From the NCBI RefSeq assembly GCF_021403115.1, contig NZ_JAJSSH010000003.1:62001-126000 (forward strand): 64,000 bases of DNA, read 5' to 3'. This document shows positions 1-64,000 of the stretch, in pieces. Every line of letters starts with the position of its first letter. Position 1 is the first letter of the stretch. The notes under the pieces are model-generated. The model was given only the letters and a program-made list of their open reading frames with translations. It had not been told where the DNA came from and ran no database searches. This DNA is from Sphingobium sufflavum (GTDB lineage: Bacteria; Pseudomonadota; Alphaproteobacteria; Sphingomonadales; Sphingomonadaceae). Made by a program: the position numbers and the translations under genes.

Positions 1-218
1 ACAACAGCCTGATCCTGCGCGAGACGATGAAGGATCTGGAGAAGCGGCTGGACCCGCGCAATTTCCAGCGGGTGCATCGCTCCACCATCGTCAACCTGAG
101 CCAGGTGAAGCAGGTCAAGCCGCACACCAATGGCGAGTGTTTCCTGGTGCTGGAATCGGGCACGCAGGTGAAGGTCAGCCGGTCCTATCGCGATGTGGTG
201 GCGCGCTTCGTGCATTGA
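1..218 (+). CDS. LytTR DNA-binding domain, C-terminal part of a response regulator (5' truncated by window)
   Basis: The reading frame is open from the first complete codon at position 3, so the gene begins outside the window. The visible 71 residues (NSLILRETMKDLE at the start, then the FQRVHRSTIVNL block) are the typical end of a LytTR domain, which binds DNA through beta-strands and is usually fused to a receiver domain or membrane segments. The internal ATG at 27 is not taken as the start because the LytTR pattern continues upstream of it. A strong terminator follows 31 bp after the stop. Its targets cannot be told from here. Confidence 0.85.
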   Translation, partial: NSLILRETMKDLEKRLDPRNFQRVHRSTIVNLSQVKQVKPHTNGECFLVLESGTQVKVSRSYRDVVARFVH

Positions 219-248
219 GCGGCGCGCTTTTATTCCCTGATACGGAAA

Positions 249-283
249 GGGGCCGGGATCGTTGCTGATCCCGGCCCCTTTTT
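249..283. terminator. Rho-independent terminator, 12-bp perfect stem
   Basis: GGGGCCGGGATC (249-260) pairs perfectly with GATCCCGGCCCC (267-278) around a 6-nt loop and is followed by five T on the + strand. It sits between the convergent LytTR gene and the glycine-zipper gene. The T-run is on the LytTR side; on the other strand the run is only three T. Confidence 0.9.
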
Positions 284-299
284 GTCGTCACTGCCCGGT

Positions 300-737
300 T
301 CAGCAGCGGCCATCGCCCTTGTCGATCGCACGGCCCGCCAGAGCGCCGACCGCGCCGCCGACGATGGTGCCCGCGGTGCGGTCGCCCCGGCGGCCCACCA
401 CGCTGTTGCCGAGCAGGCCGCCCGCGATGGCGCCGATGATAGTGCCGGTCGTGCCGTCGTTGCGGCAGCGATAATATTGGCGGCCCCGGTTGTAACTGTT
501 GCCATTATAATAGGCGCGCGAGCCGTTATAATAACCGGAGTCGCCGCTGCGGTAATAATCGCCGCGCTGATGGCCACGGTTATAGTCACCGCGATAATAA
601 TCGCCCCGGCCATAATCGCCGCGACCATAATAATCGCCACGTCCATAGTCGCCCCGCGCCATGGCGGGGGCCGCGCCGAACGATCCGATGACCATGGCCG
701 CGACGGCGGCGGCGCTCACTATCTTTGCCTTCATCAT
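300..737 (-). CDS. Secreted glycine-zipper (2TM) protein with RGDY repeats
   Basis: A 145-residue envelope protein. The start is set by an AGGAGG site at 741-747; the paired ATGs at 737 and 734 are both possible and the second has better spacing. Residues 1-27 form a signal peptide ending in APAMA. Then comes a low-complexity stretch (about 28-60) built of RGDY/RGDYY units, followed by YN-rich sequence. The C-terminal half has a glycine zipper (GTIIGAIAGGLLG and GTIVGGAVGALAG), the Rick_17kDa/2TM arrangement of small outer-membrane or periplasmic proteins. The exact role is unknown. It is divergent from the phytase-like gene and shares a 248-bp promoter interval with it. Confidence 0.75.
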   Translation of the reverse strand: MMKAKIVSAAAVAAMVIGSFGAAPAMARGDYGRGDYYGRGDYGRGDYYRGDYNRGHQRGDYYRSGDSGYYNGSRAYYNGNSYNRGRQYYRCRNDGTTGTIIGAIAGGLLGNSVVGRRGDRTAGTIVGGAVGALAGRAIDKGDGRC

Positions 738-985
738 AAATCCTCCTCGATCCCGCCGATGGCCCCGGTTGGGGGGCGGGCGGCCGATCATGAGGAATGG
801 TGTGCCATGCCGGGCTTGAGCCGGGCCTGAACATCGCTGACAGCCGCCGTTCAGCAAGCGAGGGAGGGGCAGGACGGGGCGGGTTTCGGGCGGGGTGCGC
901 GCCGGAATGGCGCGATTTTCCGGCGGATCTGCACAGAATCCGCATTTTCCCCCGGCGCGGATTTTCCTTGTATAGGGGTGGGGCA

Positions 986-2086
986 ATGCAGCGTGCCGTC
1001 CTGATCCTCTTCCTCTTCATAGCGTTGATGAACGGGCGTCACCCGGTCCTGCGCAAGCCCCAGAAGCCCGAAACGATGCAGATCGTGGCGACGCCGCTGG
1101 TGCCGGTCGCGCCGATTCCGGCGATTCCCGGCGGGCTGCGCTATCTGGGCGGCTGGTCGCTGGTCGCGAATCATGCGAGCTTCGGCGGCCTCTCCGCCAT
1201 GCGGATGGACGCGGACGGCACCATCATCGCGCAGAGCGATGCGGGGGAGGTCTTCACCTTCCGCCCCGGTCCCGACCCGTCCACCACCCCCTTTCGCGCG
1301 CATATGCGGCTGCTGCCGGTCCTGCCGGAGGAGAAGGAGGCGCCGCGCCATTATTGGGACACCGAATCGCTGGCCTGGGATCCGGCCAGCGGGCGCTATT
1401 GGGCGGGCTTCGAGGGGCGCAACCGCATCTGCCGCTACGCCGCCGGGTTCAGCCGGGTCGAACGATGCGCCCGGCCCCCCGCGATCCGCGAATGGCCGGG
1501 CAAGACAGGGATGGAATCGCTGGCCCGGCTGCCCGACCGGCGCTTCGTCGCGGTGGCGGAGGATGCGCCGGGACCGGGCGGCGTGGGCGACGACATGCTG
1601 TTGTTCGCGGGCGACCCGGTCGACGATGCGACCCCACCGCCGCTGCGTATCGGCTATCGCCGGCCACAGGGCTATCGCCCCACCGACGTGCTGGCCATCG
1701 GCGGCGAGCGGCTGCTGATCCTGCATCGCCGCCTGACGCTGGCCGATGGATTCACGGCGGTGGTGACGCTGGTCGACCTGCGCCACCGGCGGCCGGGGCG
1801 GTTGCTGGAGGGGCGCGTCGTCGCGCGCATCGCCGCGCCGGTGCCGCAGGATAATTTCGAGGCGATGGCGATACACTGGGAACGGTGCGGGGACGAGCGC
1901 GGCGGGAGTCTGCGCCCCATTTTGTGGATCGCGTCGGACGATAATCACCTCTTCTTCCAACGCACACTGCTGCTCAAATATGCGATGCCGCCCGGCTGGT
2001 TCGACGGCGCGCACGGTGGCGGGGACGGTCGCGTAACCCCATCCCATTCCCCATCCCCTGCGCCATCCTTTTCGGGGCGACCGTAA
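986..2086 (+). CDS. Esterase-like activity of phytase family protein
   Basis: A 366-residue protein starting MQRAVLILFLFIAL, a hydrophobic N-terminus that suggests export or anchoring. The body looks like the PF13449 phytase-like esterase beta-propeller: GGLSAMRMDADG near residue 70, DTESLAWDP followed by an FEGRNRI motif near 130, and GMESLARLPD near 175 are recurrent blade motifs of that family. These proteins are presumed extracytoplasmic phosphoesterases, and few have a known substrate. ATG 986 was chosen because the frame upstream encodes unlikely sequence and the signal-like stretch starts here. The gene ends 35 bp before the GGDEF/EAL gene. Confidence 0.8.
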   Translation: MQRAVLILFLFIALMNGRHPVLRKPQKPETMQIVATPLVPVAPIPAIPGGLRYLGGWSLVANHASFGGLSAMRMDADGTIIAQSDAGEVFTFRPGPDPSTTPFRAHMRLLPVLPEEKEAPRHYWDTESLAWDPASGRYWAGFEGRNRICRYAAGFSRVERCARPPAIREWPGKTGMESLARLPDRRFVAVAEDAPGPGGVGDDMLLFAGDPVDDATPPPLRIGYRRPQGYRPTDVLAIGGERLLILHRRLTLADGFTAVVTLVDLRHRRPGRLLEGRVVARIAAPVPQDNFEAMAIHWERCGDERGGSLRPILWIASDDNHLFFQRTLLLKYAMPPGWFDGAHGGGDGRVTPSHSPSPAPSFSGRP

Positions 2087-2121
2087 CGCTTTTTCAAGCA
2101 GGGGAATGGCATGAGGGGCGC

Positions 2122-4827
2122 ATGCGCGTGTCCCATGATCTTTCCGCCCGCGACGCCACGCCCTCCCTGCTCGTCGCGATGGGTCTGGTGGAGTCTCCAT
2201 CGGGCCGTCCGCCTGCATGGCTGGTGCGGGCCTTGTCCACCATATCGCTGATGTGGCCGCTGGTCGTCATCGCGCGGATGAGCATCTTTCTGGCGCTGGC
2301 CGGTCCCGCCATCGGCATCTGGCTGGCGCAGGAGATGATCGTCGGCACCGCGCTGACCGCCCTGCTGTTCGCGGTCGATGGCGCGATCATCGTGGTGCCG
2401 AGGCTTGGCCTGCTGCAATGCCGCCCGCCGCATATCCAGTTGCGCTGGCTGATGCCGCTGATCTTCGCGTCGGCGGCGCTGTACGGCATGTTGGGCCATG
2501 CCGTTTTCTCCGCCACGGGACAGGGAAACAGCGCCGCCCTGCTGTTCGCCATGGTGCTGCCCGCCACGGTCGCGGTGAGCATATTCGGCGCGCAGCGTAT
2601 CCTGGGCTTCCTCTATTGCCTCGCCACCATGGCGCCCTTCCTGCTCTCCGTCCCCGAAGGATTGCCGCAGGTCGTCCCCGTCGCGGGCCTGCTGGGCCTG
2701 TTGCTGGCCGCCGTGATGCAGGCGCGGGCGGATCAGGAGAATTTGCAGGACAAGCAGCTCAACCAGATGCGCGGGGAACAGGCGCTGGCGCTGCTGACCG
2801 ATTTCGAGGAGGCCGGGCAGGGCTGGTTCTGGGAAAGCGACCGGGCGGGCCGCCTGACCTATGTGTCGGAGACGCTGGCCGCGAAGCTGGGCCGGACGGT
2901 GGCGGAGCTGATCGGCCAGCCGGTGGCCGTGATGATCGATCAGGATGCGGACAGCCGGAGTGCGGGCCGGGCGGGCATAGGCGCAGGCGGCCATGCGGGC
3001 GACGGCCAGCGGACGGTGGGGTTCCACCTGTCGGCGCGCGCCTCCTTCGCCGACATGCCGGTCCGCGCGGCCACGGCGGAGGAATGTTGGTGGTCGCTGT
3101 CCGGGCGGCCCGTCATCAATGAATTCGACCAGTTCATGGGATTCCGGGGCAGCGTCGCCGACCTGACCGCCATGCGCCGGTCGCAGGCGGAGATCGCCCG
3201 GCTCGCCCGCTTCGATTCGCTTACCGGGCTGGCCAACCGGGCGCAGATGGCGACCACGCTGGAACAGGCGATAGACGGGCAGAAGGGGCGGCGGGGCGAT
3301 TGCGCGCTGTTCCTCCTCGACCTCGACCGGTTCAAGGCGGTGAACGACAGCATGGGCCATCCGGCGGGCGACGCGCTGTTGCGGCAGGTCGCGCAGCGGT
3401 TGCAGCGTTCGGTCGGCACGCTGGGCACCGTGGGCCGTCTGGGCGGGGATGAATTCCAGGTCGTGTTGCCCGCGATGATCGACCGCGCCGACCTGGCCAA
3501 GCTGGCCGAGACGATCATCCACAGCGTGTCGCAGCCCTATGCCGTGGAGAGCGCGCAACTGGTCATCGGCGTGTCTATCGGCATCGCGATCGCGCCGTTC
3601 GACGGCACCGACGCCGACACGCTGATCCGCAACGCCGACCTTGCCCTGTATGACGCCAAGGATGCGGGGCGGGGCGTCTGCCGCTTCTACTCGCAGGAAA
3701 TGCACGCCGATGCGGAGGATCGCCGCCGTCTGGAGCAGGATTTGCGCCATGCGATCAGCACCGGCGGCCTGCATGTCGAATATCAGCCGGTCGTCTCCAC
3801 CGCGACGGAGAAGATCAGCGGGTTCGAGGCGCTGGTCCGATGGGACCATGCCCAGCGCGGCGCGATTTCCCCCGCCGTCTTCATCCCCATCGCGGAGGAG
3901 GCGGGCCTGATCGCGCAGATCGGCGAATGGGTGCTGCGCACCGCTTGCGATGATGCCATCGGCTGGCCGGAGGGCACGCGGGTCGCGGTCAATGTCTCGC
4001 CGATCCAGTTCCGCAGCCCCGCCTTTCCGTCGCGCGTGTTGCAGGCGCTGGCCCGATCCGGCCTCAGCCCGGAACGGCTGGAGCTGGAGATCACCGAGAG
4101 CGTCTTCCTGGACGAGGGAACGGACAGCGACGCGATGTTCGCGCAGTTGAAGGGGCTGGGCGTGCGGCTGGCGCTCGACGATTTCGGGACCGGCTATTCG
4201 GCGCTGCGCTATCTGCGGACCGCGCCGTTCGACAAGATCAAGATCGACCAGAGCTTCGTGCGCGGCGCGGCGATCAAGGGCAGCCGCAATGGCGCCATCG
4301 TGAAAGCCATCGTCAGCCTGGCGGAGGCGCTGTCCATGGAAACCACGGCGGAGGGCGCGGAGACGCTGGACGAGCTGGACCTGATCCGCTCGCTGGGGTG
4401 CAGCCATATGCAGGGCTATGTCTATGGCCGCCCGACGCGCAACGCATTCGTGATGGAACGGTTCGCGACCCATGGCGTCTATGCGACCGCCAGCGGGCCG
4501 AAGGCGAGCCGCGAACCGCGCCGCGTCACCCTGCGCTCGGTCAAGCTGGGCCATGGCGGCCACAACTATGACGCGCGCATCCGCAACATCTCGCGCGGCG
4601 GGGCGATGGTTGTGGGGCTGGCCGACGTGCCGGTGGGCACGGTGTTCGACGTGCAGTTCGCCAACAGCGTGGCGGTGCGCGCGACCTGCCGATGGTCGTC
4701 GGAGGACAAGATGGGCATCGAGTTCGAACAGGCGCCCGACATCGACCTGCTGCTGTCGCCCGCGGATGTGCAGCGCCCGCCGCTGGCGATTGCGGCGCAG
4801 GGCGAGGGATGGCGACGCGCGGGGTGA
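2122..4827 (+). CDS. GGDEF-EAL-PilZ cyclic-di-GMP signalling protein with N-terminal membrane and PAS regions
   Basis: A 901-residue multidomain protein. In order: a hydrophobic region of several helices (about 35-200); a PAS-like domain (about 225-350, WFWESDRAGRLTYVS); a GGDEF domain with intact GGDEF near 443 after the LTGLANR motif; an EAL domain with intact EALVR near 569 and DDFGTGYSAL near 690; and a C-terminal PilZ-like domain (about 795-890) with REPRR and NISRGG. The first two catalytic motifs predict both synthesis and hydrolysis of c-di-GMP, and the PilZ motif predicts binding, so the protein could sense its own product. The net activity cannot be read from sequence. The start ATG is preceded by GAGGGG. 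Confidence 0.9.
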   Translation: MRVSHDLSARDATPSLLVAMGLVESPSGRPPAWLVRALSTISLMWPLVVIARMSIFLALAGPAIGIWLAQEMIVGTALTALLFAVDGAIIVVPRLGLLQCRPPHIQLRWLMPLIFASAALYGMLGHAVFSATGQGNSAALLFAMVLPATVAVSIFGAQRILGFLYCLATMAPFLLSVPEGLPQVVPVAGLLGLLLAAVMQARADQENLQDKQLNQMRGEQALALLTDFEEAGQGWFWESDRAGRLTYVSETLAAKLGRTVAELIGQPVAVMIDQDADSRSAGRAGIGAGGHAGDGQRTVGFHLSARASFADMPVRAATAEECWWSLSGRPVINEFDQFMGFRGSVADLTAMRRSQAEIARLARFDSLTGLANRAQMATTLEQAIDGQKGRRGDCALFLLDLDRFKAVNDSMGHPAGDALLRQVAQRLQRSVGTLGTVGRLGGDEFQVVLPAMIDRADLAKLAETIIHSVSQPYAVESAQLVIGVSIGIAIAPFDGTDADTLIRNADLALYDAKDAGRGVCRFYSQEMHADAEDRRRLEQDLRHAISTGGLHVEYQPVVSTATEKISGFEALVRWDHAQRGAISPAVFIPIAEEAGLIAQIGEWVLRTACDDAIGWPEGTRVAVNVSPIQFRSPAFPSRVLQALARSGLSPERLELEITESVFLDEGTDSDAMFAQLKGLGVRLALDDFGTGYSALRYLRTAPFDKIKIDQSFVRGAAIKGSRNGAIVKAIVSLAEALSMETTAEGAETLDELDLIRSLGCSHMQGYVYGRPTRNAFVMERFATHGVYATASGPKASREPRRVTLRSVKLGHGGHNYDARIRNISRGGAMVVGLADVPVGTVFDVQFANSVAVRATCRWSSEDKMGIEFEQAPDIDLLLSPADVQRPPLAIAAQGEGWRRAG

Positions 4828-5141
4828 GCGGGGTGAGCGGGGTGCCGCGAGGGTGGGGTCATCCCTGCCCGTTACCGTGCACCTGATCCGGGATATGGCT
4901 TTCTGTCTCGATGCTGTGCCCGAAGGAACAGCGCGACGCCGGGTCTCGTCCGGGGTGATGTGTGGGCTTCGTCCGCCTGCGGCTCGCTGCGTTCGCAATG
5001 ACGCGATGGATCAATCTAACGTCGCGCATCACCCGGACGCAGAACGGTCCTTCGACAGGCTCAGGACGAACGGACCTCTGTTGCCTTGAAGGTCTTCATG
5101 CCCCGCTAACGGCTGCCGACAGCTCGCCCCCGACCGACACG
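4828..5141. repeat. Intergenic interval holding copies of dispersed sphingomonad-type repeats
   Basis: No gene is seen between the GGDEF gene and the CsgG-like gene. The first bases contain a short GTGAGCGGG duplication. Three repeat fragments recur elsewhere in the window: CCGGGTCTCGTCCGGGGTGA (about 4938-4958), GCTCGCTGCGTTCGCAATGA (from 4982) and CCTTCGACAGGCTCAGGACG (from 5049). Related copies lie near 11.8-11.95, 41.0, 41.7 and 54.3 kb. Confidence 0.6.
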
Positions 5142-5173
5142 AAAAAGGGCGCGGCAGGTGTCCCGCCGCGCCC
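5142..5173 (-). terminator. Rho-independent terminator of the CsgG-like gene
   Basis: GGGCGCGGC (5147-5155) pairs with GCCGCGCCC (5165-5173), with a further GG/CC step inside. Read on the minus strand it is followed by five T (5146-5142). It lies 29 bp after the stop of the minus-strand gene. Confidence 0.85.
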
Positions 5174-5201
5174 CCGGATCGCCGCTATGGCGTGGGGTGT
5201 T

Positions 5202-5975
5202 TTACTTCGTCGCCTTGGGCGCGGCGGCGGCCGCGTTGACCGGCAGGCCGCCGAGCTGGGTGACGAGCTTGGTATAGGCGTCGAGGTAGCTCAGCACGAT
5301 GATCTGGCCGATCGCCGTGTCCTGATAGCCGCCCGCGCCCGCCGCGCCGAAGGCTCCGCCACCGAACAGGCCGCCGCCACCGCCGAAGCTGATGTCCGAC
5401 TTGCGGGCATAGCCCTCCGTCATCGCCTCTTCCTCGGTCGTGCGGGCGTTGACGATGCTGAGCGTCGTCTTGGCCTCGCCCTTCTTGACGCTGATCGCGC
5501 CGGCCAGCGCGCCGAGCGTGCCGCCCATGAAGCCGCCCAGCACGCCGCCGATGCCGCCACCGCCGCTGTTGCGGTTGGCAGTCACGATGTCAGGCTGGAG
5601 GAAATAGTCGGCGGCCTTGACCTGGCCCTTGCCGAGGTTCGACCCGCGCTGCAATTCACCGGAGTCCGCCATGGCGCGTTCCAGATTGCGGCTCTGGAGC
5701 GAGCGGCCACGGTTGACGATGCCGAAGCAGCCGGATTTCTGCACGAAAATCTTGATGATCGCTTCCGGGCTGCCGAGGTTGAACTCCCGCCACCACTGAT
5801 TGTCCGGCTCCACGATCGCGACGGTGCCGAGACGACGGGTGCAAACGGGAATCTCCGCTTCACCCTTCTGCTGCTTCTGGTGGGCGGAACTGCCCTTGTC
5901 GGCGGCGAACGCCACCGGCGCGCCCAGCGGCGCAAGCATCGAAGCCAGAGCAACGAGCGAAACAAACTTACGCAT
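5202..5975 (-). CDS. CsgG/HfaB-family secreted protein
   Basis: A 257-residue protein with an N-terminal signal peptide ([18 protein letters not shown], cleavage near AFA at 22-24). The core has the features of CsgG/HfaB-type proteins: an IVEPDNQWW segment, then [15 protein letters not shown], a mid-protein glycine-rich membrane-like stretch ([20 protein letters not shown]), and a second glycine-rich loop before the C-terminal [13 protein letters not shown] helix. Family members form outer-membrane secretion pores for curli (CsgG) or anchor holdfast proteins (HfaB). No lipobox Cys is visible after the signal peptide, unlike CsgG. No curli or holdfast genes are nearby, so the partner is unknown. 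Confidence 0.8.
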
Positions 5976-6179
5976 TCTGTCATTCCCCCGAACAGGACTG
6001 TTGGACTTGCTATGTCCCGGAACCTTGCCTCAATCCACAGGGCTTCCGGTCTTTCTTGTGCGCCCGAGCCTTATATATGCTCCGATCATTATCACGGCTT
6101 TTGCCCTTTGCCTACAGGCGGCGGGGCACGATGGCGCTGCGGTGCTGACAGAGGCCGCATCCCCTGCTATCGGCGCGGG

Positions 6180-7988
6180 ATGACCGATCTCTCCCTCATC
6201 CGCAATTTCTCCATCATCGCCCATATCGACCATGGCAAGTCCACGCTGGCCGACCGGCTGATCCAGCGCACCGGCGGCCTGTCCGACCGGGAGATGACCG
6301 CGCAAGTCCTTGATAACATGGACATCGAGAAGGAGCGGGGCATCACCATCAAGGCGCAGACCGTGCGTCTGGATTATAAGGCCAGCGACGGGCTGACCTA
6401 TGAGCTGAACCTGATGGACACGCCGGGCCATGTCGACTTCGCCTATGAGGTCAGCCGGAGTCTCGCGGCGTGCGAGGGGGCGCTGCTGGTCGTGGACGCG
6501 GCGCAGGGGGTGGAAGCGCAGACCCTCGCCAATGTGTACCAGTCCATCGAGCATGACCATGAGATCGTGCCGGTCATCAACAAGATCGACCTGCCCGCCG
6601 CCGAACCGGAGAAGGTCCGGGCGGAGATCGAGGAAGTCATCGGCATCGACGCCAGCGAGGCCGTGCTGGCCAGCGCCAAGTCGGGCATCGGCATCGACGA
6701 CATCCTGGAAGCCATCGTCAAGAAGATCCCGCCGCCCAAGGGGGACCGCGACGCGCCGTTGAAGGCGATGCTGGTCGACAGTTGGTACGACCCTTACCTG
6801 GGCGTCGTCATTCTGGTGCGCGTCATCAACGGCGTCATCAAGAAGGGCCAGCAGGTCAAGTTCATGATCGGCGGCACCGAGCATCTGATCGACCGGGTCG
6901 GCTGCATGCGGCCCAAGATCGAGCAGCTGGCCGAACTCGGCCCCGGCGAGATCGGTTTCATCACCGCGCAGATCAAGGACATCAGCCAGACCCGCGTCGG
7001 TGACACCATCACCACGGTCAAGGGCGGCGCGACGGAACCGCTCGACGGCTTCAAGGAAGTGCAGCCGGTGGTGTTCTGCGGCCTGTTCCCGGTCGACGCC
7101 AACGACTTCGAAAAGCTGCGCGAATCGATCAGCAAGCTGCGCCTGAACGACGCCAGCTTTAGCTTCGAGATGGAGAGCAGCGCGGCGCTGGGCTTTGGTT
7201 TCCGCTGCGGCTTTCTGGGCCTGCTGCATCTGGAGATTATTCAGGAGCGGCTGACCCGCGAATATGACCTCGACCTCATCACCACCGCGCCGTCGGTGGT
7301 GTACAAGATCCAGCTGACCCACGGGAATGGCGAGATCGAGCTGCACAATCCCGCCGACATGCCCGACCCCACCCGTATCGCGGACATTGAGGAGCCGTGG
7401 ATCGAGGCGGTCATCTATTGCCCGGACGAATATCTCGGCTCCATCCTGAAACTGTGTCAGGATCGGCGCGGTATCCAGAAGAACCTGACCTATGTCGGCG
7501 GCCGTGCGCAGGCGACCTATGAACTGCCGCTCAACGAGGTGGTGTTCGACTTCTACGACCGGCTCAAGAGCATCAGCCGGGGCTATGCCAGCTTCGACTA
7601 TCACCAGATCGGATACCGGGAGGGCGATCTGGTCAAGATGAGCATCATGGTGAACGCCGAACCCGTGGACGCGCTGTCCATGATCGTCCACCGCGGCACG
7701 GCGGAAACGCGCGGGCGCGGCATGTGCGAGCGGCTGAAAGACCTGATCCCCCGCCACCTGTTCAAAATCCCCATTCAGGCGGCGATCGGCGGCAAGGTGA
7801 TCGCGCGCGAGACGATCGCGGCGATGCGCAAGGACGTGACCGCCAAATGCTATGGCGGCGACATCAGCCGCAAGAAGAAGCTGCTGGACAAGCAGAAGGA
7901 AGGCAAGAAGCGGATGCGCGAATATGGCAGCGTGCAGATTCCGCAGGAAGCCTTCATCGCGGCGCTGCGCATGGGTGACGACAACTGA
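6180..7988 (+). CDS. lepA: Elongation factor 4 (LepA), translational GTPase
   Basis: A 602-residue protein, the normal LepA length. It begins [20 protein letters not shown] with the P-loop AHIDHGKST (13-21), the switch motif [17 protein letters not shown] and NKIDLPAA, and ends in the LepA-specific C-terminal domain ([20 protein letters not shown]). It acts on the ribosome as a back-translocating or initiation-assisting GTPase. The same frame is open far upstream, but the conserved N-terminus fixes the start at 6180. The stop overlaps the next start codon (TGATG), so the two are probably co-translated. Confidence 0.97.
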
Positions 7989-8182
7989 TGGCCAAGGGCG
8001 GCGGGTCCGAACGGTTCGAACGGCACAAGCAGCCGTGGACGGGCGACGAGGTGCAGAAGCTGCACACGCTCGCCGCCAAGGGCATGGCGTTGAAGGCCAT
8101 CGCCAAGGCGCTGACCCGCAGCGAGGAATCGGTCAAGGATCGCGCCAAGGCGGACGGGCTGAAGATCGCCAAGTTGCGGTAA
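7988..8182 (+). CDS. Small helix-turn-helix-like protein coupled to lepA
   Basis: A 64-residue protein. The segment WTGDEVQKLHTLAAKGMALK, followed by IAKALTRSEESVKDRAKADG, looks like a SANT/Myb- or sigma-type three-helix HTH (KAIAKALTRSEESVK being the recognition part). It is basic overall (calls of nucleic-acid binding are inference). Its ATG shares one base with the lepA stop (TGATG), which indicates translational coupling. Its function is not known to me. Confidence 0.7.
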   Translation: MAKGGGSERFERHKQPWTGDEVQKLHTLAAKGMALKAIAKALTRSEESVKDRAKADGLKIAKLR

Positions 8183-8385
8183 GTCGTTGGACAGGTGGAA
8201 CCATAGTCGATCCGCCCTGAATTTGCGCATTTCATCCCGATCCTGTCACCGTCCATCGTCCGATGGGCGGGCGGACTTATTCCCAGTCCGAAACATACTA
8301 TGACGGATAATTGCCGTCCTCTACCCCGATCATCGGGCCGTACATTGAAAACATAAGAAAATCACAATGTTGCTTAGGAGGACTT

Positions 8386-9873
8386 ATGGCTCGTCACGGT
8401 ATCTATCCGCACGATATTATCCCCCCGCGTTCGAAATATTTCGATTCCGGGCGGTTCGGCCGGATATTCGCGGAACTCCCGGCCTTTTCATCGGACACGC
8501 CGGAAATACGGGAGGCGCTGATCGACATCGGCAAGGCCGGCGGCATCATGGACGCCAAGGACAAGCTGTCCGAAGGGCCGATCAAGCTCATCACCGAACC
8601 GGCGCTGTCCGCCAAGAACCCCAATAATCCGCAACTGACCGCAGGCTTCACCTTCCTCGGGCAGTTCCTGGACCATGACATGACGTTCGACCCCACCTCC
8701 AGCCTGGAGCGGCAGGCGGACCCAGAGCATATCTCCAACTTCCGCACGCCCTCGCTGGCGCTGGACAATGTCTATGGCGCTGGGCCGGGCGGCAGCCCCC
8801 ACCTCTACGATCAGGGCGCGGGCAAGGGGATCAAGTTCCTGCTGGAGCCGACCGGCACGGCGGGCAAGTTCGACGTGCCGCGCAACAGCCAGAATGTCGC
8901 GCTGATCGGCGACCCGCGCGACGACGAGAACCTCATCATCTCCCAATTGCAGGTGGCCTTTCTCAAATTCCACAACGAGGCGGTCGATTATGTGAAGGCG
9001 AAGATCAAGCTGACCAACCCCGACCAGATATTCGGGGAGGCGCAGCGTCTGGTCCGTTGGCATTATCAGTGGATCATCATCCATGAATTCCTGAAGAAGA
9101 CGTGCGGCGCGGAGATTGTGGACGACATTCTCGCCAACGGCCGCAAACATTATAAATGGCATAATGAGCCGTTCATCCCGGTCGAATTCTCCGTCGCGGC
9201 CTATCGGTTCGGGCATAGTCAGGTGCGCCCGTCCTACCGGGCCAATTTCACGGGCAATCCGGGCGGGCAGCCGTTCTTCGGCATGATCTTCACCCCCAAC
9301 CCGTCCGACCCCAACGATCCGGACGACCTGTCCGGCGGCCATCGTGCGCCGCGCCGGTTCATCGACTGGCCGACCTTCTTCGACTTTGGCGACGGTAATG
9401 TGCGGCCGAACAAGGCGATCGACACGATCCTGTCCACCGCCATGTTCAAGCTGCCGGGATCGGTGGTGCCCAATGCGGCGGCGAAGACCAACCCGTCCTC
9501 GCTGGCGCAGCGCAACCTGCTGCGCCACCTGACCTTCTCCCTGCCGTCCGGGCAGCGCGTGGCCAAGGCGATGGAACTGCCGGTCCTGTCCAAGGGCGAT
9601 CTGGCCGACCTCCAGCCCTATGGGCTGGATGACCGCACACCCCTGTGGTTCTATATCCTGCGCGAGGCGGCGGTGCTGGCGGGCGGGCAGAGGCTCGGCC
9701 CGGTCGGCGGGCGAATCATCGCGGAGGTGTTTATCGGTCTGCTCCAGGGCGACGGCACATCCTATCTGTCGCAAGACCCGGAGTGGCAGCCGTCCCTGCC
9801 GACCATCGACCCGGCGCACAAGGGTGACGATTTCAGGATCATCGACCTGTTGCGGTTCGCGCAGGTCGCCTGA
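8386..9873 (+). CDS. Animal-type haem peroxidase family protein
   Basis: A 495-residue protein with an excellent AGGAGG site 5 bp before ATG 8386. It belongs to the animal haem peroxidase superfamily (PF03098): LGQFLDHDMTF at 91-101 supplies distal Gln93, Asp96 and His97 in the spacing of lactoperoxidase, and FSVAAYRFGHSQVRPSY near residue 275 supplies the proximal His. No signal peptide is evident. Bacterial members oxidise halides or small organic substrates with H2O2; the substrate here is unknown. It is monocistronic between lepA and cspA and followed by a 17-bp perfect hairpin. Confidence 0.88.
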   Translation: MARHGIYPHDIIPPRSKYFDSGRFGRIFAELPAFSSDTPEIREALIDIGKAGGIMDAKDKLSEGPIKLITEPALSAKNPNNPQLTAGFTFLGQFLDHDMTFDPTSSLERQADPEHISNFRTPSLALDNVYGAGPGGSPHLYDQGAGKGIKFLLEPTGTAGKFDVPRNSQNVALIGDPRDDENLIISQLQVAFLKFHNEAVDYVKAKIKLTNPDQIFGEAQRLVRWHYQWIIIHEFLKKTCGAEIVDDILANGRKHYKWHNEPFIPVEFSVAAYRFGHSQVRPSYRANFTGNPGGQPFFGMIFTPNPSDPNDPDDLSGGHRAPRRFIDWPTFFDFGDGNVRPNKAIDTILSTAMFKLPGSVVPNAAAKTNPSSLAQRNLLRHLTFSLPSGQRVAKAMELPVLSKGDLADLQPYGLDDRTPLWFYILREAAVLAGGQRLGPVGGRIIAEVFIGLLQGDGTSYLSQDPEWQPSLPTIDPAHKGDDFRIIDLLRFAQVA

Positions 9874-9884
9874 ACGGTGCGACT

Positions 9885-9930
9885 GCGGCATCGCCCGGCG
9901 CGGCTTTGCGCCGGCGCCGGGCGATGCCGC
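9885..9930. terminator. Perfect 17-bp hairpin after the peroxidase gene
   Basis: GCGGCATCGCCCGGCGC (9885-9901) pairs with GCGCCGGGCGATGCCGC (9914-9930) around a 12-nt loop; three more pairs can form inside the loop. There is no T-run, so it may act with Rho or protect mRNA ends instead of being a classical terminator. Confidence 0.55.
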
Positions 9931-10245
9931 GAATCGGCGGGGTCGACAGGGAAGCGCCTGTGGTCGGGGCGGCGGGCATCGGGGCTGGCGAAGCGGGCCG
10001 TGGCGACCCGATGCACGGCCGCTGGAGCCAGCATCTGCGGCCTTTCCGCCGGTCGTTCCGGCACCGGACGGGAAGGGGGGCTTTCCATTTGGCGGCGATA
10101 GGCCTATATACGCCCTGCTTACGTCGACTTTTGACGGATATCGGGCCGCCTCGGCTCACCCCTTGTCCCCCATCAGACTTACGAAGCCGGGATGTGCGAC
10201 CGTCGTGCATGCCCGTCAACCATGCGGACTAAAGGATATCCGATC
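9931..10245 (+). promoter_or_regulatory. Intergenic region and probable long 5' leader of cspA
   Basis: No coding sequence is supported here. Long structured leaders are typical of cold-shock genes, and the A/T-richer stretch around 10100-10135 (GGCCTATATACGCC) is a plausible promoter area. The position of the promoter is inferred only. Confidence 0.3.
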
Positions 10246-10452
10246 ATGATCACTGGCACAGTCAAGTTTTTCAATGCCGACAAGGGCTATGGTTTCATCG
10301 CGCCTGAGAGCGGTGGCGACGATGCGTTCGTTCACATCTCCGCCGTCGAGCGTGCAGGCATGTCGACGCTCCAGAAGGAGCAGCGCGTGTCTTACGAGCT
10401 GGAAACCGACCGTCGTGGCAAGACCTCGGCCGTCAACCTTCAGTCGGCCTGA
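10246..10452 (+). CDS. cspA: Cold-shock protein, CspA family
   Basis: A 68-residue single cold-shock domain: MITGTVKFFNADKGYGFIAP contains RNP1 (KGYGFIAP) and DAFVHIS is RNP2. It binds single-stranded RNA/DNA and melts RNA structure. The length and both RNP motifs are canonical. The start at 10246 gives the usual N-terminus; only a weak AAGGA is upstream. A terminator follows the stop directly, so the gene is monocistronic. Confidence 0.95.
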   Translation: MITGTVKFFNADKGYGFIAPESGGDDAFVHISAVERAGMSTLQKEQRVSYELETDRRGKTSAVNLQSA

Positions 10453-10463
10453 AGTTGAATGAT

Positions 10464-10497
10464 GCACCGGGCGGGGGTTGCCTCGCCCGGTGCTTTT
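10464..10497 (+). terminator. Rho-independent terminator of cspA
   Basis: GCACCGGGCG (10464-10473) pairs perfectly with CGCCCGGTGC (10484-10493) and is followed by TTTT. It lies 11 bp after the cspA stop. Confidence 0.9.
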
Positions 10498-10544
10498 CGG
10501 CGAATATGCCGGAACTGGTTTGAATAGACGTATGGCGAGACATT

Positions 10545-10871
10545 TTGGCAAAATATCAGGCACCTGATTTTCAAGAGCGCGTTTCCGCAGCGAGCCGCGC
10601 CCGTGGCGAGGCCCTGGCAGGCTACAAGGCCAAGCCCCCTGTGGACGAAGCCGTCGTGGCCGCTCGTGCCGCTGCCCGCGCCGCCAAGGAAGCCGCGCAC
10701 CGCGAGAAGGTCGAGCAGAAGCGGATCGCCCGCGCAGAGGAGCAGGCCGCCAAGGCCGCCGCTCGCGCAGAGGCGGACGCCAAGGCTGCGGCCAAGGTCG
10801 AACTGACCGAGGAAGAACGCAAGGCCGCGCGCGATGCGCGTTACGCCGCGCGCAAAAATCGCAAGAAGTGA
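10545..10871 (+). CDS. DUF6481-type Ala/Lys-rich coiled-coil protein (TTG start)
   Basis: A 108-residue, highly charged, Ala-rich protein. The N-terminal MAKYQAPDFQERVSAASRAR block matches the small alphaproteobacterial DUF6481 proteins; the rest (about 45-108) is almost all helix-forming A/E/K/R with heptad-like AAR and KAA runs, ending KNRKK. No in-frame ATG exists before the conserved block, so TTG at 10545 is chosen. Members often neighbour cspA, as here. No molecular function is established; nucleic-acid binding is a guess from the basic tail. Confidence 0.75.
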   Translation: MAKYQAPDFQERVSAASRARGEALAGYKAKPPVDEAVVAARAAARAAKEAAHREKVEQKRIARAEEQAAKAAARAEADAKAAAKVELTEEERKAARDARYAARKNRKK

Positions 10872-10951
10872 CCGCTGCACGATAATAGGGCGGATCGCCG
10901 CGCGAACTCATGGGGCTGTGGTCCGAATGGGGTGCGGCGGCCGCTACAGGA

Positions 10952-11126
10952 CCGGGACTATCCCGGAACCCGCATCGGGCGTTTGGCCCGGTGTGACATT
11001 AGGGTCGGGTAGCAGCCGCTATCCTGCAAGCCGGGAATCGCCCGGTGACAGGAAAAGCCGGGCATATCCGGCATCATCAAGAGCCGGGCACGACCCGGTA
11101 TCAAAACAAAGCCGGATATATCCGGC
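10952..11126 (+). repeat. Array of six mini-hairpins with CCGGG-type stems
   Basis: Six short inverted repeats share a CCGGG/GCCGG stem: 10952-10966, 10976-10990, 11031-11045, 11057-11072, 11084-11098 and 11111-11126. Stems are 5-6 bp and loops 3-6 nt, and the last four are spaced 26-28 nt apart. They fill most of the 373-bp gap (10872-11244) between the DUF6481 gene and the next small ORF. They could be a structured small RNA or a leader carrying repeated protein-binding hairpins. Confidence 0.6.
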
Positions 11127-11244
11127 AAGGACGGGCGGGACATTCGGTTCTGCCCGACGGAATGGAGAGGTCCCTTGCGCACTATCATGCGCCCTGACGG
11201 CCGCCATTCCCATCAGAGAAGTGGCGACGATCGCCAGGAACAAC

Positions 11245-11388
11245 ATGCAGACTATGATTGATATTACCCACCGCCCCACCCTGTCCCTGTCGTTCGACAG
11301 GAAGGCACGGCGGTCCCACGACACCCTACCCACCGGCACATTGTCGCGCTCCGAACTGAAGCGTATCGTGGCCGAGATGGTCGGGTAA
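11245..11388 (+). CDS. Small hypothetical protein (47 aa)
   Basis: The frame encodes MQTMIDITHRPTLSLSFDRK and ends SELKRIVAEMVG, with a CAGGA element 6 bp before the ATG. The same frame is open well upstream, but the sequence there is the hairpin array and unlikely to be coding. The sequence is not low complexity and ends in a plausible amphipathic helix. No family is recognised. It could be regulated by the upstream mini-hairpins. Confidence 0.45.
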   Translation: MQTMIDITHRPTLSLSFDRKARRSHDTLPTGTLSRSELKRIVAEMVG

Positions 11389-11452
11389 AGAAAAAAAGCC
11401 GGTCCCGGCGGGCAGGAGTCCCACCGGATTATCCATTGAGCGAGGTCCACCC

Positions 11453-11662
11453 ATGAGTAAGTCCGAAATCCGCCCCTTCCTGATCACCAAGGACGAAGAG
11501 GGCAATTTCCGCCTGACCGTGCGCGAGACCCGTTATAATTCGCAGGGCTATCCGCTGGTCAAGAGCAGCCTCCAGGAGGAATTGTTCAAGACCGCGACCG
11601 CCGCAAAGGCGTTTGCCCGCGACCAGTTCAAGGCCGAACCCGGCCAGTACGCCACCAAGTAA
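11453..11662 (+). CDS. Small conserved-looking hypothetical protein (69 aa)
   Basis: A 69-residue protein (MSKSEIRPFLITKDEEGNFR at the start, FARDQFKAEPGQYATK at the end). It mixes charged and aromatic residues like a compact globular fold and has no signal peptide. ATG 11453 has GAGCGAGG about 8-15 bp upstream. It is followed 25 bp after the stop by a good terminator, which supports a real transcript. I do not recognise a function. Confidence 0.65.
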   Translation: MSKSEIRPFLITKDEEGNFRLTVRETRYNSQGYPLVKSSLQEELFKTATAAKAFARDQFKAEPGQYATK

Positions 11663-11686
11663 GGCGGCGTCAGGACAGGAAGAGAG

Positions 11687-11713
11687 AGGCCGGGCATTGT
11701 CCCGGCCTTTTTT
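11687..11713 (+). terminator. Rho-independent terminator
   Basis: AGGCCGGG (11687-11694) pairs with CCCGGCCT (11701-11708), followed by six T in total (11708-11713). Confidence 0.9.
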
Positions 11714-11760
11714 GTTGGTTGGAGGGGGAAGGCGCCGGGCTGTCGCTCTTCCCTCTTCGT

Positions 11761-11948
11761 CACGCCGGAGCTGATCCAGGCTTCCGCTTGCGTCGAGCCG
11801 GTGGGTTGCCAAGGAAAAGCGGGATCACGGATCCAGGTCCGGGAGGACGTGTGGTGGGGGTCGTCGCCGCCCCCATCGGGGCGCATGAAGATAGGGGCAG
11901 TCGCTGGGCTTCGCCTGCCCTGCGGGTCGACAGGCCCAGGACGAACGG
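11761..11948. repeat. Degenerate dispersed intergenic repeats
   Basis: Three fragments resemble the families seen at 4.9-5.1 and 41.7 kb: CACGCCGGAGCTGATCCAGG (11761-11780), GGATCACGGATCCAGGTCCG (from 11821) and GTCGACAGGCCCAGGACGAA (from 11926). No gene is present. Confidence 0.5.
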
Positions 11949-11988
11949 TGGGGATCGGCGCTGCCGCCCACACCGAAGAACCTGCGCC

Positions 11989-12660
11989 TCAACGCATCTG
12001 CGCGAACCAGATGACATGGCGCGGCCCCTTGCCGTTGGAGCGGGCGCGCACGGCGACCTCGTCCACCAGGAAGCCCGCCGAACCCAGCCGCCGCTTGAAG
12101 ACATCGTCCTGCCCCGCCGACCAGATGGCCAGTATGCCGCCGGTCTTGAGCGCCTGCTTCGCCGCCGACAGCCCCTCGCGCGAATAGAGGCGGTTGTTGG
12201 CCCGCCGCACCAGGCCGTCCGGGCCATTGTCAACGTCGAGCAGGATGGCGTCATAGCTTTGCCGCGCGTCGGCGATGACATTGGCGACATCGTCCATCTC
12301 CAGCGTCAGCCGCGCGTCGTCGAGGCAGCCGTTGGTCAGGTCCGCCATCGGGCCGCACGCCCATTCGATGATCTCCGGCACCAGTTCCGCCACGGTGATC
12401 CGCGCGTCGGCGGCGAGGCGGGCCTGCGCCGCGCGCAGGGTGAAGCCCATGCCATAGCCGCCGATCAGCATGTGCGGCGCCTTGCGCCCGCGCAGCCGGT
12501 CGCAGGTCATCTCGGCCAGCGCCTCCTCCGACCCGCTCATCCGGCTGTTCATCAACTCGTTGCGGTCGAGCACGATCATATGGTCGTTGCCCCGGCGGTA
12601 CAGGCGCAAATCCTCGCCACCGGGCACATGGGCGGTTCCGATCAGTTCGCGCGGTTGCAT
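11989..12660 (-). CDS. Spermidine-synthase-like class I methyltransferase-fold protein
   Basis: A 223-residue protein starting MQPRELIGTAHVPGGEDLRL. The Rossmann core has MLIGGYGMGFTLRAA (glycine-rich loop, about 67-81), VAELVPEIIEW (acidic strand 2, about 94) and DAILLDVDNGPDG (about 140), the arrangement of SpeE-like spermidine synthase and related aminopropyl- or methyltransferases. It is shorter than SpeE because the N-terminal beta-domain is reduced. The substrate is uncertain; a methyltransferase role is equally possible. It is transcribed away from the exonuclease gene. Confidence 0.75.
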   Translation of the reverse strand: MQPRELIGTAHVPGGEDLRLYRRGNDHMIVLDRNELMNSRMSGSEEALAEMTCDRLRGRKAPHMLIGGYGMGFTLRAAQARLAADARITVAELVPEIIEWACGPMADLTNGCLDDARLTLEMDDVANVIADARQSYDAILLDVDNGPDGLVRRANNRLYSREGLSAAKQALKTGGILAIWSAGQDDVFKRRLGSAGFLVDEVAVRARSNGKGPRHVIWFAQMR

Positions 12661-12878
12661 GGGCGGTCTTTCTGGCTGGCGGGGGCAGGGAGGACGGCGG
12701 TGCGCCCCTTTCTGCGCGCCATGCCGCAAGCGGCCCGCGCCGTAAAGTCGCGTGGTTGGGGGAAAGGCCAACGCCGCGCGAGGACGGTTTACGAGCGGGC
12801 GCGGGGACGGCATAGGGGCGGCCTGCCACGTCCGGGTCTTTCCAGTCTCGGCCCCCCGACAGGACGAGTCCCACCGCC

Positions 12879-13325
12879 ATGCGCTATTTCCTCGACACAG
12901 AATTCAACGGTTTCGGCGGCGCGCTCATCAGCATCGCGCTGGTGCCGGAGGAGGGGGATCAGGAATTCTACACCTCCCTGCCGCTGCCCGACGAGATTCA
13001 TCCGTGGGTGGAGCAGAAGGTGGTGCCCTATCTGCGCCATGTGCCGCAGGGCGTGGACTATCATCTGACGCGCGAGGATGCGGCCTTTCATGTCGCCAAA
13101 TATCTGGAAGGCGACAGCGACCCGGTCATCATCGCGGACTGGCCGGAGGATGTCGCGCAATTCTGCATGTTGCTGCTGACCGGTCCGGGCGAGATGGTGA
13201 ATGTGGAGGGGCTGCGGTTCGAACTGCTCCGCACGCCGGGGTTCAGCTCCGCCGCGAACAGCCGGGTGCCGCATAATGCGCTGCACGATGCGCGGGCGCT
13301 GAAGGTGTTTTATTGCGGGGAATGA
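12879..13325 (+). CDS. DEDDh-type 3'-5' exoribonuclease domain protein
   Basis: A 148-residue protein with the three exonuclease motifs: DTEFNG at 6-11 (Asp6, Glu8), IIADWPED near 84-91, and HNALHDAR at 132-139 (His132, Asp137). This is the single-domain RNase T-like family (PF16473) and should cleave RNA or DNA 3' ends with two metal ions. The length is typical for the stand-alone form. ATG 12879 is chosen because DTE must lie a few residues from the N-terminus. Confidence 0.82.
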   Translation: MRYFLDTEFNGFGGALISIALVPEEGDQEFYTSLPLPDEIHPWVEQKVVPYLRHVPQGVDYHLTREDAAFHVAKYLEGDSDPVIIADWPEDVAQFCMLLLTGPGEMVNVEGLRFELLRTPGFSSAANSRVPHNALHDARALKVFYCGE

Positions 13326-13424
13326 GCCAACTCGCTCGATAACGAGCAAAAATTGCGTCGCATCGGCACGGCGGCAACTCTATTCCGCTGGACTTTCCGT
13401 TCGCGGATGTCACAGAGACGTCAC

Positions 13425-14093
13425 ATGTCACGCACTACGAAGCCGGTCAACCGCATCCAGCAAAATCTCCTCGCATCCGCCGAACGGCGGTTGCTGAACT
13501 GGATGTGCGCGCGCCTCCCGGCATCCATCAGCCCGGACGACCTGACCACGCTGGGCTTTGTCGGCGCGATCATCATCTCGGCGGGCTATATCTTCAGCCT
13601 GTGGAACGTGCATTGGCTGTGGTTGTCCATCGCGGGCTATTTCGTGCACTGGCTGGGCGACTCGCTGGACGGCAGCATCGCGCGCTATCGCAAGATCGAA
13701 CGGCCCAAGTTCGGCTATTTCATCGACCATAGCACCGACGCGCTGGCCAATATGATCTTCCTGATCGGGCTGGGCGTTAGCCCGTTCGTGCGGCTCGACG
13801 TTTCGCTGTTCGCGCTGGCCGGCTATTTCATGCTGTCGATCCACGCCTTTCTGGCCGCGCGGGTGGTGAGCGAGATGCGCCTGTCCTACCTTGCGGGCGG
13901 GCCGACCGAATTGCGGCTGATCCTCATCACCATGACGCTGCTGATGATCTTCGTGGGCAAGGCCCCGTCCTTCGTTGCGGAATTTTCCTCCTACGACCTG
14001 TTCGTGGGCGGGGTGGGCATATTGATGGTCGTGCTGTTCATCATCCAGACGACCAAGACGGCGCGCGACCTGCTGCGACATGGCGAACTGTAA
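13425..14093 (+). CDS. CDP-alcohol phosphatidyltransferase family membrane protein
   Basis: A 222-residue integral membrane enzyme. The signature D-x2-D-G-x2-A-R-x(n)-G-x3-D-x3-D is present as GDSLDGSIARYRK followed by GYFIDHSTD (about 81-109). These enzymes move a phosphatidyl or phospho-alcohol group from a CDP-donor; pgsA- and pssA-type proteins are relatives. About five hydrophobic segments are visible. The alcohol acceptor is not determinable. ATG 13425 (MSRTTKPVNRIQ) is preferred over the open frame upstream. Confidence 0.85.
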   Translation: MSRTTKPVNRIQQNLLASAERRLLNWMCARLPASISPDDLTTLGFVGAIIISAGYIFSLWNVHWLWLSIAGYFVHWLGDSLDGSIARYRKIERPKFGYFIDHSTDALANMIFLIGLGVSPFVRLDVSLFALAGYFMLSIHAFLAARVVSEMRLSYLAGGPTELRLILITMTLLMIFVGKAPSFVAEFSSYDLFVGGVGILMVVLFIIQTTKTARDLLRHGEL

Positions 14094-14172
14094 GGGCCGC
14101 TGACCGGGGCCGGGTCTTTGGGCCTGTGTTGCCCATGCCCCGGAATGGTTGGGTACTCCTCAATCCCTTCCT

Positions 14173-14212
14173 AAAAAGAGAGCCGCTGCCGAATGATCGG
14201 GAGCGGCTCTTT
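14173..14212. terminator. Bidirectional rho-independent terminator
   Basis: AGAGCCGCT (14179-14187) pairs with AGCGGCTCT (14202-14210), flanked by AAAAA on the left and TTT on the right. It ends the phosphatidyltransferase transcript and may also stop read-through from the minus-strand rhodanese gene. Confidence 0.75.
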
Positions 14213-14321
14213 CAGTTGGGCAGGAGAGGGTCAGGCTGGATCGACGGTCCAGACAAGCGAATGGCGGGGAAGGGGTTTTCCCATGCTCTGTTCGAAAGTC
14301 GGATCGTCGATGTCGATTAGT

Positions 14322-14361
14322 CCACGCCGGTTCCCCGGAGAGAAGGAGGGAACCGGCGTGG
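14322..14361 (-). terminator. 14-bp perfect hairpin just after the rhodanese gene
   Basis: CCACGCCGGTTCCC (14322-14335) pairs with GGGAACCGGCGTGG (14348-14361). It begins 8 bp beyond the minus-strand stop at 14369. There is no T-run. Confidence 0.55.
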
Positions 14362-14368
14362 TGCTCCG

Positions 14369-15478
14369 TCAGGCGGCGGCTTCTGCGGGTTCGGCCGCGA
14401 CGTCTGACTGGGAGAAGGCATGGCGAAGGATGACGATCTCGAAATTGCGGCGGGACAGCCAGTGCGCGACCGTCTGCGCGCGGATGCCATCGCTGTCGTC
14501 GATCAGGACGAGGCGCGCCCCGCGCGTGGCGATGGTGCGGCTGGAGAGGCCGAGGAGCTGGCCACCCTCCGACGAAATGGAACCGGGGATATGCTCCGCA
14601 GCGAATTCATCGGGCGTGCGGACGTCGAGCAGATAGGTGGTGCGCTCTTCATCGGCGGCCCATTTCTGTGCGGTTTCCAGGTCGATCTCCGGGAAGCGCC
14701 CGGCGGTGGAGAAGCGGGCGGCATGGTCGCGGCCAAAGGCGCGGCTGTCCTCCGTCGTGTCGCCGTAGCGGGCGGTGAGGCCCTCCTCCAGATCCCATCC
14801 GGCGCGCCGCCATGCGCCGGTGCCATCCTCCAGATAGGCGACCTTGTTCGGTACGCCCGCGTCGATCAGCGTCTGCGCGCCGAGGATGGCGCGGGGCAGG
14901 CCGGCGCAGGAGACGATGACATGGGTGTCGGGCGAGGGCACGACATTGGTGAAGTGGCGCAGCAGTTCCGCACCGGGGACGCTGACCGCGCCGGGGACGT
15001 GGTTTCGCTCGAACTCCGGCAGGGTGCGGGTGTCGATGACGATCAGGTCGTCGCCCTTCTCGCGCCGTTCCTTGAGTTCCTGCACGGTGACGACGGGGGT
15101 GCCGCGCTCTTCCTTCACGCCCAGCGAGAAGTCGCGGCCGGGAATGTCGAAGGAGCGGTTCGCGGACTCGCTGCTGGCGGTCCAGGCGGGGAAGCCGCCG
15201 TCGAGGGCGTGGATATGCTCCCAGCCCTGCGCATGCAGCGTGCCCGCCAGTTCGACGCCGCGCCCGTCGCCGCCATCGACCAGCACGGTGCGGACGAGAC
15301 GACGGGGAACATGGCGACCGATCTGCTCCAGCAGCGTGTCGGCGGGGGCATTGGTGCCGAACAGCGGCTGGCCATAGCCGGTGACATCCTCCTTTGCGCG
15401 GAGGTCGAGGATGGCGAGTTCGGCGCCGTCGTCGAGCCATTGGCCAAGGGTGCGGCTATCAATGCTGCGATCAGTCAT
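14369..15478 (-). CDS. Triple-domain rhodanese-like sulfurtransferase (copy 1)
   Basis: A 369-residue protein with three rhodanese-like domains (about 1-115, 125-245, 265-355). Only the middle domain has the catalytic loop Cys-x4-Arg (SCAGLPRA, Cys191); the loops of domains 1 and 3 carry DGGDG and DDSDG instead. Rhodaneses carry a persulfide on that Cys and move sulfane sulfur, so a cytoplasmic role in handling sulfite- or sulfide-derived sulfur fits the surrounding island. The start MTDRSID has AGGAGACC upstream. A closely related paralogue lies at 39754-40887. Operator-like site A lies 60 bp upstream. Confidence 0.88.
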   Translation of the reverse strand: MTDRSIDSRTLGQWLDDGAELAILDLRAKEDVTGYGQPLFGTNAPADTLLEQIGRHVPRRLVRTVLVDGGDGRGVELAGTLHAQGWEHIHALDGGFPAWTASSESANRSFDIPGRDFSLGVKEERGTPVVTVQELKERREKGDDLIVIDTRTLPEFERNHVPGAVSVPGAELLRHFTNVVPSPDTHVIVSCAGLPRAILGAQTLIDAGVPNKVAYLEDGTGAWRRAGWDLEEGLTARYGDTTEDSRAFGRDHAARFSTAGRFPEIDLETAQKWAADEERTTYLLDVRTPDEFAAEHIPGSISSEGGQLLGLSSRTIATRGARLVLIDDSDGIRAQTVAHWLSRRNFEIVILRHAFSQSDVAAEPAEAAA

Positions 15479-15537
15479 GATGGGGTCTCCTGCGAACGAT
15501 GGGGAGAGCCTATCGGATTGCGCGGCCGGTTCCACAT

Positions 15538-15566
15538 ATAAATCCTACTGATATAGTAGAGATTAT
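15538..15566 (-). promoter_or_regulatory. Putative sulfur-regulon operator, site A
   Basis: A 29-bp dyad ATAA-N3-CTACT-N5-AGTAG-N3-TTAT, perfect in its stated arms. It is the best palindrome of the set and matches core CTAY-N7-RTAG exactly (15545-15559). It lies 60-88 bp before the rhodanese start. Regulator unproven. Confidence 0.65.
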
Positions 15567-15603
15567 CTTTAGGGGGTGGCGGACGGCGCGGAGCGGAGGC
15601 GGT

Positions 15604-16959
15604 TCAGGCTTTTTCCTCCAGCAATTCCTCGATCACGACGGCGGTGGTCAGGCGCGTCGGCTGGATCGGGGCGGGCGGGGAGCCGTCGGCTTTCTGCGGC
15701 AGGTCGGCAAAGGCGTCGTCGAATCGGTTGGCGTTGCGCAGCGCCGGGAACAGCCAGGCCCATAGCCCGGCCACGACCAGCGTGCAGGCTCCGCCCAGCA
15801 CGACGGCGGGCACGACCCCGATCAGGGATGCGACGAAACCCGACTGCACGTCGCCCAGCTCGTTGCGGGCGCTGCCGAACATCATGTTGATGGAGGTGAC
15901 GCGCCCGCGCATGTCGTCATGCGTGGAAAGCTGGACCAGCGTCTGGCGGATGAAGCCGCCGATCATCTCCGCCGCGCCCAGCAGGATCAATACCAGCACC
16001 GAGAGGATGAAGATACGGGAGATGCCGAACAGGATGACCGTCCCGCCATAGAGGGTGACGGACGCGAACAGCCATGTGCCGACCTTGTCGCGCAGGGGGC
16101 GGTGGGCGAGCAGCAGGCCGGTCGCCGCCGCGCCGATCGCGGGGGCGCTCCGCAAGATGCCAAAGCCGCCCTCGCCGACGTGCAGAACTTCATGCGCGTA
16201 GACCGGCAGCATCGCGGTTGCGCCGCCGAGCAGCAGCGCGAACAGGTCGAGCGTGGTCGCGCCGAAGATCAGGCGGTTGCGCCAGATATAGCTGAGACCG
16301 CTGAACAGATGGGCGATGCTGGCCTGCCGGTTGTCCGCCCCCCTGCTGCGCGTCCGCACCAGCGCGGCGAAGAGGAAGGAGGCGAAATAGCAGGCGGCGG
16401 CGAGCGCATAGGTCGGCGCCTCGCCAAAGGCATAGAGGGTGAAGCCGACGATGGCCGGGCCGACGACGTTGGAAATCTGGAAGGCGGAGGAGGTCCAGGC
16501 GACGCCATTGGGGAAATGGGCGCGGGGCAGCAGGTGCGGCATCCACGCCATGGCGGTGGGCATGGAGAAGGTCTTGCCCGCGCCGAACACCGCCGCGGCC
16601 AGATAGAAATAGAGGGGCGTCGTCGCATGGCCGAGCGACAGGCCGACAAAGCTGAGCGCGGAGAGCACCAGCACGAGCTGCGACATCTGGTAGACGCGCC
16701 GCCGCTCCAGCCGGTCGGCGGCCTGTCCGGCGGGCAGGGTGGACAGCACCACCGGGATGAACACCGCCATGCCGATCAGGCCGAGCGCCAGCGGATCGCG
16801 GGTCAGCGTGTAGATCTGCCACCCCAGCGCCGGCATCATGATGTTGGTGCCGAAATTATTGGTGATCCGCGCCAGGAAGAACATCCGGTAATCGCGAAAG
16901 GCAAAGGCGGCGTAGGGATGGTCGACGGGGGGAAGGGCGGCGGTCGCCGGGCTGGTCAT
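15604..16959 (-). CDS. MFS transporter, EntS-like drug/metabolite exporter
   Basis: A 451-residue protein with about twelve hydrophobic segments and the loop-2/3 motif GQAADRLERRR typical of the major facilitator superfamily; the overall pattern is that of the EntS/MFS_3 exporters. It starts 18 bp after the ABC gene at 16978-18831 and so is the third gene of an exporter operon. The C-terminus (about 415-451) is a cytoplasmic tail. Its substrate is unknown; placement in the sulfur island under operator site B suggests export of a by-product or toxic sulfur compound, which is inference. Confidence 0.85.
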   Translation of the reverse strand: MTSPATAALPPVDHPYAAFAFRDYRMFFLARITNNFGTNIMMPALGWQIYTLTRDPLALGLIGMAVFIPVVLSTLPAGQAADRLERRRVYQMSQLVLVLSALSFVGLSLGHATTPLYFYLAAAVFGAGKTFSMPTAMAWMPHLLPRAHFPNGVAWTSSAFQISNVVGPAIVGFTLYAFGEAPTYALAAACYFASFLFAALVRTRSRGADNRQASIAHLFSGLSYIWRNRLIFGATTLDLFALLLGGATAMLPVYAHEVLHVGEGGFGILRSAPAIGAAATGLLLAHRPLRDKVGTWLFASVTLYGGTVILFGISRIFILSVLVLILLGAAEMIGGFIRQTLVQLSTHDDMRGRVTSINMMFGSARNELGDVQSGFVASLIGVVPAVVLGGACTLVVAGLWAWLFPALRNANRFDDAFADLPQKADGSPPAPIQPTRLTTAVVIEELLEEKA

Positions 16960-16977
16960 GGTAACGGGGATTCCCGG

Positions 16978-18831
16978 TCAGAGTTCGTCGAAGGACGAGA
17001 AATTATGGCGATGCAGGCTGGCGTAGAGGCCGCCCTGCGCCAGCAATTGCGCGGGCGAGCCTTCTTCCAGTATCGCGCCGTCCTTCAGCACGATGATGCG
17101 GTCGGCGTCCTTCACCGTGGCGAGGCGGTGGGCGATCAGGATGCTGGTGCGCCCCTCCATCAGGACGCGCAGCGCCTCCTGTATCTGCGCCTCGACGAAA
17201 CTGTCGATGCTGGCGGTCGCCTCGTCCAGGATCAGGATCGCCGGGTCGGCGACCAGCGCGCGCGCGAAGCTGAGCAACTGGCGCTGGCCGATGGAGAGAT
17301 TCTGGCCGCGCTGGTCGAGCAGCGTGTCATAGCCGTCGGGCAGCCGCTCGATGAACTCATGCGCGCGCACGGCCTTCGCGGCGCGCACGATGTCCGCCAG
17401 ACTAGCCCCGGCGGTGGTGAAGCGGATATTCTCCTCGATCGTGCCGGTGAAGAGGAAGGGTTCCTGCAACACCATCACCACCTTGCGGCTGATCGACTGT
17501 TGCGCCACGTCGCGCACATCCTGCCTGCCGATCAGCAGTTCGCCCGACCATATGTCGTAGAGGCGGCAGATGAGGGCGGCGATGCTGCTCTTGCCCGATC
17601 CGGTCGGCCCGACCAGCGCCACCACCTCCCGCGGGGCGATGGAGAGGTTGAAATTGCGCAGGATCGGCTGGCCACTGCGATAGCCGAAGGTGACGTCGCG
17701 CAGGTCGATGGAAGGTTCATGGGCGTCGAGCGCGGGCGCGCCGGGCTTGTCCACGATCTCCACCGGCACGTCGATCACCGCGAAGATGCGATGGGCGGCG
17801 GTCGTGGCGCGCTGCGCCATCGTATATTGCTGCGACAGGGTGCGGATCGGCTCGAAGAAGCGTTGCACATAGAAGAGGAAGGCGACCATCACGCCGACGT
17901 CGGTGCGCCCGTCCAGCACCAGCCATGCACTGCCCAGCGCGACGATGCCCATGGCGAAGCCGGTCAATATGTCGATGGTCGGCACCATGATCTGCGCCGC
18001 CCAGGCGGATGCGATCTGCGCGTCGCGATTCTCCGTCGCCTTGCGCTCGAAATCGGCGAGGTTCGTCTCCTCCCGCCGGGTCGCCTGCACCACGCGCACG
18101 CCGCCGATATTCTCCGCCAGCGCGCCGTTGACGATGGAGCTGGTGTCGCGCGCCCGCGCAAAGACGAGGCGGGCATGGGGCAGCCACAGCGCGCGCACGC
18201 CGAACAGGACGGGCAGCAGCAGCAGGGTCAGGCAGGCCAGCCGCCATTCCAGCGCGAACAATACGCCGATGATGCCGATCAGCAGGGCGAGGTCGCCGAC
18301 CGCCGTGACGGAGGTTTCGAAAAACTCCTGAAGCGCGTTCACGTCACCCTGAAGCCGGGACATGATCCGCCCGACATGGCTGCGGTCCATGAAACCCTGC
18401 GACAGGCGTTGCAAATGCGCGAACATGGCGCGGCGCAGGTCGAAGATGATGCGCTGCGCCAGCCGGGCGGCGGTGAAGTCGCTGGCATAGTTGGCGGCGC
18501 TGTTGAGCAGGATCACCCCGCCGAACGCGATCAGGATGAGGGGCAGGCCGAGGCTGCCCGGCTTGTCCATCAGGCTGTCCACCGCGCCCTTGATGAGCAG
18601 CGGGATGGCGATCTGCGCCGCGACAAAGGCGAGGATGGCGGCGATGGCGGCAAAGGCGAGGCGACGGTGCGGCCGGATGAAGGGCATCAGGCGCGAGACG
18701 GCGCCGGAGTCCATCTCCACAAATTGTTCGTCGCGGTCGTCCCGTTCGGCGATCGCGTCCGGGTCATGCTCCGCGCCGTCGGGGATGGGCAGGCGGCTGT
18801 CGTCCGGTTGCAGGGCGGCGGCGATGTTCAT
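16978..18831 (-). CDS. ABC exporter half-transporter with catalytic Walker B and altered signature (LSIGQ)
   Basis: A 617-residue protein: a six-helix transmembrane domain (about 50-350) followed by a nucleotide-binding domain with GPTGSGKSS (Walker A, about 418), LSIGQRQ (signature, about 512), LILDEATAS (Walker B with catalytic Glu, about 534) and the AHRLAT H-loop. The signature deviates from LSGGQ. Its ATG overlaps the stop of the upstream half-transporter (ATGA). With that partner it makes the asymmetric sites of a TM287/288- or BmrCD-type heterodimer. Substrate unknown. Confidence 0.92.
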   Translation of the reverse strand: MNIAAALQPDDSRLPIPDGAEHDPDAIAERDDRDEQFVEMDSGAVSRLMPFIRPHRRLAFAAIAAILAFVAAQIAIPLLIKGAVDSLMDKPGSLGLPLILIAFGGVILLNSAANYASDFTAARLAQRIIFDLRRAMFAHLQRLSQGFMDRSHVGRIMSRLQGDVNALQEFFETSVTAVGDLALLIGIIGVLFALEWRLACLTLLLLPVLFGVRALWLPHARLVFARARDTSSIVNGALAENIGGVRVVQATRREETNLADFERKATENRDAQIASAWAAQIMVPTIDILTGFAMGIVALGSAWLVLDGRTDVGVMVAFLFYVQRFFEPIRTLSQQYTMAQRATTAAHRIFAVIDVPVEIVDKPGAPALDAHEPSIDLRDVTFGYRSGQPILRNFNLSIAPREVVALVGPTGSGKSSIAALICRLYDIWSGELLIGRQDVRDVAQQSISRKVVMVLQEPFLFTGTIEENIRFTTAGASLADIVRAAKAVRAHEFIERLPDGYDTLLDQRGQNLSIGQRQLLSFARALVADPAILILDEATASIDSFVEAQIQEALRVLMEGRTSILIAHRLATVKDADRIIVLKDGAILEEGSPAQLLAQGGLYASLHRHNFSSFDEL

Positions 18832-20726
18832 GCGACCTCCTCATGATGCTGGTCGGCCTCCGGGCCGGCGGATGTTGTCTGGAGCGCGTAGAGCAGGGCG
18901 TAATAGCCGTCCGCCGCCACCAGAGCGGCATGGCTGCCCCGTTCTATGATCCGCCCGGCGTCGAGCACGATGATCTCGTCCGCGTGCATCAGTGAGGAGA
19001 GGCGATGCGAGATGATGATCGTCGCCTTGTCCGCCGTCGCCGCGCGCAGGGCGTGGCGCAGGCGATGCTCGGTCGCGGCGTCGACGGCGGAAGTGGCGTC
19101 GTCGAAGATCAGCACCGCGCTGTCGGGCAGCAGGCTGCGCGCGATGGCGGCGCGTTGCCGCTGGCCGCCGGACAGGCGCGAGCCGCGCTCCCCGATGGCG
19201 GTCTGGTAGCCGCGCGGCAGGCCCGCGACATGATCGTGCAACTGCGCCGTCACCGATGCCTGTTGCACGGTGGAGCGGCGCGTCGTGGGTTCGGCATAGG
19301 CGATGTTGCGCTCCACGCTGTCGTCGAACAGGAAGATGTCCTGCGCGACGAGGCTGACGGCGGTGCGCAGCGAGTGCAGCGTGGTGGTGCGGATGTCCTG
19401 CCCGTCGATCAGGATGCGGCCCTGTTGCGGGTCGTAGAAGCGCGCGGCGAGATGGGCGAGGGTGGACTTGCCCGACCCCGCCGGGCCGACGATGCCCAAA
19501 GTGCGGCCCCGCTCCACCGCAAAGCTGACATCGCGGACCGCCCAGGGCGCATCCGGGTCATGGCGGAAGGCGACATTCTCGAACCGCAGCGTGCCCGCGC
19601 GCAGGGCGAGGGGCCGCGCGCCGGGGGCATCGACGATGTCGGCGGGCCGGTCCAGTATCTCGAACAGGCGGCTGCCGGAGGAGACGGCGCGCGCGCCCGC
19701 GTTCATGACCATGCTGATCTGCCGCACGGGCATTTGCAGGATGGTCATGAAGGCCAGGAACTCGGCAAGCTGGCCGATGGTGATGGCCCCTGCGGCGATC
19801 CGGTACGATCCCAGCCACAGCACCACCAGCATGGCGGCATAATAGGTGCCGTTGATCTGCGCCATGGAGCGCGCGCGGATGCGGATGCGCTGGTTGGCGT
19901 GGTGCAGGGCGGCGTTGCCCGCCTGATCGAAGGCGTCCATCTGGTGCGCGCGCGCGGGGAAGGCGCGCACGACGCGGGCGCCCTGCAAATTCTCCTCCAT
20001 CACGCGGGTCAGCACGGCCATCCGTTCCTGAAGCCGGGTCCAGGCGAGGCGCAGGCGGATGCCCATGCGGCCCGCCAACATCCCCACGACGGGCAGGAAC
20101 AGCAGGGTCACGGACGCCAGCAGGGGGTCGCGGGTAAAGAGGAGCCACCCGCCCACGCCCGCCAGCAACACGAGCTGGACGATGCGTTGCAGGCCGACCT
20201 CCAGAAAGCCGCGCACCCCCTCCAGATCCAGCATACCGCGCGTGATGAGGTCACCGGAATGGATGCGGTCGTGAAAGCCGAAGTCGAGCCGTTGCAGCTT
20301 TTCGAAGAAGGTCAGGCGCAGGTCGCGGCCGACGCTCTGGCCGACATGCTCCGCATTATAACCCGCCGTCATCTGGAACAGGCCGCGCAGCACGCTGGCC
20401 CCGACCAGCAGCAGCGCGGTCCAGGCGACCGGCGTCAGCGCGACCGTCCATGGCTCGTGGCGATGCTGGGTCACGGCCACGGCCTGATCGACGGCATGGC
20501 CTAGCAGCCGGGGCAACATCAGATTGGCCAATGTCCCGCCGAGGCAGGCGCCCATCGCCAGCGCAAAACGCCAGCGATAGCGAAACGCCTGCTGGATCAC
20601 CCGCCACAATATCTGCGGCGCGCGCGCAGTGTCGATCCCCAGCGCGGCAACGGCCTCGCTGGCGGTGTAGGCGCGCAATTCCTTGTCGCGCGCGCTTGCC
20701 GATTTTGCGCCTTCCACTGGCGCCAT
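18828..20726 (-). CDS. ABC exporter half-transporter with degenerate Walker B (Asp for Glu)
   Basis: A 632-residue protein with an N-terminal cytoplasmic extension of about 50 residues, a six-helix membrane domain, and an ATPase domain with GPAGSGKST (about 415), canonical LSGGQRQR (about 515), LIFDDATSAVD (about 540) and ISHRLSS. The catalytic Glu after Walker B is Asp, the hallmark of the degenerate half of heterodimeric exporters; the partner gene overlaps by 4 bp. First gene of a three-gene operon ending in an MFS exporter. Operator site B lies 20-48 bp upstream. Confidence 0.92.
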   Translation of the reverse strand: MAPVEGAKSASARDKELRAYTASEAVAALGIDTARAPQILWRVIQQAFRYRWRFALAMGACLGGTLANLMLPRLLGHAVDQAVAVTQHRHEPWTVALTPVAWTALLLVGASVLRGLFQMTAGYNAEHVGQSVGRDLRLTFFEKLQRLDFGFHDRIHSGDLITRGMLDLEGVRGFLEVGLQRIVQLVLLAGVGGWLLFTRDPLLASVTLLFLPVVGMLAGRMGIRLRLAWTRLQERMAVLTRVMEENLQGARVVRAFPARAHQMDAFDQAGNAALHHANQRIRIRARSMAQINGTYYAAMLVVLWLGSYRIAAGAITIGQLAEFLAFMTILQMPVRQISMVMNAGARAVSSGSRLFEILDRPADIVDAPGARPLALRAGTLRFENVAFRHDPDAPWAVRDVSFAVERGRTLGIVGPAGSGKSTLAHLAARFYDPQQGRILIDGQDIRTTTLHSLRTAVSLVAQDIFLFDDSVERNIAYAEPTTRRSTVQQASVTAQLHDHVAGLPRGYQTAIGERGSRLSGGQRQRAAIARSLLPDSAVLIFDDATSAVDAATEHRLRHALRAATADKATIIISHRLSSLMHADEIIVLDAGRIIERGSHAALVAADGYYALLYALQTTSAGPEADQHHEEVA

Positions 20727-20745
20727 AACCCGTCCCCAAATTCCC

Positions 20746-20774
20746 TTAATTCATACCAGTATTATAGACATATA
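20746..20774 (-). promoter_or_regulatory. Putative sulfur-regulon operator, site B
   Basis: TTAATTCATACCAGTATTAT followed by AGACATAT aligns with sites A, C and G; the core is ATAC-N7-ATAG (one mismatch). On the minus strand the site contains an exact TATAAT that could be the -10 element of the ABC operon, so protein bound here would cover the promoter. Confidence 0.55.
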
Positions 20775-20881
20775 TTGGATGCAAATGTCCCCTGCCCTTT
20801 TCCCTTTGTGAAAATTTTATAAAAATCCTTTTTGTGCAATATGTTGGGATGGTGGTTCGGGTGTGTGCGATCATGGCTTGA

Positions 20882-20910
20882 GAATTTTCTATCAAATCGG
20901 TAGTGAATTT
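20882..20910 (+). promoter_or_regulatory. Putative sulfur-regulon operator, site I
   Basis: TCTATCAAATCGGTAGTGAA contains an exact CTAT-N7-GTAG core (20889-20903) with the A/T-rich arms of the other sites. It is about 110 bp before ATG 21008, the same distance as site C from the GST gene. The frame-open GTG at 20903 falls inside it, arguing against that GTG as a start. Confidence 0.55.
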
Positions 20911-21007
20911 GGATCGTGACAAGGACGGCAAGGTCCGGGGCGGGAATCAGGCAGAGCGATTCCCGCGTTCCGGGCGCGTCGATCCCGGAGACTCTGGAAT
21001 TTTGACT

Positions 21008-22405
21008 ATGTATCAGGACAGCCATCATGCGGGCCGGGAGCGGACCATTGCCGTCATCGGCGGGGGATTCAGCGGCACGCTGCTGGCGATCAACCTGTTG
21101 CGCCATTGCCGCGGCCGGGTGCTGCTGATCGAGCGGGAGCCGGACCGGCTGGGCCGGGGACTGGCCTATGGCACCGACAATCCCGAACATATGCTCAACG
21201 TGCGCGCGTCCAACATGAGCGCCTTTCCCGACGACCTCGACCATTTTTCGCGCTGGCTGAGCGCGGATGGCCGGGAGGGGGAGAAAGAGGGCACCAACCG
21301 TTTCGTGCCGCGCCGCGTCTATGGTCGTTATCTGGCGGAGCAACTGCATGCCGCGCGGGCCGAGGCGCCGGGTCGGCTGGAGTTGGTCGACGGGCAAGTG
21401 GTGTCCGCGAATCCGCAGGGGAATGGGCAGGGGGAGGGCTGGTCGCTGGGGCTGGCCGACGGCACGGTGCGGGCGAGCGACATTGTCGTACTGGCGCAGG
21501 GCAATTTCGCGCCGGGCGACCTGGCGGTCTTCGACACGCTCGGCCCCGACATTTATTTCCCTAGTCCCTGGGGCCAGCGACTGACCAACCGGCTGGGGCG
21601 GGAGGACAGCGTGCTGCTGATCGGCAGCGGGCTGACCGCGATCGACGCGGCGCTTTCCATGGAGGCGGACGGGTTCGACGGGCGGATCACCGCGCTGTCG
21701 CGGCGTGGATTGCGGCCCCGCCCCCATGCGCTGGTCGGGCCGCATGTCGACCGGGTGGACCGCCCGCGCGAGACGGGGACGGCGCTGCTCCGCGCGGTCC
21801 GCAACCGGGCTGGCGTCATCGGCTGGCGCGGCGCGGTGGACGAGCTGCGCCCCTATACGCAGGACATATGGCGCGGCATGTCGCTGGACGACCGGCGGCG
21901 CTTCCTGCGCCATCTGCGCCCCTATTGGGACGCGCATCGCCACCGGCTGGCCCCCGCCGTGGACCGCAAGATCTGCACGTTGCAGATGGAAGGGAGGTTG
22001 AACTTCGTCGCGGGCAAGATCGTCAGCGCCACGCGCAAGGGTGACAGCGCGCGTATCGAGTGGCGCGTGCGCGGCACCGACCTGATCCGGGTGGAGACGG
22101 TGCGCCGGGTCATCAACTGCACCGGGCCGTCCGGCGACATCGCGCAGAACAAGGATGCGCTGCTCGACCATCTTCGCCGGCGCGGGCTGGTGCGGCAAGA
22201 CCCGCTGCGGCTGGGGGTGGACGTCGACCGGCAAAGCCATGTCGTGGATGCGGAGGGCAAGGCCCATCGCAGCCTGTTGGCGGTAGGCCCGATGACCCGT
22301 GCGGAAAGCTGGGAGATCATGGCGGTGCCGGACATCCGGCGGCAGGTGTGGGAGGTCGCGCGGCGGCTGGGCAACGCCCATTGGGTGGCGGGCGAGGGCC
22401 TCTGA
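21008..22405 (+). CDS. FAD/NAD(P)-binding oxidoreductase (PF13454-type)
   Basis: A 465-residue protein. IAVIGGGFSGTLLA (about 14-27) is an FAD dinucleotide-binding motif; GRGLAYGTDNPEHMLNVRA (about 49-67) is characteristic of the FAD-NAD(P)-binding (NAD_binding_9) family; a second Rossmann motif LLIGSGLTAIDAAL lies near 205. Members are poorly characterised flavin oxidoreductases often found beside sulfonate genes. No signal peptide. ATG 21008 is preferred over an in-frame GTG at 20903, which lies inside operator site I. It is divergent from the exporter operon and followed by the GST gene. Confidence 0.8.
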   Translation: MYQDSHHAGRERTIAVIGGGFSGTLLAINLLRHCRGRVLLIEREPDRLGRGLAYGTDNPEHMLNVRASNMSAFPDDLDHFSRWLSADGREGEKEGTNRFVPRRVYGRYLAEQLHAARAEAPGRLELVDGQVVSANPQGNGQGEGWSLGLADGTVRASDIVVLAQGNFAPGDLAVFDTLGPDIYFPSPWGQRLTNRLGREDSVLLIGSGLTAIDAALSMEADGFDGRITALSRRGLRPRPHALVGPHVDRVDRPRETGTALLRAVRNRAGVIGWRGAVDELRPYTQDIWRGMSLDDRRRFLRHLRPYWDAHRHRLAPAVDRKICTLQMEGRLNFVAGKIVSATRKGDSARIEWRVRGTDLIRVETVRRVINCTGPSGDIAQNKDALLDHLRRRGLVRQDPLRLGVDVDRQSHVVDAEGKAHRSLLAVGPMTRAESWEIMAVPDIRRQVWEVARRLGNAHWVAGEGL

Positions 22406-22407
22406 CA

Positions 22408-22436
22408 GTAATTCCTACCAATATGATAGAATATAT
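22408..22436 (+). promoter_or_regulatory. Putative sulfur-regulon operator, site C
   Basis: GTAATTCCTACCAATATGAT followed by AGAATATAT holds an exact CTAC-N7-ATAG core (22415-22429). TATGAT within it could serve as a -10 element. It lies 102-130 bp before the GST start and only 3 bp after the stop of the preceding gene. Confidence 0.6.
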
Positions 22437-22537
22437 GTTGATCGGGGCCATGCAGGCCGGTTAGAGCCGATGGCGGAACGGCCATTCCGCCCACGCGATA
22501 TGGGATCGCGGCGGCAGGAATGGCGTGGAGAGTCTTC

Positions 22538-23245
22538 ATGGCACGCTATCGTCTCATCAGTTTCAAGGCCTGCCCCTGGGTGCAGCGCGCCGCCATCGTG
22601 CTGCGCGAAAAGCAGGTGGAGTTTGACTTCGTCCATATCGAGTCCGGCAACCGGCCCGACTGGTTCAGCGGCATCTCCCCCCATGGCAAGGTGCCGGTCC
22701 TCCAGATCGACGATGGCATCGCCCTGTTCGAATCCAACGCCATCGCGGAACATCTGGATGAGGCGGCCGGAACGCGCCTGCACCCGGAAGATCCGGTAAC
22801 GCGCGCGATCAACCGGGCATGGACCGACTATATCCCCAGCTTCTCCGCCGCGACCGGCGCGGTCGTGGGTGCGCCCGATGCGGAGGCGCATGGCAAGGCG
22901 CGGGCGGCGCTCGCCACCATCTTCGGTCGGCTGGAAGAGGCGCTGGTGCGGCAGCAGGGCGATGGCGGCCCCTTCTTCAACGGTGAACGCTATTCGCTGG
23001 TCGATGCGGGCTATGCGCCCTTCCTTCAGCGGTATCTGATTGTCGAAGATCTGTCCGGCGACCGGCTGATCGCGGACTATCCGCGCCTTCAGGCCTGGGC
23101 CACCGCGCTGGTCGAGCGGGCGAGCACGCATACATTCCCGCCGGAGGAGTTCCGTGGTCTCTATACCGAGAATCTGAAGAAGCGCGGCGGCTATCTGTTG
23201 CAGGAGGCATTGCAGGCCACGGTCAGCGCTGACATGACAGGCTGA
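22538..23245 (+). CDS. Glutathione S-transferase, Cys-type (CPW motif)
   Basis: A 235-residue two-domain GST. The N-terminal thioredoxin fold carries KACPWVQRA with Cys12 in the active-site position, HGKVPVL (the cis-Pro loop, about 53-59) and ESNAIAEHL (about 70-78, glutathione gamma-Glu site); the helical domain follows. CPW/CPF GSTs (omega, beta, SspA-like) do thiol transfer or reduce glutathionyl adducts. Within the island this could be deglutathionylation of sulfur compounds (inference). The start MARYRLISF has GGAG 7 bp upstream; an earlier in-frame ATG at 22520 has no such site. Confidence 0.88.
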   Translation: MARYRLISFKACPWVQRAAIVLREKQVEFDFVHIESGNRPDWFSGISPHGKVPVLQIDDGIALFESNAIAEHLDEAAGTRLHPEDPVTRAINRAWTDYIPSFSAATGAVVGAPDAEAHGKARAALATIFGRLEEALVRQQGDGGPFFNGERYSLVDAGYAPFLQRYLIVEDLSGDRLIADYPRLQAWATALVERASTHTFPPEEFRGLYTENLKKRGGYLLQEALQATVSADMTG

Positions 23246-23248
23246 TAC

Positions 23249-23291
23249 AAAAAGGGGCCGGGCGCTGATTGCAGCGCCCGGCCCCTTTTTT
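23249..23291. terminator. Bidirectional terminator between convergent GST and TonB-receptor genes
   Basis: GGGGCCGGGCGCT (23254-23266) pairs perfectly over 13 bp with AGCGCCCGGCCCC (23273-23285), with five A before and six T after. It works for both convergent genes. Confidence 0.92.
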
Positions 23292-23342
23292 GTGTGCGGA
23301 AGAGGGGGACGCAGCGTGCCGCGTGCCTCCCCCGTCGCTGTC

Positions 23343-25955
23343 TTACCAGCTCAGTCCGATGCGGGCGTAGTAGAAGCCGCCGTTATAGCCATAGGGCGAG
23401 GTGAGATTGTACACTGGGTTCTGCGCCCACCAGCCATAATAGAGTTGGGCGTCCGGGTTGATCTGGCTCGGCATCTTGTTGAACAGATTGTTCGCGCCAA
23501 CCGTCAGGCGGATATTGCTGGTCGCCTGATAATTGACGTCGAGGTCGGTGATGAAGGCCGGGCTGTTGCGGCTGTCGCGGCCCGGCGTCGTGGTGTCGGT
23601 GGACCATGTCGCGCTATAATAGGCCTCCCGCACCGTGGCCGAGAATTTGCCCACCTGCCAGTTGGCGCTCAGGATGGTGCGGTTCTTTGGATAGGCCTTG
23701 GTCAGGTCGCCGATGCGGCCCCGGTCGAATAGGGACAGGCCGGAGCCGGACAGGACGGCGGGGGTGGGGGCGAGCTTGCGGATCGTCGTTTCGTTGAACG
23801 CACTGGCCAGCGACCAGTTGATCTTGCCCGCGTTGCCCAGATCCTGCTGATACTCCACCACCAGGTCGAGGCCGCGCGTGCGCGTGTCGGCGGCGTTGGT
23901 GAAGTAGGAGAAGGTATCGCCGGGATTGGCGCCCGCCGCGACCAGCGCCTGCTGGAGCGGGGAACCCGCCGTCAGCGAGAGCAACTGACCCGTTGCGAGG
24001 ATGCGGTCGTTGATGTCGATCTGATAGGCGTCCAGCGAGACGGACAGGTTGCGCAGCGGCTGGAGCACGATGCCCGCCGTCAGGTCCAGCGACTTTTCGG
24101 GGCGCAGGGCAGAAGCGCCGATGGCGCGCGCCACCGTGCTGTCCGCCGGGATGTAGCGCACGATGGACAGAACCTGCGCCGTGCCCTGCGTCACATAATT
24201 GGGCAGCAGGGAGGTGTAGGTCTGCTGTTGCAGCGACGGCGCGCGGAAGCCGTTGCTGACCGATCCGCGCAGGGCCACGCCCGGCAGGACTTCGACGCGG
24301 GTGGAGAATTTGCCGCTCCAGGTCGAACCGAAATCGCTATAATGTTCATAGCGCCCGGCAAAGCCGACTTCCCAGCCCTGCGTCAGCTTCTGCGCCAGGT
24401 CGAGATAGAGCGAGACGTTGCTGCGCGAACGATTGCCCAGCGCCGCCGGATCGAAACCGCCGAGGCCCGACGCGCCGCCGCTGGGCCGCTTGCCCGCATT
24501 GGCCGCCGAATAATTGGGATCGGTGGGATCGGTCGGGAAGACATAGGTGCCGATCTGGTAGGAGGCGGGTTCGCCCGCCTGCTGTTCGAAATGGTTGCGC
24601 CGATATTCCGCGCCGATGGCGAAGTTCAACGGCTCCGCGAACAGCCCGGTCTCGATCTGGCGCTTCAGGTCGAGGTTGGTCGTCCATTCGGTGAACAGCG
24701 TGTTGCCGAGGAAGATATCGCGCGGGCTGGTCGGGCCGAGCGAGGGGTTGAGCGAGGCGTTATTCTCCAGCCGCGCCTTGTTGTTGGCGTAGCTGGTGCT
24801 GAAATCCCAGTCCCAGCCGAGCAGGTCGCTGCCCTTCAGCCCGAACACGCCCTGCCATGCCTGGGTGTTGACGGTGAACTGCGGCAGATAGCCCTCCGGG
24901 TAGACTGACGGCAGGTTTTGCAGCGATGCGGGCGGACGGTAGATGCCGAAATTATAGCTGTTCTGGTCGGAGAAGGTCGCGAAGGAATAGGCGGTGATGT
25001 CGCTGCCCAGCGCCACCTCCGCATTATAGCCGACGTTGATCGTCTGCGTCTGCGGCAGGCCCTGCTTGCCGCGATAACGGCTGGCGGTCTGCTCGCGAGG
25101 GTCGCCCGCGGGATAGAGGCAGGTGCGCGCCCGGTCAGCGGTGGTGCAGGCGGCGGTTGCCCCCAGCCGGTTGGTGTAATTCTGGTGGTTGTAATTGCCG
25201 AAGACGCGCAGGAAGCCCTGCTCACCCAGATTGAAGCCCTGGTCGAAGTTGATCTGGATCGTCTCGCCCAGCTTGTCACTCACCCCGTCATGCTTGGTGT
25301 ACTGGCCAGCGGTGGCGCTGAACGATCCACCCTCGCCCTTGTCCTTCAGGATGATGTTGATGACGCCCGCGATCGCGTCCGATCCATATTGGGCGGCGGC
25401 ACCATCGCGCAGCACCTCGATCCGGGAGACGGAGGAGGAGGGAATATAGTCGAGGTCGACCGGCGATGCGCCAAGGTTGCCGCGCGCCGTCACGAAGACG
25501 ATGGAGTGGCCCGCCCGGCGCTTGCCATTGACCAGCACCAGCGTCTGGTCGGAATTGAGGCCGCGCAGGCTGGCGGACTTGACCGCCTCGCCCGTGCCGC
25601 CGGTCCAGCCGGAAGCGTTGTTGTAGGAGGGGACGAGCTGCTGGAGGATGTCGCGGACATTGACCTTGCCGGTTGCCTGCAACTGCTTTTCGCCGATCAC
25701 GTCGATGGGCACGACGCTTTCCGCCACGGTGCGGCTGACGCGCGATCCGGTGACGATGATGTCGCCGGGACCGGCGTCTGACGCTGCGTCAGCGGCTGCG
25801 GTATCGCTGGCTGCTGCGGCCGCGTCGGCGGCATGGGCCGACAGGGGGGCGAAGGCGGCGAGGGCGGCCAGCGCCAGCCAGCCGGTTCCCGCCAGCAAAG
25901 AAGGCGCCCGCCGCGCCCGTGCATCCCCCGAAACACTGCTAATCTGAGTCGTCAT
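23343..25955 (-). CDS. TonB-dependent outer-membrane receptor
   Basis: An 870-residue receptor. Signal peptide (about 18-43, ending SAHA), low-complexity Ala/Asp linker, then the plug domain from GDIIVTGSRVSRT (about 64) through SLRGLNSDQTLVLVNGKRRA and IEVLRDGAAAQYGSDAIAG (about 180-200), then a 22-strand-type barrel ending in aromatic Trp (RIGLSW). It imports a scarce large or anionic ligand using TonB energy. Operator-like site D lies 22-50 bp upstream, so it likely brings in a sulfur source; the ligand itself is unknown. Confidence 0.93.
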   Translation of the reverse strand: MTTQISSVSGDARARRAPSLLAGTGWLALAALAAFAPLSAHAADAAAAASDTAAADAASDAGPGDIIVTGSRVSRTVAESVVPIDVIGEKQLQATGKVNVRDILQQLVPSYNNASGWTGGTGEAVKSASLRGLNSDQTLVLVNGKRRAGHSIVFVTARGNLGASPVDLDYIPSSSVSRIEVLRDGAAAQYGSDAIAGVINIILKDKGEGGSFSATAGQYTKHDGVSDKLGETIQINFDQGFNLGEQGFLRVFGNYNHQNYTNRLGATAACTTADRARTCLYPAGDPREQTASRYRGKQGLPQTQTINVGYNAEVALGSDITAYSFATFSDQNSYNFGIYRPPASLQNLPSVYPEGYLPQFTVNTQAWQGVFGLKGSDLLGWDWDFSTSYANNKARLENNASLNPSLGPTSPRDIFLGNTLFTEWTTNLDLKRQIETGLFAEPLNFAIGAEYRRNHFEQQAGEPASYQIGTYVFPTDPTDPNYSAANAGKRPSGGASGLGGFDPAALGNRSRSNVSLYLDLAQKLTQGWEVGFAGRYEHYSDFGSTWSGKFSTRVEVLPGVALRGSVSNGFRAPSLQQQTYTSLLPNYVTQGTAQVLSIVRYIPADSTVARAIGASALRPEKSLDLTAGIVLQPLRNLSVSLDAYQIDINDRILATGQLLSLTAGSPLQQALVAAGANPGDTFSYFTNAADTRTRGLDLVVEYQQDLGNAGKINWSLASAFNETTIRKLAPTPAVLSGSGLSLFDRGRIGDLTKAYPKNRTILSANWQVGKFSATVREAYYSATWSTDTTTPGRDSRNSPAFITDLDVNYQATSNIRLTVGANNLFNKMPSQINPDAQLYYGWWAQNPVYNLTSPYGYNGGFYYARIGLSW

Positions 25956-25976
25956 GATATTCCCTGCTTAATATAT

Positions 25977-26005
25977 GCAATCTCCATAGAAGCAGTAGAG
26001 ATTAT
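25977..26005 (-). promoter_or_regulatory. Putative sulfur-regulon operator, site D
   Basis: Its right half AGTAGAGATTAT is identical to that of site A; the left half has CCAT where CTAT is expected (core CCAT-N7-GTAG, 25984-25998). It lies 22-50 bp before the TonB-receptor start. Confidence 0.55.
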
Positions 26006-26114
26006 CGCAAGGGCCTATCCGGGTAGATGTTGTTTAGGACGCCAAAGCCAGGCTGTGGGGCTTTGGCTGGCGATAGCGTGTCGGACCGCTGTGTGGATGG
26101 GTAGAGGAAAGGGG

Positions 26115-26183
26115 GTCCGCCTCGCGAGGGAAGGATCGCGAGGCGGACAACACGGACGGGCCGGAGGGGGGAGGCCGTCCGTG
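26115..26183 (-). terminator. Two consecutive hairpins downstream of the DszB-like operon
   Basis: GTCCGCCTCGCGA (26115-26127) pairs perfectly with TCGCGAGGCGGAC (26136-26148). Immediately next, CACGGACGG (26151-26159) pairs with CCGTCCGTG (26175-26183). They begin 21 bp after the stop at 26204 and probably end the minus-strand operon; the T-run is weak. Confidence 0.6.
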
Positions 26184-26203
26184 AGGGGTATGCCGTGAAA
26201 GGA

Positions 26204-27250
26204 TCAGGCGTCGGCGCTTTCCAGCGACGGGATCGTATCCAATAGGATGCCGGGCGCGATGTCCGCCGCCAGCGCCAGCGGCGCGGGGTCGATCCAGTTG
26301 TCGAAGTCGAAGTCCTGGATGAAGCCTTCGGCGACGAGGAAGTCCTTCTGCTGGCGCAGGCCCTGCACGTTCAGCGGGGACAGGGCGACGGTGAAGCGTT
26401 CGTGCAGGTGCGGGCCGAAGCCGCGACGGACGGCCGCCTCGCTGGCATGGGTTTCCGCCGCGATGGCGCGAACGACCTCTTCGGGATGGGTGGCGGCCCA
26501 TTCGGCCGTTTTTTGCAAGACGGCGAGATAGCGGGCGACGATTTCCGGGTGTTCGCGCGCCAGCGTGCCATCGACGGTGATGGGGCGGGGCGTCCCGGCG
26601 TTGACGCGGGCGAGCGGATTGTCCTGCGCGTTGATGTCGAGAATGGCGCGGAAGCCATGTTTCTCGATCAGGGTCGCGCTGACCGCGCCCTTGGCATAGA
26701 TGGCGTCGGCCTTGCCGGACAACAGCGCCTCTGCGCCGAGGTGGACGCGCTCGCCGTCGCGCTGCTCGCGCAGGTCGAAGTCGCCGCCCCCTAGATCGAC
26801 GATGGTCACTTCGTCGCGACCGATGCCGCCAATCTCCAGCGCGGTGAGCAGGCCGCGCAGATCCTGCGCGCGGCCGATGTCGACGATCTCGCTGTCATGG
26901 AGCGGCAGGCCGAGGCGCGCGCCGCGCAACTGCTCGACGGTTTCGATGGCGCTGTCGGCACGCACGAGGATCAACTGCTCCTCATCGACCCAGGTGATGC
27001 CCACGACCACCGTGTCGCGGCCCAGCCCCCGCGCCCAGAGCGGCGGCACATTGCCACCCTCCCGGAACATGTTGGGATGGGTATGGTCGTAATGCGAACG
27101 GCGGACAGCCTTGTTCTCCGCCGCGCGGATGGATTCCAGCGCAATGCCCGCCTGCGCAAATTCCGCATGCAGCCAGCGGAAATGCTGGGCGATGCCGGAT
27201 GTCGTTGGCACGGGGCAGCGCGTGTACCAGAGGGCGTTGGGTTGGGTCAT
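26204..27250 (-). CDS. DszB-like sulfinate desulfinase (copy 1), SBP-fold cytoplasmic enzyme
   Basis: A 348-residue protein with the type II periplasmic-binding-protein fold but no signal peptide, so it should be cytoplasmic. By eye it aligns with 2'-hydroxybiphenyl-2-sulfinate desulfinase DszB: YTRCPVPT gives Cys12 (DszB Cys27), SHYDHTHPNMFREGG gives His53 and Arg63 ten residues apart (DszB His60, Arg70), followed by NVPPL (DszB EIPPL). These are the catalytic residues for C-S cleavage releasing sulfite. It is often annotated simply as an ABC substrate-binding protein. GGAG lies 6 bp before the ATG. Last gene of the OYE/SBP operon. A homologue lies at 49925. The native substrate is unknown. 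Confidence 0.78.
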   Translation of the reverse strand: MTQPNALWYTRCPVPTTSGIAQHFRWLHAEFAQAGIALESIRAAENKAVRRSHYDHTHPNMFREGGNVPPLWARGLGRDTVVVGITWVDEEQLILVRADSAIETVEQLRGARLGLPLHDSEIVDIGRAQDLRGLLTALEIGGIGRDEVTIVDLGGGDFDLREQRDGERVHLGAEALLSGKADAIYAKGAVSATLIEKHGFRAILDINAQDNPLARVNAGTPRPITVDGTLAREHPEIVARYLAVLQKTAEWAATHPEEVVRAIAAETHASEAAVRRGFGPHLHERFTVALSPLNVQGLRQQKDFLVAEGFIQDFDFDNWIDPAPLALAADIAPGILLDTIPSLESADA

Positions 27251-27296
27251 GACAGTCTCCTGACGCTTTCGGAAGAGGGAGAGAGAGGGGCGGCGA

Positions 27297-28895
27297 TCAG
27301 GCCGGGGCAAGGGATACCCCCGCGAAATTGTCCAGCGTGGCATAGGCCGTGTCGGGCAGGTTGCGGACGCGCGGGCTGGCCAGCGTGACGATCGCGCCGG
27401 AGATCAGCGGGATGCGGGGCAGATCCTGATTCACCTGCTGCTGGAACGTGCGATAGAGGGTGTGGCGCACCTGTGGATCACTCTCCTGCTGCGCCTGTTC
27501 GAGCAGCCGGTCCACGGTGCGGTTCGCGTAATGCGAGCCATTGGAGAAGGCGACGCCCGGCTTGAAATTGGGCGACCAGTAGAAACGCTGCGTGCCGATG
27601 GCCGGGTCGGGACCGGAGCTGGCGGAATATTGGATCGTGTCGAAATCCCGGTCGGTATAGACACGCTTGAGGAAGCCGGGGAAATCGGATGCACGGATTT
27701 GCAGGTCGATGCCGACGCGACGGAGCTGGTCGCGGATCGCCAGTGCCGACTGGCGCAGCATGTCGCCGGTCGGGGCCGGATCATGGTTCAGGCGCAGGCG
27801 GATGCCCTGCGCGTCGGGCTTCAGCCCCGCCGCGTCGAGCAGCGCAATCGCTTTAGCCGGATCATAGGCATAGCCATGGACGGACGGGTCGGTGAAATCG
27901 GCCATCGCCTGCGGAATCGCCGAATTTTCGATGGTGCCGAAACCGTGCCAGACCTTGTCGAGCAGGAACCGCTTGTCGATGGCATGGGCAAAGGCCTGCC
28001 GCACGCGGGGGTCGCGCAGCGCGGGGCGGTCGAGGTTGAATTCGAAGACGGTCAGCGTCGCGGTGAAGCCGCTGGGCCGTTCCAGCGTCTGGATGCCGGG
28101 CAGGGCCTTCAGCCGCTTGACGTCGTTCAGCGCGATCTGGCTGTTGGTGACGAGATGGACCTCGCCGGTTTCCAGCGCCGCCGCCGCCGATGCGGGGTCA
28201 GCCGCCAGCCGATAGATGATGCCGTCCAGCTTGGGCGCACCCGCGAGCCAATAGTCGGGGTTGCGCTCCAGCCGGATGAACTCGCCCCGCCGCCATTCGG
28301 CGAAGCGGAACGGGCCGGTGCCGATGGGCGCGTTGTTGGCGGGGTTGGAGAGGAAATCCTTGCCCGCATAGATATGGCGCGGGACGATCTGCGATTCCGG
28401 CGATCCCAGTGCCGACAGCAGATAGGGGGCCGGAGTCGAGAGGCGGATGACGACGGTCAGCGGATCGGGTGTCTCCACCGCGGAGACGGGAGCGAAGGTC
28501 GAGCGACCGCGCCCATGCAGTTTCTTCCACACCTCCAGCAGCGAATAGGCGACATCGGCGGAGGTGAAAGGCTGGCCGTCATGCCATTTGACGTTGGGGC
28601 GCAGCTTGAAGGTCAGGCTGTGGCCGTCCGCTGCCGTTTCCCAGCTCAGCGCCAGTTGCGGTTGCGGCTTGCCAGCCGCGTCGAAAGTGACGAGGCCGTC
28701 GAAAATCTTGGTCGAGACGGATTGCGTCGGCCCGGCGGTGGTGGCGGCGCTGGTGAGCGTGGGCGGTTCCGGGCTGAACCCGATGACCAGCGTGCCGCGC
28801 TCACCCTCCTGCGCTGACGGGGAACAGCCGGCGAGACCAAGAAGGCCCAACGCGCCACCGGCGAGCAGCGCATTGCGGCGGGAAATGTGAATCAC
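27297..28895 (-). CDS. Peptide/nickel-type (family 5) ABC substrate-binding lipoprotein (copy 1)
   Basis: A 532-residue family 5 solute-binding protein. The N-terminus MIHISRRNALLAGG, with a LAGC lipobox (Cys24), predicts a lipoprotein; the paired Arg also permits Tat export. The body has KWHDGQPFTSADVAYSL (about 112-128), GTGPFRF and ERNPDYW motifs of DppA/GsiB-like proteins. It starts with GTG overlapping the OYE stop (GTGA), so translation is coupled. The permease and ATPases are not adjacent; the only matching set is at 41971-45943. The ligand is probably an organosulfur compound, by context. Confidence 0.87.
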   Translation of the reverse strand: MIHISRRNALLAGGALGLLGLAGCSPSAQEGERGTLVIGFSPEPPTLTSAATTAGPTQSVSTKIFDGLVTFDAAGKPQPQLALSWETAADGHSLTFKLRPNVKWHDGQPFTSADVAYSLLEVWKKLHGRGRSTFAPVSAVETPDPLTVVIRLSTPAPYLLSALGSPESQIVPRHIYAGKDFLSNPANNAPIGTGPFRFAEWRRGEFIRLERNPDYWLAGAPKLDGIIYRLAADPASAAAALETGEVHLVTNSQIALNDVKRLKALPGIQTLERPSGFTATLTVFEFNLDRPALRDPRVRQAFAHAIDKRFLLDKVWHGFGTIENSAIPQAMADFTDPSVHGYAYDPAKAIALLDAAGLKPDAQGIRLRLNHDPAPTGDMLRQSALAIRDQLRRVGIDLQIRASDFPGFLKRVYTDRDFDTIQYSASSGPDPAIGTQRFYWSPNFKPGVAFSNGSHYANRTVDRLLEQAQQESDPQVRHTLYRTFQQQVNQDLPRIPLISGAIVTLASPRVRNLPDTAYATLDNFAGVSLAPA

Positions 28896-29968
28896 AGAAC
28901 TACCTCTTGTGCACCAAGCGTCGGATAATCGGTATAGCCGGCCGCGCCGCCGCCGTAGAAAGTCGAGCGGATCGCGGGGTTGAGTGGCGCGCCCTGGCGA
29001 AAGCGTTCGGGCAGGTCGGGATTGGCGATATAGCTTTCCCCGAAGGCGACGAGGTCCGCCGTGCCATCGGCGATCACCGCTTCCGCCCGATCCCGGTCAT
29101 AGCTGCCCGCCACGATCAGCGCGCCGCCGAAGATGCGCCGAAGCCGGGGGGCGAGCGCCCGCTTCTGCCCGACGGGTTCGATGAGGTGGAGATAGGCGAT
29201 GCCGAGCTGGTCCAGCGCCTCCGCCGCATATTGGAACGTCTCGACCGGGTTGGCGTCGGCCATGCCGTTGAAGTCGTTCCATGGGGAAAGGCGCACGCCG
29301 ACACGCTCCACGCCCCAGATGGCGGCAATCGCCTCGGTCACTTCGAGGAGGAAGCGGATGCGGTTCTGGATCGGGCCGCCATAATCGTCGGTGCGCTGGT
29401 TGGAGCCGGAGCGCAGGAACTGGTCGATCAGATAGCCATTGGCGCCATGCACCTCCACCCCGTCGAACCCGGCCTCACGCGCGAGGATGGCGGCATGGGC
29501 GAACTGGTCCACGATTTGGGGGATTTCGGCCAGCGTCAGCGCGCGCGGTACGGGAAAGGGCAGGGGGCCTTCGCGGGTGAAGGCGTTGCCTTGCCCTGCG
29601 ATGGCGGAGGGAGCGACAGGCTCCGCCCCTTCGGCGAGCAGCAGCGGATGGGATGCGCGGCCGAGGTGGGAGAGTTGCACGAAGATGCGGCCACCGGCGA
29701 GATGGACGTGGTCGGTGACGCGGCGCCATCCCGCCACCTGATCCGCGTTGAACAGGCCGGGCCGGGTCGGCACGTCGATGGCGCTGCGCGGGTCGACCTC
29801 CGTCGATTCGGAGATGATGAGGCCCGCGCTGGCGCGTTGTGCATAATGATCGGCCATCAGGCTGGTCGCAATCTTGCCATGCCCCGCGCGACGGCGCGTC
29901 AGCGGCGCCATCACGACGCGGCTCGGCAGCGTCAGTGCGCCCAGATTGAATGGCTCAAGCAATTTCAT
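28892..29968 (-). CDS. Old-yellow-enzyme family FMN ene-reductase (NemA-like)
   Basis: A 358-residue TIM-barrel FMN protein. It has MAPLTRRRAGH (20-30), FVQLSHLGRAS (about 101-111), HGANGYLIDQFLR (about 174-186, His/Asn substrate-anion pair) and a C-terminal FMN phosphate site around VAFGESYIANPDLP. OYEs reduce activated C=C bonds or nitro groups using NADPH. GGGAGG precedes the ATG. It is the first gene of the operon OYE-SBP-DszB-like and is divergent from the FrdA-like operon across operator site E. Whether it acts on an unsaturated sulfonate or supplies reduced flavin is unknown. Confidence 0.9.
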   Translation of the reverse strand: MKLLEPFNLGALTLPSRVVMAPLTRRRAGHGKIATSLMADHYAQRASAGLIISESTEVDPRSAIDVPTRPGLFNADQVAGWRRVTDHVHLAGGRIFVQLSHLGRASHPLLLAEGAEPVAPSAIAGQGNAFTREGPLPFPVPRALTLAEIPQIVDQFAHAAILAREAGFDGVEVHGANGYLIDQFLRSGSNQRTDDYGGPIQNRIRFLLEVTEAIAAIWGVERVGVRLSPWNDFNGMADANPVETFQYAAEALDQLGIAYLHLIEPVGQKRALAPRLRRIFGGALIVAGSYDRDRAEAVIADGTADLVAFGESYIANPDLPERFRQGAPLNPAIRSTFYGGGAAGYTDYPTLGAQEVVL

Positions 29969-30024
29969 TCACGCCTCCCAGAACGTGGGTCGAGCTTAGG
30001 GGCGGCTTATCGACAAGCAAATAA

Positions 30025-30053
30025 ATAAAACCTATAGGGTCAGTAGAATATTC
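30025..30053. promoter_or_regulatory. Putative sulfur-regulon operator, site E (divergent promoters)
   Basis: ATAAAACCTATAGGGTCAGT followed by AGAATATTC holds an exact CTAT-N7-GTAG core (30032-30046). It lies 57-85 bp from the OYE start and 89-117 bp from the FrdA-like start, so one site could serve both operons. Confidence 0.6.
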
Positions 30054-30141
30054 TTTCGCGCCCGTGACGAGCCTCTACCCTAGGGGGGGACGGCCCGACC
30101 GGGCCGCTGGCCGGACGCAAGGCGCGTGATCGGGGAGATAT

Positions 30142-31863
30142 ATGGGCAGTTCGCGAATCTGGGACGTTGTGGTGGTCGGGGCCGGCGGTGCCGGGCTGAC
30201 GGCGGCCCGGCGTGCGCGCGAGTCCGGGGCGGACGTGCTGGTCCTGAACAAGGGGCTGGTCGGACGCACGGGTGCGACCATCACCTCCGGCGGTGGCATT
30301 TCCGTATCGGGCAATGTGCTGGCCGGATTGGGGCTGGACGTCGATCCCACCGACACGGAGCAGGATTTCGCGGAGGACACGATTCGGTCCGGCCGCTTCA
30401 TCAGCGACCAGTCGCTGGTCCAGTCGATGGTGGAGGATGTCGGCGCGGAACTGGGCGCGCTGATGGCCATGGGCGTGAAGCCGCGCGTGTCCAAGCGCGC
30501 GCCCGGCCATAGCAGCGGCCGGGGCGTTCATGTCACCGGGCCGGACATGCAAAAGGCCGTGACGACGGGCGCGACGCGCGCGGGCGTGCTGTTCCGCGAG
30601 GATTTCCTGTCCGCCGGGCTGCTGCGCGATGCGGAAGGCGCGGTGGTCGGCGTCACTGGCCTCGACCGGCGCACAGGCGAGGTGGCGGAGATTGATGCGC
30701 GCGCTGTCGTGATCGCGACGGGCGGCACCACATCCAACTGGCGGCTGCGCACCGCGCCGGAGGAACTGGCGGGCGAGGGCCATGCCATGGCGCTGGAAGC
30801 GGGGGCGGCGCTGATCGAGTCGGAAATGCTCCAGTTCCTGCCCTGCTGCGTCATCGCGCCAGAGATATGGAAGGGCATCCAGTTTCCCTGGACCATCGGG
30901 CCGCAGGCGGGCGTGCGAGCCTGGCTGCTGAACCGCTATGGCGAACGCTTCCTGCAACGCTGGGATCCGGTGAACATCGAACTGGCAACGCGCGACGTTG
31001 TCGCGGCGGGCAGCGCGGCGGAAGTCGCGGCGGGCCGGGGCAGCCCCAATGGCGGCGTCTATCTGTCCTGGGCGCATCTGCCGCGCGACATCATCGACAA
31101 TATGCCGCTGTGGTCCAAGAGCCTGTCGCGCGACGGGCGCTATCAGGGGTTCGACTTCACTCCACTGATCGAGCGGATCAAGGCCGGCTATGCGATCGAG
31201 GTCGCGCCCGCCGCCCATTTCTCGCTGGGTGGCATCCACATCGACGTGGACGGGGATACCGGGGTGCCTGGCCTCTATGCCTGCGGCGAGGCGGCTGGCG
31301 GCGTGCATGGCAGCAATCGTCTGTCGGGTAATGCGGGCGCGCAGATGCTGGTGCAGGGCGCGCGCGCGGGGCTGGCCGCCGCGCGGGCATCGCGTCGCAA
31401 CGGCCTGCCCGCACCGGCGGTCAATCGCGCCGAATTGCAGGAGAGGGTGCGCGCGCCGATGGAGCGGGAGGCGGGCATCGCCCCGCTGGAGGTGGCCGAG
31501 CGGTTGGGCGCGTTGACCGATAGCGCGCTGTCCCCGGTGCGGGACGGCACGCGCATCGACGCGGCCATCGTGGAGATTGGCGACATTCGCCGTTCCGTCC
31601 TGCCGCAACTGGCGGTCCGGCAACGCGATCCCGGCTATAACCGCGACTGGAGCACGGCCATCGAATGCCGGGCGGCGGTCGATGTGCTGGAGGCGGCCCT
31701 GCTGGGCGCCCGTGCTCGCGGCCATTCGCTGGGCGCGCATCAACGGACGGACAGCCTGGACGAGGCGGCGCGGCCTGCACCCTTTCACGGGCTGGTCCGC
31801 GCGACCGGCGGTGCGCTGGTCCATGAGACGCGCGCGGTGGCTTTCCCCGTGCTGGCGCCATGA
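30142..31863 (+). CDS. FrdA/SdhA/AprA-like FAD flavoprotein subunit
   Basis: A 573-residue FAD protein. VVVVGAGGAGLTAARRA (about 9-25) is the FAD-binding motif; TSGGGISVSG (about 48-57) and GLYACGEAAGGVHGSNRLSG (about 376-395) are typical of the fumarate reductase/succinate dehydrogenase/adenylylsulfate reductase flavoprotein family. Its stop overlaps the start of a small SdhB-like 2Fe-2S protein (ATGA), making a two-subunit redox enzyme likely. No membrane anchor genes are present. In this sulfur operon it more likely oxidises or reduces an organosulfur intermediate than succinate (inference). Confidence 0.88.
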   Translation: MGSSRIWDVVVVGAGGAGLTAARRARESGADVLVLNKGLVGRTGATITSGGGISVSGNVLAGLGLDVDPTDTEQDFAEDTIRSGRFISDQSLVQSMVEDVGAELGALMAMGVKPRVSKRAPGHSSGRGVHVTGPDMQKAVTTGATRAGVLFREDFLSAGLLRDAEGAVVGVTGLDRRTGEVAEIDARAVVIATGGTTSNWRLRTAPEELAGEGHAMALEAGAALIESEMLQFLPCCVIAPEIWKGIQFPWTIGPQAGVRAWLLNRYGERFLQRWDPVNIELATRDVVAAGSAAEVAAGRGSPNGGVYLSWAHLPRDIIDNMPLWSKSLSRDGRYQGFDFTPLIERIKAGYAIEVAPAAHFSLGGIHIDVDGDTGVPGLYACGEAAGGVHGSNRLSGNAGAQMLVQGARAGLAAARASRRNGLPAPAVNRAELQERVRAPMEREAGIAPLEVAERLGALTDSALSPVRDGTRIDAAIVEIGDIRRSVLPQLAVRQRDPGYNRDWSTAIECRAAVDVLEAALLGARARGHSLGAHQRTDSLDEAARPAPFHGLVRATGGALVHETRAVAFPVLAP

Positions 31864-32207
31864 CCCATATCCGCTTGCGCCTGAACCGCGACGGTTCGGA
31901 GGAGATCGCCCGTTTCGACCTGCCGGACGATCCAGCGGAATCGGGGATCAGCGGCACATGGGAGGGGGCGAGCGTCAGCACTGCGCTCCAATATCTCCAG
32001 CGCAAGGTCGACCCCTCGCTGGCCTATGTGCTGTCGTGCCGCCGGGGCCTGTGTGACCTGTGCGCGGTGCGGATCGACGGCAAGGTGGAGACAGCCTGCA
32101 CCACGCCGCTGCGCGACGGGATGCTGATCGAGCCGACCCGCGCCTCCCTCCAGCTCCGCGATACGGTGGTCGAGCTGAGCCTCGTGCGCCGTCACCGGGT
32201 CGCCTGA
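31860..32207 (+). CDS. SdhB-N-like 2Fe-2S ferredoxin subunit
   Basis: A 115-residue protein with Cys60-x4-Cys65-x2-Cys68 and Cys80 (SCRRGLCDLCAV then ACTTPL), the plant-type 2Fe-2S ligand set found in the N-terminal domain of SdhB/FrdB. The C-terminal 4Fe-4S/3Fe-4S domain of SdhB is absent, so this is a truncated or dedicated one-cluster partner. It overlaps the flavoprotein gene by 4 bp and is followed 27 bp later by the SsuD-like monooxygenase. It is expected to pass electrons from or to the FAD subunit. Confidence 0.85.
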   Translation: MTHIRLRLNRDGSEEIARFDLPDDPAESGISGTWEGASVSTALQYLQRKVDPSLAYVLSCRRGLCDLCAVRIDGKVETACTTPLRDGMLIEPTRASLQLRDTVVELSLVRRHRVA

Positions 32208-32234
32208 TTTTTTGGATAGAGAAGGAATAAAGAC

Positions 32235-33362
32235 ATGCCAGTGGAATTTGTCGGTCATGTCGGCAGCCGCGCCGGATCGGACGTGGTGCCCGCCAGCGGT
32301 CCCGTCGTCGACAAGGAGTATATCCGCCGGATCGCCCGTGCGGCCGAGGATCATGACTTCGACCGCCTGCTGATCGGCTCCTTCTCGACCATCGCCGACA
32401 ATAACCAGATCGCGGCCTTCGTCCTGCACGAGACGCAGCGGCTGGGCGTGATGCTGGCCCATCGCACCGGCTTCGTACCGCCGACGATCGGCGCGCGGCA
32501 ACTCGCCACGCTGGACCATTTCAGCGATGGGCGGCTGGGCGTCCATATCATCACCGGCGGCACGGACGAGGACCAGCAGCGCGATGGCGACTTCCTGAAC
32601 AAGGACGACCGCTATACCCGGACCGATGAATATCTGGACGTGCTCAAGCGGGTCTGGTCGTCCGACACGCCGTTCGATCATGAGGGGCGCTTCTATAAGT
32701 TCAAGGGCGCTTTCTCGACGGTGAAGCCGTTCCAGCAGCCGCGCATCCCCATCTATTTCGGCGGGTCGTCGGATGCGGCGATAGAGGTCGCGGGCAAGCA
32801 TGCCGATGTCTATGCGCTGTGGGGTGAGCCGCTGGACGGGACGCGCGAGACGATTGCGCGGGTGCGGGCCGCCGCCGCGAAGCATGGCCGGGCGGACCAG
32901 ATCCGCTTCGTCCTGGCCTTCCGCCCGGTGGTGGCGGAGACGGAGGCGAAGGCGTGGGAGCGGGCCGACCGGATATTGGAGGCGGTGAAGGCGCGGGGCG
33001 GCGTGGACTCGCCCAACGCCCGGACGCAGGGCCTGCCGATGAATGTCGGATCGGTGCGGCTGCGCGAGGCGGCTGCGCGGGGCCGGGTGCTGGACAAGCG
33101 ACTGTGGACGGAGGTTGCGGCGGTGTCCGGCGCGGGCGGCAATTCGACCGCGCTGGTCGGCACCGGCGAGCAGGTCGCGGAGTCGCTGCTCGACTATTAT
33201 GATCTGGGCGTGACCACCTTCCTCGTCCGCTGCTTCTACCCGGAGGAGGACACGGTGACCTATGGCCGGGAGGTGATCGGGCTGGTGCGGCAGGAGGTCG
33301 CCCGGCGCGAGGCGCAGGCGGCGGTTCATCAGGCGGCGGGACAGAGTGTCGCCGCCGAATAA
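32235..33362 (+). CDS. SsuD/MsuD-like FMNH2-dependent alkanesulfonate monooxygenase (LLM class)
   Basis: A 375-residue luciferase-like flavin-dependent monooxygenase close in layout to SsuD: HVGSRAGSD (8-16), AVMLAHRTGF-like strand (GVMLAHRTGFVPPTIGARQL, about 77-96), TLDHFSDGRLGVHIITGG (about 97-114), DEYLDVLKRVW and a central GGSSDAAIEVAGKHADVYALW. SsuD converts alkanesulfonates to aldehyde plus sulfite with FMNH2 and O2. AAGGA lies before ATG 32235. Third gene of the FrdA-like/2Fe-2S operon, and followed by a strong terminator. No flavin reductase of the SsuE type is seen in the operon. Confidence 0.88.
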   Translation: MPVEFVGHVGSRAGSDVVPASGPVVDKEYIRRIARAAEDHDFDRLLIGSFSTIADNNQIAAFVLHETQRLGVMLAHRTGFVPPTIGARQLATLDHFSDGRLGVHIITGGTDEDQQRDGDFLNKDDRYTRTDEYLDVLKRVWSSDTPFDHEGRFYKFKGAFSTVKPFQQPRIPIYFGGSSDAAIEVAGKHADVYALWGEPLDGTRETIARVRAAAAKHGRADQIRFVLAFRPVVAETEAKAWERADRILEAVKARGGVDSPNARTQGLPMNVGSVRLREAAARGRVLDKRLWTEVAAVSGAGGNSTALVGTGEQVAESLLDYYDLGVTTFLVRCFYPEEDTVTYGREVIGLVRQEVARREAQAAVHQAAGQSVAAE

Positions 33363-33389
33363 GCGGAGCGCCCCCAAAGGACAGCATAG

Positions 33390-33421
33390 CCCCGCCGGTC
33401 AGATCGACCGGCGGGGTTTTT
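33390..33421 (+). terminator. Rho-independent terminator after the SsuD-like gene
   Basis: CCCCGCCGGTC (33390-33400) pairs with GACCGGCGGGG (33406-33416), followed by TTTTT. It closes the three-gene operon. Confidence 0.92.
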
Positions 33422-33669
33422 CATGATGGGACTTTTGGGGAGATGGGAATCGCAGGTCCAGTTTCCGGGGGTTTGGGAGGGGTGGCTTTTCAACATGACC
33501 GACCGAAAGGGTGTTTTGTAAAAGCGGCGGGTTAGGCGGCGGGGCCGGGCGGGGTTATTTGTGGAATGTATGGTTTTTACGGAAAATGTATAATTTCAAA
33601 GGGATGGGATAGATGGGCGGGGTGAGGGATGGGGTTCGGAAGGCGGGCTTTCACCCGCTGTAGAAAATA

Positions 33670-33698
33670 TGAATGTCTATCGAACTAATAGGGATATA
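33670..33698 (+). promoter_or_regulatory. Putative sulfur-regulon operator, site H
   Basis: TGTCTATCGAACTAATAGGG holds an exact CTAT-N7-ATAG core (33677-33691) in an A/T-rich patch that contrasts with the GC-rich surroundings. It is the only promoter-like stretch before the ssu operon, although the ssuA start is about 900 bp further on. Confidence 0.6.
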
Positions 33699-33713
33699 GG
33701 GTAAGGTCTCTCC

Positions 33714-34592
33714 ATGAGGGATGCCATGCCTGTTCAGCCGCCGTTTCCACTGTTTTTGCGCCGCCCGGAGTCGGGGCGCGGCCATGGCTGTCCTGTCCAT
33801 CGGCTGGCATCCCCCGGCACAGCCTTCCATGACGTTGTCTTCCCTGACGCCCCAGTCCCTGACGCCCCAGTCCCTGACGTCGCAGTCCCTGACGTCGCAG
33901 TCCTTGGCGCCGGGTGCCATGACGTCCGGCACGATGATCCCGCGGCCCTTGATGCCGCCTGCTCTGGCGTCGCTCGCGCTGATGCCGCAGTCTCTGATGC
34001 CGCAGTCCCTGACGCCGAGTGCTTTGATGCCGCACGCAGTGACGCCGGGCGCGCTGGCCGCGCGCACCTGCCGTCCGCGCAGCCTGATGCCGCGCGCGGT
34101 GCGCGTCCTGTCGATCACCGCAGGGGTGAGGCCGATCCGTTTCTTTCGCAGTCGCCCCGTGCGGGCGCTGTCGCATGGCGCCGGTCGGCCGGGCGCGGGT
34201 CGCGGTTTGCCGTCGAAGGGGCTGTGTTTTTGCGCGGCCGGGGCGGCGGCTTGCGGTTTGGGGCTGGTCTGCGCCGGGGTGGCGATGGGGCGTCGGGCCT
34301 CCGTTCGCTTGGTCCTGACCTTCGCCCTGCCGACCTTCGCGCGCCCGATCTGCGCGTCATGGCGCAGGACTTTGATGGCGACGCGCCGGTCCGCTCCGGT
34401 TCGGACGGTGGTTTTGGCGCAAGCGCAGGGCCGTGCCTGCCCGGCGTCGGGACACGGAGGGATATGCCCATGGCCAGCGCGGTTGTGCGAGGGAGCGTGA
34501 AGGCTCGCGCGATTTCCCCAACTCCAGCGATCCAGCCGGGGCGCCCCGTGCGCGCCATCCCCTCCGCCGTCGCCATCCGGGGTCTGCGCTGA
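33714..34592 (+). other. Doubtful 292-codon open frame in the long ssu leader
   Basis: A frame is open from ATG 33714 to a TGA at 34590-34592 that overlaps the ssuA ATG (TGATG). The predicted protein is low complexity (Asp/Ala/Pro and Arg/Gly-rich, with VPDAPVPDVAV repeats from the 15-bp DNA repeat), has no ribosome-binding site and resembles no family. A competing frame (33721-34500) encodes SLTPQ-type pentapeptides. I regard both as probably non-coding; translation as a leader that couples to ssuA cannot be excluded. Between 33422 and 34591 nothing else gene-like is seen. Confidence 0.15.
33841..33910 (+). repeat. 15-bp tandem repeat, about 4.7 copies
   Basis: The unit TCCCTGACGCCCCAG occurs at 33841, 33856, 33871 (variant TCCCTGACGTCGCAG) and 33886, with a decayed fifth copy. 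More diverged CTGATGCCGCAGTC copies follow up to about 34060. It lies between operator site H and ssuA. Confidence 0.85.
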
Positions 34593-35674
34593 TGGCCGTG
34601 CTGTCCACGGGCGGGCGTCGCGGGCTGATCGCGCTGGGGACCGTGCTGCTGTTGGCGCTGGCGGGCTGGGCCTTGCTGCGCCCCGCGGGGAGCACGGCGG
34701 TCGGCGACCCCGATGACCTGTCCGACGTGGTGATCGTGGTCGGCACGCCCAACAAGACGGGCCTGCGCCGCCAGTTGATCGCATCGGGCGAGGCGGAGAA
34801 TCTGCCCTACACGGTCAAATGGGCGGTGTTCGATTCCACCCCGCCGCTGACCGAGGCGCTGAAGGCCGGGCAGGTCGACATCGGCGGCGGCGGCGAGACG
34901 GGCGTGCTGTTCGCGCTGGCCAATGGCGCGCGGATCAGCCCGCTGGCCGGGACCATATCCGATTCGGCGGACAGCAAGAGCGACCTGCTGGTCCCCAAGG
35001 ACAGCCCGGCGCGCAGTCTGGCCGACCTGCGCGGGCGCAAGATCGCCATCTCCTATCGCACCGCGCAATATTATCAGCTCGCCAAGGCGTTCGACCAACT
35101 GGGCCTGGAACGGGACCGCAAGCTGTTGCTGAACCTCAACACGGTCGACGGGCTGTCCGCGCTGCTGAACCATCAGGTCGATGCCGTGGTGCTGTGGGAT
35201 CCCAATGCGGCGATTGCGGAGGTGCAGTTCGGGGCGCGTGGCATCGCGTCGCTGCGCAGCGTCGTGCCCACGGCGGGTATGCTCTATGCCGCGACCGCAT
35301 CCGTGCAGGATCCGCGCAAGAATCGCGCGCTGAAGGATCTGGTGCGCCGCATCGTGCGGGCGCAGCACTGGGTCGATACGCATCCCGACCAATGGGCGCA
35401 GGAAATGGCGAAGCAGGCGCAGATTCCGCTGGCTGCCGCCCAGCTCGCCATCTCGCGCGGGCGCACCCATTATGTGCCCGCGACCGACGCGGACGTGCAG
35501 CAACGCTGGCAGCGGGAAATCGACTATTTCCACGAACAGGGCGAATTTCGCCATCCTTTCCTGATCCGTGACCATATCGCGCCCGGCTTTGACAGGGTGG
35601 TGGCCGATGAAGTGGCGCGGTTGCGCGCGGGTGGGACGGTGGCCGGGCAGGCCGCCGGAAAGGCTGCGTCATGA
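34592..35674 (+). CDS. ssuA: SsuA-like aliphatic-sulfonate substrate-binding protein
   Basis: A 360-residue protein. The N-terminus MAVLSTGGRRGLIALGTVLL, continuing to about residue 29, is a signal or anchor segment. The body follows the SsuA/TauA pattern: VIVVGTPNKTG, DSTPPLTEALKAGQVDIGGG (about 78-97), GRKIAISYRTAQYYQLAKA and VVLWDPNAA. It should deliver sulfonates to the SsuCB transporter encoded next, whose first gene overlaps by 4 bp (ATGA). The start is set by the signal sequence; only weak ribosome-binding sequence precedes it. Operator site H lies about 900 bp upstream. The substrate range may differ from alkanesulfonates. Confidence 0.85.
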   Translation: MAVLSTGGRRGLIALGTVLLLALAGWALLRPAGSTAVGDPDDLSDVVIVVGTPNKTGLRRQLIASGEAENLPYTVKWAVFDSTPPLTEALKAGQVDIGGGGETGVLFALANGARISPLAGTISDSADSKSDLLVPKDSPARSLADLRGRKIAISYRTAQYYQLAKAFDQLGLERDRKLLLNLNTVDGLSALLNHQVDAVVLWDPNAAIAEVQFGARGIASLRSVVPTAGMLYAATASVQDPRKNRALKDLVRRIVRAQHWVDTHPDQWAQEMAKQAQIPLAAAQLAISRGRTHYVPATDADVQQRWQREIDYFHEQGEFRHPFLIRDHIAPGFDRVVADEVARLRAGGTVAGQAAGKAAS

Positions 35675-36531
35675 CACAGGCTCTGGCCGCCACGGGCGCC
35701 ACCGTCACCCCCCTGCATCCCGGCAGCGCGCTGGTGCAGATCGAGGCGCAGAGCGCGGCGCACAGGCGCGGCGTGCCGCGCACGGTGCGGCGGCTGAGCG
35801 GGGTGCTGCTGCTGCTCGCCATCTGGTCGTTGGCCGCCGTCCAGCAATGGCTGTCGCCGGACCTGCTGCCCGGACCGCTCACGGTGATCGCCGCGCTGCG
35901 CGAACTGGTGGTGACGGGGCAGTTGGGCGACGCGCTGCGCGCCTCCCTGCTGCGGGTCGTGGTCGGCGCGAGCATCGGGATGAGCGCGGGCGTGGCGGCG
36001 GCGCTGTTCGCGGGCCTGTTGCGGCTGGGCGAGGATCTGATCGATGCGCCGATCCAGATGGTGCGGACGCTGCCCTGGGCCGGGCTGGTGCCGTTGCTGC
36101 TGATCTGGCTGGGTATCGACGAGGGGTCGAAGGTGGCGCTGGTCGCGCTGGCGTCCTTCTTTCCCATCTACCTCAACCTGTTCGCGGGCATTCGCAACGT
36201 GGACGAGACGCTGGTGGAGGCCGCGCGCACCATGGGCCTCCGCCCGGCGGCGGTGATCCGCCATGTCGTGCTGCCCGGTGCGCTGCCCAATGCGCTGGTC
36301 GGGTTGCGCTATGCGTTGGGGTCGTCCTGGCTGGCGCTGGTCTTTGCTGAGACGGTGAACAGCCAGACCGGCATCGGCTACCTCACCACCTACGCCCGCG
36401 AGACGTACCGGACGGACATCATCTTTGTCTGCCTGCTGATCTATGCCGCGCTCGGCCTGTCCGCCGACATTGTCGTCCGCACGCTCGAAGGGAGGCTCCT
36501 GTCATGGCGACCCAGTTTCAAGGCCGCCTGA
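35671..36531 (+). CDS. ssuC: SsuC-like sulfonate ABC permease
   Basis: A 286-residue membrane protein with about six hydrophobic segments and the EAA loop EAARTMGLRPAAVIRHVVLP (about 191-210) that docks the ATPase. It belongs to the NitT/TauT/SsuC permease group. It overlaps ssuA by 4 bp and ssuB by 28 bp, so the three are one translationally linked transporter. A charged N-terminal extension of about 45 residues precedes the first helix. Confidence 0.9.
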   Translation: MTQALAATGATVTPLHPGSALVQIEAQSAAHRRGVPRTVRRLSGVLLLLAIWSLAAVQQWLSPDLLPGPLTVIAALRELVVTGQLGDALRASLLRVVVGASIGMSAGVAAALFAGLLRLGEDLIDAPIQMVRTLPWAGLVPLLLIWLGIDEGSKVALVALASFFPIYLNLFAGIRNVDETLVEAARTMGLRPAAVIRHVVLPGALPNALVGLRYALGSSWLALVFAETVNSQTGIGYLTTYARETYRTDIIFVCLLIYAALGLSADIVVRTLEGRLLSWRPSFKAA

Positions 36532-37259
36532 CCCCGGCGGTCCAGCCCGCCGCCCAGCCCGCCACACGGTCGCTGGCGGTGCGGGTGCGCGACCTGACGC
36601 GGCGGTTCGGTGAGCGGGCGGTGATCGACGGGCTGAACGTCGATATTCATGCGGGCGAGTTCGTCGCGCTGCTGGGCGCGAGCGGGTGCGGCAAGAGCAG
36701 CCTGCTGCGCGTGCTGGCCGGTCTGGACCGGGAGATTACAGGCGAGGTGATGGTGTCGTCGCGCCGGGGCGTGGCCTTTCAGGCGCCGCGCCTGCTGCCG
36801 TGGAAGCGGCTGAGCGAGAATGTCGGGCTGGGCTATGCGGGCGAAAAGCCGGCGGAGCGGGTCGCCGCCGCGCTGGCCGAGGTCGGCCTGTCGCATCGGG
36901 CGGGGGCGTGGCCCAAGGAATTGTCCGGCGGGGAGGCGCAGCGGGGATCGCTGGCGCGCGCGCTGATCCGCGATCCCGAACTGCTGCTGCTGGACGAGCC
37001 GTTCGGCGCGCTGGACGCGCTGACCCGGATGAAGGCGCAGGCGCTGGTGGGGGAATTATGGGCCGCGCGCGGCTGCGCCGTGTTGCTGGTGACGCATGAT
37101 GTGGAGGAGGCGGTGCTGCTGGCCGACCGCATCCTGATCATGCGCGACGGGCGCATCCGGCATGACATTGCAAACGACACGCCCCGCCCGCGCGACCCCG
37201 CCGATGCGGAATCGGTGCGGCGGCGGCGGGACATATTGTCGCTGATCGGGGTCGCGTGA
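36504..37259 (+). CDS. ssuB: SsuB-like sulfonate ABC ATPase
   Basis: A 251-residue ATPase: LLGASGCGKSSLLRVLAGLD (Walker A, about 55-74), AFQAPRLLPWKRL (Q-loop, about 91-103), LSGGEAQRGSLARALI (signature, about 136) and LLLDEPFGALDALTRMKAQ (Walker B and D-loop), with the VTHDVEEAV switch His. This set is typical of NitT/SsuB/TauB ATPases. GGAGG lies 8 bp before ATG 36504, within the end of ssuC. Confidence 0.92.
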   Translation: MATQFQGRLTPAVQPAAQPATRSLAVRVRDLTRRFGERAVIDGLNVDIHAGEFVALLGASGCGKSSLLRVLAGLDREITGEVMVSSRRGVAFQAPRLLPWKRLSENVGLGYAGEKPAERVAAALAEVGLSHRAGAWPKELSGGEAQRGSLARALIRDPELLLLDEPFGALDALTRMKAQALVGELWAARGCAVLLVTHDVEEAVLLADRILIMRDGRIRHDIANDTPRPRDPADAESVRRRRDILSLIGVA

Positions 37260-37615
37260 CGATGCGGGGCTTGATGCGGGCGGCCATGGCTTTGGAGGAT
37301 GAGAGGGTGACGATGGAGCGTATGTTCATGAGGCCGGTCGTCCGCCGGGCTGCCGCCGCGCTGCTGATGCTGGGCGTGGCGGGCGCGCCGCTGCCCGCGG
37401 GCGCGCGGACGATCGCGATCGCCGCCGACGAGGGAGACTCCAGCGGCTGGGCCAGCCAGGATTCGGGCGATGCCGCCCGGGACATCGCCGACGCCCGCGC
37501 GCAGGAGGTGCGGGCGGAGCCGCGTCCGGTGGTGGTCGATCCCCATCCGCTGGCCGACCTGCCGTCCCACCCGAAGGTCGCCGCCGCCGGTCCCCGGTCG
37601 CTGTCCCCGGCATAG
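37256..37615 (+). CDS. Small putative exported hypothetical protein
   Basis: An open frame starting with GTG that overlaps the ssuB stop (GTGA), or with internal ATGs at 37313 or 37328. The latter gives MRPVVRRAAAALLMLGVAGA, which looks like a signal peptide cleaved near AGA-RT; the remainder (about 70 residues) is Pro/Ala/Asp-rich and not recognisable. It could be a secreted accessory protein of the operon or a chance frame. No catalytic motif is seen. Confidence 0.4.
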   Translation: MTMRGLMRAAMALEDERVTMERMFMRPVVRRAAAALLMLGVAGAPLPAGARTIAIAADEGDSSGWASQDSGDAARDIADARAQEVRAEPRPVVVDPHPLADLPSHPKVAAAGPRSLSPA

Positions 37616-37635
37616 GGGCAGCCCGCGCCACCCCG

Positions 37636-37694
37636 CTTTTTTCAATCCCGCCTTTTTTCAATCCCCTGTTTTGACCCAATCCCCTGTTTTGACG
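37636..37694 (+). repeat. Two overlapping short tandem duplications
   Basis: TTTTTTCAATCCC occurs twice in succession, and CAATCCCCTGTTTTGACC occurs twice immediately after. They form an A/T-richer spacer before the NAD(P)H-binding gene. Confidence 0.8.
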
Positions 37695-37707
37695 GAGTCG
37701 TCCGATT

Positions 37708-38358
37708 ATGAGCATTGCACTGTTGGGAGCCGCCGGTCGCATCGGTTCCGAAATTCGCCAGGAGGCGCTGCGGCGCGGGCATGACGTCACCGCCATCGTC
37801 CGCACACCCGGCCGGATCGAGGCGGCGGACGGCCTGAGCGAGGCGGTCGCGGACGCCTATGACGCGGACTCCATCGCGGCGGCGCTGGCGGGGCAGGAGG
37901 CGCTGATCAGCGCGTTCAGCCCCGACCCGTCCGAACCGATCGAGGGCAAGCCCGAACGGCTGCGCCAGTCCCATGCCGCCATATTGGCGGGCGCGCGCAA
38001 GGCGGGGGTCAAGCGGGTCATCCTGGTCGGCGGCGTCGGCAGCCTGTGGGCCGCCCCCGGCCTGCTGGTCGTCGACTCGCCGGAATATCCGCAGGCCAAC
38101 CGGGGCCACACGCTGGCCAATATCGAGATTTTGCGCGGCTTGCGGGAGGAGGGCGACGATCTGGACTGGACCTATGTCTCGCCCCCGCGCCGGATCGAGG
38201 CGGGCGAGCGCACCGGCATTTTCCGCCTGTCCAAGAACGATCTGCTGCGCGACGACGCCGGGGAAAGCCGCATCTCCCGCGCCGACTTCGCCATTGCGGT
38301 GATCGATGAGCTGGAAAAGGGCGCGCATGTCCGCGGCCGCTTCACCGTAGCCTATTGA
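37708..38358 (+). CDS. NAD(P)H-binding atypical SDR (YwnB/BLVRB-like)
   Basis: A 216-residue Rossmann protein beginning MSIALLGAAGRIGSEIRQEA (GxxGxxG dinucleotide motif at 7-12) with AIVRTPGRI after strand 2, as in YwnB/YhfK and biliverdin-IX-beta/flavin reductase-like atypical SDRs. It lies between ssuB and the DszC-like gene, 11 bp before the latter's ATG. Because DszC/SsuD-type enzymes need FMNH2 and no standard flavin reductase is seen here, this protein is a candidate NAD(P)H:flavin reductase; that is inference. Confidence 0.8.
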   Translation: MSIALLGAAGRIGSEIRQEALRRGHDVTAIVRTPGRIEAADGLSEAVADAYDADSIAAALAGQEALISAFSPDPSEPIEGKPERLRQSHAAILAGARKAGVKRVILVGGVGSLWAAPGLLVVDSPEYPQANRGHTLANIEILRGLREEGDDLDWTYVSPPRRIEAGERTGIFRLSKNDLLRDDAGESRISRADFAIAVIDELEKGAHVRGRFTVAY

Positions 38359-38369
38359 ACGGACGCCCC

Positions 38370-39707
38370 ATGACCCAGCATCAATCCGTCGCCACCCATA
38401 TCGACGCGGGCAAGGTGGAGCGGCCCGATCAGGCCGCCACCCAGATCGCGCAGGGGTGGGGGCAGGGGCCGAGCGCCCGATACGAGGAACTGGCCGCGCC
38501 CTTTCGCCCGATCTTTCGCCGTATCCGGGAGGATGCGGTGGTCCGCGACGCGGAACGCCGCCTGCCGTTCGAGGAGGTGGGGTGGCTGAAGCAGGCGGGC
38601 TTCACCACGTTGCGCGTGCCGGTGGAACTGGGCGGCTATGGCGTCACCCTGCCCGAACTGCTCAACCTGCTGATCGAACTGTCGGAGGCGGACCCCAATA
38701 TCACCAACATCCTGCGTCCCCATCTGGGCGTGACGGAGGATCTGCTGAACAGCGGCAATGCGGCGCACCGCACCCACTGGCTGACGCGGATCGCGGCGCG
38801 GGAAACCTTCGGCAACGGCTTTTCGGAGACGACCGGCAATGTCGGCGCGATCAGCACCAGCCTGGTGCAGGACGGCGACGAGTGGGTGCTGAACGGCAAG
38901 AAATATTACACCACCGGCACGCTGTTCGCGGACTGGATCAACCTGGGCGCGGTGGATGAGAAGGGCGAGTCCACCGGCGGCATCATCCCGCGCCACGCGC
39001 CGGGGGTTGAGGTGATCGACGACTGGAACGGCTTTGGCCAGATGCTGACCGGCAGCGGCACGACCCTGTTCGACAATGTCCGCATCCCCGCCGCGCTGGT
39101 GAACCCGGAGAAGGGCCGCGCCCGCTATGTCGGCGGCCTGTTCCAGCTCATCCACCTCGCCACGCTGGCGGGGATCGGGCGGGCGGCGGCCAATGATGTC
39201 GCGCGCCTCGTCGCGGAACGATCCCGCGCCTATGGCCATGGCAACGCCGCAGAGGCGCGGCACGACCCGCAGATACTGGCCGTCGTCGGGCGGGTGCGCG
39301 GCGCGGCCTATGCGGCGGGCGCCACCGTGCTGAAGGTCGCGGAGGCGCTGGAGCGTGTCCATGAGCATAATCGTTCGGGCGACAAGGCGGCGGAGGAGCT
39401 GGCGGGCGCGCTGGCCGATGTCGAGATCAACGAGACGGTGACGGTCATCAGCGAGCTGATCCTGAACGCCACCACCGCCCTGTTCGATGCGCTGGGCGCG
39501 TCGGGGACGGACCGCAACCATGGCCTCGACCGGCACTGGCGCAACGCCCGCACTATCACCTCGCACAATCCGCGCATCTACCGCGACCGGATCGTGGGCG
39601 CGTTCGCGGTGAATGGCGCGCTGCCCGCCCTCGTCCGGCGCAACGTCAAAGATGACGGCGCGGCCCCCGGCGGCAGCGACAACAGCGCATCGCCGCCGAT
39701 CCTGTGA
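38370..39707 (+). CDS. DszC/SfnC-like FMN-dependent monooxygenase (acyl-CoA dehydrogenase fold)
   Basis: A 445-residue protein of the acyl-CoA-dehydrogenase fold. The family signature is that of DszC-type sulfur monooxygenases: VPVELGGYG (about 83-91), NILRPHLG with His118 (by eye at DszC His92), GNGFSETTG and GKKYYTTG (about 148-184), and the C-terminal GLDRHWRNARTITSHNPRIY with His399 (at DszC His391). DszC oxidises dibenzothiophene to its sulfone; SfnC-like relatives act in sulfone/sulfonate scavenging. No acyl-CoA catalytic Glu context is seen. It sits between the SDR and rhodanese genes in the ssu operon. The true substrate is unknown. Confidence 0.85.
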   Translation: MTQHQSVATHIDAGKVERPDQAATQIAQGWGQGPSARYEELAAPFRPIFRRIREDAVVRDAERRLPFEEVGWLKQAGFTTLRVPVELGGYGVTLPELLNLLIELSEADPNITNILRPHLGVTEDLLNSGNAAHRTHWLTRIAARETFGNGFSETTGNVGAISTSLVQDGDEWVLNGKKYYTTGTLFADWINLGAVDEKGESTGGIIPRHAPGVEVIDDWNGFGQMLTGSGTTLFDNVRIPAALVNPEKGRARYVGGLFQLIHLATLAGIGRAAANDVARLVAERSRAYGHGNAAEARHDPQILAVVGRVRGAAYAAGATVLKVAEALERVHEHNRSGDKAAEELAGALADVEINETVTVISELILNATTALFDALGASGTDRNHGLDRHWRNARTITSHNPRIYRDRIVGAFAVNGALPALVRRNVKDDGAAPGGSDNSASPPIL

Positions 39708-39753
39708 CCCGCCGCCGCCGCTTCACACCCTTTCCTGCACCGGGAGTCCTGCC

Positions 39754-40887
39754 ATGACCATACGCACCATCCACCGCGCCACGCTCCAGACGTGGCTGAC
39801 CACCGGCACCCCCGGCCAGAGCGCGGAGTTCGCGTTGCTGGACCTGCGCGATGAGCAGGATTTCGCCAAGGGCCAGCCGCTGTTCGCCACCAACCTGCCG
39901 CTGCGTCGGCTGGAGGCGGACGTCGCCCGCTTCGTGCCGCGCAGGAGCGTGCGGACCGTGCTGGTCGATGACGGCAATGGCGATGCCGCCAAGGGCGCGG
40001 CGATCCTCGACGCGCTGGGTTATGACGATGTCGCCATCCTGTCCGGCGGCGTGCCGGGCTGGCTGTCGGACAGCCCCAATGGCCTGCCCACGTTCGATAT
40101 TGCGGGCAATATCTTCACCGTCGCGGTGGCCGACCAGCGCGGCACCCCGGCGCTGACCGTGGCGGCGCTGAAGGCCGCGCAGGATGCGGGCGAGGATATT
40201 CTCGTCCTCGACACGCGCACGCCGGAAGAGTTCGCCCGGTCGCACATCCCCGGTTCGCGCAGCCTGCCGGGCGGGGAATTGCTGCAACGCTATCTCGACT
40301 ATGTGCCGTCGGCGCAGACGCATGTCGTCGTGACCTGCGCCTGGCTGGCGCGCGCGATCATCGGGGCGCAGACGCTGATTTCGGCGCGGGTGCCGAACCG
40401 CGTCTCCTATCTGGTGGAGGGCACGCAGGCCTGGTCCCGCGCCGGTTATGCGCTGGAGACGGGGATCAGCGACAGCTTCGACGGCTATAGCGAGGCGGCG
40501 GCGGCCTTTGGAGCGGCTCATGCGCGCAATCTGGCGGACGAGGCGGGCGTGCAATGGATCGACGCGGCGGCGGTCGGCCAGTGGCAGGGCGAGGCGGACC
40601 GGACGACCTATCTGCTCGACGTGCGGCTGCCCGCGCCGTTCGAGGCGGGGCATCTGGCGGGGTCGATCTCCGCCCCCGGCGGCCAGTTGCTGGCGGTGTC
40701 GCATCGCACCGTGGCGGTGCGTGGCGCGCGCATCGTGCTGATCGACGACAGCGAGGGCGATGTGCGGGCGATCACCACCGCCTATTGGCTCAAGCAGCGC
40801 GGATGGGATGCGCGCGTTTTCGACGGGACGATTCAGGACCGGTTGCCGGGAGCGGATGCGCGGGAGCGGATCGCCCAGCCGGCATGA
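39754..40887 (+). CDS. Triple-domain rhodanese-like sulfurtransferase (copy 2)
   Basis: A 377-residue paralogue of the protein at 14369-15478, sharing its order of motifs (DGNGDAAKG loop in domain 1, TCAWLARA with Cys195 in domain 2, DDSEGDVRA in domain 3). Again only the middle domain has the Cys-x4-Arg loop. Last gene of the ssu/DszC-like operon, with CGGGAG 8 bp before the ATG. It presumably traps sulfane sulfur or links sulfite release to assimilation; this is inferred from family and context. Confidence 0.87.
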   Translation: MTIRTIHRATLQTWLTTGTPGQSAEFALLDLRDEQDFAKGQPLFATNLPLRRLEADVARFVPRRSVRTVLVDDGNGDAAKGAAILDALGYDDVAILSGGVPGWLSDSPNGLPTFDIAGNIFTVAVADQRGTPALTVAALKAAQDAGEDILVLDTRTPEEFARSHIPGSRSLPGGELLQRYLDYVPSAQTHVVVTCAWLARAIIGAQTLISARVPNRVSYLVEGTQAWSRAGYALETGISDSFDGYSEAAAAFGAAHARNLADEAGVQWIDAAAVGQWQGEADRTTYLLDVRLPAPFEAGHLAGSISAPGGQLLAVSHRTVAVRGARIVLIDDSEGDVRAITTAYWLKQRGWDARVFDGTIQDRLPGADARERIAQPA

Positions 40888-41018
40888 GGGCGCGATAACG
40901 GACGCCCCGTGCCGGGAAAGCGGTATGGGGCGGTCGTTGGCGGGTTGCGTGGGGCGCTGGCTGGCGCGGGTTTGGCTCGCGTGGCCTTGGAACGTGATGA
41001 CGTTGGACTGACGCACCT

Positions 41019-41048
41019 CGTCATTGCTTCGCTGCGCTCGCAATGACG
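41019..41048. repeat. Palindromic dispersed element
   Basis: CGTCATTGC (41019-41027) and GCAATGACG (41040-41048) flank TTCGCTGCGCTC. The same right half occurs at about 4982-5003 and 54281-54302. It lies in the spacer between the convergent rhodanese and Rrf2 genes and may act as a weak terminator. Confidence 0.7.
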
Positions 41049-41082
41049 ATTGAGGGGGAGGTCCGCTCCGGTTTGCGCGGCC

Positions 41083-41544
41083 TTAACTGGCGCGGGAGGT
41101 CAGCAGGCCCGTGTCGTCTTCCGGCGCGAATTCGGCGGAGAGCGCATCCGCGATGGTGCGGTTGTCGAGCACGGCGGAGAGCTGCTCGCGCGCCTCGATC
41201 ATGATGCTGCGCAGGTTGCACGCCTGCTCGTCCGGGCAGTCGAGGCAGCGGCGGTAGAATTTCTTGCTGGCGCAGTGAATGAGGGCCAGCGGGCCGTCGG
41301 TCACGCGGATCACGTCGCCAAAGGTGATCTCCTTCGCCGTGCGGGCCAGCGCATAGCCGCCCGCCTTGCCGCGCGTGCTGTGGACGATCCCGGCGATCTT
41401 GAGGTCGAGGAGGATCGCCTCCAGAAATTTGCGCGGGACATTGGCCGCCGCCGCAATTTCTGCCGTCGGATGGGGCTTGTCGGGATTTTGTGTGGCGAGA
41501 TGGATGAGCGCCTTCAGAGCATAACGCGATTGCTGCGACAGCAT
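41083..41544 (-). CDS. Rrf2-family transcriptional regulator with Cys cluster
   Basis: A 153-residue winged-helix regulator starting MLSQQSRYALKALIHLATQN, the classical Rrf2 N-terminus, with NVPRKFLEAILLDLKIAGIV (about 36-55) as recognition helix region and a wing at STRGKAGGY. Cys91, Cys100, Cys103 and Cys109 form a possible Fe-S or thiol-sensing cluster, though the spacing differs from IscR (Cys92/98/104). Rrf2 proteins include CymR, the cysteine-metabolism repressor, and IscR. It is the only regulator inside the island and so the first candidate to bind the shared operator. A weak operator-like site (J) lies about 46-60 bp upstream. Confidence 0.88.
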   Translation of the reverse strand: MLSQQSRYALKALIHLATQNPDKPHPTAEIAAAANVPRKFLEAILLDLKIAGIVHSTRGKAGGYALARTAKEITFGDVIRVTDGPLALIHCASKKFYRRCLDCPDEQACNLRSIMIEAREQLSAVLDNRTIADALSAEFAPEDDTGLLTSRAS

Positions 41545-41589
41545 GATAAAGCCCTAACCACCCGAAACACGCCCTCTGGCGCGATATTG

Positions 41590-41604
41590 CTGCACCCCAA
41601 GTAG
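41590..41604 (-). promoter_or_regulatory. Weak operator-like site J before the Rrf2 gene
   Basis: CTGC-N7-GTAG (one mismatch from CTAY-N7-RTAG) with AGTAGAG identical to the right half of sites A and D. The A/T-rich flanks of the others are missing, so this is tentative; it would imply autoregulation. Confidence 0.3.
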
Positions 41605-41676
41605 AGGAGAGCCGCCAACTATTCAAGGTCGGCGGGTGGCGGCGCGCGCGGGGACGGCGGGGCGTCGATGCCCTAG

Positions 41677-41750
41677 GGTCGACAAGCTCAGGGCGAACGA
41701 TGTTCTATCCTGGATGCTCAAGCGCGATCCCGGATCAGGTCCGGGGTGAT
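41677..41750. repeat. Dispersed intergenic repeats in the Rrf2-dppB spacer
   Basis: GGTCGACAAGCTCAGGGCGA (41677-41696) and GATCCCGGATCAGGTCCGGG (41726-41745) are copies of the families seen at 4.9-5.1 and 11.8-11.95 kb. No gene is present between 41545 and 41970. Confidence 0.6.
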
Positions 41751-41897
41751 GGGAATGGGGTGCCAAGGACGGACCGCAGGCACCGGGCGCGGGGGGAGCG
41801 CCCGGACAGGCCGCCCAGGCTGTGCCGGGATGGGGCGGATAAGCTGGCGTTGGGCGGCTGAAATTTCTTCTTCGCCGTCGCCCCCGTCGACTCATCA

Positions 41898-41929
41898 TTG
41901 ACAATCTCTATCGTTTTAATCAAGTTTAT
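41898..41929 (+). promoter_or_regulatory. Promoter with perfect -35 and weaker operator, site F
   Basis: TTGACA (41898-41903) is an exact -35 box, 17 bp before CAAGTT as a weak -10. The overlapping ACAATCTCTATCGTTTTAAT aligns on the minus strand with site A's arm (ATAGAGATTGT), but only the left core half CTAT is intact. It lies 42-73 bp before the dppB-like start. Confidence 0.5.
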
Positions 41930-41970
41930 GGATATTCAACAACAGCACGCCCATTGCCGTTCCCCGGCGC

Positions 41971-42996
41971 ATGGCCGTTGCCCCGGAACCCAACTCAGGC
42001 ATGCCCACCCTTTCGCGTACAGCCCGCATCGCGGTCCGAACCGGACTGCACGCCTTGCCGACGGCGCTGGGAATCGTCATCATCAGCTTCCTGCTGCTCC
42101 AGTTCGCGCCCGGCGACGCCGTGGACGTACTGGCGGGGGAGGCCGGCTCTGCGACGGCGGAGGGCATGGCGGAGATGCGCGCCCGCTATGGTCTCGACCA
42201 GCCGGTGCTGACCCAGTTGTGGGCTTATCTGTCCAATCTGGTGCATGGCAATCTGGGCTGGTCGCCGCGCTACAACATGCCGGTCACGCAACTCATCTGG
42301 GACCGGGTGCCGGAATCGCTGGTGCTGACCGGTGCGGCGCTGGTGCTGGCGCTGATCGTCGGCATCGGGCTGGGCGCGGTGATGGCGGCGCGGGAAGGGC
42401 GGCTGACCGACCGGCTGCTGTCGGTGCTGTCGCTGGTCTTCTACTCCGTGCCCGCCTTCTGGATCGGCCTGATGCTGATCGTCCTCTTCTCCATCAAGCT
42501 CGGCTGGCTGCCCAGCGGCGGGGCGGGGACTATCGGTTCCTCCGCCACCGGCGTCGCGGCGTTGCTCGACAAGTTGCGCTACATGGTGCTGCCGACCATC
42601 TCGCTCTCGCTCTTCTACATCGCCATCTACGCCCGGCTGGCCCGCGTCTCCATGATCGAGGCGAAGGGGCAGGATTTCGTGCGGACCGCGCGGGCCAAGG
42701 GGCTGAGCGAGCGGCGCATCCTGTTCCGCCATGTGCTGCGCAACGCGCTGCTGCCCGTGACCACGGTCGCGGGCATGCATGTCGGCGGGATGCTGGGCGG
42801 GTCGGTGGTGATCGAGACCATCTATGGCTGGCCGGGTCTCGGCCGGCTTGCCTATGAGGCGGTGATGGGGCGGGACTTCACCGTCCTGCTCGGCATCCTC
42901 CTCTTCTCATCCTTGCTGGTGATCGTCGCCAATGCGCTGGTCGACGTCCTGCACAGTATATTGGACCCACGGGTCGGGGGTAGCGATGCAGCCTGA
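41971..42996 (+). CDS. DppB/GsiC-like ABC permease
   Basis: A 341-residue membrane protein of the peptide/nickel/opine (family 5) importers: an N-terminal helix (GIVIISFLLLQFAPGDAVD), a periplasmic loop with MRARYGLDQPVL, and the EAA loop EAKGQDFVRTARAKGLSERR (about 231-250) before VETIYGWPGLG-type (IETIYGWPGLGRLAYEAV) motif. ATG 42001 (MPTLSRTARIAV) is an alternative start; neither has a clear ribosome-binding site. First gene of a long operon and the natural permease for the two family 5 SBPs at 27.3 and 51.3 kb. Confidence 0.88.
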   Translation: MAVAPEPNSGMPTLSRTARIAVRTGLHALPTALGIVIISFLLLQFAPGDAVDVLAGEAGSATAEGMAEMRARYGLDQPVLTQLWAYLSNLVHGNLGWSPRYNMPVTQLIWDRVPESLVLTGAALVLALIVGIGLGAVMAAREGRLTDRLLSVLSLVFYSVPAFWIGLMLIVLFSIKLGWLPSGGAGTIGSSATGVAALLDKLRYMVLPTISLSLFYIAIYARLARVSMIEAKGQDFVRTARAKGLSERRILFRHVLRNALLPVTTVAGMHVGGMLGGSVVIETIYGWPGLGRLAYEAVMGRDFTVLLGILLFSSLLVIVANALVDVLHSILDPRVGGSDAA

Positions 42997-44008
42997 GAGT
43001 GTGACCCAGTTCCAGCCGGTCCCCGCCAAGCCATCCGGCGAGCCGCCGCTGGTCGCGGTGCCGGTCGAGGCGACGCCCGCCCCGTCCATAATAGTGCCGC
43101 TGCCGGGCCTGTCCGTGCCCGCCATTCCCGTGCCCGCCATCCCCCTGTCCGGGCCGCGCCCGCGCGGGGCGAAGCGGGCGCTGGCGACGGTGCGGCGCAA
43201 CCCGCTGGCGCTGGCGGGCGGCACGATCCTGATCCTGATGGCGCTGATCGGCCTGTTCGCGCCATTGTTGTTCCCCGGCGACCCGCTGGCCATCGTGGCG
43301 GAGCCGTTCATCTGGCCGGGCAGCGATGCGGCCCATCCGCTGGGCACGGACTCGCTGGGCCGCGACCTGCTGTCCGGCATCGCCCATGGCGCGGGGGTGT
43401 CGCTGCGCGTCGGCCTGTCGGCCACGGCGCTCGGCCTCGTGATCGGCGTGGGTATTGGCGCTGTCGCGGGCTATTTCGGCGGCTGGACCGATGCGGTGCT
43501 GTCCCGCCTGATCGAGATTTTCCAGACGCTGCCCAATTTCGTGATGCTGGTCGTGCTGGTCGCCATCGCGCAGCCGAGCGTCACCACCCTGTCCATCGCC
43601 ATCGCGGTCGTCACCTGGCCCACCGTGGCGCGGCTGGCGCGGGCGGAGTTCCGCTCCATCCGCGAAAAGGATTTCGTGATGGCGGCGCGCAGCCTGGGTT
43701 TCGGCCATGGCCGCATCATCCTGTCCGAAATTCTGCCCAGCGCATTGCCGCCGCTGATCGTCACCGCGTCGGTCATGGTCGCGTCCGCCATCCTGATGGA
43801 ATCGGCCCTGTCCTTCATGGGGCTGGGCGATCCCAATGTGGTGAGCTGGGGCAGCATGATCGGGTCGGGCCGCGAATATCTGCGCACCGCCTGGTATATG
43901 TGCGCGCTGCCCGGTTTCGCGATCATGCTGACCGTGCTGGCGCTGAACCTGATCGGCGACGCGCTGAACGAGATCCTCAATCCGCGCAGCCATGAGGACC
44001 GGCGATGA
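42986..44008 (+). CDS. DppC/GsiD-like ABC permease with proline-rich N-terminal extension
   Basis: A 340-residue permease. Residues about 1-60 are an unusual Pro/Val-rich tail (VPAIPVPAIPLSGPRP) before the DppC-typical first helix; then HPLGTDSLGRDLLSGIAHGA (about 119-138) and the EAA-like AARSLGFGHGRIILSEILPS loop. It overlaps the dppB-like gene by 11 bp and the next gene by 4 bp (ATGA). Confidence 0.9.
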   Translation: MQPESVTQFQPVPAKPSGEPPLVAVPVEATPAPSIIVPLPGLSVPAIPVPAIPLSGPRPRGAKRALATVRRNPLALAGGTILILMALIGLFAPLLFPGDPLAIVAEPFIWPGSDAAHPLGTDSLGRDLLSGIAHGAGVSLRVGLSATALGLVIGVGIGAVAGYFGGWTDAVLSRLIEIFQTLPNFVMLVVLVAIAQPSVTTLSIAIAVVTWPTVARLARAEFRSIREKDFVMAARSLGFGHGRIILSEILPSALPPLIVTASVMVASAILMESALSFMGLGDPNVVSWGSMIGSGREYLRTAWYMCALPGFAIMLTVLALNLIGDALNEILNPRSHEDRR

Positions 44009-45033
44009 ACGGTCCCATCGTGCAGCCGCGCGTGCCCGCCGTACCCCTGCTGGCGGTCGAGGATCTGCGCATCGGGTTCGGCGCGCACCAGCCGGTGAGC
44101 GGCGTGGGATTCGACGTGCGCGAGGGCGAGACGCTGGCCATCGTCGGGGAATCCGGGTCCGGCAAGTCGCTGACGGCGCTGTCGATCATGGGTCTGTTGC
44201 CGTCCTCCGCGCGGATCGCGCCGGGCAGCAGCATAAGGTTCGAGGGGCGGGAGATCAGCGCCCTGTCGGTCAAGGACGCGCGGGCACTGCGCGGCGGGTC
44301 GATCGGCATGATCTTTCAGGAACCGATGACCTGCCTCAACCCGGTCATGACCATCGGGGACCAGGTGGCGGAGGCGCTGCGCCAGCACCAGCCGCTGACG
44401 CGCAAGGCGGCGAAGGCGCGGGCGGTCGAGCTGCTCGACCTCGTCCGCATCCCCGACCCGCACCGGCGCGTGGCGGACTATCCGCACCAGTTGTCGGGCG
44501 GGATGCGCCAGCGGGTGATGATCGCCATCGCCGTCGCCTGCGGCCCGCGCCTGTTGATCGCGGACGAGCCGACGACCGCGCTGGACGTGACCATCCAGGC
44601 GCAGGTGCTGGACCTGATCGACCGGTTGCGCCGCGAACTGTCGATGGCGGTGCTGCTCATCACCCATGACCTGGGCGTCGTCGCGCAATGGGCGGACCGG
44701 GTGGTGGTGATGTACGCGGGCCGCAAGGTGGAGCAGGGCGAACCGGACCCGCTCTTCGCCCGGCCGCTGCACCCCTATACGCAGGGCCTGCTGACCGCCT
44801 CGCCCCGGCTCGACGACAATTTCCATTACAGCGACGGGCCGCTGAACGAGATTCCGGGGTCGATCAGCTCCGTCGCGGGGCAGGTCGGCTGCGCCTTTGC
44901 GCCGCGCTGCGCCCATGCGTGCACCGCCTGCCGGGAAACCATTCCCGTGCTCCACCACCTCACCGACGGGCGGCAGGTCGCCTGCCCCGTCCTCATTACG
45001 GAAGAGCATCGTGTCGCTGCTTTCCATCGCTGA
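44005..45033 (+). CDS. DppD-like ABC ATPase
   Basis: A 342-residue ATPase: [20 protein letters not shown] (about 45-64), [12 protein letters not shown] (Q-loop region typical of oligopeptide ATPases), [29 protein letters not shown] and THDLGVVAQ. The C-terminal [16 protein letters not shown] zinc/Fe-like Cys motif is the oligopeptide-ATPase extension. First ATPase of the pair. Confidence 0.92.
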
Positions 45034-45943
45034 TCTCAGCACCCATTTCCGCCTGCCCAACGGGGCGCTGCGCGCGCTGGACGGCGTGTCCCTCGACCTT
45101 CAGGCGGAAGAGACGCTGGGCATCGTGGGCGAATCCGGGTGCGGCAAGTCCACGCTGGGCAAGACCATCCTGCGCCTCGTCCAGCCGACATCCGGGTCGA
45201 TCCGGTTCGCGGGCGAGGATGTGACGACGGTCCCCACGCGCAAGCTGGCCCAGTTCCGCCGCCGCGCGCAGATGGTGTTCCAAGACCCGTTCGCCTCGCT
45301 CAACCCGCGCCACACGATCCGCAAGATCCTGACCGATCCGCTGGTCGTCCATGGCATCGGCGACAAGCCGGAACGGGCGCGGCGGGTGGAGGACATCGTG
45401 CAGCGGGTCGGCCTCGACGCTGGTGCGCTCGACCGCTATCCGCATGAATTCTCCGGCGGCCAGCGGCAGCGGGTCGGCATCGCCCGCGCGCTGATCCTCG
45501 AACCCGATCTGGTGATCTGCGACGAGCCGGTGTCCGCGCTCGACCTGTCCATCCAGGCGCAGACGCTGAACCTGCTCAGCCGGATGAAGGCGGACCTCAA
45601 CCTCTCCTATATCTTCATCTCGCACGACCTGTCGGTGGTCCGCTATTTCACCGACCGGGTGCTGGTCATGTATCTGGGCCGGGTGGTGGAGAGCGCGCCG
45701 ACGCGGGCGCTGTGGTCCGCGCCGCGCCATCCCTATACCCGCGCGCTGATGGACGCGGTGCCCGATCCGGCCCGCCGCCGCCATGCCGCGCCGATCAAGG
45801 GCGACCTGCCCAGTCCGCAGGATGTGCCGACCGGTTGCCGCTTTCACCCGCGCTGCCCGCTGGCGACGGAGATTTGCACGCGGGTCGAGCCGACGCTCGA
45901 CCGGCTGGGCGACGGCCATAGCGCCGCCTGCCACCACGCCTGA
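45011..45943 (+). CDS. DppF-like ABC ATPase (GTG start)
   Basis: A 310-residue ATPase starting at GTG 45011 ([20 protein letters not shown]), inside the end of the previous gene. Motifs: VGESGCGKSTLGKTILRL, FQDPFASLNPRHTI, FSGGQRQRVGIARALI, ICDEPVSALDLSIQ, SHDLSVVRYF, and the C-terminal CRFHPRCPLATEIC extension. It completes the importer; no SBP is adjacent. Confidence 0.9.
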   Translation: MSLLSIADLSTHFRLPNGALRALDGVSLDLQAEETLGIVGESGCGKSTLGKTILRLVQPTSGSIRFAGEDVTTVPTRKLAQFRRRAQMVFQDPFASLNPRHTIRKILTDPLVVHGIGDKPERARRVEDIVQRVGLDAGALDRYPHEFSGGQRQRVGIARALILEPDLVICDEPVSALDLSIQAQTLNLLSRMKADLNLSYIFISHDLSVVRYFTDRVLVMYLGRVVESAPTRALWSAPRHPYTRALMDAVPDPARRRHAAPIKGDLPSPQDVPTGCRFHPRCPLATEICTRVEPTLDRLGDGHSAACHHA

Positions 45944-45970
45944 CCCCCCTTTATTTCCACAGGAGCATAT

Positions 45971-47041
45971 ATGGTAGACTATAGCTATCTCGGCCGTTCG
46001 GGCCTCAAGGTATCGCCGCTGACGCTGGGCACGATGATGTTCGGCGGCGAGACGGACGAGGCCACGTCGCACCGCATCATCGACAAGGCGCGCGAGCAAG
46101 GCATCAACGCCATCGACACCGCCGACGGCTATGCCAAGGGCGCGTCGGAAGAGGTCGTCGGGCGCGGCATCAAGGCGAACCGCGACCATTGGGTGCTGTC
46201 CACCAAGTTCGCCAATCCGCGCGGCCCCGGCCCGAACCAGCGCGGCCAGTCGCGCAAGTGGATCATCGAGAGCGTCGAGGCCAGCCTGAAGCGTCTGGGC
46301 ACCGACTATATCGACCTGCTCTATTTCCACCGGTCGGTCTTCGACGCGCCGCTAGGCGAGGCCGTGCGCGCGCTGGGCGACCTGATCCAGCAGGGCAAGC
46401 TGCGCTATTTCGGTGTGTCCAACTTCCGCGGCTGGCGCATTGCGGAGGTGTCGCAACTGGCCGACCAGTTCAACATCGACCGGCCCATCGCCAGCCAGCC
46501 GCTGTATAATATCTTCAACCGTCAGGCGGAGGCGGAGCAGTTGCCCGCCGCCAACTATTATGGCCTGGGCGTCGTCTCCTACAGCCCGCTGGCGCGCGGC
46601 GTGCTGACCGGCAAATATGCACCGGGTCAGGCCGCGGCGGCGGACACCCGCGCGGGCCGCGCCGACAAGCGCATCCTGGAGACGGAATGGCGCCCGGAAT
46701 CGATCGCGCTGGGCCAGAAGGTCGCGGACTATGCGCGCGGTCGCGGCGTCGACCCGGTCCACTTCGCCATCGCGTGGGTGCTGAACAACCGGCTGCTGAC
46801 CTCCACCATCACCGGCCCGCGCACCGAAGCGCACTGGGACAGCTATATCGGCGCGCTGGACGTCAAGCTGACGGCGGAGGACGAGGCGTTCATCAATGAT
46901 CTGGTGCCGACCGGCCATCCGTCCACCCATGGCTTCAACGATCCGAGCCACCCGGTCGAGGGCCGCGTGCCCTATTCGGTGCCGGGCGTCGTGCCGGCCC
47001 TGCCGATCGAGCGCGCGGTGCGCGAGGCGGTCGTCGCCTGA
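45971..47041 (+). CDS. Aldo/keto reductase
   Basis: A 356-residue TIM-barrel NADPH oxidoreductase: YLGRSGLKVSPLTLGTMMFG (6-25), catalytic tetrad visible as AIDTADGYAKG (Asp, Tyr), STKFANP (Lys) and DLLYFHRSV (His), and the C-terminal nucleotide-binding ITGPRTEAHWDSY. AGGAGC lies 5 bp before the ATG. In this operon, aldehydes formed by oxidative desulfonation are reasonable substrates (inference). Confidence 0.92.
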   Translation: MVDYSYLGRSGLKVSPLTLGTMMFGGETDEATSHRIIDKAREQGINAIDTADGYAKGASEEVVGRGIKANRDHWVLSTKFANPRGPGPNQRGQSRKWIIESVEASLKRLGTDYIDLLYFHRSVFDAPLGEAVRALGDLIQQGKLRYFGVSNFRGWRIAEVSQLADQFNIDRPIASQPLYNIFNRQAEAEQLPAANYYGLGVVSYSPLARGVLTGKYAPGQAAAADTRAGRADKRILETEWRPESIALGQKVADYARGRGVDPVHFAIAWVLNNRLLTSTITGPRTEAHWDSYIGALDVKLTAEDEAFINDLVPTGHPSTHGFNDPSHPVEGRVPYSVPGVVPALPIERAVREAVVA

Positions 47042-47147
47042 TGATCCGTCCCGGCCCGCGCCCCGGCCCGACCGGACGCGCGGGCCGGGACGCCCGTCTT
47101 CTCCCCATGCGGCCCGGGCCGCTGCCGTTCCCTGCCGAGATGCTGCC

Positions 47148-48395
47148 ATGACCATCCCCTTTGTAGATATTGCGATCATCGGCGGCGGACCGGGCGGGCT
47201 GGCGCTGGCGCAGGGGCTGCGCAAGCATGGCATCGACGTGGCGGTGTATGAGCGTGATCCTGTCCGCGCCGATTATGTGCAGGGTTTCCGCCTCGGCCTG
47301 CGCCAGCGCGGGCTGGATGCGCTGGAGGCGAACCTGCCGCCGCACCTGCTGGAGGCGTTTCTGGGCACGCTGGGCTATGCCCCTTCGGAAAGCCTGATCT
47401 TCGACGAATATTTCCATCCGCTGGCCGCGCCGGAATGGGCGCGCGGGCCGGAGGACCGGCATGGCGAGAAATCGGTCAGCCGGATCACGCTGCGCCAGAT
47501 ATTGCTGTCCGGCCTTGACGACATCGTCCATGTCGGCCGCGTCTTCGACCATTATGCGGAACAGGCGGACGGCACGGTCGTCGCTCATTTCACGGACGGT
47601 TCGGCGGTGCGCGCCAATGTGCTGGTTGGCGCGGATGGCGCGAATTCGGCGGTGCGCCGGCAACTGCTGCCCGATTTTCGCATCGTGGACACCGGTATGC
47701 GGCGGCTAGCGGGCAAGATGACGCTGGACGCCGCCGCGCGGCACGCCATTTCGCCGCTGCTCCTCGACTATCGCACCTCCATCCGGCCGACGGCGGGGCG
47801 GCGGATCATGTTCTCGGCGCATCGGGTCGATCCCGCCGCCTATGCCCGGTTCGGCCTGATCGGGCAGGACGACGCCACCCACCGCGACATCGCCGGTTTC
47901 CATTTCGACAACACCACCAGCTATGTCTGGTGGAACACCGCCTATGCGCTGAACGAACTGGCGACGGACGCGGAGCTGGCGCGGCTGGACGGGGCGGGGC
48001 TGATCGAGCTGCTGCTGCGCCATGTCGGCCATTGGGACGAGCGGATCGTGACGCTGATCCGCAACAGCGACCCGTCGACCGTCGCGATGCTGAAGGTCCG
48101 CACGTCCGAACCGGGCGCGGTGTGGGAGACAGGCCCCGTCACCCTGCTGGGCGATGCGATCCACAGCATGACCTATTTCCAGGCGCTGGGCGGCAACAGC
48201 GCGCTGCATGACGCGGGGCTGCTCGCCGCACAATTGGTCGCGGCGCGCAATGGCGGCAAGCCGCTGCTCCCCGCTCTCCACGACTATGAGGAGGCGATGC
48301 GCGAGCATGGTTATGAGGCGGTGCGAACCTCCCTCTCCGCCATGCTGCGCAACGCCGCCGCCGATCCCGTTTCCGGCAGCGTCGCGGCCGCGTAG
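47148..48395 (+). CDS. FAD-dependent aromatic-hydroxylase-type monooxygenase
   Basis: A 415-residue flavoprotein of the PHBH/UbiH group: IAIIGGGPGGLALAQGLRKH (8-27, FAD motif), LVGADGANSAVRRQLL (DG motif, about 162-177) and LLGDAIHSM (GD motif, about 330-338). It would hydroxylate a ring or similar substrate with NAD(P)H and O2. Fifth gene after the Dpp-like transporter pair set and 36 bp before the DszA-like gene. The start is defined by the conserved FAD fold. Confidence 0.88.
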   Translation: MTIPFVDIAIIGGGPGGLALAQGLRKHGIDVAVYERDPVRADYVQGFRLGLRQRGLDALEANLPPHLLEAFLGTLGYAPSESLIFDEYFHPLAAPEWARGPEDRHGEKSVSRITLRQILLSGLDDIVHVGRVFDHYAEQADGTVVAHFTDGSAVRANVLVGADGANSAVRRQLLPDFRIVDTGMRRLAGKMTLDAAARHAISPLLLDYRTSIRPTAGRRIMFSAHRVDPAAYARFGLIGQDDATHRDIAGFHFDNTTSYVWWNTAYALNELATDAELARLDGAGLIELLLRHVGHWDERIVTLIRNSDPSTVAMLKVRTSEPGAVWETGPVTLLGDAIHSMTYFQALGGNSALHDAGLLAAQLVAARNGGKPLLPALHDYEEAMREHGYEAVRTSLSAMLRNAAADPVSGSVAAA

Positions 48396-48431
48396 CCGCG
48401 TCTGCCCTGCGATCTTTCAAGAAGGCCCATC

Positions 48432-49742
48432 ATGACCGACACCACCCGCCGACTGAATCTGAACGTCGGGATCAACACCACCGGCTATCTGGGCGCGGCC
48501 TGGACGCATCGCAGGGACGGCACGCGGCAGGACGTGTATGACCCCGCTTATTATCTGCGGATCGCCCGGCTGGCGCATCGCGGGGTCTTCGACGCGCTGT
48601 TCCTGTCCGACATGCCGTTGCTGCGCCCCGAACCGGGCAGCCGACCGCTGCACACGCTGGACCCGCTGATCCTGCTGACGTCGCTGGCGGCGCAGGTGCC
48701 GGACATCGGGCTGGTCGCCACCGTCTCCTCCACCTATAACTCGCCCTATAATCTGGCGCGGCGGGCGCAGTCGCTGGATATATTGTCGGGCGGTCGGCTG
48801 GTCCTGAACATCGTGTCCAACTTCGTGCCGGAAGTGGCGGCGAATTTCGGCAACGACCCGCTGCCCCCGCGCGAGATCCGCTATCCGCGCGCCGACGAAT
48901 TCCTCCAGGTCGCCAAGAAACTGTGGGCAAGCTGGGATCCGCGCCGTGACGGCGATATCGACCCCGGCCAGTTCTGGGGACCGGATTCGGCCCATCCGAT
49001 CGAGCATGACGGCGATTATTTCGCGGTGCGCGGCGCGTTGAACGTGCCGCGCGGGCCGCAGGGCCACCCCGTCATCGCGCAGGCGGGCGCGTCCGACTGG
49101 GGGCTGGACCTCGCCGCCAAGCATGGCGAGATCATCTATTGCAACATCCTGTCCCGCGCCGCCGGGCAATCCTTTCGCCAGAAGGTCAATGAACGGGCGG
49201 TGCGGTTCGGGCGTGATCCGTCGACCATCAAGCTGGTCCCCGGACTGGTCGCGATCATCGGGGAGAGCCGGGAGGAGGCGCTGCGCAAGCATGAGCTGTT
49301 CAGCGGCGCGGGATCGGAGGACGGCCTGCTCGCCCGGTTCGCGCGGGAGCATGGCATCGACCCCGCCGATTTCGACCCGGATGCGCCGCTGGACGGCGAG
49401 GATTTCATCCCCGACGGCGACCGCATCCAGGCGGTGGGCATGGGGCGCGGCTGGGCCGAACTGCTGACGCATGAGCGGCTGACCGCGCGGCAGGCGGTGC
49501 GGCGGGCGGAAGGGAACCATCGCCTCGTCCTCGGCACGGCGGAGGAGGTGGCCGACCAGATCATCGACCTGTGGGCGGATGGCACGGTGGACGGATACAC
49601 TTACCAGCCGCCACGCGCGCCGGACGACATCGAGGAGTTCGTCGACAAGGTGGTGCCCATCCTTCAGGATCGCGGCGTCTATCCGCGCGCCTATGAAGGG
49701 CGCACCGTGCGCGACCGCTATGGCCTGCCCTATCCCGACTGA
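48432..49742 (+). CDS. DszA/NtaA-family FMNH2-dependent monooxygenase
   Basis: A 436-residue bacterial-luciferase-like protein of the NtaA/SnaA/DszA subfamily: GAAWTHRRDG (about 18-27), STYNSPYNLARRAQSLDILS (about 99-118), RADEFLQVAKKLWASWD, VRGALNVPRGPQGHPVIAQA (about 196-215) and the C-terminal EFVDKVVPILQDRG followed by RTVRDRYGL, closely matching DszA at these places. DszA opens dibenzothiophene sulfone to a sulfinate; relatives cleave other C-S or C-N bonds. AAGAAGG precedes ATG 48432. Last gene of the Dpp-like operon, directly before the second DszB-like gene, as in dszAB order. Substrate unknown. Confidence 0.87.
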   Translation: MTDTTRRLNLNVGINTTGYLGAAWTHRRDGTRQDVYDPAYYLRIARLAHRGVFDALFLSDMPLLRPEPGSRPLHTLDPLILLTSLAAQVPDIGLVATVSSTYNSPYNLARRAQSLDILSGGRLVLNIVSNFVPEVAANFGNDPLPPREIRYPRADEFLQVAKKLWASWDPRRDGDIDPGQFWGPDSAHPIEHDGDYFAVRGALNVPRGPQGHPVIAQAGASDWGLDLAAKHGEIIYCNILSRAAGQSFRQKVNERAVRFGRDPSTIKLVPGLVAIIGESREEALRKHELFSGAGSEDGLLARFAREHGIDPADFDPDAPLDGEDFIPDGDRIQAVGMGRGWAELLTHERLTARQAVRRAEGNHRLVLGTAEEVADQIIDLWADGTVDGYTYQPPRAPDDIEEFVDKVVPILQDRGVYPRAYEGRTVRDRYGLPYPD

Positions 49743-49797
49743 CAGGCGCCGTCCGGTGGGGGCGGGGTAGCAGGGCTTGGCCGGGGCATAGATAATC

Positions 49798-49826
49798 TAA
49801 ATTCCTATGGATATTATAGGAGATAT
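49798..49826 (+). promoter_or_regulatory. Putative sulfur-regulon operator, site G
   Basis: TAAATTCCTATGGATATTAT followed by AGGAGATAT holds CCTAT-N7-ATAGG, an exact and extended core (49805-49819). It lies about 100-127 bp before the second DszB-like start, 56 bp after the DszA-like stop. Confidence 0.65.
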
Positions 49827-49924
49827 AGCTGTCCTCCTGTTATCTGGTCCCGTCAGTGGGAGTCGCCCGGCCCGCATCGTCGCGGACGGAGGCTTCGGCG
49901 GCGGGTCTGCTCCGGGAGGGCGGC

Positions 49925-50965
49925 ATGGCGATCAAGAATGATGTTTCCGAAATCTGGTACACCCGTTGCCCGGTGCCGACGCCGGTCGGGCTGGCGGTGC
50001 AGCTCGGCTATCTGGACGAGGCGTTCGGGAAGGAGGGGGTGACCCTCAATTCGATCATCGACAGCCAGGATCGGAGCATCCGCACCAGCCATTTCGACCA
50101 TCATCTGGCCTACAGCTTCCGCCATGGCGGCAATGTGCCGCCGATCCGCGCCCGGTCGGAGGGTGCGCGCACCCGGCTGGTCGGCATCACCTGGACCGAC
50201 GAGTTTCAGGCGATCATCACCCTGCCGCACACCGGCATCCGCACCACCCGCGATTTGATCGGCCGCCGTTTCGGCGTCGCGCGCCGTCCGGCGGGCATCG
50301 TCGATTTCATGGCGGCCACCGCGCTGAAGGGGCTGGTCTCCGCCCTCTCGCTGGAGGGGCTGACGACCAGCGACGTGGAGATCGTGGATATTCCGCTGAC
50401 CCTGTCGGTGCTGGACGAGCGCGAAGGGCCGCAACTGCACGGCCTGCGGTCGCGCCATCCCTATGGCGCGGAGGTCGCCGCGCTGATCCGGGGCGATGTG
50501 GACGCGATTTATGTGAAGGGCACCGGCGGCGTCACCGTCGCCAACCTGCTGGCGGCCCATGCGGTGGCGGAGTTCGGCTTCCACCCCGACCCCAAGATCC
50601 GCATCAACAGCGGATCGCCGCGCGTGCTGACGGTGGACGAGGCGCTGGCGGAGGATCGCCCCGACCTCGTCACCACCATCCTTGCCACGCTGCACCGCGC
50701 CAGCGCGTGGGCGGAGGCGCATCCTGACGAGGTTCGCCGCTTCGTTGCGCGGGAGGTGAATGCGTCGGAGGAGGTGGTGGCCGCCGCCAACGGTCCCGAC
50801 CTGCACCGCCATCTGGGCATCGGGCTGGAGCCGGAGTTGCTGGACGCGATCAGCCACTACAAGGATTTCCTCCACGAATGGGGCTTTCTGGCGGAGAATT
50901 TCGACGTGGCCGAATGGGTGGATCATCGCCCCTGGGCCGGGCTGGACGCGCGCGCGGTCGCCTGA
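49925..50965 (+). CDS. DszB-like sulfinate desulfinase (copy 2)
   Basis: A 346-residue homologue of the protein at 26204-27250, again without a signal peptide. YTRCPVPT gives Cys15 and TSHFDHHLAYSFRHGG gives His56 and Arg66; the Cys-His (41) and His-Arg (10) spacings equal those of copy 1, and the His-Arg spacing equals DszB (60/70). NVPPI follows as in DszB EIPPL. Expected reaction: hydrolysis of an organic sulfinate to sulfite. GGGAGG lies 5 bp before ATG 49925, which is preferred over the open frame from 49856. Own operator (site G) despite lying right after the DszA-like gene. Confidence 0.78.
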   Translation: MAIKNDVSEIWYTRCPVPTPVGLAVQLGYLDEAFGKEGVTLNSIIDSQDRSIRTSHFDHHLAYSFRHGGNVPPIRARSEGARTRLVGITWTDEFQAIITLPHTGIRTTRDLIGRRFGVARRPAGIVDFMAATALKGLVSALSLEGLTTSDVEIVDIPLTLSVLDEREGPQLHGLRSRHPYGAEVAALIRGDVDAIYVKGTGGVTVANLLAAHAVAEFGFHPDPKIRINSGSPRVLTVDEALAEDRPDLVTTILATLHRASAWAEAHPDEVRRFVAREVNASEEVVAAANGPDLHRHLGIGLEPELLDAISHYKDFLHEWGFLAENFDVAEWVDHRPWAGLDARAVA

Positions 50966-50970
50966 TCCCG

Positions 50971-50999
50971 CCGCACCGCGTCCGCCGTACGCGGTGCGG
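50971..50999 (+). terminator. 11-bp perfect hairpin after the second DszB-like gene
   Basis: CCGCACCGCGT (50971-50981) pairs with ACGCGGTGCGG (50989-50999), beginning 6 bp after the stop. No T-run; terminator strength uncertain. The gap 50966-51283 otherwise holds only the tandem repeat listed next. Confidence 0.5.
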
Positions 51000-51186
51000 C
51001 ATGGTTGCCCCCGTCTGGCGGGTGAGCGGCAGGGCCGGGGGCGGCGGACGCTGACGGGTGGCAGGAGCGTTCCGTTCTCGTCCGGCCTCCGCCCTTGCCG
51101 TCCTGTCCGGCGACCCTGACTTTTGCGGGGCGTGGCGCTTCATTGGCCTGTGGGTGGCGGATCGCTGTCCACTCCTCCATCGGGCC

Positions 51187-51268
51187 GGTCCTTCACCAGC
51201 CTAGCCCTCCACCAGCCTAGCCCTCCACCAGCCCGGTTCTCGACCGGTCTGGTCCTGCACCAGCCTAT
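51187..51268 (+). repeat. 16-bp tandem repeat before the second SBP gene
   Basis: CACCAGCCTAGCCCTC occurs at 51194-51209 and 51210-51225, with partial copies on both sides (GGTCCTTCACCAGC and GGTCCTGCACCAGCCTA). It ends 16 bp before the SBP ATG. Confidence 0.8.
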
Positions 51269-51283
51269 CTTTGGGATTATGCC

Positions 51284-52897
51284 ATGACCCGTGACCCCCG
51301 CCATGCGATCAGCCGCCGCGCCCTCCTGGCCGCAGGGGGCGTGTTGCTGACCCTGCCGCTGCTGGAGGCCTGCGCCGGCGGTGGGGCGGGCGGGGCGGAC
51401 GCCGATACGCTGATCGTGGGCATCACCGCCGACCCGACCACGCTGACCGCCGCGACGACATCCGCCGGCACCGCGCAGACGGTGTCGACCAAGATTTTCG
51501 ACGGGCTGCTGGGCTATGCCACCGACCTGAAGCCCGTGCCCCGGCTGGCGCAGTCCTGGCAATTGAACGCGGACAATCGCGAACTGACGCTGAAGCTGCG
51601 GCCCGGCGTCAAATGGCATGACGGGCGGGATTTCACCTCCGCCGACGTCGCCTTCTCCGCCTTGAAGGTGTGGCGCGTCTATCATAGCCGGGGCCGGTCG
51701 ACCTTCGCCAATCTGGTCGCGGTGGACACGCCCGATCCGCTGACGGCGGTGCTGCGCTTCTCCAAGCCCACGCCCTATATCGTCAGCGCGCTGGCCTCCA
51801 ATGAATCGCAGGTCATCCCGCGCCATGTCTATGAAGGGCAGGATATTCTCAGCAATCCCGCCAATATCAAGCCGGTGGGGACGGGGCCGTTTCGCTTCGT
51901 GGAGTGGGAGCGGGGGCAATATGTCCGACTGGAGCGCAACCCCGATTATTGGGACGAGGGCAAGCCGCGGCTGTCCGGCATCATCTTTCGCGTGCTGGGC
52001 GACAGCGCCAGCCATGCCGTCGCGCTGGAGACGGGGGAGATCCATTTCACCAACGCCATCGCGCCGGGCGACCGCAACCGCATCGCCAAGCTGGCGAATG
52101 TCCGCGTCGACGAGCGCAATTATGGGCTGGTGACGTCCGCGTCCGGGCTGGAGTTCAACCTGGACTTGCCCAAGTTGCAGGATGTGCGCGTGCGCCGCGC
52201 CATCGCCCATGCCATCGACCGCGATTTCGTGCTCAAGAATATCCTGTACGGTGACGGGGTGATCGACACTGGCCCGATCCCGGCGGTGTACAAGGCGTTC
52301 CATTCCGACGACGTGCCGCTGTATCCCTATGATCCGGCAAAGGCGACGGCGCTGCTGGACGAGGCGGGGTTGAAGCCCGACGCCAGCGGGACGCGGCTGA
52401 GCTTCATTCTCGATCCCACGCCGGGCACCGACCGGTCGATCAAGCTGAGCGAATATATCCGCAGCGCGCTGGCCAAGGTGGGCATCAAGGTGCAGTTGCG
52501 GAACCAGGATTTCGCGACCTTCGTCAAGCGCGTCTACACCGACCGCGACTTCGAGGTGGTAATCGCGGGCGGGCAGGTGGGACCGGACCCGGCCATCGGC
52601 GTGCAGCGGTTCTTCTGGTCCAAGAATTTCCAGAAGGGCGTCGCCTTCTCCAACGCGTCCCACTACGCCAGCCCGGAGGCGGACCGCTTTCTGGAGGACG
52701 CGCAGACGGAGATCGACCCGGCCACTCGCCGCGCCCTGTATGCGGGGTTCCAGAAGGTGGTGCAGACCGACCTGCCGCGCATCCCGCTGTTCACCAGCAG
52801 CAGCACCGTCTTCTACAGCGCGCGCCTGTCGCCCATGCCGGACAATGCGGAGGGGACGTTCGGCAATTTCGGGACTTTGCAGCTGACGCCTGCCTGA
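51284..52897 (+). CDS. Peptide/nickel-type (family 5) ABC substrate-binding lipoprotein (copy 2)
   Basis: A 537-residue paralogue of the SBP at 27297-28895. MTRDPRHAISRRALLAAGGV, ending LLEAC (lipobox Cys30), gives a Tat-like lipoprotein signal. Shared blocks include TSAGTAQTVSTKIFDGLLGY, KWHDGRDFTSADVAFSALKV and GTGPFRFVEWERG. It is probably a binding component for the Dpp-like permease at 41971-45943 with a different ligand from copy 1. Likely co-transcribed with the DszB-like gene 318 bp upstream, unless the hairpin at 50971 stops transcription. Confidence 0.87.
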   Translation: MTRDPRHAISRRALLAAGGVLLTLPLLEACAGGGAGGADADTLIVGITADPTTLTAATTSAGTAQTVSTKIFDGLLGYATDLKPVPRLAQSWQLNADNRELTLKLRPGVKWHDGRDFTSADVAFSALKVWRVYHSRGRSTFANLVAVDTPDPLTAVLRFSKPTPYIVSALASNESQVIPRHVYEGQDILSNPANIKPVGTGPFRFVEWERGQYVRLERNPDYWDEGKPRLSGIIFRVLGDSASHAVALETGEIHFTNAIAPGDRNRIAKLANVRVDERNYGLVTSASGLEFNLDLPKLQDVRVRRAIAHAIDRDFVLKNILYGDGVIDTGPIPAVYKAFHSDDVPLYPYDPAKATALLDEAGLKPDASGTRLSFILDPTPGTDRSIKLSEYIRSALAKVGIKVQLRNQDFATFVKRVYTDRDFEVVIAGGQVGPDPAIGVQRFFWSKNFQKGVAFSNASHYASPEADRFLEDAQTEIDPATRRALYAGFQKVVQTDLPRIPLFTSSSTVFYSARLSPMPDNAEGTFGNFGTLQLTPA

Positions 52898-53382
52898 TTT
52901 TGGAGGCCTGATTGGGAGCCTGATCGGCGGGCGGGGTGCCGGGGTGTGTCCGGTTGCCTGACGGGTTGGCAGAGGCTGCCTGCGTCGGTTGCCGTTGGTG
53001 CAAAGAGGGGTTGAGGAGGGCGCTTGCCTTCGGTTGTGCCCCGGTGGACGCGCGTGGGTGGGTCACCCGGTCGCCTGGCACAGGATAGCGCAGGATCGCA
53101 ACGGGTGCGGGCTGGCTGGCCGGTTGCGTGCCGATGGGCAATCGGGTGAAGGGCGGGGGTGGGGGCCGATTGCGCGCCCTGCCCGTCCATTCCCATCGCG
53201 GGATCGGCGTGCGGGTCGGCGCTGGCCGCGTGGCGTTGTGCTCCCTCCATGGCCGCAGCCGTGCGGGAGCGTGTGGGCGGCGTTCTTTTGCCCACCGGCC
53301 TCTCCACCGGGGCTGGTCATGGCGCGCGGACTGCGGCAGTCAGCATGGCATCGGATCATCGAGACAGCGGGAAAGGCCCATC
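52898..53382. other. 485-bp intergenic region, no gene seen
   Basis: The spacer between the second SBP and the Dabb gene is GC-rich. It contains a few near-repeats of GCCTGAT at its start (TGCCTGATTTTGGAGGCCTG, then AGCCTGATCGG) but no convincing promoter, RNA or coding frame. Confidence 0.5.
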
Positions 53383-53682
53383 ATGTTCGTGCATATTTTC
53401 TCCTTCATCTGGAAGGCCGAGGCGACCGCGGCGGACAAGGCGCGCGCGGTGGAGGCGATTGCAGCCTTTGGCGGCGCCATCGACGGGCTGGACAGCGTGC
53501 TGGTCGGCGACAATGTCTCGCCCAAGGCGGCTGGCTATACCACGACGGGGGTGATGAGCTTCACCAGCGAAGCGGCGTTCGACGCCTATGCGACCCATCC
53601 GCTCCACCTTGCGCTGCTGGACTGGCTGGTGCCGCTGATCGACGCGCTGGAGATTGATTTTACGGTCGCGGCACGGGGGTAG
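53383..53682 (+). CDS. Dabb (stress-responsive alpha/beta barrel) domain protein
   Basis: A 99-residue ferredoxin-like alpha/beta protein: MFVHIFSFIWKAEATAADKA begins the Dabb fold, and AAFDAYATHPLHLALLDWLV (about 64-83) is its typical HP-x-H segment. Dabb proteins dimerise into a barrel; some are small enzymes or stress proteins, and others act in polyketide or aromatic metabolism. It ends the island. The start has GAAAGG 6-11 bp upstream. Confidence 0.75.
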   Translation: MFVHIFSFIWKAEATAADKARAVEAIAAFGGAIDGLDSVLVGDNVSPKAAGYTTTGVMSFTSEAAFDAYATHPLHLALLDWLVPLIDALEIDFTVAARG

Positions 53683-53860
53683 CGCCGGGGGGCGGCAGGG
53701 CGGTGATAGGGTGAGCGTCTGAGGGGCCAGCCTGAAGGGTGAGAGCGTGATCGGGAAAGGCGCTGATCGTGGCAATGCGATTGCGCCGACCGCGCCGCTG
53801 GCCCGGAGCGATCGGGCCGTCGTCCGGGGTGGGAGCGGCCTGAAAAGTGCAGGGGGAAAG

Positions 53861-53945
53861 TGGTGCGGGCGGTCGGAATCGAACCGACACTCCTTGCGGA
53901 ACCGGATTTTGAGTCCGGCGCGTCTACCAGTTCCACCACGCCCGC
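53861..53945 (-). tRNA. tRNA-Leu (anticodon CAA), CCA encoded
   Basis: Read on the minus strand, GCGGGCG (53945-53939) pairs with CGCCCGC near the 3' end. The anticodon loop is CTCAAAA (anticodon CAA) within CCGGACTCAAAATCCGG, the variable arm is long (class II, GTTCCGCAAGGAGT region), and the T-arm contains GGTTCGATTCC. The 3' end is ACCA. Length is 85 nt with CCA. Confidence 0.95.
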
Positions 53946-54213
53946 ATCCGGGGACAGCCTATAGCCGCTCGTCGGGCGGGTGCAACAGAAATGACGCGGG
54001 CGGAACAGGCTTGTTACGGCGGGCGGTTCGAGGGTGGCGTGGCTGCTCCGTCGTGCGGGCCTTGGAGCGAGTGTTTGGGGCGGGCATCGTCAGCGGGCAT
54101 GGTCAGCGGGCAGGGGGGGGGCGTGGGCAGGCGCGCGGCATGGGCGGGCGATGCCGCTACCCTCTCGGTCCCGAAGCTGCATGGCCCTGGCGAAAGATGG
54201 TCTTTCCGTGAAT

Positions 54214-54302
54214 CGTCATTGCGGCGTAGCGAATCGAAGGCGGTGGAAGACCAGCCAATCCATGAGCGCGCCGTTGATTGTTTCGCTGCGCTCGCAATGA
54301 CG
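54214..54302. repeat. Dispersed palindromic element with long loop
   Basis: CGTCATTGCGGCGTAGCGAA (54214-54233) and TTCGCTGCGCTCGCAATGAC (from 54282) are near-inverse copies whose outer 9 bp match perfectly. This is a longer version of the element at 41019-41048. Confidence 0.65.
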
Positions 54303-54339
54303 AAGCCGGTCAAGCCAAGGTCATCACGCCCCAAAACGC

Positions 54340-54374
54340 AAAAGGCCCGGCCTGATCGACAGGCCGGGCCTTTT
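54340..54374. terminator. Bidirectional terminator after the TauD-like gene
   Basis: AAAGGCCCGGCCT (54341-54353) pairs with AGGCCGGGCCTTT (54361-54373), with T-runs on both strands. It lies 23 bp after the minus-strand stop at 54397. Confidence 0.9.
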
Positions 54375-54396
54375 CATGGGGGTCAGCGCGAGGCGC

Positions 54397-55242
54397 TTAT
54401 GCCCAGGGCTCCTCGCCCTCCAGCTTGGTGCGCAGCATCATGCGGCCGCAGTCGGGATCATAGGCCTCCGCGCGGTGCATCGTGCCGGTGTTGTCCCAGA
54501 TCACGAGATCGCCGACCGACCATTCATGGCTGTAGCTGAATTCCTCGCTGGTCGCCCATTCGCGCAGGCCGACGATGATCCGCGCGCTTTCCGCATGGTC
54601 GACGCCGATGACATGATGCGCGGTGCAGCCGAGGACCAGCGACTTGCGGCCGGACTTATGCTTCCAGACGAGGGGCAGTTCCTTCTCGCCGATGGACTGC
54701 ATCATCTTGAGCTTGGCGAAGCTCGGCTCCGGCTCATAATAGAAGAGCGATGCCCAGGGGGCGTGCAGCACGTTGAGCGACTCATAGCGTGCCTTGTCCT
54801 CGTCGGACAGTGCCTCATAGGCGGCATAGGTGTTGCAGAAGCCGGTGTTGCCGGTGCCCTTGGGGCTGGGCACCTTGCAGGTCAGCAGCGAGGCCAGGAT
54901 CGGCACGTCGTTGCGCGTGCCGTCGATGTGCCAGTAGAGCGAACCCTTCAGATATTCGGCGGCGGACGGGTTTTCCTTCACGTCCAGCGTGATCTTGGAC
55001 ACGTTGCGGCCATCGGCGCCTTCCGGCGCGAAGGTGCCGAGCGTCTCGGTGAAGGCCACCTGCTCCTCATTGGTGAAATTGATCTGCGGAAAGATCAGGA
55101 TGCCGCGCTGCTCCAGCCGTTCACGGATCTCGCTGGCGAAGGTGCCGGCGAGCAGATCGGCCTTGTTGTTGAGGATGCGGCTGCCGATGTTAGGCTTGAC
55201 GTCTTCGTAGAGGAACTGGGTGGTTTTGGCGGCGGTGGCCAT
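54397..55242 (-). CDS. TauD/TfdA-family Fe(II)/2-oxoglutarate dioxygenase
   Basis: A 281-residue dioxygenase. Iron ligands HxD at His105/Asp107 (YWHIDGT) and His256 (GTMHRAEAY), plus Arg267 for 2-oxoglutarate, are spaced as in TauD (His99, Asp101, His255, Arg266). The enzyme hydroxylates a substrate next to a leaving group; taurine/sulfonates, phenoxyacids and sulfate esters are known family substrates. It lies just outside the operator-marked island and has no exact copy of the operator, so a sulfonate role is only suggested. AAGGA precedes the ATG. Confidence 0.9.
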   Translation of the reverse strand: MATAAKTTQFLYEDVKPNIGSRILNNKADLLAGTFASEIRERLEQRGILIFPQINFTNEEQVAFTETLGTFAPEGADGRNVSKITLDVKENPSAAEYLKGSLYWHIDGTRNDVPILASLLTCKVPSPKGTGNTGFCNTYAAYEALSDEDKARYESLNVLHAPWASLFYYEPEPSFAKLKMMQSIGEKELPLVWKHKSGRKSLVLGCTAHHVIGVDHAESARIIVGLREWATSEEFSYSHEWSVGDLVIWDNTGTMHRAEAYDPDCGRMMLRTKLEGEEPWA

Positions 55243-55376
55243 CGGGAAATCCTTTGAAACAAAGGGGAGAACATGGTTCTATTTTCGCGCGAATAGCTAT
55301 GCAGGTCAAGCGCATGATTTCGCCATATCGAATATCGCATGGACGCTGAACGGGGCCTGACCTGTTCCGGGACGGT

Positions 55377-56558
55377 TCAGATCGCCTCGCCGGCCGCCCG
55401 TCCGCTGGCCCAGGCCCATTGGAAATTATAGCCGCCGAGCCAGCCGGTGACGTCCACCGCCTCGCCAATGGCATGGAGGCCCGGAACCCGGTTCGCGGCC
55501 ATGGTGCGGGAGGAAAGCTGGGTGGTTGCGATGCCGCCCGCCGTCACTTCCGCCTTGGCATAGCCCTCCGTCCCATTGGGGGTGAAGGGCCAGTCGGCAA
55601 GGCGGCCCTGCACGCCGCGCAGCACCTTGTCGGTCAGCGCGCCCAGTTCGCCCGCCACGCCCAACTGTTCCAGCAGCGCGTCGGCCAGACGTTCGGGCAG
55701 ATGCTGCGCCAGCACGCGGCGGATGGGGGTGCGGGGGCGGACCTTCTTCTCGTCCAGCAGCCAGTCGGCCCAGCCGTCGGGCAGGAAATTGACGCCGATG
55801 GCGGTGCGATGCTCCCAATAGGAGGAGATTTGCAGCATCGCCGGGCCGGACAGGCCGCGATGGGTGAAGAGGGCGGCCTCGCGGAATTTCACCTTGTTCC
55901 AGCGCACGATCACCTCCGCCGACACGCCGGACAGCGACTGGAAAAGGGCGTCCTCCGCGCCGAGGGTGAAGGGGACGAGGGCGGGGCGGGGCTGCACCAC
56001 GGACAGGCCGAACTGGCGCGCCAGGTCATAGGCGAGGCCGGTCGCGCCCATCTTTGGAATGGAGGGGCCGCCGGTCGCGAGGACCAGCGCGGGCGCGATC
56101 GCCTCCTGCACGCCGATGCTGACGCGGTACAGGCCATCGGCATGGGTGACGGCGTCGACGGAGCGGCCCAGCGACCACTCGACGCCGCCCTTGGCGCATT
56201 CCTCCACCATCATGTCCACGATCTGGCGCGCGGGACCGTCGCAGAAGAGTTGGCCCAGCGTTTTCTCATGATGGGCGATGCCATAGCTGTCGACCAGCGC
56301 GATGAAGTCGCGGGGCTTGTAGCGGCCCAAGGCCGACTTGGCGAAATGGGGGTTGGCGGACAGGAAACGGTCCGCCGCCGTGTTGACGTTGGTGAAATTG
56401 CACCGACCGCCGCCGGAAATCAGGATCTTCTTGCCCGGTGCATCGGCATGGTCGACCAGCAGCACGCGCCGGCCGCGCTGTGCCGCCGTCGCCGCGCACA
56501 TCATGCCGGCCGCGCCCGCACCCAGGATGATCGCGTCGAAGCTGTTGGTGTCGGTCAT
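55377..56558 (-). CDS. BaiN/HI0933-like NAD(P)/FAD-dependent oxidoreductase
   Basis: A 393-residue flavoprotein: AIILGAGAAGMMCAATAAQR (9-28), GKKILISGGGRCNFTN (about 42-57, family hallmark), THRGLSGPAMLQISSYW (about 232-248) and the C-terminal TGWLGGYNFQWAWASGRAAG. HI0933/BaiN-family members are flavin reductases acting on unsaturated or unknown substrates. It overlaps the preceding FAD gene by 4 bp (ATGA). MTDTNSFDAI at 56558 is chosen because the FAD motif must be near the N-terminus. Confidence 0.9.
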   Translation of the reverse strand: MTDTNSFDAIILGAGAAGMMCAATAAQRGRRVLLVDHADAPGKKILISGGGRCNFTNVNTAADRFLSANPHFAKSALGRYKPRDFIALVDSYGIAHHEKTLGQLFCDGPARQIVDMMVEECAKGGVEWSLGRSVDAVTHADGLYRVSIGVQEAIAPALVLATGGPSIPKMGATGLAYDLARQFGLSVVQPRPALVPFTLGAEDALFQSLSGVSAEVIVRWNKVKFREAALFTHRGLSGPAMLQISSYWEHRTAIGVNFLPDGWADWLLDEKKVRPRTPIRRVLAQHLPERLADALLEQLGVAGELGALTDKVLRGVQGRLADWPFTPNGTEGYAKAEVTAGGIATTQLSSRTMAANRVPGLHAIGEAVDVTGWLGGYNFQWAWASGRAAGEAI

Positions 56559-58177
56559 CGGGTCATGATGCTCTGTGCTACGGCTTCCGCCAGTTTGATG
56601 CCGTCGATGGCGGCGGACAGGATACCGCCCGCATAGCCCGCGCCCTCCCCGCCGGGAAACAGGCGGGCGACGTTGAGGCTCTGCAAATCCTTGCCGCGCG
56701 TGATGCGAAGCGGGGAGGAGGTGCGCGTCTCCACGCCCGTCATCACCACGTCGGGATGGTCGTAATGTTTGATCTGGCGGCCAAAGGCGGGCAGCGCCTC
56801 GCGCATCGCCTCCACCGCGAAGGCGGGCAGGCATTGGGCAAGGTCGGTCGGCGTGACGCCGGGCTTGTAGGAGGGTTCGACCTGCCCCAGCGTGGTGGAA
56901 GCGCGGCCCGCCATGAAGTCGCCCACCGTCTGCCCCGGCGCGGCATAGCTGGAGCCGCCCGCGACATAGGCCAGGCTTTCCCATTTGCGCTGAAACTCGA
57001 TGCCGGCCAGCGGCCCGCCGGGATAGTCCCGCTCCGGCTCGATGCTGACGACGAGGCCGGAGTTGGCGTTGAACTCAGCGCGGCTATATTGGCTCATGCC
57101 GTTGGTGACGACGCGCCCCTCCTCCGACGTGGCGGCGACAACGCGGCCGCCGGGGCACATGCAGAAGCTGTACACCGTGCGCCCGGAGTCGCAATGGTGA
57201 GTGAGGGAATAGGCGGCGGCGCCCAGCACCGGATGTTTGGCATATTTGCCATAGCGTGCCTCGTCCACCCACGCTTGCGGATGTTCGATACGGACGCCGA
57301 TGGAGAAGGGCTTGGCCTCCATATGCACGCCGCGCGCGTGCAGCATCTCAAAGGTCGGGCGAGCGGAGTGGCCGATGGCGAGGACGACATGGTCCGCCTC
57401 CAGAAAGCTGCCGTCGGCCATGTGCAGGCCGCGCATGGCGAACGTGCCGTCGGGCCGCCGGTCCATCGCGACATCGTCCACGCGCGTCTGCCAGCGATAT
57501 TCGCCGCCGAGCGCCTCGATGGTCTGGCGCATGGACTCGACCATGGTGACGAGGCGGAAGGTGCCGATATGGGGGTGCGCCTCGGTCAATATGTCTTCCG
57601 GCGCGCCCGCCTTGACGAATTCGGTGAGAACCTTGCGCCCCAGGAAGCGGGGATCCTTGATGCGGCAATAGAGCTTGCCGTCCGAGAAAGTGCCCGCGCC
57701 CCCCTCGCCAAACTGCACATTGGAGTCGGGGTTGAGTTCGGAGCGACGCCACAGGCCCCATGTGTCGCGCGTCCGCTCCCGCACCACCTTGCCCCGGTCG
57801 ATGATGATCGGGCGGAACCCCATCTGCGCGAGGATGAGGCCCGCGAACAGGCCGCACGGCCCCGCGCCGATGACGACGGGGCGCAGGCCGGACCAGCCCT
57901 CCGGCGCGTGGGCTACCGGATGATAACCGGTGTCCGGGCGCGGGCGGACGTCATGGTCCTTGGCGAACCGGGCCAGCGCCTCCGCCTCGTCACGCAGGGT
58001 CAGGTCGAGCGTATAGACCAGCAGGATCGCGCTCTTGCGCCGGGCGTCATTGCCGCGCCGCACGACCTCCCAGTCCAGCAGGTCGTCGCGGTCTATCGCC
58101 AGCCGCGCACAAATGGCGAGGGGGATCGCCTCGTCCGCATGGTCGAGGGGCAGGGTCAGTCCGGAAAGGCGCAGCAT
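56555..58177 (-). CDS. FAD-dependent dehydrogenase, COG2509-like
   Basis: A 540-residue protein: an N-terminal domain of about 95 residues, then RPVVIGAGPCGLFAGLILAQ (about 99-118), FGEGGAGTFSDGKLY (about 156-170), LAIGHSARPTFEML and VARLFPGGEGAGYAGGILSA at the C-terminus. This is the uncharacterised COG2509 FAD-dehydrogenase layout. The pair with the following BaiN-like gene is co-translated. Function unknown. Confidence 0.87.
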   Translation of the reverse strand: MLRLSGLTLPLDHADEAIPLAICARLAIDRDDLLDWEVVRRGNDARRKSAILLVYTLDLTLRDEAEALARFAKDHDVRPRPDTGYHPVAHAPEGWSGLRPVVIGAGPCGLFAGLILAQMGFRPIIIDRGKVVRERTRDTWGLWRRSELNPDSNVQFGEGGAGTFSDGKLYCRIKDPRFLGRKVLTEFVKAGAPEDILTEAHPHIGTFRLVTMVESMRQTIEALGGEYRWQTRVDDVAMDRRPDGTFAMRGLHMADGSFLEADHVVLAIGHSARPTFEMLHARGVHMEAKPFSIGVRIEHPQAWVDEARYGKYAKHPVLGAAAYSLTHHCDSGRTVYSFCMCPGGRVVAATSEEGRVVTNGMSQYSRAEFNANSGLVVSIEPERDYPGGPLAGIEFQRKWESLAYVAGGSSYAAPGQTVGDFMAGRASTTLGQVEPSYKPGVTPTDLAQCLPAFAVEAMREALPAFGRQIKHYDHPDVVMTGVETRTSSPLRITRGKDLQSLNVARLFPGGEGAGYAGGILSAAIDGIKLAEAVAQSIMTR

Positions 58178-58186
58178 ACGCTGCCC

Positions 58187-59119
58187 TTATAGGGGATCGC
58201 CGCTCACGCCAACCGCTTCTCCATCACGGGCGATACTATCGGCCCGCGCCGGTTCGGTGTAGGAACTGCGCTGGAACAGCCGCGCCTTTGGCGTTTCCAG
58301 ATGGGCCTCCAATATGTCGAGGATTTCCGCATCCTCCGTCGCGTCGAACTTGCGCGCGAACAGGTCGGGGCTGAGCGTCAGGCGCATCGTGTCGTCGGCG
58401 GTGAATGTGCGGGGGCGCAGCTTGATGTCGCCGTCGGGCACCCAGTCGATGGTGCGCAAGTCGTCGTTCGCGGCAGATTCGTGGGGAAAGGCGTTCTTCA
58501 TCACGGTCTGGAAAAAGCCTTCGTCGGCGATCAGCGTGCCGCGATAATAGCGTTTGTAGCGATTGATGGCGGGATCGTTGCAGACGAACGCGCAGAAATC
58601 GCGCGTGACCGCCTTCCATTGGGTGCCGATGAAGGGGGTGACGCCTCTCATATATTTGCGTGGAATACCCGTGCGCCAGATGCGGCTGAAGGCTTCGAGG
58701 AAATAATGGCTGAGGCGGTTCATCGTGTCGGGCCGGATCAATCGCTGGTCCACGGCGCGGATGAACTGGGTGCCGTCATGCTCGGTCAGGAAGTCGGCGA
58801 TATAGGCCTGCGATTTCAGCGGAAAATCCTGGCCGCTGAGGTTGATGAAATATTTCCAGTCCGCCCCCATCGCCAGCAATTGCTGCATCCCGCGCAGCTC
58901 CGCATCGACGAGGCTGTAGCCGCCCCACACGGCCTTCTTCGCAGGAAGGATGGCGGCGTTCTGATAGGGGGCCAGAAATTGCGTGATGCTGGCGGCAAAG
59001 GCCGGACCGGAGCTTTTGTCGATATGGATCAGATAGTGGTTGCCGGGGACATAGATCGCCCGGAACATGCGTTTGAACTGTTCGGGATAGCGATGGACGA
59101 GGATGAGATAGGCGATCAC
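58187..59119 (-). CDS. Core-2/I-branching-type glycosyltransferase (PF02485-like), GTG start
   Basis: A 310-residue protein starting at GTG 59119 (MIAYLILVHRYPEQFKRMFR). HIDKSSG (about 32-38), VWGGYSLVDAELRGMQQLL (about 64-82) and FINLSGQDFPLKS (about 90-102) are the motifs of the beta-1,6-N-acetylglucosaminyltransferase family; DEGFFQTVM (about 199-207) holds the catalytic acid region. It presumably adds a sugar to a cell-surface polysaccharide. It ends 9 bp before the COG2509 gene start, so the three minus-strand genes may form one operon. Confidence 0.85.
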   Translation of the reverse strand: MIAYLILVHRYPEQFKRMFRAIYVPGNHYLIHIDKSSGPAFAASITQFLAPYQNAAILPAKKAVWGGYSLVDAELRGMQQLLAMGADWKYFINLSGQDFPLKSQAYIADFLTEHDGTQFIRAVDQRLIRPDTMNRLSHYFLEAFSRIWRTGIPRKYMRGVTPFIGTQWKAVTRDFCAFVCNDPAINRYKRYYRGTLIADEGFFQTVMKNAFPHESAANDDLRTIDWVPDGDIKLRPRTFTADDTMRLTLSPDLFARKFDATEDAEILDILEAHLETPKARLFQRSSYTEPARADSIARDGEAVGVSGDPL

Positions 59120-59440
59120 AGGACGTACTCCAGCGAGCGCGCGCCGGGTCTCTTCCCTGGCGCAACGCGGGTGTTTCCAGCCTCTGGAAATTCGGGCGGG
59201 CGATCCGACCGGATAGATTGTGCAGGGAAGCGACGAGGAGTCGTGACGAAGGGTCCGCTCTCACCCTGATATGGGGTGAGGGCGTGGCATTTGTAAGGAG
59301 CGTGTCACAAAAGGTTTCTGCGGGTCCGGCCACAGGGGCATGGACTGCGTTCGTCAGGCGGGGGGCAGGCAGGCCGCCGCCGCCCCGGCATCACAGGTCA
59401 GGGCGGGGGATCAGGGCCGGGGGATCAGGATCGGTATCTC

Positions 59441-59519
59441 AGGGTCGGGAGTTCAGGGTCGGGAGTTCAGGGTCGGGAGTTCAGGGCCGGGAGTTCAGGG
59501 CCGGGAGTTCAGGGTTGGG
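59441..59519. repeat. 14-bp tandem repeat, about 5.6 copies
   Basis: AGGGTCGGGAGTTC repeats three times exactly, then twice as AGGGCCGGGAGTTC, and ends in a partial AGGGTTGGGT. It overlaps the 3' end of the minus-strand gene at 59509. The rest of the 59120-59508 interval shows no gene. Confidence 0.9.
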
Positions 59520-60138
59520 TTGGGGCCTGCGGCGTCTCGAAGCGGATCAGGACGGTCTGGACGGAGCGCGCCGCCTCGCCCGCCGCGTTGTGGGCGGGCG
59601 CGGGGCGATAGTCCTTCACCGCCTTCTCGCACGCCGCCGGGACCAGCGTACCGACATTCTGCGCGGAACGCCGCCGTTCTGCCGCCGCAGCGGTGCAGTC
59701 GCTGATCGCGCCCGTGCCGTCGACCAGGAAGGCGACCTTCACGAAGGCGGGGCTGTTGACGCCATCCGGCAGCCGGTCGACGGTCACCGCCAGTTTCGAA
59801 CGGTCCCGCCACTGGCTCTTACCGGGGAAGGCGAAGTTGGCGAATCCGTCATGCACGCCCAGGATCGGATTGCCCTGATCGTCCTTTGCGGGGAGGAAAC
59901 GGGCATTACGCATCAATATCCGGCAGACATCGCGGTCGATGCGGTTCGTCTTCTCCGTCTCGCAGCGCAGCAGCGCGCCATCCGGCCCGACGGCAATCGT
60001 GTAGCCGACGCCGCCCCGTTGCGAGACCTCCAGCGTCAGTTCCTGATGTTCCGGCGCGAGGATCCATTTATTCGCCCCGACCGGTGCGGGGGCGGTGACG
60101 GCTGCGGTCGCAAGGATGATGGAGATAAGCCCGGACAT
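59509..60138 (-). CDS. Exported hypothetical protein, weakly TonB-C-like
   Basis: A 209-residue protein with a short signal-like N-terminus (MSGLISIILATAAVTAPAPV). Two halves each contain a beta-rich segment ending in Cys-containing helix (GALLRCETEKTNRIDRDVCR near 55-75 and GAISDCTAAAAERRR near 143-157), reminiscent of duplicated TonB C-terminal-type domains. The C-terminal residues run into the 14-bp DNA repeat. Function unknown; envelope location is inferred. Confidence 0.65.
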   Translation of the reverse strand: MSGLISIILATAAVTAPAPVGANKWILAPEHQELTLEVSQRGGVGYTIAVGPDGALLRCETEKTNRIDRDVCRILMRNARFLPAKDDQGNPILGVHDGFANFAFPGKSQWRDRSKLAVTVDRLPDGVNSPAFVKVAFLVDGTGAISDCTAAAAERRRSAQNVGTLVPAACEKAVKDYRPAPAHNAAGEAARSVQTVLIRFETPQAPTQP

Positions 60139-60295
60139 TGCAAACGCCTCTCAATTTCATTACGCTGACGTCGCCCATGGCACAGGAGCCGTGGCGATGA
60201 CAACGGCGATTTGCGCGATGGTGTGCGGATGACATGTGGTCGGCGTGCGAGGGAGCGGGGAGGGGAATGGAATGGCTGCCCCTGCGCCCCGGACT

Positions 60296-61672
60296 TCACC
60301 CCCGCGGGGAGAGGCGCAGGCGGATGCCCTTTTTGGGCCGCAGGGTCAGGCGGCTCACCGGTTCCGGCTTTGGCCCCGCCGGATAGTCCAGCCGGAAGGC
60401 GCGGATGATGGCGGCGAGGACCAGCATCGCCTCCTGCTGGGCGAAGCCCGCGCCGACGCAGATGCGCGGCCCCTTGCCGAACGGCATATAGGCGCTCTTC
60501 ACCGCCTCCGCCTCTTCCGGCCGGGTAAAACGGTCCGGGTCGAAGCTGTGCGGGCAGGTGAAATTCTCCTTGTTCCGCTGGATCAGCCAGGGGGAGATGA
60601 CGATCATCGCGCCGGGCTTCATCCGCTTCTCGCGCATCACGGTCGGCCGGGTGATGGTGCGCGCGAAAAAGCCGATGGGCGGGTAGAGGCGCAATGTCTC
60701 GCGGAACAGGTTGCGGACGCCGTCCAGCCCCCGGAGATGCTCGAAACCGATGGGGCCGTCGCCCGCCGCCGCCACGATCTCGGCATGGAGCCGGTCCTGG
60801 AGGTCGGGGCTTTCGGAGAGGAGGTAGAGCGCCCAGCTCAGCGCGCTGGCGGAGGTTTCATGGCCCGCGAGGAAGATGAGGGCGATCTGGTCGATCAGTT
60901 CCTCAAAGCTGAAGGGCGCGCCCGTCTCCGGGTGGCGGGCCTCCAGCAGCGACTGGAGGATGTCCGGCTGGGCGGGCGTCGCGCCGCGATGATAGGCGTC
61001 GTAGCGGGTGCGGACGAGGGGCGCGAACACCGCATGAATTTGCGCCGAGGCGCGGAGTGCGCGGCGGGGAAAGCCGAAGCTGGGCAGGCCATAGACGCGC
61101 AGCATCGCGCCGGGCTGCGCGTTTTTCTGGAAGCGGGTGAAGGCGTGGTGGATCTGGAGCGCCTCGTCCCGGTCGAGACTGACCGAGAACATGGTGCGGA
61201 AGATGACGTCCGCCGTCACATGGGTCATCACCGGGTCGATGTCGATGGCGGCGTCATGATCCTGCGCGCGCAGATGCGCCAGCATGTCCGCCACCGCGTT
61301 GCTCATCAGTTCATAGACGCGCTTGAGGTTGGTGTGGGCGAAGGCGGGGTTTATCATCCGCCGCTGGTCGTCCCACACCTTGCCATTGGTGTTGAACACG
61401 CTCTGTCCGATCAGCGGTTCGACAAGGTCGCTCAGAAACTGGTGCTTGGGAAACTCCCGGTCGGCGTCGGTCATCACCCGGTCTACGATGGACAGTTCGT
61501 TGGCGATGTAGAAGTCCAGTTTGGGCAGGTGAATCTCGCCCATCTTCATCGTGTAGCTGCGTTTGAACAGCGTGTGGATCCAGCTCGACCAGCCGGTGAA
61601 GAAGCGTTTGACGAGCGACGCCTTGCTGCGGTGTGGGACCGGATAGGGCGGGGTGAAGGGGCATTCAGACAT
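60296..61672 (-). CDS. Cytochrome P450
   Basis: A 458-residue P450. I-helix AGHETSASALSW (about 269-280), K-helix ETLR (ExxR, about 329), PERF-like FDPDRF and haem loop FGKGPRICVGAGFA with the Cys ligand near residue 405. Length and motifs are typical of class I bacterial or CYP-like soluble P450s; an N-terminal hydrophobic patch (WSSWIHTLF) is present but not a full anchor. It needs a ferredoxin/reductase not seen nearby. Its start overlaps the end of the hydrolase-like gene by 8 bp. Substrate unknown. Confidence 0.93.
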   Translation of the reverse strand: MSECPFTPPYPVPHRSKASLVKRFFTGWSSWIHTLFKRSYTMKMGEIHLPKLDFYIANELSIVDRVMTDADREFPKHQFLSDLVEPLIGQSVFNTNGKVWDDQRRMINPAFAHTNLKRVYELMSNAVADMLAHLRAQDHDAAIDIDPVMTHVTADVIFRTMFSVSLDRDEALQIHHAFTRFQKNAQPGAMLRVYGLPSFGFPRRALRASAQIHAVFAPLVRTRYDAYHRGATPAQPDILQSLLEARHPETGAPFSFEELIDQIALIFLAGHETSASALSWALYLLSESPDLQDRLHAEIVAAAGDGPIGFEHLRGLDGVRNLFRETLRLYPPIGFFARTITRPTVMREKRMKPGAMIVISPWLIQRNKENFTCPHSFDPDRFTRPEEAEAVKSAYMPFGKGPRICVGAGFAQQEAMLVLAAIIRAFRLDYPAGPKPEPVSRLTLRPKKGIRLRLSPRG

Positions 61673-62837
61673 GGGCGAGGACCGTCTTTACCGGGCGGAC
61701 GTCCACGCCATTTTCCGCCTGAAAAGCCGCGATGGACAGGGGGAGCGGCCGCGCGCCGCAGGTGATGCCGATATAGTCCAGCGGCGACGGCCGGTCGAGA
61801 CGGCGCAGATAGTTGAAATGCGTCTCATATTTGTCGCGGCGCTTGGCGGCGTAGGTGGCGGGATCGCTGTAGCGGAACCAGCGCGGGCTGACCTGCACCA
61901 GCCCCGCCGGGCGGGTGACGGGCCGGGTCAGGCAGGGATCGACCAGCGGGATGCACGCCCCGTCGGTCAGCGAGCCGATGTCGAGCCAGCGATAGCGCCC
62001 GGCCGCCACCACATCCAGCATTGCGCCATAGGCACGGGCATCCCGGCGGCAGGCGATCAACTGGATCGTGCCGCCCAGCGTCACCGTGCTGAACCGGTCG
62101 GGCAGCGTGCCGCCGCGCCGGGCGAGCAGGTCGGCCATGATGGGCACGGACAGGACGGAACCGTTGCTGTGCGTCAGGAAGACGATCTCGTCCCACTCCT
62201 CCTCGTCCAGCGTGGCGTGGATGCGGTCGGCGAAGCTGGCCAGCCGGGCGGTGAGCGCATCGCCCGCCGCATCGCGCGCGAGCAGGTCGTTGAAGACGAT
62301 GAAGCGCAACAGCCAGAGGCTGTGCACCCGTTTCAGCAGGGTCGGCGTCACCGCGACCCCGGCGGCCAGCGCGACGGGAAAGGCGAGCCATGCCGGGATC
62401 AGCAGCGACAGCAGCGTGCCCAGCACCGCCATGACGAGCAGCGGCGCGAGCAGCATCGACGCGCCGGGGTAGAAGAGGGTGACCTTGCTGCCGCCGGGCA
62501 CGGCGCGCGCGGCGCGCCAGTCGATCTGGCTGATAAACCAGCCATAGGCGCGCAGGCCATGGGAGAGGAGGGTGAAGGCGCCCTTGATCCAGTGATGCCG
62601 GACAAGATCGTCCCAGACCAGACATTCGAAGTCGGTGCGATAGGCGGTGCCGTCCGCCGCGCACCCGCCCTCGACCCGCCAGTGGATGTTGCCGCCGCGC
62701 CGTTTGGGATCGGTGATCGTCGCGGCATCGTCGCCCGCCAGCGCCGTGACCTGCTCCGCGCACAGCCAGTGATAGAAGCGCGCGCCCCGCGGATCGAAGC
62801 CGCCCAGATACAGCACTTTGCGCTTGAACATTTGCAT
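61665..62837 (-). CDS. Membrane-associated alpha/beta-hydrolase-like protein
   Basis: A 390-residue protein starting MQMFKRKVLYLGGFDPRGAR. Two adjacent hydrophobic helices (about 133-170, LLAPLLVMAVLGTLLSLLIP onward) are followed by VFLTHSNGSVLSV (about 236), where Ser sits in an HSxGS elbow like a lipase nucleophile. No clear GxSxG consensus, so hydrolase function is a suggestion. A start further upstream (to 63113) would run antisense through the 94-aa gene and is rejected. It is likely co-transcribed with the P450. Confidence 0.65.
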   Translation of the reverse strand: MQMFKRKVLYLGGFDPRGARFYHWLCAEQVTALAGDDAATITDPKRRGGNIHWRVEGGCAADGTAYRTDFECLVWDDLVRHHWIKGAFTLLSHGLRAYGWFISQIDWRAARAVPGGSKVTLFYPGASMLLAPLLVMAVLGTLLSLLIPAWLAFPVALAAGVAVTPTLLKRVHSLWLLRFIVFNDLLARDAAGDALTARLASFADRIHATLDEEEWDEIVFLTHSNGSVLSVPIMADLLARRGGTLPDRFSTVTLGGTIQLIACRRDARAYGAMLDVVAAGRYRWLDIGSLTDGACIPLVDPCLTRPVTRPAGLVQVSPRWFRYSDPATYAAKRRDKYETHFNYLRRLDRPSPLDYIGITCGARPLPLSIAAFQAENGVDVRPVKTVLAHV

Positions 62838-62858
62838 CGCGCGATGCTTAGCGGGGCC

Positions 62859-63143
62859 ATGTCTGAAAAGGAACGTCAATATTGCCTGTTCATGGACGGG
62901 CGGAAGTATAACCGCAACGCCGGGTGTCGGCGCCACGACAATGCCTATGGCATCAATGGCGGCGGGCGGGAGCGGGACCGGCTGAGCGCGGACATGGCGC
63001 TGTTCCGCCACATGCGGGCGCAGCGCGACCCGATGGCCCCGGTCGTGCTGTATTTCACCCGCGTCTATGGCTGGTTCTTCTTCAACTATCATGGCTTTCC
63101 ATGGCGGGGGCAATTGGTGCGGAAGGTGTTCCCGCGCTATTGA
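62859..63143 (+). CDS. Small protein with phospholipase-A2-like CxxHD motif
   Basis: A 94-residue protein (MSEKERQYCLFMDGRKYNRN at the start). GCRRHDNAYG (about 32-41) resembles the catalytic Cys-x2-His-Asp-x-x-Tyr-Gly helix of secreted phospholipase A2. No signal peptide is present and the usual disulphide Cys pattern is missing. It is divergent from the hydrolase-like gene with only 21 bp between starts, so at least one mRNA is nearly leaderless. PLA2 activity is unproven. Confidence 0.6.
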   Translation: MSEKERQYCLFMDGRKYNRNAGCRRHDNAYGINGGGRERDRLSADMALFRHMRAQRDPMAPVVLYFTRVYGWFFFNYHGFPWRGQLVRKVFPRY

Positions 63144-63359
63144 CGGCGGCGGCGCAGAAGAGGCCGCCGCAGAAGATTGGGGGCCTCCTCTACATTTTGC
63201 GACAAATTCGCATTATGGCGACAAGCCCATGATACAATCGCGGCGTAGAGCCGCGGGGTGAAAGCCGGACCGTGCCCCTGTGGCCGGCCGGAACTGTGGC
63301 GGATGCACGCGCAAAGAGGCGGCATCCGGCCATCGGGGGCAATCGGGGAAGGGGTTCAG

Positions 63360-64000
63360 GTGAACAAGCTATCGTTTACGGGCGCATTGCTGGCGTCCGC
63401 CGCGCTGATGCCGCATATGGCCGTCGCGCAGGAGGGGGAGCAGCCGCTGCGCCGCGACACGTTGTCGGCGTCGGAGGATGAGGAGATCGTGGTCCAGGGC
63501 CAGCGTCCGCGCGGGTCCGTGGTCGGCGATTTCCAGCCGGAATTGACCATGAACCCCGGCGACGTCCGCGCGCTGGGCGTCAGCGATATTTCGGAACTGG
63601 TGTCCGAACTGACGCCGCAGTTGACCAGCGGCCGGGGCGGGCAGCCCGTCGTGCTGCTGGAGGGCCGCCGCGTCTCCAGCTTCCGCGAAATCGCGACCAT
63701 CCCGACCGAGGCCATCCAGCGGGTCGAGATATTGCCGGAGGAGGTCGCCCTGAAATATGGCTACCCCGCCGACCAGAAGGTGATGAACATCGTGCTGCGC
63801 CGCCGTTTCCGCGCCTTCACGCTGGAGGGCAAGGACCGGATCGCGACCGCCGGCGGCGCGAACCAGGCGGAGGGGGAGGTCGGCTTCCTCGCCATCCGCC
63901 GCAATGGCCGACTGAACCTCAACGCCGAATATCAGCGGACCGAGAGCCTGCTGGAATCGGAACGGGGTGTCGTCAACCCCGTCACCGGGGCGGACACGCG
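63360..64000 (+). CDS. TonB-dependent receptor-like protein, N-terminal part (3' truncated by window)
   Basis: The frame runs from GTG 63360 to the window end without a stop (213 complete codons visible). MNKLSFTGALLASAALMPHM, then AVA-QE, is a signal peptide. EEIVVQGQRPRGSV (about 41-54) is the start of a plug domain, with PVVLLEGRRVSSF and IQRVEILPEEVALKYGYPAD (about 119-138) as in TonB-dependent receptors, then beta-strand-like repeats. AAGGGG lies about 8 bp before the GTG. The ligand is unknown. Confidence 0.85.
   Translation, partial: MNKLSFTGALLASAALMPHMAVAQEGEQPLRRDTLSASEDEEIVVQGQRPRGSVVGDFQPELTMNPGDVRALGVSDISELVSELTPQLTSGRGGQPVVLLEGRRVSSFREIATIPTEAIQRVEILPEEVALKYGYPADQKVMNIVLRRRFRAFTLEGKDRIATAGGANQAEGEVGFLAIRRNGRLNLNAEYQRTESLLESERGVVNPVTGADT

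Follow-up and report, generated by a model that had tools for sequence, protein, structure and literature searches.

The window analysed here, a stretch of 64,000 nucleotides from the Sphingobium sufflavum genome, holds an organosulfur island whose genes, identified by Pfam and PDB sequence searches, include the following units:

26204..29968, minus strand: operon of an OYE, an SBP5 protein and a DszB-like protein
30142..33362, plus strand: operon of a FrdA-like flavoprotein, a 2Fe-2S protein and a luciferase-like (SsuD-like) monooxygenase
34433..40887, plus strand: ssuACB, an NAD(P)H-binding protein, a DszC-like monooxygenase and a rhodanese
41083..41544, minus strand: Rrf2-family regulator P0001, 153 aa, the proposed repressor (PF02082, NCBIfam rrf2_super, AF2 model)
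41971..49742, plus strand: Opp-type ABC transporter, aldo/keto reductase, FAD-binding monooxygenase-like protein and DszA/NTA-monooxygenase-like protein
49856..52897, plus strand: DszB-like protein and SBP5 binding protein

Rhodaneses, an ABC exporter pair, an MFS protein, FAD oxidoreductases, a GST and a TonB receptor are also encoded in the island. The two DszB-like proteins match PDB entry 2de2 (E 4e-16 and 1e-13), the DszC-like monooxygenase matches 4doy (E 7e-31), and the DszA/EDTA-monooxygenase-type protein matches 5dqp (E 4e-87) as well as DszA, 5tlc (E 7e-60). The importer is of the Opp type, there are two SBP5 proteins, and the Rrf2 protein is the sole transcription-factor match among the 40 window proteins scanned.

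A 31-bp dyad, consisting of a CTAY-N7-RTAG core with A/T arms (approximately ATAATTCCTAY-N7-RTAGGAATTAT), is repeated before nearly all operons of the island. Nine sites were used to build a symmetric 31-bp matrix (PWM) and are given here, with no strand assigned, along with their scores in the full matrix and when left out of it (LOO):

15537..15567: before the rhodanese gene 14369-15535 (minus strand); PWM 37.5, LOO 33.8
20745..20775: before the ABC exporter operon 18828-20726 (minus strand); PWM 30.1, LOO 24.2
20881..20911: at the start of the FAD-NAD(P)-binding oxidoreductase gene 20903-22405 (plus strand); PWM 34.3, LOO 28.7
22407..22437: before the GST gene 22520-23245 (plus strand); PWM 38.1, LOO 35.2
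25976..26006: before the TonB receptor gene 23343-25955 (minus strand); PWM 27.9, LOO 21.9
30024..30054: between the divergent OYE operon (29968, minus strand) and FrdA-like operon (30142, plus strand); PWM 28.9, LOO 22.4
33669..33699: about 750 bp before ssuA (34433, plus strand); PWM 30.5, LOO 25.5
41900..41930: between rrf2 (41544, minus strand) and oppB (41971, plus strand); PWM 30.6, LOO 24.5
49797..49827: before the DszB-like gene 49856-50965 (plus strand), overlapping a promoter-like TAGATA-17-TATTAT found by promoter scan; PWM 32.3, LOO 27.1

The nine sites score 27.9-38.1, and the next best place in the 64 kb scores 12.0; in leave-one-out runs over the window, the omitted sites score 21.9-35.2 versus 10.6-13.6 for the best non-site. 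The original prediction had listed ten sites, of which the eight main ones and that at 41898 hold up, whereas the tenth, at 41590, scores -7.9 and was dropped. All six sites said to carry the exact core were recovered, and the window has a seventh exact core at 24337; this one lies inside the TonB-receptor gene, is absent from the top matrix scores and was set aside as a chance occurrence. The core has one mismatch at 20753, one at 25984 and two at 41908. Markov-resampled intergenic DNA yields 0.04 matches above 20 per resample over 300 resamples, with a top random score of 28.3. The centres of all nine sites are intergenic, in an island that is 7.9% intergenic, and the corresponding p of ~1e-10 is flattered, the sites having originally been chosen in A/T-rich gaps. 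Eight of the nine stand 7-98 bp from the nearest start codon as mechanically called, where 20-130 bp had been proposed for most. The site before ssuA had been put at some 900 bp, which is too far by the present measure, and the gap contains no convincing gene. The site at 20881..20911 overlaps the mechanically called GTG start of the oxidoreductase gene. Overlap with a -10 or -35 element, earlier read at three sites (lettered B, C and F), is not what the promoter scan returns: a consensus promoter overlaps a single site, that at 49805.

For a scan of the S. sufflavum genome, the pattern was extended and fitted to the sites of the window, and its reversal served as control. The bare core occurs 51 times, versus 426 for its reversed control; it is the arms, and not the bare core, that give specificity. 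With the extended pattern, the whole genome has 13 sites versus 0 in the control at up to 1 mismatch and 25 versus 5 at up to 2, and about 5 of these 25 are expected by chance. At up to 3 mismatches the count is 86 versus 56, and hence the 3-mismatch matches are mostly noise. Eight of the 25 lie in the island. Among the other 17, four precede TonB receptors (on C13, C7, C12 and C31), one precedes a run of aldo/keto reductase, tauD, ssuABC and DszA-like genes, one an SBP5 gene split into two ORFs, one an MFS transporter and one a FAD monooxygenase-like gene; one stands 417 bp before a peroxiredoxin gene, one is beside the C32 rrf2 copy, and one each is found before an AraC-type regulator, a transposase-like ORF and a short ORF. 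Downstream of three no gene is called, and the last is inside a gene. The genome has no Sbp match.

By profile score, P0001 falls within the Rrf2 family, described in PMC9338935 (available text): it reaches 130.3 bits against PF02082 (cut-off 30, E 6.3e-38) and 120.3 bits against TIGR00738 (rrf2_super, cut-off 73.3). It is under the equivalog cut-offs for CymR (NF047409, 80.1 bits vs 195), IscR (TIGR02010, 70.8 vs 207.55), RirA (NF008886, 75.8 vs 193) and NsrR (NF008240, 67.5 vs 182). The AF2 model (pLDDT 81.7) has a confident winged helix, a long helix and a poorly ordered Cys loop, part of which is of low confidence, and its fold neighbours are RsrR, IscR, CymR (2y75) and NsrR. Cysteines 91, 100, 103 and 109 are invariant in all 29 members of the group that bears the site and in all 54 of the site-less group; since they are invariant in the latter too, they are no marker of the regulon, and they may be the hallmark of a broader branch of Rrf2 proteins. 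The S. sufflavum genome has three related copies: the island copy on C31 and those on C32 and C23. The latter two have no site directly beside the gene (best scores -4.5 and 9.4), and sites stand about 0.6-3.8 kb from them. A search of plasmids turned up 150 records with a relative, all of them below 60% identity.

From 259 rrf2 relatives found, 80 named ones were kept, 25 from outside the Sphingomonadales and 55 from inside. In 24 of the 25 outside loci a dyad scoring above 14 lies near rrf2, in a span from about 260 bp upstream to about 330 bp downstream of the gene, and 18 of these score above 20; for the same 25 loci, 200 permuted matrices gave a mean of 4.5 and a maximum of 12. Over all 80 loci there are 53 matches, versus 5-20 in 20 permutations. 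A later rrf2 tree took in ten family-genome rows that had been picked for a nearby site, and these, which are excluded from the 24 of 25, bias upward the clustering of the site on that tree (5 changes versus about 29 when shuffled). Depending on the locus, the dyad covers the rrf2 promoter, sits between rrf2 and the next operon, or is present at both places. In the Parvibaculum group (e.g., L094 and L100) it stands some 19 bp ahead of the start of rrf2 and, read by eye, overlaps the -10 of a TTGACG-17-TACCCT-like promoter, a placement that would fit autorepression of rrf2. On the same strand, 22 of the 25 loci have an Sbp-like gene that starts within about 2 kb downstream of rrf2, and 19 have a CysT-like gene downstream, several of the loci ending early. 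The names come from similarity to proteins of L093 identified as Sbp and CysT by NCBIfam, which confirmed four of four Sbp and one of one CysT proteins tested. Sbp is lacking at L102, which is a contig of 3.6 kb, at L104 and at L156, the last of which is also the only one of the 25 with no site. The rrf2 gene of Azospirillum B510 has neither a site nor an evident sulfur neighbour. Weak sites are found at the rrf2 loci of S. meliloti (best 13.7, with SfnB as neighbour), C. sphaeroides (best 15.0, with sbp-cysTW) and Methylosinus (best 16.5, with a family 2A encapsulin and a cysteine desulfurase), and these three are no more than suggestive.

Within the Sphingomonadales, the site is beside rrf2 at one of the 55 named loci, that of Novosphingobium guangzhouense, and an Sbp-like gene at none. 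On the first rrf2 tree (L013 left out, and L017 a spurious long branch), 53 of the remaining 54 site-less loci form one well-supported branch, and three of the site-less loci that were inspected have no obvious sulfur genes adjoining. Because 54 of 55 have no site by the gene, operator and rrf2 are not always linked. The scan of related sphingomonads that had been proposed as a check covered, besides S. sufflavum, 198 genomes of the family at up to 1 mismatch: the 100 with an Rrf2 relative (E <1e-28) have 75 sites versus 12 in the control, whereas the 98 without one have 42 versus 51. Among the 69 sites listed (of 117), 12 have an Rrf2 gene no more than 5 kb away, where 0.23 are expected. Seventeen stretches, a non-random set picked for having sites, were read closely. 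The dyad lies by rrf2 and sbp-cysTWA in five, before ssuCB-D-A operons in two, and also before relatives of one TonB receptor family; with genes named by N-terminus or weak similarity, it precedes SLC13-type-permease-like genes in four and lies in the gap before modABC-like genes in two, and in one (L185) it is near a cysK-like gene, named by N-terminus, by an Rrf2_C23-type gene. N. guangzhouense itself has 10 sites versus 3 in the control at up to 2 mismatches, and its four best genome matches are all within the orthologous island. There, the matrix scan finds six sites, at two TonB receptors, dszB-like, opp/rrf2 (scoring 22.7 in the rrf2-opp gap), a divergent SBP5/OYE pair and a rhodanese. 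These placements support a putative regulon that reaches past the island and past the genus.

The dyad is most probably the operator of a putative Rrf2-family repressor, of which the island holds its own rrf2 copy. We infer that P0001 binds it, that control is by repression over activation, and that sulfur is the signal. An Rrf2 dimer would cover the promoters of sulfur-scavenging operons while reduced sulfur is plentiful and would release them when sulfur is scarce, and upon release TonB receptors, ABC importers, monooxygenases and desulfinases would be made together. Through its four conserved cysteines, the protein may bind a cofactor, whether an Fe-S cluster or another, by which sulfur status is reported. 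In other alphaproteobacteria, rrf2-sbp-cysTWA would be the commonest setting of the regulon, and organosulfur islands would have acquired the same operator, here plus an extra rrf2 copy. Repression under sulfur sufficiency is favoured because sites overlap promoters (49805 and the Parvibaculum-group rrf2) and by analogy with the biology of CymR. The window site at 41908 lies 56 bp away from oppB but 371 bp from where rrf2 starts, so that autoregulation of the island rrf2 is unproven. The shared sulfur-regulon operator first proposed is supported: the dyad stands by rrf2-sbp-cysTWA loci and before ssu, tauD-containing and other operons, and it clusters near rrf2. There is no proof that the regulon is a single one, as the operator could be shared by the three related Rrf2 copies of this genome.

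In the likeliest of the alternatives, the C23 or C32 Rrf2 protein controls the island, the island copy being redundant, specialised or an activator. We regard it as unlikely, though well short of remote: C23-type relatives (69-76%) lie near sites in four fetched loci (L185, L186, L191 and L192), three of which have cysK-like or sbp-cysTWA genes, yet in N. guangzhouense the island has kept its rrf2 (83% identity), and in both genomes this copy faces opp across a site. It seems very improbable that the operator belongs to a LysR-type (CysB/Cbl-like) regulator. Sulfur-starvation LysR regulators are known from Gammaproteobacteria, CTAY-N7-RTAG contains the T-N11-A dyad typical of LysR boxes, and a gene judged LysR-like by its N-terminus adjoins the ssu site in L197, but no LysR match came from the 40 proteins scanned, which lie between 11989 and 59119, and a dyad by rrf2 in 24 of 25 named relatives, with a site excess that tracks Rrf2 presence, is unexpected for LysR. 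Least probable, by a shade, is a real operator that serves iron in the style of RirA or alphaproteobacterial IscR, with TonB receptors as main targets: the family, the several TonB receptors among the targets and the 19-bp palindrome through which Rhodobacter sphaeroides IscR represses iron-uptake genes (PMC4618611, available text) speak for it, but operons of the sbp-cysTWA, ssu, tauD and desulfinase-like kinds are targets as well, and P0001 is far under the RirA (75.8 of 193) and IscR (70.8 of 207.55) cut-offs.

The proposed Rrf2 sulfur regulon resembles most closely, in its logic, that of CymR in the Firmicutes. This repressor of cysteine metabolism in Bacillus and Staphylococcus, which works as a complex with CysK, is likewise an Rrf2 protein, with 2y75 among the folds nearest to P0001, and it represses ssu and cysK in B. 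subtilis with CysK as the switch (PMC3828012, available text). It differs in target genes and phylum, P0001 has 80 bits against a cut-off of 195, and CymR lacks in the alignment the cysteine loop whose four residues are invariant in the P0001 group. Of the Fe-S regulators in the Rrf2 family, IscR, NsrR and RsrR share the modelled fold of P0001. Both IscR and NsrR have a cysteine-rich loop before the long helix, as P0001 does, but the cysteine spacing of P0001, C-x8-C-x2-C-x5-C, is unlike that of IscR; P0001 is under the IscR, RirA and NsrR cut-offs, and its proposed targets are in sulfur acquisition. In Gammaproteobacteria the LysR-family activators CysB and Cbl govern ssu and tau genes under sulfate starvation, the same physiological job with a different protein family and operator. 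In Rhodococcus qingshengii IGTS8, a CymR/Rrf2 candidate detected only in dibenzothiophene culture has been suggested as a global sulfur regulator (PMC8557817); it is actinobacterial, its gene lacks sulfur neighbours, and the available text of that report names no operator. A broader claim can be put forward tentatively, and we think it somewhat likelier to fail than to hold: that the four-cysteine Rrf2 protein is the general sulfur-limitation repressor of Alphaproteobacteria, replacing CysB/Cbl and using a conserved CTAY-N7-RTAG operator, with a cluster or thiol switch in the Cys loop that reads reduced sulfur directly, and with islands joining by way of the operator and sometimes their own rrf2.

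Among the open-access matches listed, no paper describes a sulfur-acquisition regulon under an Rrf2 protein in Alphaproteobacteria; subscription papers or regulon databases may already contain one. In the open literature searched, the alphaproteobacterial sulfur-scavenging switch appears little described, and the pair of operator and regulator would offer a testable handle on it. From this pair one would predict that uncharacterised TonB receptors and monooxygenases have roles in sulfur use, and the Rrf2 family, with its branches that sense iron, NO and Fe-S, would gain a counterpart that senses sulfur.

Beyond the island in the window, the genome of S. sufflavum carries a second organosulfur island (C12:444000-463900; L076), which encodes a TonB receptor, an aldo/keto reductase, TauD, SsuABC-like and DszA-like proteins and a peroxiredoxin, and which contains 3 good dyads, the predicted operators. 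Another good dyad, on contig C21 (L083) of the same genome, stands immediately above an SBP5 gene that is about 70% identical to that of the first island and is broken into 2 ORFs, making it either a pseudogene or a sequence error. At C35:43289 (L080, position 9296) there is a dyad with zero mismatches, downstream of which no gene start was called; a glutamine-amidotransferase gene lies close by, but is oppositely oriented. A similar protein is encoded in another genome (L193), where a site is found about 80 bp upstream of its start.

In the window itself, a stretch of about 1 kb (33363-34432) separates the site at 33677 from ssuA. The ORFs inside it have negative codon-usage scores against the genome's own usage, none fitting, and a Pfam search with the 292-aa ORF returned zero matches. 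Possibly, this stretch is what remains of a decayed gene, or else it serves as a long leader.

Rrf2 relatives were also noted farther afield. On Methylosinus trichosporium OB3b pOB3b1 (L203), the relative (44%) has a TonB receptor as one neighbor and, as the other, a family 2A encapsulin whose cargo is a cysteine desulfurase; weak dyads flank it on both sides (scores of 14.6 and 16.5). On Sinorhizobium meliloti pSymB (L201), where the top dyad score is just 13.7, the relative (46%) adjoins an annotated SfnB-family sulfur acquisition oxidoreductase.

Whereas operons for the sulfate-binding protein Sbp are typical neighbors in other genomes, a search of the S. sufflavum genome for this protein (TIGR00971) found no match, and thus sulfate probably enters through a different transporter. 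Molybdate uptake competes with sulfate. In 2 sphingomonad genomes (L194, position 7174; L196, position 7472), strong dyads occupy the gap that divides modABC-like genes from a divergently oriented gene, a hint that molybdate uptake may belong to the dyad regulon.
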